Assembly: GCA_030427145.1 (NCBI GenBank)
Contig: JAUHWT010000030.1
Coordinates: 1 to 34,120, forward strand
Reading direction: 5' to 3'
Source of the DNA: Alphaproteobacteria bacterium
GTDB lineage: Bacteria; Pseudomonadota; Alphaproteobacteria; Rhodobacterales; Rhodobacteraceae
Length of the DNA stretch: 34,120 nucleotides
The notes below the pieces were generated by a model. That model saw nothing but the letters and a program-made list of their open reading frames with translations. It was not told the origin of the DNA and did no database searches. This document shows positions 1-34,120 of this stretch, piece after piece; the stretch's first letter is position 1; each line of letters opens with the position of its first letter. The position numbers were made by a program, and so were the translations under genes.

Positions 1-100
1 GTCCAGCGCTCCGCCTGTGACGCCCGGTCCAGCGCTCCGCCTGTGACGCCCGGTCCAGCGCTCCGCCTGTGACGCCCGGTCCAGCGCTCCGCCTGTGACA
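1..100. repeat. 26-bp tandem repeat array, about 3.8 copies
   Basis: Copies start at 1, 27, 53 and 79. The unit begins GTCCAGCGCTCCGCCTGTGA and ends CGCCCG; the last copy runs to about 100 and diverges after CTGTGAC. The copies are otherwise identical. The array touches the window edge and may continue to the left. The unit contains the palindrome AGCGCT. It abuts an AT-rich stretch and lies close to a second array with a 17-bp period. There are no spacers, so it is not CRISPR-like. An origin, a partition site or a packaging-related site are all possible; the sequence alone does not decide. Confidence 0.95.
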
Positions 101-213
101 TATTTTTATCAATGTTTTCAATAGTTTAACTTTATTGCAAATGGTTCTCAATTGCATTTGAAAAACGCAAAAATTTTGACCCGCCGACTCAAAATCGAGC
201 CGCCGCACCCCTC
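101..213. other. AT-rich segment between two tandem arrays (candidate origin/unwinding region)
   Basis: This stretch is strikingly AT-rich up to about 180, then GC-rich again. It lies between the 26-bp and 17-bp arrays. It contains an inverted repeat CAAATG (138-143) / CATTTG (155-160) and a repeated ATTGCA. No convincing coding sequence is present. Direct repeats beside an AT-rich segment are the usual layout of iteron-type replication origins. That role is inferred; no initiator gene is visible in the window. Confidence 0.4.
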
Positions 214-315
214 GGAGAAATACGGACCCCGGAGAAATCGGAGGCACGGAGAAATACGGACCCCGGAGAAATCGGAGGCACGGAGAAATCGGAGGCACGG
301 AGAAATCGGAGCGCG
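214..315. repeat. 17-bp period tandem repeat array, six copies in two variants
   Basis: GGAGAAAT recurs at 214, 231, 248, 265, 282 and 299, exactly every 17 bp. Two unit types occur: A, GGAGAAATACGGACCCC (214, 248), and B, GGAGAAATCGGAGGCAC (231, 265, 282). A degenerate B copy at 299 ends CGGAGCGCG. The order is A-B-A-B-B-B'. A 17-bp period with a conserved core resembles iterons or protein-binding arrays that put the same DNA face up about every 1.6 turns. The array sits just upstream of the first rightward gene, so it could also be regulatory. Confidence 0.95.
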
Positions 316-322
316 ATTAAAC

Positions 323-340
323 TTTCACATTTTGATTGAC
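323..340 (+). promoter_or_regulatory. TTTCACATTTT box upstream of the rightward gene block
   Basis: TTTCACATTTT at 323-333 is followed by TTGAC at 336-340, about 55-70 bp upstream of the first good ribosome binding site. The same TTTCACATTT word forms one arm of inverted repeats near 11969 and 19522. A clean -35/-10 pair is not obvious here, so the promoter call rests mainly on position and on the shared word. Confidence 0.35.
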
Positions 341-393
341 TCTCTGCACAAATGCGCATAGAAGTTGATCAACCAAAGAGCGAGGTGGCGCCC

Positions 394-618
394 ATGATCA
401 ACGAGGATAAAGTTTGGAACCCGGTCGAGGCCGCCTGCCTCGGCAAAGAGGGTTACGACCGGGCCACGGCCGGGCGCGTTGCCCGAAAAGCCAAAGCCCC
501 TTTGAAAACGTTCAAATGCCCCCACTGCGGCATGTGGCACGTCGGCACGCCACTGGGCGTATCGCCCGGCACCCGCAAACGCGGCACAGCGAAACTTCGG
601 CGCAAGAAGCGCCCCTGA
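394..618 (+). CDS. Small zinc-knuckle-like phage protein, function unknown
   Basis: A 74-residue basic protein. The centre reads CPHCGMWHVG: a CxxC pair followed by a histidine, which suggests half a zinc-binding site or a small zinc ribbon. The C-terminus is rich in Arg and Lys (GTRKRGTAKLRRKKRP), consistent with nucleic-acid binding. Similar C-x2-C-x2-WH-x-G cores occur in many short uncharacterised phage proteins, mostly in early gene blocks. I chose the ATG at 394 because GAGGTG lies about 7 nt upstream; an in-frame ATG at 352 lacks such a site. It is the first gene of the rightward block and ends 26 nt before the kinase gene. Metal binding and DNA or RNA binding are inferences. Confidence 0.7.
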   Translation: MINEDKVWNPVEAACLGKEGYDRATAGRVARKAKAPLKTFKCPHCGMWHVGTPLGVSPGTRKRGTAKLRRKKRP

Positions 619-644
619 TAACCACCCATTACAGGAAAACAAAC

Positions 645-1346
645 ATGGCACGAAAGATCATAGGGCTCATCGGATTCGCAGGGGCAGGCAAGGACAGCGT
701 CGCGAATATTTTGGCAGACGACTTCGGTTTCTCGGTGATGAAAAATGCCGAGGGTCTGAAATCCATGCTGCGCACGTTCCTGCGGCTCCGCGGGGTCACG
801 AATGACGAGATCGCTCGGATGATTGAGGGTGATCTGAAGGAGCTTCCAACGGACTACCTCGGCGGAAAGTCCCCGCGTCACGCCATGGTCACGCTCGGCA
901 CCGAATGGGGGCGTGACCTGATTTCACCGAATCTGTGGGTCGACACGCTGCGCGACCGGATCAACAACCACCCGTCCGAGCGTATCGTCGTGAGCGATGT
1001 CCGGTTCACCAATGAGGCGGATCTGATCCGCGAAATGGGCGGAGAAATATGGCGCATCGATCGCCCTGGCACCATCCCCGTCGACCTCTCCAAAGCACAC
1101 GAGAGTGAGACTGAGATGCTTTCCATCCCGGCAGACAAGTCGATCCGGAACGACGGCGATCTGAAGAACCTCTGGATGGAGACTTGGATCGCATCAGACC
1201 TCGAAGCTGACAGCCACGACCATTACGACCAGGCTGCCGATGAGTACGAACTTGAAGCTCTCTACAAGCGCGAAAAGCGGCTGTTCTTTGGCGCATTCGC
1301 AGCTTTCCTGATGATCGCAATCACGCTGTTCGTCGTCGCCAGTTGA
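645..1346 (+). CDS. Deoxynucleoside monophosphate kinase-like protein with C-terminal membrane segment
   Basis: A 233-residue P-loop kinase. The Walker A motif is GFAGAGKDS at 10-18. The pattern VSDVRFTNEADLIREMGGE (about 116-134) followed by HESET (about 152-156) matches phage dNMP kinases, which phosphorylate deoxynucleoside monophosphates to diphosphates for phage DNA synthesis. The kinase core seems to end near residue 180. After it comes an acidic linker and then a hydrophobic stretch, LFFGAFAAFLMIAITLFVV (213-231), at the extreme C-terminus. This looks like a tail anchor, which is not usual for this soluble family. The ATG at 645 follows AGGA about 9 nt upstream. Two HTH/GapR-type genes and an HD hydrolase follow downstream. 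Substrate specificity cannot be read from the sequence. Confidence 0.85.
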   Translation: MARKIIGLIGFAGAGKDSVANILADDFGFSVMKNAEGLKSMLRTFLRLRGVTNDEIARMIEGDLKELPTDYLGGKSPRHAMVTLGTEWGRDLISPNLWVDTLRDRINNHPSERIVVSDVRFTNEADLIREMGGEIWRIDRPGTIPVDLSKAHESETEMLSIPADKSIRNDGDLKNLWMETWIASDLEADSHDHYDQAADEYELEALYKREKRLFFGAFAAFLMIAITLFVVAS

Positions 1347-1370
1347 CACAATTCACTTTATTAGTGTAAG
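1343..1370 (+). promoter_or_regulatory. Promoter-like element with CACT-N5-AGTG inverted repeat
   Basis: TTGACA (1343-1348) overlaps the kinase stop codon and is followed 16 bp later by TGTAAG (1365-1370). Between them lies CACTTTATTAGTG (1354-1366), an inverted repeat with 4-bp arms. The word TGTAAGTCGC recurs exactly on the minus strand in the gap near 11990. The element is 20 bp upstream of the GapR-like gene and its AAGGAG site. An operator placed between -35 and -10 would suit repression; this is inferred. Confidence 0.5.
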
Positions 1371-1389
1371 TCGCTTTTAAGGAGTCAAG

Positions 1390-1680
1390 ATGCCCTACCC
1401 TTCCAACGATTCACCCGAAACTCTCGACGACGACCAGCCCGATTCCCTTCGGGTGAGCGCGGCCGAACTTCGGGCCTTTGTGACCCGAATAGAGAAAATC
1501 GACGAGCTGATTGATGACCATCGGCAGGACCGGAAAGAGGTGGTCGCCGAGGCCAAGGCGCGCGGCTACGACCCTGCCGTTCTGCGGGCGATCGTATCAC
1601 GTCGCAAAAAGGATCCGGAGAAGCTGAGCGAGCACGAAGCCATCATGCAGCTCTATCTCGAAGTTCTCGGCGACATCTGA
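1390..1680 (+). CDS. GapR-like (DUF2312) DNA-binding protein
   Basis: A 96-residue protein. From about residue 24 it follows the GapR/DUF2312 pattern: LRAFVTRIEKIDELIDDHR, then KEVVAEAKARGYDPAVLRAI, then a basic SRRKKDPEKL, and finally an acidic helix ending LYLEVLGD. In Caulobacter, GapR is a nucleoid-associated protein that binds overtwisted DNA ahead of polymerases and helps topoisomerases; the family is largely alphaproteobacterial. This copy has a 22-residue acidic N-terminal extension (PETLDDDQPD). The start is supported by AAGGAG 7 nt upstream. The gene follows a promoter-like element and is followed 15 nt later by an HTH gene. A role in phage replication or in reshaping host chromatin is inferred. 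Confidence 0.85.
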   Translation: MPYPSNDSPETLDDDQPDSLRVSAAELRAFVTRIEKIDELIDDHRQDRKEVVAEAKARGYDPAVLRAIVSRRKKDPEKLSEHEAIMQLYLEVLGDI

Positions 1681-1695
1681 GCCACGGAGATCAAA

Positions 1696-1932
1696 ATGCC
1701 CACTGACCAGGCGATTGCCGACTACCTGCGGCACGTAATCAACGGCGTCTCGATGCGCAAAATTGCCCGGGAAAACGGCGTCCACGCATCGACGGTTCTG
1801 CGTCGCATTCGAGTCGTGGAGGACGCGCGGGAGGAACCCGGCTTCGACCAGTGGCTCACCGACCTCGAACAATCAAAACGAACTGAAACCCCAGCGCAAG
1901 ATCGGAGACAGACATGCAGCTTGGCACATTGA
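1696..1932 (+). CDS. Small helix-turn-helix DNA-binding protein
   Basis: A 78-residue protein with one clear HTH: MRKIARENGVHASTVLRRI at about residues 20-38, preceded by a helix (AIADYLRHVINGVS). The layout resembles HTH proteins common in Rhodobacterales that carry an 'HASTVLR' recognition helix. No second domain is present; the C-terminal 25 residues look unstructured. CGGAGA lies upstream of the ATG. The 3' end overlaps the next gene by 19 nt, so translation is probably coupled. It could be the regulator acting on the inverted repeats found in the intergenic gaps, but nothing in the sequence proves the pairing. Confidence 0.7.
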   Translation: MPTDQAIADYLRHVINGVSMRKIARENGVHASTVLRRIRVVEDAREEPGFDQWLTDLEQSKRTETPAQDRRQTCSLAH

Positions 1933-2255
1933 AGGCAGCGATTCGCGCCACCAAGGGCCCCATTACATTCCGGGCCATGGTGCCCGCCGCCGGCAACATC
2001 CGCGAACCGGCCTACGTCCACCTGGCACTGGCGAAAAACGTCCTGCTGTCGGAGCTGACAGATCTCTACGGCAAAAAGAACGTCGAGACGGGCATGACGC
2101 TGACCGACGACGGTCTGCTCGTGAACGAGGATCTTGCCGATACCGCTGAGAAGCCGCGCCTGTCGACCTCCGATCAGACCGAGCCCGATGGTCCGGTCTG
2201 CGAGACGACGCCGTTGCCCGAAGAATACCAGCTTGATCTTGAGGATCTGCTCTGA
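1914..2255 (+). CDS. Hypothetical early protein with QLDLEDLL tail
   Basis: A 113-residue protein that I do not recognise. The N-terminal two thirds (MQLGTLKAAIRATKGPITF and onward, about 1-75) look like a small folded alpha/beta domain. Residues 76-105 are acidic and proline-rich, probably a flexible linker. The last eight residues, QLDLEDLL, resemble the QL[SD]LF peptide that binds the bacterial sliding clamp. Two other products of this phage also end in DLL. GGAGA lies about 6 nt upstream of the ATG. The gene lies inside the HTH gene's end and overlaps the HD hydrolase by one nucleotide (TGATG), so it belongs to the same coupled operon. Confidence 0.65.
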   Translation: MQLGTLKAAIRATKGPITFRAMVPAAGNIREPAYVHLALAKNVLLSELTDLYGKKNVETGMTLTDDGLLVNEDLADTAEKPRLSTSDQTEPDGPVCETTPLPEEYQLDLEDLL

Positions 2256-2848
2256 TGTCCATCGCCTTCAACCCGAACGTGGTGGGGACCGCCTCGGGGA
2301 TGTTCGACTTCGTGAATCCTGATCCGGCCTGCGTGGCGGATTTGCCCGAGATCGCCATAACCATGGCACGACTGGCCAGGTTCGGCGGCCGCGGTGAGCG
2401 ATTCCTCAGCGTGGCCGAGCACACCGTGCGCTGTGTCAGAGTCGCGAAGTCTCTCAACATGGACCTGACACAGTGTCGCGCCGTATTCATGCACGACGTT
2501 CCCGAGTTCTATCTGGGGGACATCCCAACGCCACTCAAGCGCGTGCTGTCGTACTATGCGGACCTGGAGGAGGGTGTCAGCGAGGCCTGCCACGTCGCAT
2601 ACGGTGTTGAGTACTCCCACGAGGCGGTTGCAATTTGTGACCGGTACGCCTTCGTCGCTGAGTGGGAAATTGTGTTCCCGGGCACCCCTGCCCCGTTGCC
2701 ACCCTCGGGCGAGCCGCCCACGTCGCTGAAACAGGTTCTGCGTGCCGACTGCTATATGCGTCGCGACGAGCCTGACCGATCGTCAGTTGTAGCGCGGTTC
2801 ATGGAAACCGCATGGGCTCTCGGAATTGAAAAGGTGCCGGCACCATGA
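2255..2848 (+). CDS. HD-domain phosphohydrolase (YfbR/YfdR-like nucleotide hydrolase)
   Basis: A 197-residue HD-superfamily enzyme. The expected metal ligands are all visible: H56 (SVAEHT), H80-D81 (FMHDVPE) and D129 (ICDRY). The block HDVPEFYLGDIPTPLK (80-95) closely follows the YfbR/YfdR pattern, a family of 5'-deoxynucleotidases or dNTP hydrolases often carried by phages. The DatZ dATP hydrolase of phages that replace adenine with 2-aminoadenine belongs to the same wider fold. The likely role is adjusting the host deoxynucleotide pool. It overlaps the upstream gene by 1 nt and the methyltransferase by 4 nt. The exact substrate is unknown; I see no purZ or thymidylate-synthase-like gene here. 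Confidence 0.85.
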   Translation: MSIAFNPNVVGTASGMFDFVNPDPACVADLPEIAITMARLARFGGRGERFLSVAEHTVRCVRVAKSLNMDLTQCRAVFMHDVPEFYLGDIPTPLKRVLSYYADLEEGVSEACHVAYGVEYSHEAVAICDRYAFVAEWEIVFPGTPAPLPPSGEPPTSLKQVLRADCYMRRDEPDRSSVVARFMETAWALGIEKVPAP

Positions 2849-4005
2849 ATGTCAGCGTGCGCCCCGGAGATGGCCGGGAGAGCCTTCAGCGAATGATCGA
2901 TGCCGGCGAGTTCGTGCAATCGGTCGTCACAGACCCGCCCTACGGCCTCACCAGCGTGGTAAAGCGTTTCGGCAAGGATGGCGCGGCGAAGGCCAAACAC
3001 GGCACTGACGGAGCGTTTGCGCGGGCGTCTGCCGGCTTCATGGGTAAAGCCTGGGATGGCACTGGCATTGAGCGCGACCCCGAGTTCTGGCGACTGGTCC
3101 ATGATGTTCTGCTGCCCGGTGGGTTCTGCTTCGCATTCTCGGGCGCCCGGACCGGCCACTGGCAGGCCGTGGCGATGGAGCAGGCTGGGTTCATCATGCA
3201 CCCTATGCACGTATGGATGTACGGCAGCGGTATGCCCAAGGCCCACGATGCGGCAAAGGCGATCGACAAGTATATGGGTGTCGAAGGATCCTCAGACGCG
3301 GAGAAATGGTCCGGGTGGAAATACGGCACACAGACTCAGAAGCCGGCGATCGAGCCGATCTACCTGGCTCAGCGTCCATTCAGCGAAAAGAACGGACCTG
3401 CCAACCTGATCAGCCATGGAGTCGGCGCGCTGAATATTGACGGGTGCCGTATTACAACTTCGGATAATTTGAACGGTGTGGCGTACGCCACAGCGGGGAA
3501 CAGAAAAGAGAGCCCATCCCTTCACGGTGGCTCTGGGATGAATGTTCCCGGAAAAACCGTCGGCAAAGATTTTATACAGCCGACAGGTCGATACCCCGCC
3601 AACCTCCTGCACGACGGATCTCCCGCCGCCTTGGATCTGTTCCCGGGGACCGCGGAGAAATCGGCATCGCGATTCTTCGGATCGTTCCCACCCGACACAG
3701 ACATCGCCATCTACGCGCCGAAGGCCGGTAAGGCCGACCGAGCAGGATCGAAGCATCCGACCGTCAAGCCCATCGCGCTGATGCGCTACCTCATTCGCCA
3801 CGTCACGCCGCCAGGTGGGACAGTGTTGGACCCTTTCGCCGGGTCAGGTTCAACGGCCGCCGCCGCGCTTGAGGAAGGGTTCAACTGCATCCTGATGGAA
3901 TCTGACGAGGCGTATGTCGAGTTCCTGCATCAACGGTTTGGTGAAAAAACGAGCAATTTGCCCATTGCCGCCGACGTCTCGGCGGATCTCGCAGACCTTC
4001 TGTAA
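2845..4005 (+). CDS. DNA methyltransferase, beta class (probably N6-adenine)
   Basis: A 386-residue N6_N4_Mtase-type enzyme. Catalytic motif IV, DPPY, is at 30-33. HPTVKP (304-309, motif X-like) and the AdoMet-binding DPFAGSGST (329-337, motif I) come later, the motif order of beta-class enzymes. The long region between (about 45-290) holds the presumed target-recognition part with LNIDGCRI (196-203), typical of phage members. DPPY rather than SPPY favours adenine methylation. No restriction endonuclease is adjacent, so it is an orphan enzyme, probably protecting phage DNA or affecting expression. It starts inside the HD gene (ATGA overlap) and ends ADLADLL. An inverted repeat overlaps its stop codon. 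Confidence 0.93.
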   Translation: MNVSVRPGDGRESLQRMIDAGEFVQSVVTDPPYGLTSVVKRFGKDGAAKAKHGTDGAFARASAGFMGKAWDGTGIERDPEFWRLVHDVLLPGGFCFAFSGARTGHWQAVAMEQAGFIMHPMHVWMYGSGMPKAHDAAKAIDKYMGVEGSSDAEKWSGWKYGTQTQKPAIEPIYLAQRPFSEKNGPANLISHGVGALNIDGCRITTSDNLNGVAYATAGNRKESPSLHGGSGMNVPGKTVGKDFIQPTGRYPANLLHDGSPAALDLFPGTAEKSASRFFGSFPPDTDIAIYAPKAGKADRAGSKHPTVKPIALMRYLIRHVTPPGGTVLDPFAGSGSTAAAALEEGFNCILMESDEAYVEFLHQRFGEKTSNLPIAADVSADLADLL

Positions 4006-4018
4006 ACACTGCGTTTAC
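4002..4018. promoter_or_regulatory. GTAAAC-N5-GTTTAC inverted repeat at the methyltransferase stop codon
   Basis: GTAAAC (4002-4007) and GTTTAC (4013-4018) form a perfect 6-bp inverted repeat with a 5-bp spacer, overlapping the TAA stop (4003-4005). There is no T-run behind it, so an intrinsic terminator is unlikely. It has the same N5 spacing as the CACT-N5-AGTG elements and precedes the last rightward gene, so it could be an operator. Confidence 0.4.
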
Positions 4019-4076
4019 CATCTGCGGGATACTGAGCGAATTGTACTAAAAATTACGATAAATGCGAGATTTCCAA

Positions 4077-4286
4077 ATGTCAGCCAAAAATCCAAATTAT
4101 ATCGAAGCCTGTGAAACCGGTCGCCGCATGGCGGAAGACTACCTTGCCGAGGTTTCGGAAACGGGGAATCCGACCTCACTGCATCACGTGATCCACAAGG
4201 CGGCGAATGGGCCAGAGGGCACTTTGGCGGGCTTTGCGATCGTGATCAGTCAGCGGATCATCAAGGGCGAACCCGTCACGCAGTGA
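4077..4286 (+). CDS. Small hypothetical protein, last gene of the rightward block
   Basis: A 69-residue protein that I do not recognise. It reads as an alpha-helical small domain: MSAKNPNYIEACETGRRMAE, then SLHHVIHKAANGPEGTLAGF and a C-terminal helix (AIVISQRIIKGEP). There is no signal peptide, zinc motif or membrane segment. Two in-frame ATGs (4062, 4077) are possible; I prefer 4077 because the weak purine-rich GCGAGA is suitably spaced. A 71-bp gap separates it from the methyltransferase. Its end overlaps the end of the convergent metallophosphoesterase gene by 11 nt, so no bidirectional terminator fits between them. Confidence 0.55.
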   Translation: MSAKNPNYIEACETGRRMAEDYLAEVSETGNPTSLHHVIHKAANGPEGTLAGFAIVISQRIIKGEPVTQ

Positions 4287-5514
4287 ACGGTTCGCGACGG
4301 CTTGGGATATAGGTCGCACCGGACCCCGCGTGACCGGCCTTAACAGCATCCCACACCTGTTGAATGGGCAGCAGCCGGCGCCCGATCTCCCCATAAGTGC
4401 GACTGCGAAATATCATGGTCATCGACTGCCGCGCCCGGTACCCCTTGTCGTGGTGCCACTTGTCTCCCGGCGCCAGGGTGTTGAAACTCTCGACTGATAT
4501 GGATGGGTAGTCCTTGGCAACGGTGCGGTGGTGAATGTGCCCGGTGTCGATATAGTGGAACTCGGTCTCGCCGAAATCTTTTCGGAAGTCTGAGACCATC
4601 ACGGACGGCAGGTTGGCCGGCCGGCACGAGTCCCCATGATGGACCATAACTAACGTGTTGCCCATGCGATACCCCGGGAACGGACTCACATTGGGCAACA
4701 CGTTGACCCGGTCGCCCGGGTATGCTGCCAGGAGCAGCTGGCGCATCCATATATCGTTGGTGCGGGAATGGTTCCCCTGATTCACTATGACGTCCACGAC
4801 CTTCGCCTTGGTCAGCGCCATGTCGACGAGGAACCGCATGATTCGCACATAGGCGTTAATCATGCGCGGGTAGCGGGTATCGTAATCGAGAGCGTTCCCA
4901 CTGGCCTCTGTCGTGCCGCTGAAGTTCTCGTAATGAGTAAAGTCGCCGAGATCATTCAACACCAGTCGATCGACCTGCGGCAGATCAGACAGCAGAATTG
5001 AGAAGGCGGCACACACCTCGCGTTCGGCAATTTTCAGGTCGAAATTCTTGCCGGTCTCGGCCTCGTGGGCCAGCATTCCCAGGTGGCAATCGCCGATTTG
5101 CAGCCAGGGTATGACGTCCGAATCACCGACGCGCGGCGCCGGTGGCACCTTGACCGGGCCGACCCCTTCAACAAAACTTTCAACGGCCGCCTTGACCAGT
5201 TCGAGATGGGCCTGCTCGTTCAGCCGGGTCTTGACCCACTGCTGCCGCGGCTTGCCCTCTTTGTCGTAATAGGTCGAATGGCCCTTCGCCACATAGGGCT
5301 CGGGGATTATGTGGGTGAGATCATGCTCCGGGCTGTAGCCCTGCGCGGCGGCCCGCTTTCGCACCCGACGCACTGCCCCCTGCACCGTGGCACGGGTGAG
5401 GCCGAGATGCGAGGCCGCGGTCCGCTGGCTGCCCGTCTCGTTTAGGCTGTTGATGATCTGTTTTTCTCTCGGTGTCGCCCATTCCAGCAACTTTTCGTCG
5501 ATATGCGATGCCAT
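4276..5514 (-). CDS. Metallophosphoesterase with N-terminal HTH
   Basis: A 412-residue two-domain protein. Residues 13-50 carry a helix-turn-helix (TPREKQIINSLNETGSQRTA, then LGLTRATVQGAVRRV). From about 134 there is a calcineurin-like phosphoesterase with all five metal or catalytic blocks: GDCH (141-144), GDFTH (190-194), GNH (247-249), HHGD (292-295) and GHIHH (325-329). Such proteins are frequent in phages but their substrate (DNA, RNA or nucleotide) is rarely known. The HTH suggests action on DNA. CGGAG lies 7 nt before the ATG. It is the last gene of the leftward transcript, 12 nt after the membrane protein gene, so it is presumably expressed late with the lysis genes, which is odd for a DNA-metabolism enzyme. 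Confidence 0.87.
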   Translation of the reverse strand: MASHIDEKLLEWATPREKQIINSLNETGSQRTAASHLGLTRATVQGAVRRVRKRAAAQGYSPEHDLTHIIPEPYVAKGHSTYYDKEGKPRQQWVKTRLNEQAHLELVKAAVESFVEGVGPVKVPPAPRVGDSDVIPWLQIGDCHLGMLAHEAETGKNFDLKIAEREVCAAFSILLSDLPQVDRLVLNDLGDFTHYENFSGTTEASGNALDYDTRYPRMINAYVRIMRFLVDMALTKAKVVDVIVNQGNHSRTNDIWMRQLLLAAYPGDRVNVLPNVSPFPGYRMGNTLVMVHHGDSCRPANLPSVMVSDFRKDFGETEFHYIDTGHIHHRTVAKDYPSISVESFNTLAPGDKWHHDKGYRARQSMTMIFRSRTYGEIGRRLLPIQQVWDAVKAGHAGSGATYIPSRREPFTA

Positions 5515-5526
5515 GGGCAGCTCCGG

Positions 5527-6219
5527 TCACTCGTCAAGGTACCCGTTGTCGGATATGATGAAATCCACCACCGGGCTGTAAATTGTCCGAACGTCGGGGC
5601 AATCCTCGAAATCGCTGAGAATCACCTGGGCGTATCCGCGGCCCGGCTGCACGCCGTCGTTCTGGGGCACGCGGCCTGAGTAATTGATTGTCACCGGTAT
5701 GGTGCTCACGGGCAGATTCACACCGCGACCGTCGTCTGACAGGACCGATAGCGACTGCATGTAGTGCTGCAGGCCACCACCGTTACGGAAACTCATGGCC
5801 ACTTTCGGGCGCCCGCAGTCCCTGTTTTTGACCAGGGTCCACGAGATCTTGACGCGGCCGTTCTCATCCATCGGGGTTATGGAGTGCCCGCCGCCTGAGA
5901 AGGTCACCGGCGGCGTGCTGTCTATAGCGCGCTGTTTGGTAATCTCGTCCAGTTGCAGCGTTATCAGCTCCAGCGCCTGTGTGTTTTTCTGCGCGATCTC
6001 CTGAGTCGCCTGCAACTGCCGTAGCGTTGTTTCAAGCGTCGCATTCAGATCTTCGACACCGAGTATCTCGGCCATCGGCCCGCGCACCATGTCGTTCTGT
6101 ATGAGGAAATAACCCAGGGCGCCAAGCGCGGCCGCACCGGCGAGTACCTGCTTCACAACACCCAGTATGCTCAGGACACCGGACCATGCCCCCTGTGCGA
6201 CTTCTTCGGGATAGGTCAC
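5527..6219 (-). CDS. Membrane protein with coiled coil in the lysis cluster, function unknown
   Basis: A 230-residue protein if started at GTG 6219, which overlaps the o-spanin stop (GTGA) and has AAAGGA about 6 nt upstream; an in-frame GTG at 6237 is less likely. Residues about 14-40 (WSGVLSILGVVKQVLAGAAA and on) form one strong hydrophobic segment. A coiled coil with Leu/Ile heptads follows at about 60-95 (LNATLETTLRQLQATQ and on). The C-terminal 130 residues are rich in beta-forming residues and contain two Cys (NRDCGRP and EDCPD). It sits directly downstream of endolysin and spanins, so a holin or antiholin role or a membrane-surface exclusion function is conceivable. I do not recognise the family. 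Confidence 0.65.
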   Translation of the reverse strand: MTYPEEVAQGAWSGVLSILGVVKQVLAGAAALGALGYFLIQNDMVRGPMAEILGVEDLNATLETTLRQLQATQEIAQKNTQALELITLQLDEITKQRAIDSTPPVTFSGGGHSITPMDENGRVKISWTLVKNRDCGRPKVAMSFRNGGGLQHYMQSLSVLSDDGRGVNLPVSTIPVTINYSGRVPQNDGVQPGRGYAQVILSDFEDCPDVRTIYSPVVDFIISDNGYLDE

Positions 6220-6494
6220 GACTCGTCCTTTCTGCACAGATCCACAACCGTCTCAAGTTCATCCAGTCGCACTGTGCGCTGGTCCCTACCAACGACCAGC
6301 AGTCGGTAGCGTTCCGCCAGGTCGGGTGCCGCGATGAGCGCGACATCATTGTCAACATACTCGGGCGCTTCCGGCAGACCGGGCGGAACGCATGACGTCG
6401 ATACCGGTGTCAACACGTCGATCGTGCGAATGCGCTCGAACGAACTGCACGCCGAAAGGGCGCACAGCACCACGGCGAGCAGGGCCGGCCTCAT
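6216..6494 (-). CDS. Outer-membrane spanin subunit (Rz1-like lipoprotein)
   Basis: A 92-residue lipoprotein. A short hydrophobic signal, MRPALLAVVLCALSAC, ends in the lipobox LSAC with Cys16 as the acylation site. The mature part (about 77 residues) would sit in the periplasm, attached to the outer membrane. Its ATG overlaps the stop of the upstream i-spanin gene (ATGA), the ordered Rz/Rz1 arrangement; in lysis the pair fuses inner and outer membranes after the endolysin has cut the wall. Two further Cys (35 and 87) could form a disulfide, as in some spanins. It ends in an overlap with the membrane protein gene. The call rests on lipobox plus position, since Rz1 proteins are poorly conserved in sequence. 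Confidence 0.8.
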   Translation of the reverse strand: MRPALLAVVLCALSACSSFERIRTIDVLTPVSTSCVPPGLPEAPEYVDNDVALIAAPDLAERYRLLVVGRDQRTVRLDELETVVDLCRKDES

Positions 6495-6859
6495 TGCAAT
6501 GTTTCCAGGAAAATTCGGTCGACGGCCTCGGCACGCTGACACTCCGTGGCGTTCGCCGGCGGGCGAATCGCCGATCTTGCGGCCCTCGCAGCATTGTCTG
6601 CCGATCGCAGTCTTTCGAGCGCGGCCTGCGCTTCGGCCAGTCGTGCTTCCGATATCTCCGACGCACGACGTATGTCCGCGTTTCTTCGCGCAACCGTGGC
6701 CTCAAGATGGTCGACCTGCAGCTCAGCAGTTGCCGTTCGCACAGCGTATCCGTTGGACCCATGTATCGACTGGCGCAGGTCCCAGGAGTATGCGAGCAGA
6801 AGTGCGCAGGTGCCCGCGAGCACCTTGCAACACAACCCGGATGTGAGTCTGGTTATCAC
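6491..6859 (-). CDS. Inner-membrane spanin subunit (Rz-like)
   Basis: A 122-residue protein with the i-spanin plan: one N-terminal membrane segment (GLCCKVLAGTCALLLAYSW, about 8-26) followed by a long charged helix (about 40-95: VDHLEATVARRNADIRRASE, SEARLAEAQAALERLR) likely to form a periplasmic coiled coil. A conserved-looking C-terminal tail (ATECQRAEAVDRIF) would meet the o-spanin. The GTG start at 6857-6859 overlaps the endolysin stop (GTGA), and its own stop overlaps the o-spanin start. It acts in the last step of lysis by bridging the periplasm. The call is by topology and context. Confidence 0.82.
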   Translation of the reverse strand: MITRLTSGLCCKVLAGTCALLLAYSWDLRQSIHGSNGYAVRTATAELQVDHLEATVARRNADIRRASEISEARLAEAQAALERLRSADNAARAARSAIRPPANATECQRAEAVDRIFLETLQ

Positions 6860-7734
6860 AGCTTCGCGCTCTGCTCGTCGATCTTGCGGTAGAACGACCA
6901 GGCCATGAGCCCGCTACCGCCGACCATGAGAAGCATCGCGACGACGCTGACCGCCTGTCCGAGTATGGTTCCGTCGGCAAAGGCTCCGAGTTGTTCGGCA
7001 GATTCCTTTAGAGCGGTTGCCACGGCGCCGATCGCTGCCGATGTAGCGCCCACGCCCTCTTTGGTTTTCACGACGGCCACGTCCGAGTCGCGTGCCTGCC
7101 CGGCCACTTCGCCGGATAGTGCGCCAACCGGCCGCGGTAGGGGCAGGTTGCGTTGCTCCACGTAATTGAACGCGTTGGCGTAGGCCATTTCCGTCGCGTA
7201 ATCGATAACACCATGATCATCACGCTGAGCACCTGGCTCGCTGCCCATGATGCGGCGCGTCCATCCGCGGCCAAACGTTTTGAACGTCTTCAGACGCTTG
7301 ACGAATTCCAGGCGAGCCAGGCAATAATCAGTGATCAGATCCTCAATTTCGTACTGACTGATCTCTCCGATTGCCGCCAGTGTCTTGAGGCCGATGATGC
7401 CGTCGGCTGCAACGTTGAGCAATTTCTGCAGTTCGAGCGCGGCGCGTGCCGGGCCGGAGTTCACTGCGAAGTCGAACACAGCATAGTCGAGACCGTTCGG
7501 CAATTCGTCGCCGCGGACCGCGTCCCAGTATTGCTTGCGATAGATCGCATCGACCTCTTCACTGGTGATTTCCTTGACCGAGCGAAGGTGCTGCTTTCGT
7601 GCGCTTCGGTACGCGTCGTAGACGCGCTGCGTCACACCAAGGTTGGTCGCCCCGCCGGGGTCTTCCGGGTGATCACTGAACCCGCCCTCATGGGCAAGCA
7701 TCAGTTCGAGGCTCTTTTCAAGGTTGTGACGCAT
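6856..7734 (-). CDS. Endolysin, GH108 N-acetylmuramidase with C-terminal membrane segment
   Basis: A 292-residue protein. The N-terminus carries the glycoside hydrolase 108 signature, HEGGFSDHPEDPGGATNLGV (15-34), with Glu16 the predicted catalytic acid; these enzymes cut the glycan strands of peptidoglycan. The C-terminal half of the catalytic module (DYAVFDFAVNSG, about 83-94, and LQKLLNVAADGIIGLKT, about 102-118) matches the accompanying peptidoglycan-binding part. An Ala/Gly-rich linker follows, then one membrane helix (about 259-282, AVSVVAMLLMVGGSGLMAWS) and a short charged tail. ATG 7734 follows GGAGGGT. No signal peptide is seen, so membrane placement or a holin must bring it to the periplasm. 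It is first in the lysis operon behind a promoter-like element. Confidence 0.9.
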   Translation of the reverse strand: MRHNLEKSLELMLAHEGGFSDHPEDPGGATNLGVTQRVYDAYRSARKQHLRSVKEITSEEVDAIYRKQYWDAVRGDELPNGLDYAVFDFAVNSGPARAALELQKLLNVAADGIIGLKTLAAIGEISQYEIEDLITDYCLARLEFVKRLKTFKTFGRGWTRRIMGSEPGAQRDDHGVIDYATEMAYANAFNYVEQRNLPLPRPVGALSGEVAGQARDSDVAVVKTKEGVGATSAAIGAVATALKESAEQLGAFADGTILGQAVSVVAMLLMVGGSGLMAWSFYRKIDEQSAKL

Positions 7735-7759
7735 GCGCGCACCCTCCAACGTTTGAAAC

Positions 7760-7788
7760 GTGATACTCACTTTACGAGTGAATGTCCA
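7760..7788 (-). promoter_or_regulatory. Promoter-like element of the lysis operon with CACT-N5-AGTG repeat
   Basis: On the minus strand TGGACA (7788-7783) and TATCAC (7765-7760) are separated by 17 bp. The spacer contains CACTCGTAAAGTG (7780-7768), an inverted repeat with 4-bp arms. A second palindrome, CGTTTGAAACG (7750-7760), follows. It is 26 bp upstream of the endolysin start and downstream of the tailspike stop. The repeat lies between the boxes as in the element at 1343-1370. Confidence 0.5.
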
Positions 7789-7802
7789 CGTAAAAGTCGT
7801 TA

Positions 7803-9608
7803 CTAAATGGTTAGTTCTGATCGCATTGAGACAATGTTCACAGTCCCGCTGGGGTTCGAGTTCTCCACGTAGAGCCGCCATTTGAAGTATTCATTGGCGT
7901 TTGAGAACAAGTCGGGCCGGTTGAAGTTGATCGTGGGGCGATGCTTTATGAATAGGCTGCGCTTCCCACTGTCACCCGTATCCACGTGGCACGTCGTGAT
8001 GGAGCTTCCCATCCCGTCGTCGCCCGGGCCGTAGACCAGGAACTCGACGACACACTGCCGGTCGCCGGGCGTGGAATCCTCCATGATCACTTCCCCCAGC
8101 ACCGAGTCAGCGCTGGAGCTGTCGCCGGACAACTGGATCGTCGGGGTGTTGCCGGACCCGCCATACTCGAAGTGGACGATCGTCTTCAGGCATACCCGCG
8201 CGTGCGAGAAGGTCCACTTGGGCCCACGGAACGGGGAAAGATTGTCCTCACCGAGCACGTTGGCGACATTCTGCCGCCCTATTCCTTCGATGCGACCACT
8301 CCACGTGTCCTTGAAACCGGTGAACATGTGCGCGTGAACCGCGGGCGCCTTACCCTGGTCAAAATGCTCGATGACCGCGCTGCCTTCGGTTATCAGTGCC
8401 GGGGAGCCGAGACTTGCGCCGGGGAACGTGTCGGGGTTGTCCGTGTCACGCGACCACACGCCGCCGCGATCGACGTTGACAAGCGGGTTGCCGGCTACGG
8501 TGACGGCCCCAAAGGAGTTGCGCTGGGTGCGCATACGGGAGTTGTGGCTGATTGTCGCGTTTCGCTTGCACCCGGTAAATGTGCTGTCGACCACGTAGCC
8601 GGTGGACATGCGCGAAAAGTCGACACCGACACCGCATGTGTTGAACACGAAGCCGGGGCCGTTTCCGAATCCGAGACTCGCGCCAGACGAGTGAACGTAG
8701 ACCGCCTTTTCCTCGATGTTCTGGAAATGGCACCCATCGCCCCGCAGGGAACTGCGGCGCACATGAATGCCGCGCGTGCTGTCTTTCACCCAGAGGTTAT
8801 TGACATCGACCGAGGATCCTGACGAGGCGATTTGAATCGCAGGACCACCCGACTGCCCGAACAGCAGGATGTTATCGAACCTGATGTTGATTCCGTTGAT
8901 CTCGTACCAGGTTTCGATCGCCGAATTGTCCGGGTTCGACGAGCAGTCGATCTTCGCGGTGGGTTCGGCATAGTTTCGCTCCGGCCCCTGCCAGACGATC
9001 CGTGCGTTCGGAGCACCTGTCCAGTATCTCAGACCGACGGCGCCCAGGATTTCGTGCGTGCCGGCGGCAAACACCAGTTTGAATTTGGCCGAGGCTGCCC
9101 CATCGCCCAGGCGGCAGAGCGCGTTCCATGCGGCAGCCACGGTTTGCAGCGGTGTGTCAGCTGTTAGGCCGTCATTGGTGTCAGACCCCAGAGGGTTGAT
9201 GTGGACCTCCACGCTGTCCGCGAATCCGTGGTTCTCGAATTTCAGTGAGTTGGTGTTGTTGCGGTTCAGTATGCCTGGCCCGCGGCTGCGCACTTTCGTG
9301 ACGTTCGGCGTTTGACCTGCACACAGGTACGTGCCCTCGGGCCAGTAGACGAAGCCGCCCCCGGCGATGGCCGCAGCATAACAGTCGTTCACGGCCGTGG
9401 TGTTGTCGGTGGCATTGTCACGGATCGCCCCGAAACTGGTCACCGAAAAAGCGCGACCGCCCGAGGAAATGTGGCCTGATATCCAGTTCCAGATTGCCTC
9501 GTAGGTGGTCCTGCGGGAGTTGCCGCCCTGCCATATATGACAGCGGTCACTGTCTGAAATCGGGGCGGAGGGAGGTATGCCGCCATCATCGTCGAGATTA
9601 TACGCCAT
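7803..9608 (-). CDS. Tailspike with pectate-lyase-like right-handed beta-helix
   Basis: A 601-residue protein. Residues about 53-95 (FSVTSFGAIRDNATDNTTAV, then GGGFVYWPEGTYL) are the entry to the Pectate_lyase_3-type beta-helix seen in phage tailspikes and depolymerases. The middle repeats short strand-turn units (DVNNLWVKDSTRGIHVRRSS, DFSRMSTGYVVDSTFTGCKR), as expected for a right-handed helix. The last 150 residues look like a beta-sandwich for trimerisation or binding. The N-terminal 50 residues (IWQGGNSRRTTYEAIWNWIS) may attach it to the tail. AGGACCAGGAA precedes the ATG. It ends the tail genes and is followed by the lysis operon. It probably binds or degrades a surface polysaccharide; enzymatic activity is inferred from the fold only. 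Confidence 0.85.
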   Translation of the reverse strand: MAYNLDDDGGIPPSAPISDSDRCHIWQGGNSRRTTYEAIWNWISGHISSGGRAFSVTSFGAIRDNATDNTTAVNDCYAAAIAGGGFVYWPEGTYLCAGQTPNVTKVRSRGPGILNRNNTNSLKFENHGFADSVEVHINPLGSDTNDGLTADTPLQTVAAAWNALCRLGDGAASAKFKLVFAAGTHEILGAVGLRYWTGAPNARIVWQGPERNYAEPTAKIDCSSNPDNSAIETWYEINGINIRFDNILLFGQSGGPAIQIASSGSSVDVNNLWVKDSTRGIHVRRSSLRGDGCHFQNIEEKAVYVHSSGASLGFGNGPGFVFNTCGVGVDFSRMSTGYVVDSTFTGCKRNATISHNSRMRTQRNSFGAVTVAGNPLVNVDRGGVWSRDTDNPDTFPGASLGSPALITEGSAVIEHFDQGKAPAVHAHMFTGFKDTWSGRIEGIGRQNVANVLGEDNLSPFRGPKWTFSHARVCLKTIVHFEYGGSGNTPTIQLSGDSSSADSVLGEVIMEDSTPGDRQCVVEFLVYGPGDDGMGSSITTCHVDTGDSGKRSLFIKHRPTINFNRPDLFSNANEYFKWRLYVENSNPSGTVNIVSMRSELTI

Positions 9609-9617
9609 TTCCTGGTC

Positions 9618-11960
9618 CTAACTTTCTTCAATGTCACCGCTGACGCCGAATGTGTTTGGCGCGAGGTCACCACTAAGGCCGAGAGCAATTCCGTCGAGAT
9701 CGCCGGAGAGGTTCAGATTGTTTCGATTGTCACTTTCGTATCCGATGGTGATCGGCACCCGAAAAGCCTGCAGGGAGTCGAGTCCGCCCCTGTGGGCACG
9801 GACTTCAATGTAGCCGCGGGTCACGGCACCGAAATCCGTCAGGGTTACGGTGTGGCTTGTTCCGCTGATATCCGTGGTAAGGTGTACCTGGTTACCGGCG
9901 TCGTCCAGCAGGGCCACGCGGGTCGTCTGCCCGCTCTCCCCCGAGACGTTGCCATCTTCCCACAGAAGCGGGACACCCGACTCCAACGTTCTGGACCGGT
10001 TGGCCCAGGTCACCGTTACCGTCGTGTCCGTTCCGGTCTCCACGCGTGTGAAATTCTGCCCGTTTACAGCGACATTCGCAGGGCGGATGGGCCGCTGTGC
10101 TCGATTGCTGACCGGCACAACCATTTCCGGAGCGTCCTCCAGATCCAGGACACCGCCTGCGGTTGTCGGGGCGAGCCAGTAGCTGATATTCTCGCCGGTC
10201 GCCCTGACAGTGGGGTCCACGAACGGCGCGACGTTTTGCAGGTCCCACACCCGTGTGCCGGCCGGCCAGTTTCGCGGAACGGTGTCTGCGATACCGCGCT
10301 TCAGAACAAACCCGGCGTCGTCCGAGGCGTAAACAAGCACGATCTCGCACTTTTCCTCGCCGTCCGCCACGTTTCCGACAAGCAGGTAGTCGCCTTCCTG
10401 AGGCTGGCGCCCCTGAAAATCTGCGAGACTTTCAATCGATGTTTCACCTTCTGCCGCCATGCGTGAAATCAGGGTTCCGCTGCCGGAAAAGAGCCAGCTT
10501 CCCACGGATCCGCGCACAACCCGGCCGGTAGGTAGCGTGACCTCATCGTAAAGCTCGAAAACGAGATCGGCCTCGGTTTCCCGAGCCCCGATCACCACCA
10601 CGTAGGCCGTCGGCATCTCGACGTCGGCAGGGTCGTCAAGCCCCATCGCCTCACCTACCACGCGCACCGGTGCCGTGAACCCCTTGGCCAAGGTCAGAGG
10701 CTCGGGCAGAGGGTCGTCGTCCGGACTCTCAAGATCATCGTCCCCATCCGACGAATACGCAGTCTCGCCGAAGGTGAATATGTCCTCCATCAGGCTCACC
10801 GTGATCCGGGAATCCTCGATGGTGCCGTAATTGACCCGCACGACGCGCACCGCCATGGATTCGATCCCCTCCTCCGGCCACTGGAGGTTCAGGACATCGC
10901 CGGGGGATATGTCCCATTTGGTGCGGTCAAACGCAGCTTCGAGCGAGACGAGTGGGGCGGAACTGGCCACCAATTCGCGCTCAGCCAATCGCAACGCCAG
11001 GTCACGGTGCCGCACCATGTAGTAGTTTCGGGCGGTACTGATCACCTCACCCTGTGCGGCGATGTTCGCGAGATCCTGTGCCGTGACAGTCTGCTCTTTT
11101 TCGTTGCTGGGGCTTGTCCAGGTTACGACCACCTCGTTGCCCGTCTCGCCCCAAAACTTGCGCTGACGGTTCGTCAGTTTCGCGTTTGAGGAATTGATGA
11201 CCGGCAAATCTTCGAGTTTGTAGTCGCCACGCAGCAACCGTATCGTCTGCAGACCGGTCCTCGGGTGCGGGTACATTGTGGCGTGTATGTGGTCGAGCAC
11301 TTCGCCGATGATCGCCTCGCACTCCGTGGACTCTTTCCAGAGGAACGAGAGGGCGAACCCCTCGTCGTAAAGCACCTTCGCGGCTTTCTCGAACGCCGCC
11401 CGATCGATACCACTAGGGTCCTGCCCGAGCCCCCAGTCCTGGTTCGTCATGATCTCATAGATGACATGCGCGCCGTTGGCGCCGACACGGTTTGAACCCG
11501 GTGCGATCGGTATGAGCGCGAGATCCGGGTTTAGCCCGAGGGACGGCCGTCGCAACCTGGCCGAAATGCCCCGAAGATACGGGTTGTTCGACGCCCATGT
11601 GAATCCGCCCAAGCGGCCTACGCCAGTGAAGAATAGCGAGGCGATGCCGCGGTACCCTGGCAGCGTGTCATTGTCGGAACCCTGGCGCCGGGCAGCCTCT
11701 GTCGGCAGCTTTTGCAGGCGGTTACCGTCCAACCAGTGCATGGTTCCGAACAAGCCGCCCTCTTTCTTTTTGCCGCCGAAGAGTGAGAGCTTGTCTATCT
11801 GAAAGGAGTCGCTGAGTTGCGCTTCCCCCGACCATGCGACCTTTTCACCAACGTAGACGCGGGTAAGGGTCAAACCTTCACCGGCCGCGCAGATGCCCAT
11901 GTGCAGCGACATGTTAAAATTGGTATATTTGCCGTCACCGGCCTTACCGCCGCTGCCCAT
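9618..11960 (-). CDS. Tail tip / baseplate attachment protein
   Basis: A 780-residue structural protein of the large tail-tip type found in GTA-like and YuA/roseophage-like siphophages. The N-terminal part (MGICAAGEGLTLTRVYVGE, about 21-39) and the central block (GANGAHVIYEIMTNQDWGLG, then FALSFLWKESTECEAIIGEV) are typical of tip proteins distantly related to lambda J or phage-tail_3 domains. A beta-rich region with Ig/FN3-like character follows (about 430-735). The C-terminus has a short repeat: LSGDL occurs twice and VSGD once within about 32 residues. GAAGGCGG precedes the ATG. It has its own upstream gap with an inverted repeat, and the tailspike starts 10 nt downstream, so it probably serves as its anchor. 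Confidence 0.75.
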   Translation of the reverse strand: MGSGGKAGDGKYTNFNMSLHMGICAAGEGLTLTRVYVGEKVAWSGEAQLSDSFQIDKLSLFGGKKKEGGLFGTMHWLDGNRLQKLPTEAARRQGSDNDTLPGYRGIASLFFTGVGRLGGFTWASNNPYLRGISARLRRPSLGLNPDLALIPIAPGSNRVGANGAHVIYEIMTNQDWGLGQDPSGIDRAAFEKAAKVLYDEGFALSFLWKESTECEAIIGEVLDHIHATMYPHPRTGLQTIRLLRGDYKLEDLPVINSSNAKLTNRQRKFWGETGNEVVVTWTSPSNEKEQTVTAQDLANIAAQGEVISTARNYYMVRHRDLALRLAERELVASSAPLVSLEAAFDRTKWDISPGDVLNLQWPEEGIESMAVRVVRVNYGTIEDSRITVSLMEDIFTFGETAYSSDGDDDLESPDDDPLPEPLTLAKGFTAPVRVVGEAMGLDDPADVEMPTAYVVVIGARETEADLVFELYDEVTLPTGRVVRGSVGSWLFSGSGTLISRMAAEGETSIESLADFQGRQPQEGDYLLVGNVADGEEKCEIVLVYASDDAGFVLKRGIADTVPRNWPAGTRVWDLQNVAPFVDPTVRATGENISYWLAPTTAGGVLDLEDAPEMVVPVSNRAQRPIRPANVAVNGQNFTRVETGTDTTVTVTWANRSRTLESGVPLLWEDGNVSGESGQTTRVALLDDAGNQVHLTTDISGTSHTVTLTDFGAVTRGYIEVRAHRGGLDSLQAFRVPITIGYESDNRNNLNLSGDLDGIALGLSGDLAPNTFGVSGDIEES

Positions 11961-11968
11961 TCGCCGCC

Positions 11969-12011
11969 TTCACATTTTCACTTTGCGACTTACAATAACG
12001 TAAAATGTGAA
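11969..12011. promoter_or_regulatory. Inverted repeat TTCACATTTT / AAAATGTGAA upstream of the tip gene
   Basis: Arms at 11969-11978 and 12002-12011 match perfectly over 10 bp with a 23-bp spacer. On the minus strand the spacer holds ACGTTATTGTAAGTCGC, sharing the ten bases TGTAAGTCGC with the element at 1343-1370. It lies 9-51 bp upstream of the tip protein start. A promoter plus operator is likely; clear -35/-10 boxes are not evident. Confidence 0.5.
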
Positions 12012-12026
12012 TAAAGCAAAAGCAAA

Positions 12027-12039
12027 ACTTCGAAGAAGT
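12027..12039 (-). terminator. Candidate weak intrinsic terminator after the adhesin gene
   Basis: On the minus strand ACTTC-TTC-GAAGT (12039-12027) forms a 5-bp stem with a 3-nt loop, followed by TTTGCTTTTGCTTTA. It lies 21-33 bp past the adhesin stop and just before the inverted repeat of the tip gene. The stem is short and AT-rich, so termination would be partial at best. Confidence 0.35.
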
Positions 12040-12059
12040 GTGTAAGCGGTGTGCCAGAA

Positions 12060-15000
12060 TTAGAGTTTCACCACGCGCACTGTCAGGTAATTCCCGTCCT
12101 CGTTTTCCATATAGGTGTTGCGGGCGGCTACCGGGCCGGCGGCCTCATACCAGGTTCCGTTCCACGTACAGGTGACCGGCCCCTCTTCCAGACCGGGCAA
12201 CGTTACCTCAACATCCGTGACACCGGAAATCTGGACCTGCCCCGCAAAGCCAATCCGCAGGAGACCGCCGGTGGTCACCGTCAGATAGCTGACGGTTGTT
12301 CCGTCAATCGCCATATCCATAGGTGTACCGAACGTATAGCCCGCGCCGTTTCCGGAAGAGTTGCCATCGGAGAAACCGTGATACACCGCCCCACCAGACG
12401 GCACACCCACAATGAACGAAATCCGGTCATCCTCGACATCCGAATGCACCGGGTTGCCAGTGAAGAACGCCGCGCGCCGCTCCAGCCATTTGGCCCGCGC
12501 GGCCGAACCGTTCAGCGTGGTGAAAGATTCGTGCAGGGTCGGGTATCCACCGGGCAGCGCGTCATCCGTCAGGTTCAAAAGCAGGTTGTTCGATCCGGAC
12601 GTTATGGCGCCCATGGCGTGTTCGAATCTGGTGTTCAGGTGGTTAACGTCCGTGATTGCGAGCACACAGTTATTCATTACAAGATCCGGGTTGACCTCGA
12701 CGGGATCAGGATCACCCCCCTTGATCGGGTTCCCGTGCGTCACGTCTGATCCGTACAGATAGCGCGACATGTGGACCAGTACGTTTTCAAACGTAAATGT
12801 GTGACCCGCGACTGCCGTTTGATCCTCGGAGATCGAAATGCCGCTGAAACAGTACTCAAACAGCGAGTCTTTCACCAAGACATCATCGCCGGCCTTTTCC
12901 AGCTCGATTGCGTCGTCGCGCGCGCCCCTGATCCAGACATTGTTGATCGTGGTGTTGTCCGAACTGGTCAGGCGCACACCGTCAAAAATGTTCGTCGCGG
13001 AAAAACCTGTGATCAATGTCCGGGCCCCGGCATTGTCCTGTGAAAACAGGGCAACCGAATTTCCCTGAGCGTAGACGTCACTCCATTCCATACCCGCATG
13101 GAACATGCCATCCACGTAGCCGTTGCGAATGACGGTCGCGGCCGTGTAGTTCCTGACCCTGACCGGATATTCGAGTTCGCTTGGCGTGCTGTCATTATCG
13201 CTGTTCCAGGTCGCGCCGGTCAGGTCGATCACCGGGTAATCATCGCCATTGGAAACGTACTGCGTCCAGCCCTGATCACCGGTTACGGTTTCAGCACCGG
13301 CGGCACTCAATACCTCAACGGTAAAATCTGCCGTCTCCGACCCGCCGCTGTTCGTCGCGGTGACCTCAATGGTTCCCTCGGACAGAACATCGTCGTCGTA
13401 GCTGATCACACCGGTGGATGAATTAATTGACCACCCAGCGGGAAGTGATCCGGCCTCATAGGTCGCGGTATAGACTATGTTGTCGCCCTCAAACGCTTCT
13501 GATGCGTCTATGGTGCCGTCGCCGTCTCCATCGATGAGGTATTGATCCCAAAGGTTGTTGCCAGAAAGGATTGGAGCGTCGTCCAGAGGTGCATCCGGTA
13601 GGGCAGAGCCCTCAATAATCCCATCTTCCCCAATATCCTCGTCGCACATCATGAACAGATCTATGCCGCCGTGGAACGTTGGCAGTAGGTCCATGTCTGT
13701 AGAAGAGAGGTCCGGCAGAGCTGTTGGGGTTGTGTCTGCGGTGAATTCATCGCCTTTAGATGCGCCCTGTATAAACCCGGAACCGTGTCGAGATGAAATA
13801 GAAAACGGGGTGTTAACACTTGGGGAATATTCGTCCGAAACCCCAGAAGAAGTATCAAAAACACTGCTGACCCTTTGCAGTAATACAGGTCGACCAGTGT
13901 TCGCTGATGCCGTTGATACCTCCCATGTGATCCTATTATTAGCATCAAGCCGCCAATCCAAAGGGCCTACTTCTGCTGCACTGTTATTATCCGCATACGT
14001 CATGTTCCCACGCATGGTGATGGACATGGCCGTTGCGCTGTAAGGCAGGTCTGCCGCTGCTATGGTTGCTGTCTCAGCGGCTCGGGTGGCGGTGCTGCCG
14101 TTTGTGGGGATGTAGGAAGTTGGGGATGAGCCAAGTTCAGTTTGACAGAAGCCTGCGTACAGACCAACGCCAGCGGTTCCTGAGTAGAAATGATTTCCAT
14201 TGGTATTAAATGAAGGGGAATCTGACTCTATGAAGTCTATCCTACATGATAAGGTTGTTCCCACCTCAGCAGACGACAGGTACGCCCTGTAAATATCCCC
14301 TCCAACATTATCAATGCCGACAAGTACAACCTCTCCTCCAGATGCCCCTGTGTAGGTGTCAACAACTGTTCCATTCGAGAGATCAAAAACAGCAACTGTC
14401 CAGTTATTCTCGCTTCGGTAATGCTTTAAGGACACGTATCTTTGATCATCGTTTTTGAAGAAACAGCTCGAACAATACGTACTCTCAGATGTTACAGACA
14501 AGTTGAAAGCGACACTTTTGATCTCATTAGTAGTGTCAGTTATCTCCAACCGAGTTAAAGAATTTCCGCCATCTGGCCCAATCGCCGCCCCCGGCGTCAG
14601 GGTCAATGAATCCCCGCCAACAATGGCTTTACTCGTCAGATCATTACTATTCGGATCAAGGTTCGTCGCCGCCTCACTGTCCCAAATCAGTTTCGGACCC
14701 TGCAATTCACCATCACTGTACAGATACCCGTTCGCCCTCCATTTATAGACAGCAGAACTCGTAGTTAAGACGTAGGTTCCTGTTCCATCCGGGTTGTCGA
14801 GCATGGGGAGGTCGGAGATAGTTTGTTGCGCACCCCACGCCAACACTGTACACGTATTTGACGTACCGTAAGTCCCACGCAAAATAATCTGGAACAGGGG
14901 GGTGGTGTCCGTGTGCTCAAAAAATTGCCACTCTGTCGTGACATTGCAGATAGTGTAGGTTGAAGCCCGTAGTGCAATTGAGCATGTACCAGAGGTAGTT

Positions 15001-15467
15001 CTAAGCCACAGACCTCTGGTATTGTTTGTGCCAACTACGCCGCTTGCGGTTTGTTGTAGTCCAGACAGGTCCGAAGTGGTGTCGCTCTCCCCTTTGTCGA
15101 ACACAATTTGATCTGCGGTCATTGTTCCGTCAGGGGCTTCCCCTGAATTTGCGGTTATGACTGGGTCAACCCCAGTGCCACCCTTAATTTTCGACCAAAT
15201 CGCGTTGCTAAAATCCTCGGAGTGTAGCGCAAGATTGTGTGCATTCCAACACAACTCCCCTGCCGCATTGTAACACGTCCGCAGTCCGCCCCCACCATAG
15301 GTGACAGCATCGGCAAGCGTTGTGGATGACCCACCGACACGGGCATAGTTGTTCTCGAAGTCCAGAACGTAGTCCATGGACGATCCGTTGAGTGCGTAGG
15401 AGTCAGGAGCGGACCATCCACCAGCAAGTATCGTTGTGGTCCAAATATTTACGCCGACGCCAATCAT
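12060..15467 (-). CDS. Large multidomain tail adhesin with carbohydrate-binding-like, EF-hand, Ig-like and beta-helix parts
   Basis: A 1135-residue protein starting at ATG 15467, which overlaps the upstream stop (ATGA) and follows GGGAGG; longer in-frame starts lack a site. The N-terminal half holds two similar beta-sandwich modules of the phage spike/CBM type (LALHSEDFSNAIWSKIKGG, and a second ending SSPTSYIPTNGSTATRAAE). Next comes a canonical calcium loop DGDGDGTIDASE (genome 13497-13532), an Ig/He_PIG-like domain (GSLPAGWSINSSTGVISYDD), and a beta-helix with strand repeats (SATNIFDGVRLTSSDNTTIN). The C-terminal 150 residues are a beta-rich tip. It probably recognises a surface glycan. The segment coding for the CBM-like modules has distinctly lower GC than the rest. 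Confidence 0.8.
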   Translation of the reverse strand: MIGVGVNIWTTTILAGGWSAPDSYALNGSSMDYVLDFENNYARVGGSSTTLADAVTYGGGGLRTCYNAAGELCWNAHNLALHSEDFSNAIWSKIKGGTGVDPVITANSGEAPDGTMTADQIVFDKGESDTTSDLSGLQQTASGVVGTNNTRGLWLRTTSGTCSIALRASTYTICNVTTEWQFFEHTDTTPLFQIILRGTYGTSNTCTVLAWGAQQTISDLPMLDNPDGTGTYVLTTSSAVYKWRANGYLYSDGELQGPKLIWDSEAATNLDPNSNDLTSKAIVGGDSLTLTPGAAIGPDGGNSLTRLEITDTTNEIKSVAFNLSVTSESTYCSSCFFKNDDQRYVSLKHYRSENNWTVAVFDLSNGTVVDTYTGASGGEVVLVGIDNVGGDIYRAYLSSAEVGTTLSCRIDFIESDSPSFNTNGNHFYSGTAGVGLYAGFCQTELGSSPTSYIPTNGSTATRAAETATIAAADLPYSATAMSITMRGNMTYADNNSAAEVGPLDWRLDANNRITWEVSTASANTGRPVLLQRVSSVFDTSSGVSDEYSPSVNTPFSISSRHGSGFIQGASKGDEFTADTTPTALPDLSSTDMDLLPTFHGGIDLFMMCDEDIGEDGIIEGSALPDAPLDDAPILSGNNLWDQYLIDGDGDGTIDASEAFEGDNIVYTATYEAGSLPAGWSINSSTGVISYDDDVLSEGTIEVTATNSGGSETADFTVEVLSAAGAETVTGDQGWTQYVSNGDDYPVIDLTGATWNSDNDSTPSELEYPVRVRNYTAATVIRNGYVDGMFHAGMEWSDVYAQGNSVALFSQDNAGARTLITGFSATNIFDGVRLTSSDNTTINNVWIRGARDDAIELEKAGDDVLVKDSLFEYCFSGISISEDQTAVAGHTFTFENVLVHMSRYLYGSDVTHGNPIKGGDPDPVEVNPDLVMNNCVLAITDVNHLNTRFEHAMGAITSGSNNLLLNLTDDALPGGYPTLHESFTTLNGSAARAKWLERRAAFFTGNPVHSDVEDDRISFIVGVPSGGAVYHGFSDGNSSGNGAGYTFGTPMDMAIDGTTVSYLTVTTGGLLRIGFAGQVQISGVTDVEVTLPGLEEGPVTCTWNGTWYEAAGPVAARNTYMENEDGNYLTVRVVKL

Positions 15468-16192
15468 GTTACGACCTCCCAGCCTGCCGGATAGGCGACC
15501 GGAGACCATACGTTATTGTCTATGGTTGAACGGTAATGAGTCCCATTGAACATGACCTCATCACCTGTCTGGTAAGCATCATGGCCTCCAGTGGGTTGAA
15601 CCCAATCGGGAACCTCTGGAGTCTCGTCTTCAACAGCTTCCCATCCGCCCGGATACTGCGTTGGAGTCCACACGTTAAAATCGATCAGGCTCCTGTATTT
15701 GGTGCCGTCGAACTCCCGCTCATCATCGATCATGACGCTGGCAAAAGCCCACAGCGCCGGATCGCTCCAAAGCATTCCACCAGCAAGAATGTGACCTGGT
15801 ACGCCTATGCTCTCGCAATGCGCGTTCACGTCTTCCGGGTTAACGAACGTGACGCCCTCGCCACCGACTCCGTTAAATCCATCAAGGATGGACACAGCAG
15901 TGCTGCTTTCGGCCCACGTCTGAAGCTCCTCGGGAATGCCCTGACCACGAAATGAAAGGGTTGCGTAGAAACCGCTGAACAAGGTGGGCGTTTCCCCGCC
16001 TGTCGCCTCAAGCTTCCCGGACGGATGGCGCCAATAGTAGAACAGGCATTTCTCCAAATTCGGATGATAAACGTAGTCACCAAAGGTTGGACTGGTCGGT
16101 TCAGTGTCCTGCACCAGATCGCCAAGACCTCGCGCATCAAGCCACTGCTCCAGGGCTAGTTTGGTCCCGGCATGAATTATCAGATCAATCAT
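15464..16192 (-). CDS. Tail protein with two C-terminal carbohydrate-binding repeats
   Basis: A 242-residue protein. The first 150 residues are an unassigned phage tail domain (WLDARGLGDLVQDTEPTSPT; FYYWRHPSGKLEATGG). The C-terminus has two copies of a small aromatic-rich module: FDGTKYRSLIDFNVWTPTQY then PGGWEAV, and FNGTHYRSTIDNNVWSPVAY then PAGWEVV, the second preceded by PDWVQPTGGHDAYQTGDEV. This is the chitin-binding-like (CBM5/12) module common in phage tail proteins. I prefer ATG 16192, with GAGG 6 nt upstream, over GTG 16204. It overlaps the big adhesin gene (ATGA) and may support or complement it in glycan binding. Confidence 0.75.
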   Translation of the reverse strand: MIDLIIHAGTKLALEQWLDARGLGDLVQDTEPTSPTFGDYVYHPNLEKCLFYYWRHPSGKLEATGGETPTLFSGFYATLSFRGQGIPEELQTWAESSTAVSILDGFNGVGGEGVTFVNPEDVNAHCESIGVPGHILAGGMLWSDPALWAFASVMIDDEREFDGTKYRSLIDFNVWTPTQYPGGWEAVEDETPEVPDWVQPTGGHDAYQTGDEVMFNGTHYRSTIDNNVWSPVAYPAGWEVVT

Positions 16193-16216
16193 CCCAAGCC
16201 TCACGCACCCACGCCA

Positions 16217-16504
16217 TTAGTATTCGGCGATAATGTCGGAAACGTCGGTGCCGGTGTCGAAAACCTTGATCACGGCGCGTGCCCAAAAACCCACGCCGAC
16301 GCCGGTGTATTCCAGCACCGCGCCGGAAACCAGTTTCACCTTCAAGTTGCCATTCTCACTGCCGGTGCCTATCCAGAGTCCTCGTGGCACCCTGTCCAAA
16401 GTGTTCTCTTCGTCATCGTCCAGCTCTGTGAGTGCCACTCCGTCCCAAAGTGAGGCGGTTGCATCTTGTTCGCGGTGCGCGGCATACGGGTCACTGATCG
16501 GCAT
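16217..16504 (-). CDS. Small beta-rich tail-tip protein
   Basis: A 95-residue protein. After a short N-terminal helix (PYAAHREQDATASLWDG) it reads RVPRGLWIGTGSENGNLKVK, then VSGAVLEYTGVGVGFWARAV and VFDTGTDVSDIIAEY. This pattern (RGLxIG-G-LKV-T-G--V-F--VP-G---PV-V--V--TGT-A--I-A-Y) is common in short structural proteins beside tail fibres or capsid genes of siphophages. AAGGA lies about 8 nt before ATG 16504. It overlaps the upstream gene by 14 nt. It is probably a minor virion component; the precise position in the tail tip is unknown. Confidence 0.65.
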   Translation of the reverse strand: MPISDPYAAHREQDATASLWDGVALTELDDDEENTLDRVPRGLWIGTGSENGNLKVKLVSGAVLEYTGVGVGFWARAVIKVFDTGTDVSDIIAEY

Positions 16505-16718
16505 TTTCAGATCCTTCTCGATTGTCGTTGGTGCGGCGCAGTTTGACGCGGAGCACGTTTTCAATGATTCCGGGGTCGACGCTTTCGGGTATCTCGTCCA
16601 CGGACACGCCGTTCTCGATGAAATCCGCGAAATCCATATCGTGGGTGACGAACCACCGTCGAAGGCCCCGGACGCAGTAGTTTGCGCGGCGGAGATCGTC
16701 GACGGTGATCCGCGTCAT
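16491..16718 (-). CDS. Small phage tail-region protein (MTRITVDDLRRANYC type)
   Basis: A 75-residue protein. The sequence MTRITVDDLRRANYCVRGLR, then FVTHDMDFADFIENGVSVDE, belongs to a widespread class of short siphophage proteins between tail tip genes, with one Cys at 15 and an acidic middle; their function is not known. The C-terminus is basic then acidic (KLRRTNDNREGSENADQ). ATG 16718 starts 5 nt after the upstream stop; a GTG at 16727 that overlaps that stop is also possible. Its 3' end overlaps the next gene by 14 nt. Its place in the coupled tail operon suggests assembly or a minor virion role. Confidence 0.6.
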   Translation of the reverse strand: MTRITVDDLRRANYCVRGLRRWFVTHDMDFADFIENGVSVDEIPESVDPGIIENVLRVKLRRTNDNREGSENADQ

Positions 16719-16723
16719 CTCGC

Positions 16724-16957
16724 TCACAGGTCCCGGCTTTCGGATGATATTTCCCCGGACCACAGTGTGTTCAGACCGCTGATTGTCATGTCACCGAACA
16801 ACACCGGCACGGGTCGCCCGGCCTCCGCTGTCGGCGCCTCCAGATCAGACACCGCGTCAGGCTTAGGCCCCTTCGGTTTTGATATGAGAACAGCCGCAAC
16901 ATTGATGAGCAGGGCAACTGCCATCTGCGCCAGAAAGGTTATGACCGGTCCTGCCAC
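16724..16957 (-). CDS. Small membrane-segment tail-tip protein
   Basis: A 77-residue protein starting with GTG 16957 behind GAGGCGG. It has an N-terminal hydrophobic stretch (VITFLAQMAVALLINVAAVL, about 5-24) followed by a Pro/Lys turn and then TAEAGRPVPVLFGDMTISGL with NTLWSGE. The GRPxPVxFG-xxI-G-N-LW-G core is typical of short siphophage proteins coded next to the tail hub or tip, where a hydrophobic helix may be inserted in the tip or, on injection, in the host membrane. That role is inferred. It is the first gene after the promoter-like pair at 16991-17019 and heads a chain of overlapping small genes. Confidence 0.65.
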   Translation of the reverse strand: MAGPVITFLAQMAVALLINVAAVLISKPKGPKPDAVSDLEAPTAEAGRPVPVLFGDMTISGLNTLWSGEISSESRDL

Positions 16958-16990
16958 CTGCGCCGCCTCGGATTAAATTCAATCTATGGC

Positions 16991-17019
16991 TTACTATCAC
17001 CTTTGAGTTGAATTTTCAA
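16991..17019 (-). promoter_or_regulatory. Sigma70-like promoter with flanking inverted repeat
   Basis: On the minus strand TTGAAA (17019-17014) and TAGTAA (16996-16991) are 17 bp apart, a good sigma70-type pair. AAATTCAA (16975-16982) and TTGAATTT (17008-17015) form a perfect 8-bp inverted repeat with a 25-bp spacer covering the -10 region. It lies between the hub fusion gene stop and the small membrane protein GTG. Confidence 0.55.
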
Positions 17020-19511
17020 TAGAATACATTCTTGCTGCTCAGCGGGTTGTCCCGGGGAATCCCCGGCTGCCCTCCGAAGTTGAGAATGTTGTTGTGGATC
17101 TCGCGACAGGCGTATGTGCTTTTGGCGCAGCCCAGTGTTACCTGCACCTTTGTTCCGGTCGGCATTTCGCCCACTGGGCCGCGTATCCCGATCACCAAAC
17201 GGTCATCCGATACGGATTTTACTGCCCGCAGCTCATGGGCACCGTCGGGCGCACGCCATTCGACCGTGCCACCGACATAACGATCCCCGGACTTGGGTAG
17301 AGGGGCGTCAATCCTGATGCGCGTCCCACCCGCCTCCTGGACCTCCCGAACCACTGTGGCGGCCTTACGACTGGCCCCGCATTGCGGGCCGTACAGGACG
17401 TGCGGGCAACGTATCTGATAGTTGCGCCGCAGACCCGGGCGCTTGAGAGATGTTATCAGTGGCTCGCATGTCAGGTCGATCTCATTGAAGTCGTCCGACG
17501 CTGACAGCACACGCCCCGCCCACCTGGCCGGAAACGCCCCGGGCTCAGACGGATCGGAGTCCGCGTGCCCCTGAAAAATTCGCAACGACAAAGGTTGTGC
17601 CGGGGGGAACCGCAAAATCAGGTCGTCGATTTCAGTGCCGCGCTCCATTCTGACCCGAAGCGACGTTTTGTCCAGTGTTCCGGTTTCCTCAATTGCGTCA
17701 ACGTCGATCGCAATTGACCTGTAAACAACACCGTCTTTCCTGATCGGGTATTCGGCATTGGTAAACGCAAATGGTCCAAGCGTGTCGGCGATAAAATAGT
17801 CCCCGGCGCGAGTTCTGCCATTGAGGACGTAGCCTGTTTCAAAGTCTGAAACTTCACCTGCCGTTCGAATCTCCCGCGGGAACGAGGGGTATGGGCGGGT
17901 GTCCCACGACCGGAGCGCCATTTCTGACACGTCCAGCATTTTGCGGTCGTTGATTGACGGGGTGTTTTCCGACCAGTATCGGTAGACTGCCGTCAGAGCG
18001 GCCCGCTGCAGCCCATCGTCACGCGACCCATCCGAGTAATGTGGAAGCGATGAATGTGAGGATCCTGCGATCGGAAGCCGATCCGGAGCGTTGGTACCCT
18101 TGTCGACTGCCGGGCAGCCCACCGAGGTGAACACAATACGCTTGTCAGCCGGAACCCATGCGGTGGCATCTGTGTCGCGCGTTCCACCGGGTCGGTTTCT
18201 ATGTTCGGACTCCCACCAGTTTCGGAAATCCTTGAGTCGGAAAACCCAGGGTTCAGACCATGTCGGATCCGTGATCGGGCTGCGGATCTGATCATCGCGG
18301 TCGCCTTGACTGGCATACACCCAGTCGTAGTGCTCACCACCTTCGATGTTGGAGCGCAGGTACTCGCTGCCGTGCGGGCTCTCCCACCCGGCGAGTCTGT
18401 CTAAATGGTCTTCGCTGTCGCGCCAATCCGACATCGGGGTGAAATTCTCGATACCAACGAAATTGATGTTGGAATCGCCCCACAATGGGTCCATGTTGAA
18501 CCGAACATCCCCGGTGCCGTCATATGGTTGGTGGGAGTGATATTCTGTCCAATCCGCTGCGTAACTGATCTCGACGCCGCTACCGAGAATGCGGCGGCAT
18601 TCCGACGCAAGGTTCCGCAGCTGAGTTACGCCGGGGTAATCTGAGGCTGAGCTTCGCACCCTCGTCATACCCACCATCTGCGATCCGATCAGGAACTTTT
18701 CCGCGCCGGCGGCTTTTGCGATCGTCGCAAGATGCAGAATGTATCTCCGGTACGACCACTCCTCGTCCGGGCCGGTATAGGTTACGCGCAGGGCTTCCGC
18801 ATTCCATCCGAAATGGGTGGCAGTGACCGTGCCGAAGAAATCTGACATCTGCGTTGCCGCATCTGCCGTTTGATCAACAGTCCCCACCTCACCGGGCGCG
18901 GGCATGCAGGTCATATCGCCTCGCCACGGGTACTCGGGTTGGCCGGTGCCGCCATAGGGGTTACCTTTTGCGTTCCCCGGGGCGATGTCCAGTTCCAGCA
19001 GCGGTGCCACGGTTACACCCAGGCCCCTTTCGATGAGCCTGCGAATCCCTTCGTAAAGGCTGCGGTCGCTCGGGGTGCCCGCGCTGAACGGTTTTCCGTT
19101 GATCCGGCTGACGACTTCAGCCTCATCACGCGTCGTGTTGCCCACTCGCCAGTTGTACGGTGTCGTGTCATTCACAGCCTCGACAACCCGTGGCTTACAC
19201 TGACATTTCCACAGTCGCAGGTCGTCTCCGTACCAGGTGACCGGCACTGTAGCGCTGTTCAGATTGGCGAAGGTGGACGTCATGTCCGCGATCGACGCAC
19301 CGAAGTCCGTTATCCCCACGTGCGATTTAAAGTTCTCGGGGTCAGAGTTTTCCGCACGAACGAACGTCGAACCGTAACCGAACTCGGACGCCCCGGGCGC
19401 GAATGCTATGGCGCCCACCTGCGCTTCAACCGGACGGGGAGACCCCGAGAAGAGAAACAGATTTACCGGCGCCCCACCGGCCACGCTGGCTTCTTTATCG
19501 CTGAACGACAT
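17016..19511 (-). CDS. Tail hub fusion: GTA TIM-barrel-type domain plus BR0599/DUF2163-like C-terminal domain
   Basis: An 831-residue protein combining parts usually coded separately in GTA-type tails. Residues about 240-545 match the GTA TIM-barrel module (YILHLATIAKAAGAEKFLIG; ISYAADWTEYHSHQPYDGTG; EMALRSWDTRPYPSFPREI). The C-terminal 280 residues follow the BR0599/DUF2163 pattern: CPHVLYGPQCG (C702, C711) and GCAKSTYACREIHNNILNFG (C795, C802). In lambda gpL and the Rhodobacter GTA hub, four such cysteines hold a 4Fe-4S cluster. Residues 1-240 resemble the start of DUF2163-like hub proteins. GAGGG precedes the ATG. It probably forms the tail hub with a glycan-facing barrel. Cluster binding and enzymatic activity are inferred. 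Confidence 0.8.
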   Translation of the reverse strand: MSFSDKEASVAGGAPVNLFLFSGSPRPVEAQVGAIAFAPGASEFGYGSTFVRAENSDPENFKSHVGITDFGASIADMTSTFANLNSATVPVTWYGDDLRLWKCQCKPRVVEAVNDTTPYNWRVGNTTRDEAEVVSRINGKPFSAGTPSDRSLYEGIRRLIERGLGVTVAPLLELDIAPGNAKGNPYGGTGQPEYPWRGDMTCMPAPGEVGTVDQTADAATQMSDFFGTVTATHFGWNAEALRVTYTGPDEEWSYRRYILHLATIAKAAGAEKFLIGSQMVGMTRVRSSASDYPGVTQLRNLASECRRILGSGVEISYAADWTEYHSHQPYDGTGDVRFNMDPLWGDSNINFVGIENFTPMSDWRDSEDHLDRLAGWESPHGSEYLRSNIEGGEHYDWVYASQGDRDDQIRSPITDPTWSEPWVFRLKDFRNWWESEHRNRPGGTRDTDATAWVPADKRIVFTSVGCPAVDKGTNAPDRLPIAGSSHSSLPHYSDGSRDDGLQRAALTAVYRYWSENTPSINDRKMLDVSEMALRSWDTRPYPSFPREIRTAGEVSDFETGYVLNGRTRAGDYFIADTLGPFAFTNAEYPIRKDGVVYRSIAIDVDAIEETGTLDKTSLRVRMERGTEIDDLILRFPPAQPLSLRIFQGHADSDPSEPGAFPARWAGRVLSASDDFNEIDLTCEPLITSLKRPGLRRNYQIRCPHVLYGPQCGASRKAATVVREVQEAGGTRIRIDAPLPKSGDRYVGGTVEWRAPDGAHELRAVKSVSDDRLVIGIRGPVGEMPTGTKVQVTLGCAKSTYACREIHNNILNFGGQPGIPRDNPLSSKNVFY

Positions 19512-19521
19512 TGCACCCTCT

Positions 19522-19559
19522 TTTCACATTTATAGTGTAAAATAACCAAAAATGTGAAA
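19522..19559. promoter_or_regulatory. Inverted repeat TTTCACATTT / AAATGTGAAA upstream of the hub gene
   Basis: Arms at 19522-19531 and 19550-19559 match perfectly over 10 bp, with an 18-bp spacer. The left arm also takes part in CACATTTATAGTG (19525-19537), an imperfect CACT-N5-AGTG element. On the minus strand TTGAAA (19566-19561) lies just upstream and an ACTATAAAT stretch follows, so a promoter is plausible. It fills the 51-bp gap before the hub fusion start. Confidence 0.5.
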
Positions 19560-19562
19560 TTT

Positions 19563-20786
19563 TCAAGCTGAAACAGCCGTCACGGTGAGAACGGTTTGCG
19601 CCACCTGGTCGGTCAGCCATTCGATGCTCATGGCGTCACTCCCGAACCTGCAGAGCGGCAACCACGACACTTTGGCCACGTCGCTGCTCTCGCTGAGCGG
19701 GATGGAGTCGCGCAGGGAGAATGTGCTGCGATCGTTTGCGATGGAGACGCCGGTAACGTAGCGGTCGTAGACCGTTCCGTCGCGCATCAATATCCGCACA
19801 GCAGTGCGGAGCGGGTTGGCCTGCGAAGTCTGCCCGACCTCCGCCCCGTCTGCAACGAGGGATGATGTTATGACGTTGTCGGGTCGCAGAAGCATGTCAG
19901 AGGTGCCCGTTGGGCAGCGGAACGCACCGCGACGCCCCTTCATCAAAATGAAGAATGCGGCCAGATCGCTCATTTCAGCAGCAGTTTTGCCGAGATAGGT
20001 ATGGGTGATTGAATACTGGGGTGTCGTGATCGGCGCCTCATGTGAAGTGCGACCGTAGCCGAAATCGAGAGTCTGATACCGTTGGGCATAGGACAGCTGC
20101 GGCCGCGCCCGCCAGTTCGGCCGGAAGTCGAAGAGAGTTTCGCCGTCGAGGGTTGTGGCAGGTTCCGGGAGCGGAGAGCCAAATTCAAAGCTGTACTCGT
20201 CCGTGAACTCTATCAGCTCTCCCGTGATTTCGTCCACTTTCAGCGCCGTCCCGGGCCGCTCCATTAGGCGGACGTCTGCCGTGGCGACCGTGTCCGTCAA
20301 CATGGACAAGCCCAGGGAACCGCCCACCCTACCCTGCATCAGCGGGCAAAGCCGCGCACCCAGTGGGAAACTGCGCGTTACGGGGTCTGCAAGTTCGACG
20401 GAGGAATACGAGACATTTGCGAGCGTGCTGAACACCGTTTCCCCGGCCCCCACCAGCGCCACAGGCTCTCCGACTTCGGTGAACTTCCCCGAAGCGCCGG
20501 GCACGGCAACGGCGGTGCCGCCTGTGAATGCCGCGGACGTAGGTAGGCCACGGAGAATGTCGGGGATGCAGATGTCCTGCGCCGCGCCGCTCGCAAGCGC
20601 ATTTGAGATTCTACGCAGATGGTGATCGCGCACGACAGCTGAGAAGTCGACAGTGCGACGCGGCAGCCCCCTGCGGGACCGCCTCTGTTCGGTGCCGTTC
20701 GAGCTCTCGATTATGTCCGTCGAGAACTCGAAACTCTCGCGCACACCAGATGCCCAGTTCGGTGAGAGGGGTATATTAGATGCCAC
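19563..20786 (-). CDS. Distal tail / baseplate-like structural protein
   Basis: A 407-residue protein from GTG 20786, which has AAGGGG 8 nt upstream and lies 10 nt after the propeller gene; longer readings run back into that gene. The start NWASGVRESFEFSTDIIESS, then GTEQRRSRRGLPRRTVDF, is the usual opening of siphophage distal tail proteins, in which the tail tube end is joined to the hub. The second half (ITHTYLGKTAAEMSDLAAFF, MKGRRGAFRCPTGTSD) resembles the 'R-G-x-F-F-P' segment of the DUF2460 class. It sits immediately before the hub fusion, the order seen in GTA tails. The assignment rests on pattern and order, so I am moderately sure. Confidence 0.65.
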   Translation of the reverse strand: MASNIPLSPNWASGVRESFEFSTDIIESSNGTEQRRSRRGLPRRTVDFSAVVRDHHLRRISNALASGAAQDICIPDILRGLPTSAAFTGGTAVAVPGASGKFTEVGEPVALVGAGETVFSTLANVSYSSVELADPVTRSFPLGARLCPLMQGRVGGSLGLSMLTDTVATADVRLMERPGTALKVDEITGELIEFTDEYSFEFGSPLPEPATTLDGETLFDFRPNWRARPQLSYAQRYQTLDFGYGRTSHEAPITTPQYSITHTYLGKTAAEMSDLAAFFILMKGRRGAFRCPTGTSDMLLRPDNVITSSLVADGAEVGQTSQANPLRTAVRILMRDGTVYDRYVTGVSIANDRSTFSLRDSIPLSESSDVAKVSWLPLCRFGSDAMSIEWLTDQVAQTVLTVTAVSA

Positions 20787-20796
20787 AGTGAGCCCC

Positions 20797-23700
20797 TTAC
20801 ACGCCGAACAGGGCTGCCCAGTGGCGCGACTCGTCGTGCCCGTCCGGGTGCTCAAGGAAGCGGGTGCCGGCAGTACCCCAGACGAACGCGGCCTTGCTTT
20901 CGCGGTCGATCTCCAGTGTGCGGTTCGACCCCACCCTGGGCAGGTTGTTAGTGACGTCCACCCATGGCCCGTCCGGGCCACCCAGTGATCTGAGGGCAAA
21001 TGTGCCGCCGTTGGAGCCCATGCTCGCGATCATGAACATGTAATCGGAGAACGCCGGGTCCTCGCAGACCCTGATCCGACCGATCGAAAGGCTCTTCCAC
21101 TGCGTGGCATGGACAGTGAACCCGCTGCCGTGCTCATAGCGAATGAGGCCGGTGTTTTTCTTCCACCAGTAGCACACGTTCGCGTCGTGTGGATCCGGGA
21201 AAAACGAGTACGGCTGGTTCCGGCTCATACCCGGACCCTGGTGCTTTCCTGCTGTAGTACCGGTGATCTCCGTCCAGTTTTTCCCGCGGTCACCGGTGCG
21301 CCGGATCTTCGTGCCGGCGTTGTTGAACGCATAGAGTACGCGCCCGTCGGCGCCGGACCTTCCGTGAACCCCACTGGCCTTTTCGTTGGGTCTGTGGAAC
21401 TCATCTGGGAATCCGCTCTCGGCGCGGTCGTTCCATGTTTGCCACGATCCCCCGCCGTCACTGCTGATCCCCGAGACGCAATATGCCCAGTTGGTGTCCG
21501 TCTCGGTACCCCAGTCCGCCCACCGCTGCTTTTTACCGATGCCACCGGACATAAAGGACGGTTTGAATGTGCCGCCATTTGTGCGGAGTCCGTTCTCCGC
21601 GACCTGCAACGTGCAGTCGCTGCCATGGTAACCACCGCGGCACAAAAGCATTCTGTCCGGATCACCTGGATGGATGGCGCAGGACAGGCCGCCCTTGTTG
21701 TCGCTCAGCCCGTTACCGGGAATGGCGGGCACGGACCACGAAAGGCCGGCGTCCCGGCTGATGTAGGGTCCGTAATCGAAGCACATCCACACCATGACAT
21801 CCGGGTCAGATTTCGACCGGGCAGTTGAGTTTAGGTTGGCCTCACCGGATCCCAGATTGTCGTATCCGTCGGAAGCGTTGTAGAAGTCCTTGGCGTTGTT
21901 TGTGCGGACCATGCGGCACATTCCCGTGCCAACGACGCGGTTTTTATCCGTGGGCGAGGGGCTGAGCTGGAACTGCATGTCACGGGTATCTTTGCCCATC
22001 CCCCGGACTTTCGTGAGGAATGCGCGAATCTCCCAGCCGTAGGTCGCGGAGAAGTCCCCGCAGTTGCCCCAGGAGGTGCCGCCGTTTACGGTATAGAGTG
22101 AGACCTTGTTCGTTTCGTCGTTGTTCAGGTCGGTCTTCATACCCATGAGCCACATGTAGTCGCGATCGACCGGGCTGATGTATAGCGACCCCACGGCGTT
22201 GTGGGGCGTGGTGACACGGGTAAAGGACGTCCCGCCGTTGGTCGTTTTGAACAGACCCTGAAGATAGACTACGACGAAGAACTCGTTCCAGTTATTCGGG
22301 TTGAACCTGATGCAGGTTACCGCTCCAGACGGCAGGCCTGACGGATTCTTTTTATCCCATGAGGTTGCCGAGTTCTCGCTCTTCCAGAGGCCGGTGTCTG
22401 TGCCCAGCCACAGATGATTACCGTTCAACCCGGAACATTCGAGAGCGTATCCGACCTGGCCGATGCCGGATGGTAGCGAAAGTTTGGGCGACCAGTTTTC
22501 ACACCTGTCTGTGGATCGGTAGCAACCGTCGGTCGCATTGAAAAACCACCAGCGATTGCGGTTGTTAGGGTCGTAGGTGATAACTTCTCGGGCGCAGCGG
22601 TAGAGGCCGCCGTAGCTGTTTCCGCTGCCCCCGGGCGCCTTACTCAGGCTAAGAACTTTTTTGACCTTCTTACCGAGGTTATACGAAAGATAGAGGCCTC
22701 CCCCTGCATTGCCATTGGACTGGTTCGAGATCGCATAGAGGAACCGATCCTCATCGTCGGGGTCAAACATGGCCGCGATCGAATAGCGGTTGCCGACGTC
22801 TTCAAACTCAACATGGCGGTAACGCGGCCAGTCGTCCTCAGCGTTCTCCGTCACCCACCCAAGGGCAACGTCCATCAGGCCCATCGCCTTGTTGGGGTTC
22901 ACCGGCGAGCGCACATAACCCACGCAGTATTGCAGCTGCATCCCCGATTTACCGTAGCGGTAGAGGTCCGGCCCGTTGCCATTATCGTAGGAATTCTTTG
23001 CAGGCACCGAGCACGTGAAGAACCGCTTCCATGCTCCCGGATCCTCCGTTACGGGTTCCCCGGGCACATCTACACTGTCTGTCACGGCTGTGCTTCGCAG
23101 GCCCGTGGAAGGATCGAACACCGCAAAGTTGATAGTGATCGTCTTGCCAAAATAGCTGGTCCCGAGATCTACAGTCGCGGGACTCGTGAATGTCTGGTAC
23201 CCGCCGCCACCGGCGGCCCACTGCAACTCGCCCGACCCATTTGGGTTCGTCGCGGTGATCGTTATCTGGCCGTCGGCGGCCGCGGGTACTGCGCTTTGCC
23301 CGGTCGGCGCGTCTGGTGCGCCAGGTAAAGCCGGGAACACCACGGATTTTGCGTCGGATTCGAGCGACCATGGCCCTTCCAGGTTCGTCTTGTAGCGGAA
23401 CCGGAGTCGCCCGTTCCGGGCCGACCCGTTGTCCTCGAAAAGATGCCAGTCACCTGTGCCCTGGTTGAGCATTTCGGTCAGATACTGATTGAGGGTGCCG
23501 GTCGGTACCAGTGTCTCCCAATGCGACTCAATGGCAGGCGTGTGCTGACTGGTCGTCCACTGTGCCGCGACGACTCCGAGCGCGGCGCTGATCGTCAAGA
23601 CAGGCTGGCTTGTCACCACCTGCCCCTCCGGAACAAATTCTCCTGCTGAAACCGACCAGTCGCTTGCGATCGGCGTCGGCGGTACGTCCGTGCCGGGGGT

Positions 23701-24084
23701 GGCTGTCACGGTGATTTGCGGGATTTGGCTTACCAGGGTTTCATCGAGACCGCCGACTTCGGGGTTGTAAGGGATCTCAACAGCACTGATGACTGTGTCT
23801 CCAGGTTGCACCGTGTAGGTCAGAACCTCGGACGCGTCCGCCAGTATGCCCCCGTTTGCGTCTGTGAAATAGCGGTCCACCGTTTCGGGAACATACGGTT
23901 CACCGTCCAGCAGGTACTCGGCCGGCCTCAGTGTGATTATGGCACCTTCCGGCACGGTCGACGAGGTGCCGGCATCGGCCGACCAGCCCAGTTCGGTGTC
24001 GATCTCCATCACCTGAACCGGCGTTGGTTCGATATCCGTATCGGTGTTGATGAGGATTGTGTGAGGTACCAGATTCCGGCTCAT
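20797..24084 (-). CDS. Tail fibre with Asp-box (sortilin/GH74-like) beta-propeller
   Basis: A 1095-residue protein from ATG 24084 (ATGA overlap with the upstream stop). Residues about 1-170 look like a tail-attachment part; about 170-370 hold FN3/Ig-like beta domains (GAPDAPTGQSAVPAAADGQI). From about 380 to the end there is a beta-propeller with many Asp-box-like turns: STDRCENWS, SENSATSWD, TTNGGTSFT, TVNGGTSWG, SRDAGLSWS, SSDGGGSWQ, RTGDRGKNW. Such boxes mark sialidases, sortilin-type and GH74 glucanase propellers. It may bind or cut a surface polysaccharide. Catalytic acids cannot be assigned by eye. It is last in a run of five adhesin-like genes between tape measure and distal tail genes. 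Confidence 0.8.
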   Translation of the reverse strand: MSRNLVPHTILINTDTDIEPTPVQVMEIDTELGWSADAGTSSTVPEGAIITLRPAEYLLDGEPYVPETVDRYFTDANGGILADASEVLTYTVQPGDTVISAVEIPYNPEVGGLDETLVSQIPQITVTATPGTDVPPTPIASDWSVSAGEFVPEGQVVTSQPVLTISAALGVVAAQWTTSQHTPAIESHWETLVPTGTLNQYLTEMLNQGTGDWHLFEDNGSARNGRLRFRYKTNLEGPWSLESDAKSVVFPALPGAPDAPTGQSAVPAAADGQITITATNPNGSGELQWAAGGGGYQTFTSPATVDLGTSYFGKTITINFAVFDPSTGLRSTAVTDSVDVPGEPVTEDPGAWKRFFTCSVPAKNSYDNGNGPDLYRYGKSGMQLQYCVGYVRSPVNPNKAMGLMDVALGWVTENAEDDWPRYRHVEFEDVGNRYSIAAMFDPDDEDRFLYAISNQSNGNAGGGLYLSYNLGKKVKKVLSLSKAPGGSGNSYGGLYRCAREVITYDPNNRNRWWFFNATDGCYRSTDRCENWSPKLSLPSGIGQVGYALECSGLNGNHLWLGTDTGLWKSENSATSWDKKNPSGLPSGAVTCIRFNPNNWNEFFVVVYLQGLFKTTNGGTSFTRVTTPHNAVGSLYISPVDRDYMWLMGMKTDLNNDETNKVSLYTVNGGTSWGNCGDFSATYGWEIRAFLTKVRGMGKDTRDMQFQLSPSPTDKNRVVGTGMCRMVRTNNAKDFYNASDGYDNLGSGEANLNSTARSKSDPDVMVWMCFDYGPYISRDAGLSWSVPAIPGNGLSDNKGGLSCAIHPGDPDRMLLCRGGYHGSDCTLQVAENGLRTNGGTFKPSFMSGGIGKKQRWADWGTETDTNWAYCVSGISSDGGGSWQTWNDRAESGFPDEFHRPNEKASGVHGRSGADGRVLYAFNNAGTKIRRTGDRGKNWTEITGTTAGKHQGPGMSRNQPYSFFPDPHDANVCYWWKKNTGLIRYEHGSGFTVHATQWKSLSIGRIRVCEDPAFSDYMFMIASMGSNGGTFALRSLGGPDGPWVDVTNNLPRVGSNRTLEIDRESKAAFVWGTAGTRFLEHPDGHDESRHWAALFGV

Positions 24085-24542
24085 GCGACGGGCTCCACTG
24101 TAAACTGTTTGATTCTGACAACTGCGTCCGGGCTCAGGTTCCAGCCGCCGACCACGCCCGCGCCCCCGCTCGCGTATGTCGTTGCGGCCGTGGACTCGAG
24201 GAATGTTTCGGGCTCCTCGCTGCTGTCCAGCCACGCTTTCATCCGGATCGTGGTGCCCTCGACCTCGGCCCGAATATTGAAATCACCGCCGATGTAATCT
24301 GAATGGGCGTCGACCAGCGGCGCGTCGGTGAGGTTGATCGGGAAAACATCGTCCTCAGTGGGGCGGAGTTCCTGAATGTTGATCTGATTGGCGACACCGT
24401 TGCGAAATCTGAGGACGCACATGTATCCGTTCAGATCCGTGCCGCTCCACGACGCGCGAAGAATTAAGCCAGCAAAACGGTTCTCCGCTTCATTGGGTAC
24501 GTTGGTAACCTGCAGCTTGGCAAAGACGCTCATGTCATCCAT
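24081..24542 (-). CDS. Lectin-like (concanavalin/LamG-type) tail accessory protein
   Basis: A 153-residue protein that looks like a single beta-sandwich: MDDMSVFAKLQVTNVPNEAE, RFAGLILRASWSGTDLNGYM, FNIRAEVEGTTIRMKAWLD, TYASGGAGVVGGWNLSP. The alternation of strands and the 'G-xx-R-xx-V-GxxI+-W' block fit a concanavalin-like or DUF1080-type jelly roll, often used for glycan binding. No signal peptide. The start overlaps the upstream stop (TAATG) with GGAGG about 8 nt before it, so it is coupled to the putative lyase, and it overlaps the propeller gene by 4 nt. It could be a separately coded binding module of these fibres. Confidence 0.65.
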   Translation of the reverse strand: MDDMSVFAKLQVTNVPNEAENRFAGLILRASWSGTDLNGYMCVLRFRNGVANQINIQELRPTEDDVFPINLTDAPLVDAHSDYIGGDFNIRAEVEGTTIRMKAWLDSSEEPETFLESTAATTYASGGAGVVGGWNLSPDAVVRIKQFTVEPVA

Positions 24543-26299
24543 TACGCGCCTCCATCATGATACGCTTCGAGCCACTCTGCCAGGGCGAAGGAGTAGTCCA
24601 TGCCGAACTGGCCGTACTTGGTGCCACCGGTCCCGCCTTCCCACACGCCGGTAAGGCTGCCGCCGTTCGCGTAATCCCGGTGGCCCGTGGTGACCACTTT
24701 GTATTTGATGTCCGCCCACCCAACCTTGTAACGGTTCATGATGGTCTGTTGCGTGGATCCACCTGCGGGCCATTTACCCATGGCGATCAGCGCAATCATT
24801 GTGGCGACCCCAGGGCGGGCGCCACCGAGGACGTACTGGACCGAGCAGCGCCTGTCGTTGCCACCGGCATCGTTCGCCTTGAACTCGCGCGCCCCGCCGA
24901 TTGTGCCGATCGGGTTTGGCATGCCAGCAATGAGTGCGTCTTCGTTCGCGGGCGTCGTGATCATGGTCCCGTACAGGGTACCGTTCACGTTTATGCCCTT
25001 GCCGTCAGTACCGATTCCGCGCACGACCGGGTAGCCGAAGCAGTCCTCGTAGACCTCTTCCTTCACCATTTCGTCGATGTTCGCTGGCGTCAGGTTTTTG
25101 TACCAGCACCGCCAACCGCGGTTGGGATTGGCTGATGTGGATCCACGGATAATATTCTGGAATTGGTTGACAGTCACACCTTTGTGGAGATTGTACGCAT
25201 AGCGCATCGAGGTGAACCCGTAATCGTCCATCTTCGAAAGATCGGACGAAAGGGTGAAGTCCGCCAACTTCTGCGCAAACTCAGAGGCACCGAAATACGC
25301 TGAGGCCAATGCAACGGTCAAAGCCTTCGGGTTGCGGTGGTTGGAGTTATAGGACGGCCTGTACTCGTTGGCCGATCCGTCCATGGGCTCACCGCCGGTC
25401 TCCGGGTAGAGGTCTGAGGTGACGTATGCACCGCCTTTGCCGCACTGCTCGACAATGAAGTCCAGGCGCGTCTTCTCGTAGGCCTGCATGTTGTCCCACA
25501 CGCCCGGGGTAGCGCGAGCAAGACAGATTGTGGCTACGGCAAACAGTTCATACTGGGCGGTATAGTTGCCGCAGGCGTTGGGGGCGTTTGCCCCATTCAA
25601 CCACGTTCGCAACTGACTGCGTACCGCGGCCTCCTGTGTATCGTCACCGAGCCATGCGGCCAGTGCGACAGCGACACACGCAGGGCCGAAGAAGCCACCG
25701 TTTGTACCGGGGCCACCGGCGCTTGTGCGGGTAAATTTTAGGTTCGCCTTCGAGCGTGCGTCCGTGACGGCCGCCGCCGGGAACTCGGGATAATCTCCAC
25801 TCGGTTCGGAAATCGTGACCTGAAATGCAGTTGACGCAGACCCACTGCTGTTGGTTGCAGTCACCGTGATCGTCACGGCGTTGAGAGCGCTTCCAGTGGC
25901 TATCGTGACAACACCTGTTGACGCGTTGATCGACGCCCCGCCACCGCTCACCGAATACGATATTCCGGTACCCTGAAACGCCCCCGCAGTGGGAATTTCG
26001 AGCGCCGCACCCCCTACCGTGCCTGTTGCGTCTGAGATCGGTGCCACTGCCACAGGGGCGGGTATGGTGGCCGTTCCGGTCGACCCATTGTAATAGTCGT
26101 CCACCCACGCCGCTACCGGCCATTCCGGGGAGTCCTCGCCCCCGGTCAGCAGTAGTTCGACGTTCCCCTCGACGACTTCCTCAGCAAGATTGCCGCTTGT
26201 CACAGCACTACCCGGCTGCAGCGTAAAGTCGGCCGCCCGGAGTTGCCCGCCCGCAACAGCCTTGGAAGCCAAAAGCATCTGCGCAGCTTTGTGTATCAC
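24542..26299 (-). CDS. Tail protein with Ig-like domain and putative alpha/alpha-barrel polysaccharide-active domain
   Basis: A 585-residue protein from GTG 26299 (GTGA overlap). Residues about 1-75 are a short phage attachment part also built for coupling (QLRAADFTLQPGSAVTSGNL). Residues about 80-165 are an Ig/He_PIG-like domain (GISYSVSGGGASINASTGVV, VTATNSSGSAS). From about 175 the chain is mostly alpha-helical with repeated helix pairs (CVAVALAAWLGDDTQEAAV, TAQYELFAVATICLARATPG, YEKTRLDFIVEQCGKGG, RNPKALTVALASAYFGASEF), which looks like the alpha/alpha-toroid of alginate- and heparinase-type lyases. Conserved-looking polar residues occur in YRPSYNSNHRNP. A depolymerase role is inferred; I do not recognise a named family. 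Confidence 0.65.
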   Translation of the reverse strand: MIHKAAQMLLASKAVAGGQLRAADFTLQPGSAVTSGNLAEEVVEGNVELLLTGGEDSPEWPVAAWVDDYYNGSTGTATIPAPVAVAPISDATGTVGGAALEIPTAGAFQGTGISYSVSGGGASINASTGVVTIATGSALNAVTITVTATNSSGSASTAFQVTISEPSGDYPEFPAAAVTDARSKANLKFTRTSAGGPGTNGGFFGPACVAVALAAWLGDDTQEAAVRSQLRTWLNGANAPNACGNYTAQYELFAVATICLARATPGVWDNMQAYEKTRLDFIVEQCGKGGAYVTSDLYPETGGEPMDGSANEYRPSYNSNHRNPKALTVALASAYFGASEFAQKLADFTLSSDLSKMDDYGFTSMRYAYNLHKGVTVNQFQNIIRGSTSANPNRGWRCWYKNLTPANIDEMVKEEVYEDCFGYPVVRGIGTDGKGINVNGTLYGTMITTPANEDALIAGMPNPIGTIGGAREFKANDAGGNDRRCSVQYVLGGARPGVATMIALIAMGKWPAGGSTQQTIMNRYKVGWADIKYKVVTTGHRDYANGGSLTGVWEGGTGGTKYGQFGMDYSFALAEWLEAYHDGGA

Positions 26300-26868
26300 G
26301 GCAGCACACCTGCGTTTCGCGCGGCGACAACCAGAGGACTGGTCGGGTTGGCGAGGATCAGGGCCTTCAGGTGATCGACATTTCCGTACATCTCACCGTG
26401 CTCGCGCACAAACGCGCGGGTAAAGTCCTCAAGCATCTGGGCGTCACGCGCGGCACCCATGGCGTCGATCACTGCCTGAATCTGAGGCAGACCCAGTGTC
26501 TCAGGCGTTGGGTCTGCCGGGATGGCTTCAAACTCCCATCCGAACGCGACGCGGTCGCCCACCACCCAACGATTGGTCGGAAGGGTGTCAAGTAGCGCCT
26601 GTTTTTCGGACGCAGTGGCATCTGGAGCAGCAACAACCCACGCCTCGGTGCGTCGCATTCCCTCGGCAGGCTCGGGCCACTCCATGAGATAGAGTCCGGT
26701 CAGGCGCAGGGCCAAAAGCTGAACATCGGCCGGTGACTCGCCGTTCGCGATACGCTCCTTGGCCAATGCGATTACGTGTTGCACCGTGACCGAGCCCATA
26801 GGGGCCAGTCCGGCTTTCGCTGGTTTTAGATCCGGACCGCTTTCGTCCACTACATATGCGACAATCAT
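26296..26868 (-). CDS. Hypothetical protein between tail fibre genes
   Basis: A 190-residue soluble protein that I do not recognise. It starts MIVAYVVDESGPDLKPAKAG and appears alpha/beta in the first half (SVTVQHVIALAKERIANGES; GMRRTEAWVVAAPDATASEK) and helical in the second half (IQAVIDAMGAARDAQMLEDF; GNVDHLKALILANPTSPLV). There is no signal peptide, membrane segment, or metal motif. Both ends overlap the neighbours by 4 nt (ATGA, GTGA), so it is translated together with a collagen-like fibre upstream and the putative lyase downstream. A minor structural protein or fibre chaperone is possible from context only. Confidence 0.6.
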   Translation of the reverse strand: MIVAYVVDESGPDLKPAKAGLAPMGSVTVQHVIALAKERIANGESPADVQLLALRLTGLYLMEWPEPAEGMRRTEAWVVAAPDATASEKQALLDTLPTNRWVVGDRVAFGWEFEAIPADPTPETLGLPQIQAVIDAMGAARDAQMLEDFTRAFVREHGEMYGNVDHLKALILANPTSPLVVAARNAGVLP

Positions 26869-27698
26869 CCTGACACCGATCCGATTTTTGTGAGCTGCGA
26901 TTTGCCGTTGCCGGCACGCCCGATTACGTAGATTGTTATCGCCCCTGCCGTTGCGTCTGCCGTGAGATCGCTGGACAGGAACATTTCAAAGCCTGGGCCA
27001 AAAGTGATGAGGCGTCCGCCGGTGAGGTCCTGCTGCACGTAGAGCAGGGCCATGCCGCGATAGTCAGGGAACGATACTGGCGCCGTCACCTGAAAATCTC
27101 CAGCGGCTTCAATGTAATACGCGTCGAACTCCGGGCCGTAGACCAGGGGGATGTCCTCACTCACCGATAGGGATCGTGACACTTTGAATTCTTTCATCAC
27201 GTCCACGAGCAGCCCACTGGGCGGTTGTTCAAGGACAGCACCTTTGTCCTCGGGATCCTCGCTGGTCTTGAAGTATACACCAGGCGAAAATTCCGCAGCC
27301 GGCGCAGACCCTCCCCCACCGATGGCACTGAGCTCGATCAGGTCTTTCCACGTTTCGTCGCCGACATGCCGCCACTGCAAATGCGTGGCGTTGGTCTGCA
27401 GCTGAACCTCACGGCCAGGGTCGCCCGGTTGCCCCGGCGGAACAAGGGATTCGATTGCGACAAGGTCGATCCAGGTCACATCACCAGCGTAGCGCCACTG
27501 GATGTGTGTCGCGCTCGTGCGCAGCTCAACCTCTCGCCCACCGTTGGCACCGCTGTCGATCTCGCCGATAAACACCATGGAATCGACCAGGTCTCCGAGC
27601 GCGGCCTTGAGTGTGTCGGAATCAATCGCGCGCGGCTGCCCGCTCGGTAGTCGCGCCTCCAGTGCGTTTTTCGCCTGCTCTCTTGTAACCTTTGCCAT
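26865..27698 (-). CDS. Tail fibre with GREV..QWR repeats and a short collagen-like linker
   Basis: A 277-residue protein. An N-terminal helix (MAKVTREQAKNALEARLPSG) precedes two similar segments: GREVELRTSATHIQWRYAGD (54-73) and GREVQLQTNATHLQWRHVGD (95-114), each followed by W-x-DL. They are joined by a collagen-like PPGQPGDPG (87-95). These 'REVxL-x-TH-QWR--G---W--L' units are frequent in phage fibre proteins. The C-terminal 150 residues form a beta-rich tip domain (VSRSLSVSEDIPLVYGPEFD). AAGGGCGAC precedes the ATG, 8 nt after the tape measure stop. It is likely a trimeric fibre or a connector for the large adhesins that follow. Confidence 0.72.
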   Translation of the reverse strand: MAKVTREQAKNALEARLPSGQPRAIDSDTLKAALGDLVDSMVFIGEIDSGANGGREVELRTSATHIQWRYAGDVTWIDLVAIESLVPPGQPGDPGREVQLQTNATHLQWRHVGDETWKDLIELSAIGGGGSAPAAEFSPGVYFKTSEDPEDKGAVLEQPPSGLLVDVMKEFKVSRSLSVSEDIPLVYGPEFDAYYIEAAGDFQVTAPVSFPDYRGMALLYVQQDLTGGRLITFGPGFEMFLSSDLTADATAGAITIYVIGRAGNGKSQLTKIGSVSG

Positions 27699-27705
27699 GT
27701 CGCCC

Positions 27706-30663
27706 TTACACTCCCAGTGCCGAGTTCACCCGGCGCGAGTTTTGTTTGATGAAATTGATGAGAACCTTCTGACCCGCTTCCGTCTGCATCGCGGCCGCAT
27801 ATGCTTCCGCAGGGTCGAAGACGTTCACGATCTTGGTGCCGCCGCCTGTCGAGTTCTGACCGCCGTTCAGCGTGTGCCTCGGGTCCTCGCGGGTTAGAAC
27901 CTCTTCGTTTTTCTCAAGGACAGCCGGAACTTCGTTGCGCTTCAGGCCGACCACGCCGCCGCTGTGAAAGCGCGCTGCATTGGCGAACAGTGCGGCAGGG
28001 ACCGCCCGGGTCTGCGACGGGCTTCCTGTGACAATGCCGCCTTTGTGGAAAATTCCGGCGACCGCGGAAGCAATTGTGCCCCCGATACCCCCGCCGCCTG
28101 CGGCCCCTGCACCAAGTGCGTTTAGGATAGCCTTCTGGGCAATCATTCTGGCAATTAGAATCAAGAAATCCGACGCAAAATCCCGGAACGCATCGGCGGC
28201 AGAGTCGAATGCGTTTTCGCCGCGGGCGACCTCCTCGCTCAACCTTCCAAATGCGTCCGCCCCGCCCTCGGCAATCGAATTGTTTATCTCACGACCGGAT
28301 ACAATCGCGGCTTTGCCGACCCCGCGCGTTTCGGAGAGAATGCGCTCCATGGACAGCCGTGCAGATTCAGCTTCCGGACCGCTCATTGTGCGCAGGAACC
28401 GCAGCATCGCCTCGGCGGCGTTCTCCAGATCGACATTCACGTCAGCCAGTGTTTCGCGCAGCTGGTCCGCCCGAGCCCCTTCGCCGCTGTCGGTGTAGAA
28501 GGATATCTGCTCCATCAGATTAGCACGGTACGAAAGGAGGTCGTTTACCTCCGTCTCAAGGACTTTCCGAGCCTCAAGAGCCGCCTTTTCATCGCGATCT
28601 GCGGCGCCCTTTTGCTTTTTCTGCTGCTCAAGAGCTGCTTTCTGTGCAGCCTCCTTGTCGTAAAGCGCCCCGACTGTCTCCTCAATTTCATCGCGCTCCT
28701 GCTGGCTTAGCGTAATCCCCAATTCCTGCGCGGCGATCTCCTGATTGCGCAGCGCGGTTTTGATCCGCTGAGCACGTTCAGCGTCATCGGCGATGCTGAG
28801 TTCAAACCTGCGCTGGTCGTTGGCCGCCTCAAGATTGTCCCGAAACTTTGCTTCTTCCTCAGCCCGCTTTTTGGCGAGTTCCGCCGCCTCTTCTGCGGCT
28901 TCGGCAGCGGCCTCTGCGGCTTCTTCGGCCGCCTCATCACTCTCCAGTTTGAGCTGCGCCTGAGATTTTCCGTTGATGGTATCGCCGGCCGTCGCGGTGT
29001 TTGCGATGGCGTTGGCAGCACGCTTGGCGCGAGCCTGCGCGGCCTCAAGATCAGCCTCAGCTTCCGCCAGTTGCTGATCCAGTATCGCCTGCATTTCAGA
29101 AGCACCGGGCACCCCGCGACCGGCGAGATCTTCGTCGCGATAGGAATCGGCGATCTTGCGTGCGTTGTCCGCCACCTTGCGCGCCTCAAGGACCGCGGAA
29201 CTGCTTTCCTTGAGCGACTCCGGACTCCCCGGCGCGGCGGTACCCGGAAGCAGATCGGTAAGACTGGCCACGGCCGAAGCGAGACCGTTGACGAGACCGA
29301 TTACGCCATTGATAATCGTGCTGTTCTTCAGGGCGTCGATGAAAGTGTTCCAGGCCGAAGCAAGGTTGGATACCGCGCGCTCCCACGGACCACCCATGTT
29401 CCGGGCGCCCTCGTCCATGGTTTCGTTGAAGATCAGGAACGCCTCATTTCTGGCCCGGGCCGCTTCCCCCGACTCGAACATGGTGCGGATATGCTCCCGC
29501 TCACTCAACGAGAGGAAGTTCAACTCGTTGTCGAGATCGGCCACGGCCTCGTACGTGCCTGCGAACGCCTCCGCGATCTTGCCAGCGGCCTCCGGTATGT
29601 CAGTGCCGAGGACCTTGGCGGCGGTCTGGGCCGACTCCCCGAACTCGCGCAGACGTTCCGGCGCCACGTTGGCTCGCGTGAACGTCGTAAGCGCCGATCG
29701 GGCGTCCGAAAGCGAGCCACCGAGGCGGCCCAATTCTATGCTCAGGCGCGTCAACCCCTCAGCAGAATAGTTTGCACCGTCCGCGGATATGCGCAGTTGA
29801 CGATCAAACTGCTCCAGCGAGGCGGCTTCTGAACGAATCCGACCGATGGCGGCCACGAACGGGACGGCGACGCCGAGGAATGCCCCGATCGGTGCTGCGG
29901 CCGACAAAATTCCGCCGGCGAAAGATGCAAGGCCCCGCACGACAGTGCTTAATGACTTACCCTGGAACAGCTGAAATATCTGGCCGGCCTGCTGCGCGAA
30001 GACCTGAAATACCGGCTGCCCCGTGGCAAGGCCAGTCACCACGTCGTTGATCTGATAAGACAGGTTGGTCAGTTCGTAGGGTCGGAAACCGAGCGGGCCA
30101 CGACCACTGCGTGTCGCCGCGGCCTCTGCGATCTGCGATGCGATATTTTTCTGCGAACTGCTCTGCGTCACCTCGCCACGGTTAGCAGCGGCGGCAGCGG
30201 CCTCCCGATGCGCGGCAGCAACCTTCTTGACCGCAGCCGCCTCTTTTACGGCCGCCCCGGTGCTCAGCGAGGAGGCGCGAAAGCTGCCACGTTGGACATT
30301 TGTCAGACTGTGCAGCGTGGTTCGCTGCTTGTTCAGTTCGGCGTTGAGACCTTTGGCGCTGTCTCGGGCCTGAACGAACTTCTGGCGCAGGAGGCGCGAT
30401 TCCTTGGCGGTGATACCTTCGGCGGCGCGGTTGGCCTCGATTTGAAGGGCGTAACCCTGTGCGGCCTCCTGCGCGCGCTTGTAGTCGTCAGCCAGTTTCT
30501 CGATTTCCTGGCGCACGGCCTTCTGGGCCGCAAACTTCTGACGCAGCTGGGACAGGCGGCCTTCCGCGGCAACAAGTCCGTCGACGCCGGCTTTCGCCTT
30601 CGCGATAGCTGCCGAGGACTGGTCCTTGGCGCGTATCTGAATCTCGACCGACTTGTTCGCCAC
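27706..30663 (-). CDS. Tail length tape measure protein
   Basis: A 985-residue protein, located right after the frameshifted chaperone pair. The N-terminus has long coiled coils (about 30-115: GRLSQLRQKFAAQKAVRQEI). A typical tape-measure block, SYQINDVVTGLATGQPVFQV (202-221), is followed by a hydrophobic stretch (about 243-272) that may act in membrane passage of DNA. Further coiled coils with Ala/Glu repeats occupy about 540-740 (EEAAEAAAEAAEEAAELAKK). The C-terminal part is Gly-rich with FHKGGIVTGSPSQTRAVPAA. If about 0.15 nm of tail length corresponds to one residue, the tail is about 150 nm. The start is GTG 30663, 4 nt after the G-T stop, with a weak GGAA site. Confidence 0.92.
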   Translation of the reverse strand: MANKSVEIQIRAKDQSSAAIAKAKAGVDGLVAAEGRLSQLRQKFAAQKAVRQEIEKLADDYKRAQEAAQGYALQIEANRAAEGITAKESRLLRQKFVQARDSAKGLNAELNKQRTTLHSLTNVQRGSFRASSLSTGAAVKEAAAVKKVAAAHREAAAAAANRGEVTQSSSQKNIASQIAEAAATRSGRGPLGFRPYELTNLSYQINDVVTGLATGQPVFQVFAQQAGQIFQLFQGKSLSTVVRGLASFAGGILSAAAPIGAFLGVAVPFVAAIGRIRSEAASLEQFDRQLRISADGANYSAEGLTRLSIELGRLGGSLSDARSALTTFTRANVAPERLREFGESAQTAAKVLGTDIPEAAGKIAEAFAGTYEAVADLDNELNFLSLSEREHIRTMFESGEAARARNEAFLIFNETMDEGARNMGGPWERAVSNLASAWNTFIDALKNSTIINGVIGLVNGLASAVASLTDLLPGTAAPGSPESLKESSSAVLEARKVADNARKIADSYRDEDLAGRGVPGASEMQAILDQQLAEAEADLEAAQARAKRAANAIANTATAGDTINGKSQAQLKLESDEAAEEAAEAAAEAAEEAAELAKKRAEEEAKFRDNLEAANDQRRFELSIADDAERAQRIKTALRNQEIAAQELGITLSQQERDEIEETVGALYDKEAAQKAALEQQKKQKGAADRDEKAALEARKVLETEVNDLLSYRANLMEQISFYTDSGEGARADQLRETLADVNVDLENAAEAMLRFLRTMSGPEAESARLSMERILSETRGVGKAAIVSGREINNSIAEGGADAFGRLSEEVARGENAFDSAADAFRDFASDFLILIARMIAQKAILNALGAGAAGGGGIGGTIASAVAGIFHKGGIVTGSPSQTRAVPAALFANAARFHSGGVVGLKRNEVPAVLEKNEEVLTREDPRHTLNGGQNSTGGGTKIVNVFDPAEAYAAAMQTEAGQKVLINFIKQNSRRVNSALGV

Positions 30664-30667
30664 GTGG

Positions 30668-31359
30668 CTATTCCATTAGCTGCTTCATTGCCTTCGCGAA
30701 GTTTTCCGCGATTTTCTTAGTCGCCGCTGGCGATACGCTCATATTGGGTATTGCGGAGATCCCCATCTGGTTCAGCGAAACCTCGGTGCAGATCTGAGCG
30801 TTCACGCGCTCTGCAACGATTTCCGCTTCCTCGAACAGCAGACCCAGTGGGTAAAGCCAGGCGTCGGAATGTCCGTGTGCCATCAGAAGACTGGCCTGTT
30901 TTCGGACATTCCATACCCACTCGGTCAGGCTGGCGGGCCACTGGGCGGTATCCCCGCCGCGTGCGCCGCGTTGATGATGATCTCCAGCGTCTTTTTTGGC
31001 CCACCATGTGCGCTAAACGTCAGGCGTGCGATCGCGTCCAGGCAGACAATCTGATCGGAAGCCGGAAGCGCCTCGGCGATTTCCCACTGGTCCGGTTCAC
31101 CGTTCGCCTCCGCGATAATGCGCCCGATCAGGCTCGGCGCCTCTCGGGTCACATAGGCGACCAGCACCGGCAGGGCGCTGTCGTCCAGTTTGCCAGAGGC
31201 GGCGTCCGCGTAGATCTTCTGCATGGCCTCACCCTGACTGCCCATGAGAGTCAGGATGGATCGCAGCGGCAGGCCACGGAAAACCAGGTCCAGCGTGACC
31301 CCGCCATCCATGGTGACGGGGACAGTCTCAGTGCGAATGGCGTACTCAGACAGGCCCAT
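30668..31359 (-). CDS. Tail assembly chaperone G-T, product of a -1 ribosomal frameshift (joined reading)
   Basis: Reading starts at ATG 31359 in the G frame for 123 codons (to 30991) and continues in the -1 frame from 30991 to the stop at 30668-30670, giving about 230 residues. The -1 frame is open from the slippery site to the stop (107 codons; the preceding stop in this frame is at 31013-31015). The added part includes EWVWNVRKQASLLMAHGHSD and ends KKIAENFAKAMKQLME. The order G, G-T, tape measure is the standard one of siphophages, in which the rarer G-T form binds the tape measure during tail assembly. The only ATG in the T part (30883) has no good ribosome site, which supports frameshifting over separate translation. 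Confidence 0.85.
30925..31359 (-). CDS. Tail assembly chaperone G
   Basis: The unshifted product, 144 residues. It follows the major tail protein by 3 nt and is mostly helical, as expected for lambda gpG-like chaperones: GVTLDLVFRGLPLRSILTLM, AMQKIYADAASGKLDDSALP, EIAEALPASDQIVCLDAI. The last 21 residues after the slippery site are KTLEIIINAAHAAGIPPSGP followed by PA. G coats the tape measure together with G-T before the tail tube polymerises and is not part of the finished virion. Start ATG 31359 has a GGGG stretch upstream, a moderate site. Identification is by position, size and the frameshift rather than by sequence identity. Confidence 0.82.
   Translation of the reverse strand: MGLSEYAIRTETVPVTMDGGVTLDLVFRGLPLRSILTLMGSQGEAMQKIYADAASGKLDDSALPVLVAYVTREAPSLIGRIIAEANGEPDQWEIAEALPASDQIVCLDAIARLTFSAHGGPKKTLEIIINAAHAAGIPPSGPPA
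30991..30997 (-). other. Slippery heptamer A AAA AAG for -1 frameshifting
   Basis: On the minus strand the G frame reads CCA AAA AAG ACG, so the heptamer A AAA AAG is in the right phase for a -1 slip, giving AAA AAA GAC. This is the same heptamer as in E. coli dnaX. A GC-rich stretch follows with a possible hairpin GGCGG-GGATA-CCGCC about 35 nt downstream. Confidence 0.85.
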
Positions 31360-31362
31360 GCG

Positions 31363-32130
31363 TTACGACCCCAGGTAAGGTTGGCCGTCCAGGTACACTT
31401 CAGCAAAGCCACCCTTCCGGAGAACTTCCAGATCAAGTTGGAACTCCTGCCATTCGTCGGAGATCAGGCCGAGGTCCCCGGTGGGGCTGACCTTCACGCT
31501 AGGCAGGAAGTAGTCGAACCGCTGACCTTCCGGGTTAAAGGACCTGAACTGCAGGGCGCCGGAGATCTGCGCATCGCCAGACCGAACCTGAATGCGTTCC
31601 GAGGCGGTTGTGTCGTATGCCACTTCCATCTCGGTGCCGGACACGATCGCGCCGCCCTCGACCACGGTGATAATGCCGCGATCCGCGTCGACCAGGTAGT
31701 CGTCAGTCAGGTCGAAGGTGGTGGCACCCTCGGTGACGACTACGTTTGTCAGCTTACGAACGCCGGTGGGGCGCGCATCGGTGATACCCACCTGGTAGCT
31801 GCGGCCCTGTTTCTCCGTGGTGAACGTTTCAGTCTGAGACGTCAACGCAGCCGCCACAATGGTCTCCGATTCGCCGTAGAAGAACAGCTTGATGTTCTCC
31901 GGGTCTACGTCATCACACGTGATCGAGCCCGTGGTGTCGATCTGAAGCGTCACCGAAGCGTCTTTTTTCCGAAGGCCGGATGTCGAAGAGTAGTGGTCCA
32001 ACTTCTCCTCGCTGCGGCTCAGCGTGAAGGAAGAGCAGTTACCGAAAAACCGGAAGGCCCCGGGCGTTTCGGTTCCGGGGAGAAATTCAGCGAAGTGAAT
32101 CTCACCTCGACCAAGTGTATAGTTCGGCAT
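31363..32130 (-). CDS. Major tail tube protein
   Basis: A 255-residue beta-rich protein with the features of siphophage tail tube subunits. The opening MPNYTLGRGEIHFAEFLPG, then FRFFGNCSSFTLSRSEEKLD and ASVTLQIDTTGSITCDDV, shows the usual early strands; the middle (RPTGVRKLTNVVVTEGATTF, DLTDDYLVDADRGIITVVEG) may be an added Ig-like insertion. I chose ATG 32130 because AGGAG lies 8 nt upstream; a GTG at 32139 is inside that site. It follows the terminator-like gene and precedes chaperone G, the canonical order. It should be among the most abundant virion proteins. Its ribosome site lies within a small inverted repeat, which may control its output. Confidence 0.88.
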   Translation of the reverse strand: MPNYTLGRGEIHFAEFLPGTETPGAFRFFGNCSSFTLSRSEEKLDHYSSTSGLRKKDASVTLQIDTTGSITCDDVDPENIKLFFYGESETIVAAALTSQTETFTTEKQGRSYQVGITDARPTGVRKLTNVVVTEGATTFDLTDDYLVDADRGIITVVEGGAIVSGTEMEVAYDTTASERIQVRSGDAQISGALQFRSFNPEGQRFDYFLPSVKVSPTGDLGLISDEWQEFQLDLEVLRKGGFAEVYLDGQPYLGS

Positions 32131-32136
32131 GATTAT

Positions 32137-32149
32137 CACTCCTGTAGTG
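32137..32149 (-). promoter_or_regulatory. CACT-N5-AGTG hairpin enclosing the tail tube ribosome site
   Basis: On the minus strand CACTACAGGAGTG (32149-32137) has 4-bp arms CACT/AGTG, and the AGGAG site (32143-32139) lies in the loop and right arm, 8 nt before the ATG. It is also a member of the CACT-N5-AGTG family. TTTCAC and TATATT lie just upstream on the same strand (about 32155-32170), so a promoter is possible. Protein binding to DNA and RNA folding are both feasible. Confidence 0.45.
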
Positions 32150-32172
32150 TGATGGGAATATAACGTGAAAGT

Positions 32173-32700
32173 TTACGCAAGGAAAGGGTTTTCAAGATCT
32201 TCGACCAACGTGAGTCGGAGCTTTAAGAAGAAGAAGGCGACCGCGGACGTCTCGTCGTCGGCCGGACGAACCACCGGGGCACCGATTTCCATCTTCGTGA
32301 CACATGGGCCTCGGTTACCGAAGCCGAGAATGTTGCGACGATCTTTCTTTGCTTCAGCCAGTGCCTGTACCACATGGGCCGCCAGCCAGTGCGCCGGGTC
32401 CGTAGGATTCAGCGGGTCGTCCTGCACGAAACCCTGCACCAAAATATCATACTCACCGGTGCTGCCTACACCCCCACCGGGCGCGTTTGACTGTAGCAGC
32501 GCCTCCGGGTGCTCCTGAATCGACACCATTGGCAACGGATCGCTGTAGCCGAATATGTCACGCCCTCGAAAAACACGCTCGGCGGGGCGCCCCGCCTCGT
32601 CCGTAAAGTCCGAGAGATCGACGGTTGCGCCGTTTGCAGGGGTGACTGTTTTGATTTGGGTGGAGAGCGCTTTGAGCACACGCAGTCGGAACGGTTCCAT
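32173..32700 (-). CDS. Tail terminator / tail completion protein
   Basis: A 175-residue alpha/beta protein: MEPFRLRVLKALSTQIKTVT, DIFGYSDPLPMVSIQEHPEA, STGEYDILVQGFVQDDPLNP, then helices with HWLAAHVVQALAEAKKDRRN, and a final strand pair AVAFFFLKLRLTLVEDLENP. This 'helix, strand with P-V-I, strand-strand, helix, strand' order and the place between a Z-like protein and the tube protein match tail terminators (lambda U-like), which cap the tube and dock to the head. ATG 32700 follows the upstream stop by 1 nt; GGAG is about 11 nt upstream. A longer reading from 32718 lacks a site. Confidence 0.8.
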   Translation of the reverse strand: MEPFRLRVLKALSTQIKTVTPANGATVDLSDFTDEAGRPAERVFRGRDIFGYSDPLPMVSIQEHPEALLQSNAPGGGVGSTGEYDILVQGFVQDDPLNPTDPAHWLAAHVVQALAEAKKDRRNILGFGNRGPCVTKMEIGAPVVRPADDETSAVAFFFLKLRLTLVEDLENPFLA

Positions 32701-32701
32701 G

Positions 32702-33298
32702 TCAGTCGATCTCCACATTCAAAAGTCGCACAAACTCCTTTTCGAGGAATTCGGCAATCTGCGGGCTCACTTCCGTGAAAACACCGGCCTGGTTTCGGGT
32801 GCTGAACAGCACCTGATCCACGCTCGGGCCGTAAAGCAGCCACAGGTTCTTGCCGATCTTTTTCGGCTTGTATGCGTTCACCGGGGCTTCGCCATCGGTA
32901 CGAACGGCCAGTCCCCGGTTTCCGCTTTTCAGGCGCATAAGGAAACTGCGCGGTATTCGATGGGTTCTACCGGGGGCCACGGAAACCATAACGCCGCCAC
33001 GTGAACCCTTGCCGCGGGCGAACCGGGCAAGCGATGTGGCCTCCTGGCGTCCGCGCACGGTGCCGGTCAGATCCTGTAGAGTCGGACGCTTGGCCACGGT
33101 GAGACGACCTTGCGATGGGTATAGGTACGAGGCGGGGAAGCGGACCTGCTCACGAACTGCCCGGGCCGACGCTGTTCTGGCGCGATCCGTAGCCGTGCCC
33201 ACGGCCCGGAGCGCCGCGCGTTTTATGGCCGGCGGTATCTCATCGACAAACTGTGACAGGTCGCTCAGACCTTCTACCGCAATCACGAACTGGGTCAC
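32702..33298 (-). CDS. Minor tail protein Z-like / HK97 gp10-like neck protein
   Basis: A 198-residue basic protein. The start TQFVIAVEGLSDLSQFVDEI, then PPAIKRAALRAVGTATDRAR, the conserved-looking FPASYLYPSQGRLTVAKRP, and the later GRTHRIPRSFLMRLKSGNRG match the prophage minor tail protein Z / HK97 gp10 group, which works at the head-tail joining or tail completion step. GTG 33298 overlaps the upstream stop (GTGA). It lies between a connector-like gene and the tail terminator, the expected order. The function in the particle is inferred from the family and from gene order. Confidence 0.8.
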   Translation of the reverse strand: MTQFVIAVEGLSDLSQFVDEIPPAIKRAALRAVGTATDRARTASARAVREQVRFPASYLYPSQGRLTVAKRPTLQDLTGTVRGRQEATSLARFARGKGSRGGVMVSVAPGRTHRIPRSFLMRLKSGNRGLAVRTDGEAPVNAYKPKKIGKNLWLLYGPSVDQVLFSTRNQAGVFTEVSPQIAEFLEKEFVRLLNVEID

Positions 33299-34092
33299 GG
33301 TTGTACCCCGAACACAAATTCAAACTGGCTTTTGTTACCGGGGAAAGTGCCAACGACTGTCGCACATTCGGCAGGCGGGAGTCGCACGGCCTCGACCTCC
33401 TGGTAGCCGTCGCGCGGAGGGCGTGCGACGGCGAGCCGGTATATTTCAGTGACGCCGACAATGACATAGGCGCGGGCTAGTGGGTTCGCCACCTCGGCCA
33501 GGTCGAAAACCACCCTAGGTGTGAGATCTACGCGTCCCGAGACACCGGCCGCCTGGACATCTGGTTGCGCCACGTCGTTGCGCGTGTGAGTGCGAACTTT
33601 TACGGTACGAGGGGTCCCGTTGATGGAGGTGAGATATATGGCCGGCACATGGAACCCATGATGCACAACCGCACCCCGGGAACTCTTTGTGTCCACCCAG
33701 GTTGTGGGTTTGCAAAGTTCGGACCACTCCGGACGCCATGTTGCGGAACATTCTGCGGAGCTCAGTCTCGACGCCTGGACCTGTGTAAAATTGAGGCTAC
33801 CCGGGCTCATTGGGCCTATGCGATACATCTCGACGGAACTCAGGACCAGTAGAGAGCGCGGCATCGGTTTCGACACTTCTCGAACGTCGAATACAACCGT
33901 CACATCTGAATCGTGGAAACTTCCGAACCCGCCGCCGACCTCGTCCGATCCGACGGGGTGCGCCCGGCGCCCCACACGAACGCTGACACCCTGTGGAGTC
34001 GCGCCGGCGTGGGTCAAATAAACGCCACGGACGCGCATGACGTCATGCGCGTCCCGCGTAGAAGCACGAACTATGTCGCGCCACCCCGCCAT
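33295..34092 (-). CDS. Head-tail connector-like protein with an internal duplication
   Basis: A 265-residue protein made of two similar halves. VVFDVREVSKPMPRS...VEMYRI (66-92) matches VVFDLAEVANPLARA...TEIYRL (194-220), and VQASRLSSAEC (105-115) matches VEAVRLPPAEC (233-243), with the same 39-residue distance in both. GVYLTHAGATPQGVSVRVG (23-41) corresponds to AIYLTSINGTPRTVKVR (151-167). One unit is about 93-128 residues, the size of many head-tail joining proteins. The ATG overlaps the preceding stop (TGATG). Gene order (before the Z-like and terminator genes) supports a neck role, but I do not recognise the exact family. Confidence 0.65.
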   Translation of the reverse strand: MAGWRDIVRASTRDAHDVMRVRGVYLTHAGATPQGVSVRVGRRAHPVGSDEVGGGFGSFHDSDVTVVFDVREVSKPMPRSLLVLSSVEMYRIGPMSPGSLNFTQVQASRLSSAECSATWRPEWSELCKPTTWVDTKSSRGAVVHHGFHVPAIYLTSINGTPRTVKVRTHTRNDVAQPDVQAAGVSGRVDLTPRVVFDLAEVANPLARAYVIVGVTEIYRLAVARPPRDGYQEVEAVRLPPAECATVVGTFPGNKSQFEFVFGVQP

Positions 34093-34120
34093 CAGAGCAG
34101 GTCTTCGCCTTTGTCCTCAG
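34092..34120 (-). CDS. 3' end of an upstream leftward gene (partial)
   Basis: Only the end is in the window. The frame that ends in TGA at 34094-34092 reads EDKGEDLL before the stop and overlaps the connector-like start by one nucleotide (TGATG), like several other junctions here. By position it would be a head completion or connector protein. Too little is present to identify it. Its DLL ending resembles two early proteins. Confidence 0.5.

Follow-up and report, generated by a model that had tools for sequence, protein, structure and literature searches.

Dispersed two-fold dyads as probable operators of a CI-like repressor in a Casjensviridae-like prophage of a Rhodobacteraceae bacterium

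Short inverted repeats recur in the intergenic gaps of a 34,120-nt stretch of Rhodobacteraceae DNA (contig JAUHWT010000030.1, here contig C39; hereafter, the window), which raises the question of what they are and what binds them. An earlier note, made from the sequence alone, had read the window as a free phage and the repeats as a phage-wide regulon or promoter class served by a helix-turn-helix (HTH) protein encoded at 1696–1932. In our analysis the repeats are probably operators for the immunity repressor of a Casjensviridae-like prophage integrated in the host chromosome, the most likely repressor being the product of a gene outside the window, at C2:11226–11924.

The words reported earlier are present. 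Exact copies of CACT-N5-AGTG lie at 1354–1366, 7768–7780 and 32137–32149, with a one-mismatch copy at 19525–19537, and the 10-bp arms at 11969–12011 and 19522–19559, the 8-bp arms at 16975–17015, the single arm at 323 and both copies of the word TGTAAGTCGC (1365, and 11985 on the minus strand) were all recovered. The arms are real but do not form a second family: both sets of words reduce to one 17-bp dyad, TTCAC-N7-GTGAA, and the 10-bp long-loop inverted repeats are half-sites of adjacent dyads (11995–12011, 16996–17012, 19523–19539 and 19542–19558). Identical 10-mers shared between different gaps were marginal (two observed against 0.19 in shuffles, with 19 of 500 shuffles reaching as many).

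Whether such recurrence exceeds chance depends on how the motif is defined. The three exact copies of CACT-N5-AGTG (0.45 expected) all fall in gaps; gaps and their 8-bp flanks together account for 2.7% of the window. When one mismatch is tolerated, the whole window holds 10 copies against 9.66 expected, and because this is the chance level the bare word was abandoned as the motif. The word TTTCACATTT, with at most one mismatch, occurs five times against 1.32 expected (2 of 100 shuffles with as many). The motif discovery against shuffled controls that the earlier note had proposed gave a divided result: in an unbiased scan of 3-mer dyads in the prophage gaps, CAC-N7-GTG ranked only 28th of 95 (p = 5e-4), below A+T-rich dyads, whereas a much stronger signal came from a matrix trained on gap sites of phage RcIroh alone, and thus independent of the window, which found 14 matches of at least 5 bits in the prophage gaps, seven of them in the window, against 1.47 in dinucleotide shuffles (0 of 300 with as many). 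Exact dyads in the prophage gaps number six against 1.98 expected (5 of 200 shuffles with as many); ORF-called gaps hold just four at spacing 7, a weaker result than with curated gaps. On the gap list used here, six of the nine window gaps contain a match of at least 5 bits, in keeping with the earlier statement that most true gaps carry the motif; those at 1–351, 619–643 and 4006–4077 have none at that cut-off.

Beginning at the left of the window, a single half-site, TTTCACATTTT (323..333, plus strand; 2.2 bits as a dyad), lies upstream of a TTGACT box, in the same layout as a site on contig C11 (C11:143954; L040 5956). The dyad TTCACTTTATTAGTGTA (1352..1368, 11.6 bits) is upstream of a gene for a GapR-like DNA-binding protein (1390..1680, plus strand; PF10073, E 3.9e-22), with TTGACA on its 5′ side and a weak -10 box. 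The dyad TTCACTCGTAAAGTGAG (7766..7782, minus strand, 8.4 bits), upstream of an endolysin-like gene, fills the spacer of TGGACA-17-TATCAC. Of the -35/-10-like boxes previously suggested at these two sites, the pair around 7766 is borne out, as is that around 1352, with a weak -10. The remaining sites are associated with tail genes which, like the endolysin-like gene, are named from matches. TTCACATTTTACGTTAT (11995..12011, minus strand, 10.8 bits), with an extra half-site beside it at 11969–11978, is upstream of a tail protein gene at 9618–11960. The mixed dyad ATCACCTTTGAGTTGAA (16996..17012, 8.3 bits) is upstream of a tail gene at 16724–16957, and the corresponding gap of RcIroh contains a full dyad. 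Two dyads precede a tail gene at 17016..19511 (minus strand), a homologue of the TIM-barrel-like gene transfer agent (GTA) protein of RcIroh: TTCACATTTATAGTGTA (19523..19539), at 15.9 bits the highest-scoring site in the prophage gaps, and the weaker TTCACATTTTTGGTTAT (19542..19558, minus strand, 5.6 bits), beside a promoter-like pair TTGAAA-16-TATTTT. Finally, ATCACTCCTGTAGTGTG (32135..32151, 9.0 bits) precedes the major tail protein gene (31363..32139, minus strand; PHROG_807, with a homologue in RcIroh) and overlaps its likely ribosome-binding site.

Rather than a free phage, the window represents the central portion of a roughly 61.7-kb prophage. An exact 127-bp overlap joins its right end to contig C11, on which the integrase gene adjoins tRNA-Met, while contig C2 carries replication genes and, at C2:13090–13105, a 16-bp exact copy of the tRNA end (E 0.86 taken alone); together, these features indicate integration. 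A search for an overlap between C2 and the window found none, and the two are presumed to adjoin. Granted that join, structural, packaging and replication homologues lie in the order seen in the RcIroh types of Rhodobacter phage (Casjensviridae), the nearest known phages. Close relatives for footprinting were not found by megablast of positions 1–25000 against phages, by searches of the tail protein and of P0001 against viral contigs, or by a search of the portal protein against genome contigs; among 394 genomes of the family, the portal relatives showed just 33–37% identity. The dyads extend onto both other prophage contigs, with examples at C11:146567 and C2:11945, and relatives possessing the candidate regulator have such sites too, so the idea of a phage-wide regulon gains support.

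The candidate regulator is a CI-like HTH protein of 232 aa whose gene, near the right att site, is flanked by a helicase gene and a methylase gene. It matches the transcriptional regulator family PHROG_2967 (E 2e-22), and Pfam HTH_3 at only E 0.0053, under the cut-off for that family. Its N-terminus has an XRE-type HTH fold, with TMt values of 0.69–0.72 to the TP901-1 CI domain and 0.68 to 434 Cro. No LexA/S24 autoprotease was matched in Pfam; instead, the C-terminal half, in a predicted model of the L108 homologue, shows a tentative resemblance to the PD-(D/E)XK nuclease fold (best Foldseek hit to Hjc, E 1.8e-4, TMt 0.47–0.56, TMq 0.29–0.36). At the strand judged equivalent, the catalytic E-x-K is absent from 22 of 22 aligned proteins, and the D is kept in 16 of the 22. 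The homologues in phages AchV4 and AH2 were likened to lambda cI and 186 CI by their authors via HHpred.

Across phages, this gene tracks the dyads. Besides the prophage, eight phages with the candidate regulator were sampled, and the word CA[A/C]-N7-[T/G]TG was counted in their gaps against 200 shuffles. Enrichment was strong in six of the eight, with none of the 200 shuffles having as many in RcIroh (20), SS2019XI (16), PS6 (15), KlebYMC (14), X2_30 (14) or AchV4 (11), X2_30 showing an equally high peak (15) at spacing 4. It was weak in AH2 (5 dyads, 16 of 200 shuffles; spacing 9 commoner) and DSS3P1 (7 dyads, 7 of 200 shuffles; spacing 11 equally common). In Nazgul, Chi and Enc34, where tblastn found no regulator, the first 50 kb of each showed no enrichment (0, 0 and 2 dyads, the last with 50 of 200 shuffles as high). 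The lytic control Redjac (8 against 7.18 in shuffles, 84 of 200) tells little because its annotation is sparse (41 features). Among 26 further loci, found via DNA polymerase or the regulator, 13 were scored for dyads, namely all eight with the regulator and five without. Three of the eight had 0 of 200 shuffles with as many and two more had 1 of 200; the excess was weak at L106, L116 and L108 (20, 24 and 104 of 200). At L111, where the stretch covered lacks the regulator gene, there were three dyads (4 of 200 shuffles).

The positions of the dyads recur as well. Eight of 11 loci have a full dyad in the gap preceding the regulator gene (shuffles gave a mean of 1.0 and at most 6), although the prophage itself has a mixed dyad only at this position. 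Dyads are found in the TerL-gpW gap of 7/7 phages, before the major tail protein gene in all eight regulator-bearing phages examined (full or mixed) and in 7/9 gaps between a small Cro-like gene and the exonuclease gene; by contrast, the gap after the capsid gene has one in 1/8, and the Cro-like gap of lytic phages in 0/2. Of five genome loci with relatives of the regulator, a dyad precedes the gene in two (L085 and L090); L087 and L089 have no convincing one there, and the upstream sequence of L086 was too short. The ORF-called gaps of these five loci show no dyad excess.

The half-sites are of two types, CAA and CAC, and the operator letter agrees with a recognition-helix residue in 18/18 rows, an agreement that amounts to just two changes on the tree, for which a sign test cannot reach 0.05. 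For two of these rows the letter comes from 1 to 7 sites. The CAC entry of L085 was assigned manually on the basis of the site upstream of the gene, though its ORF-called gaps show one CAA. The tree omits L086, L087 and L089, and AH2 and L116 (Gly) were left out of the comparison.

Other binders of the dyads were considered. A small Cro-like HTH protein, encoded beside the primase at C2:3913–4263, might be the main binder, alone or by sharing operators with the CI-like protein; its gene is present in the prophage and in RcIroh, and the adjoining gap often holds several dyads. In lambda, Cro and CI share operators, and sharing here would suit that paradigm. The AchV4 authors link their small HTH version to cI by HHpred. 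However, a regulator beside the primase is annotated in Enc34 and Redjac, and a small gene lies there in Chi, yet Chi and Enc34 have neither a dyad excess nor a dyad in the Cro-like gap. Since the operator letter also tracks the helix of the CI-like protein, we regard the Cro-like protein as an unlikely principal binder. The HTH protein at 1696–1932, for which the earlier note had proposed a binding assay, is the least probable candidate of all: the dyad at 1352 is nearby, but its evidence of DNA binding is a weak HTH_38 match, its sole PHROG match (PHROG_31864, also weak) is a family of unknown function, and it has no match among the RcIroh proteins tested, although RcIroh has dyads.

The sites could also belong to the host, as a transcription factor or promoter class borrowed by the phage, since they overlap host-type -35/-10 boxes. 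This is very improbable, as the dyad is found in phages that infect Alpha-, Beta- and Gammaproteobacteria and goes together with a phage gene, while phage relatives from related hosts lack the dyad when they lack that gene. Moreover, alphaproteobacterial phages include both CAA (X2_30, L114 and L115) and CAC types, and density in the host contigs is low (81 matches in 293,227 bp, or 0.276 per kb at 5 bits). Alternatively, the repeats could be products of chance, reflect the A+T richness of gaps, or form RNA hairpins such as terminators or attenuators, in line with the chance-level count of one-mismatch words and the higher rank of A+T-rich dyads. We give this explanation scarcely any weight, because the RcIroh matrix beats dinucleotide shuffles of the same gaps and a terminator scan of 1–20000 shows none at the dyads.

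Under the preferred reading, in which the CI-like protein is the repressor, a dimer would bind each dyad through its lambda/434-type HTH and occupy the space between the -35 and -10 boxes or overlap them, shutting off a host-type promoter. Four of the six full prophage dyads lie between -35-like and -10-like hexamers by raw count, and some exactly fill the spacer; operators over host-type promoters are therefore likelier than the promoter class proposed earlier. As operators occur in gaps of the early, replication-side and packaging regions and in several within the tail genes, many transcription units would be silenced individually to keep lysogeny; were the repressor lost, all of them would be freed at once. 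The prophage may be inducible.

A comparable arrangement is known from phage P1, in which one repressor, C1, represses lytic genes through 22 operators scattered widely along the genome, each a 17-bp asymmetric sequence (PMC8546580). The prophage likewise has one motif in many gaps and a single putative repressor, but its sites are two-fold dyads and it is integrated. Cluster A mycobacteriophages also have many sites in gaps across the genome; their repressor is a monomer with two DNA-binding domains, whose target sequence is asymmetric and which additionally halts elongation (PMC9283540), whereas the dyads here are symmetric and lie on promoters. The HTH fold and two-fold operators with CA[A/C] half-sites are shared with lambda, 434 and TP901-1 CI, the half-site being similar to that of 434. 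In contrast to those systems, the sites are dispersed, the gene has the helicase gene on one side and lysogeny genes on the other, and the C-terminal half does not resemble the LexA/S24 type. RcIroh (cluster RcD), AchV4 and AH2 share homologous genes and gene order, a regulator adjoining the helicase, and gap dyads. Papers on temperate Casjensviridae name a CI-like protein or lysogeny module, and the passages covered on these three phages describe no operators.

More tentatively, temperate Casjensviridae infecting Alpha-, Beta- and Gammaproteobacteria could have in common a system that silences early, packaging and internal tail promoters individually, through symmetric operators conserved in matching gaps. 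Its repressor would combine a CI-like HTH with a catalytically dead PD-(D/E)XK fold, and one recognition-helix residue (Ala, or Thr/Ser) might determine whether the operator letter is A or C, and with it the immunity group. If true, this would map the operators and name a candidate repressor in a phage family whose lysogeny control is, in the literature covered, only guessed from HHpred, and would supply an operator code with which immunity groups could be predicted and temperate members separated from lytic ones by sequence. It would also allow a test of how a nuclease-like fold came into repressor service, and would mean that symmetric operators, beyond the asymmetric P1 and stoperator types, can spread over a prophage and silence late genes directly.

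The window is the entire contig C39 of a 4.54 Mb genome in 40 contigs. When proteins of Rhodobacter phage RcIroh (Casjensviridae) were used as tblastn queries, those for tail, lysis-side and methylase functions matched the window, and those for integrase, terminase, portal and capsid matched the right end of a second contig, C11. The right ends of the two contigs share an exact 127-bp overlap, which is an assembly k-mer mark; both break inside this stretch, in a head-tail gene (window end 34120), which may reflect a branching repeat met during assembly. The integrase on C11 is adjoined by a tRNA-Met, the last 16 bp of which recur exactly at 13090-13105 of a third contig, C2 (E 0.86 when taken by itself). 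RcIroh-like genes for a primase, exonuclease, polymerase and helicase and for HTH proteins lie in C2:1-13105. Given the RcIroh-like genes, the overlap, the tRNA-Met copy and the replication genes on C2, the window is the middle part of an integrated prophage whose pieces sum to about 61.7 kb, with a further stretch at tandem repeats left unassembled. An overlap between C2 and the window was looked for and none was found; we infer their join.

Tandem repeats with 26-bp and 17/34-bp units occupy positions 1-99 and 213-311 at the left end of the window, and another array (L060 1-175) lies at the start of C2, in a large non-coding region adjoining the primase gene. This repeat region is possibly a replication origin or a cos region. 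The early operon encodes a GapR-like protein (PF10073; window 1390-1680), whose RcIroh homologue is annotated as DsbA-like. Inside the tail module, four large or mid-sized ORFs (1145, 153, 585 and 190 aa; window 20797-26868) lack PHROG matches, and RcIroh has none of them at its tail module. In L040, a piece of C11, a serine resolvase/invertase gene (5231-5923) adjoins the MazG-like operon of the prophage, and two near-identical copies of a small gene lie about 700 bp apart (6940-7130 and 7638-7825).

The earlier note had described a family of short inverted repeats in most intergenic gaps. Its repeat words are present at their reported positions, and all come down to a single 17-bp dyad, TTCAC-N7-GTGAA. 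Gaps on the two further prophage pieces hold this dyad too, on C11 at L040 8568-8584, 5′ of the gene for the small terminase, and on C2 at 11945-11961. The motif would not have emerged from the prophage alone, since CAC-N7-GTG ranks only 28th among 95 dyads in its gaps, and its 6 exact dyads (1.98 in shuffles) were equalled in 5/200 shuffles. In the main test, a matrix derived solely from the 20 RcIroh gap sites gave 14 matches of at least 5 bits in the prophage gaps, against 1.47 in dinucleotide shuffles (0/300 as many) and 1.07 predicted from the rate in coding DNA; host contigs gave 0.276 matches per kb.

All 3-mer dyads with spacers of 0-14 were scanned in the annotated gaps of related phages. 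CAC-N7-GTG ranks first in RcIroh (20/58 copies in gaps, p 6e-10), while CAA-N7-TTG ranks first in Klebsiella phage YMC16 (14/16, p 1e-12) and in PS6, and second in AchV4 and SS2019XI. The top dyad of X2_30 is TCA-N9-TGA, and its gaps (L071/L072) show a second peak at CAA-N4-TTG (15/39 in gaps, p 4e-8). Spacing 7 is prominent in most phages, the exceptions being X2_30 (equal peak at 4), AH2 (higher at 9) and DSS3P1 (equal at 11). Pooled CAA-N7-TTG and CAC-N7-GTG counts, controlled by shuffles of the same gaps, were 20 in RcIroh, 16 in SS2019XI, 15 in PS6, 14 each in YMC16 and X2_30 and 11 in AchV4 (each 0/200), with a weak excess in DSS3P1 (7; 7/200) and AH2 (5; 16/200). Redjac was left out because its annotation is too sparse.

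A candidate CI-like regulator, an HTH protein of 217-244 aa, is encoded, in the phages that carry it, between the helicase gene and genes for lysogeny or packaging; the prophage version lies at C2:11226-11924 (PHROG_2967). It was matched in 49 phage records, some matches being short and covering the HTH only. Nazgul, Chi and Enc34 are absent from these records, have no annotated integrase and hold 0, 0 and 2 pooled dyads (Enc34: 50/200 shuffles as many) in the 50 kb taken of each. Eight further regulator-bearing loci, found via the polymerase, hold 8, 7 and 7 (0/200), 5 and 5 (1/200), and 2, 2 and 1 dyads (20, 24 and 104/200). Five loci have no regulator in the stretch covered; three hold zero dyads, L107 two (21/200) and L111 three (4/200).

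Among regulator-bearing phages, full or mixed dyads occupy the TerL-gpW gap in all seven that have it (6 full; mixed in the prophage), the gap before the major tail protein in 8/8 (5 full), that before tail gene h41 in 3/4, and the Cro-like|exonuclease gap in 7/9 (5 full), against 0/2 phages without the regulator. The gap after the capsid gene, which served as the contrast in place of shuffles, has one in 1/8. The gap 5′ of the regulator gene itself contains a full dyad in 8/11 loci (shuffle mean 1.0, largest 6 in 500), a mixed dyad only in the prophage, and none in SS2019XI and AH2.

The authors of the AchV4 and AH2 reports compared the regulator homologue to cI or 186 CI. An AlphaFold2 model of one homologue, from locus L108 (mean pLDDT 82.5, pTM 0.56), has an HTH resembling TP901-1 CI and 434 Cro. 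The best Foldseek matches of its C-terminal half are Holliday junction resolvase Hjc and homing endonuclease I-Ssp6803I (E from 1.8e-4; TMt 0.47-0.56, TMq 0.29-0.36), and E-x-K is missing in 22/22 homologues at the strand judged equivalent. That this half is a dead nuclease fold serving pairing is at most a fair guess. A recognition helix with E-Ala-V/M goes with CAA dyads in gaps (8 phages; 81 vs 10), and one with E-Thr/Ser-V with CAC dyads (7 phages; 42 vs 4). Residue and letter agree in 18/18 rows, one hand-set and two based on few sites; the tree, built without the helix columns, has only two changes, so a sign test is unable to reach significance. The concordance fits, without proving, the regulator as the predicted binder of the dyads. 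A host factor could instead bind them, but both dyad types occur among alphaproteobacterial phages, which argues against it.

In raw counts without a chance control, -35- and -10-like hexamers flank 4/6 full dyads in the prophage and, in RcIroh, 7 rows among 20 sites. Several dyads occupy the 17-bp spacer exactly, and RcIroh has one 5′ of its gene 19 (TTGACT-TTCACATCCGTTGTGAA-TATCTG). This position is compatible with repression, in which a repressor on the dyad would block RNA polymerase. Dispersed operators are described for P1 C1 (n=22, asymmetric; PMC8546580) and for stoperator systems (PMC9283540); no description of symmetric dispersed operators of this sort in Casjensviridae was found in the open-licence literature. 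Apparent lysogens are reported for RcD-cluster phages (PMC8601537). The predicted operators are spread over early and packaging gaps and over gaps within the tail genes, so a single repressor could shut down the prophage one transcription unit at a time.
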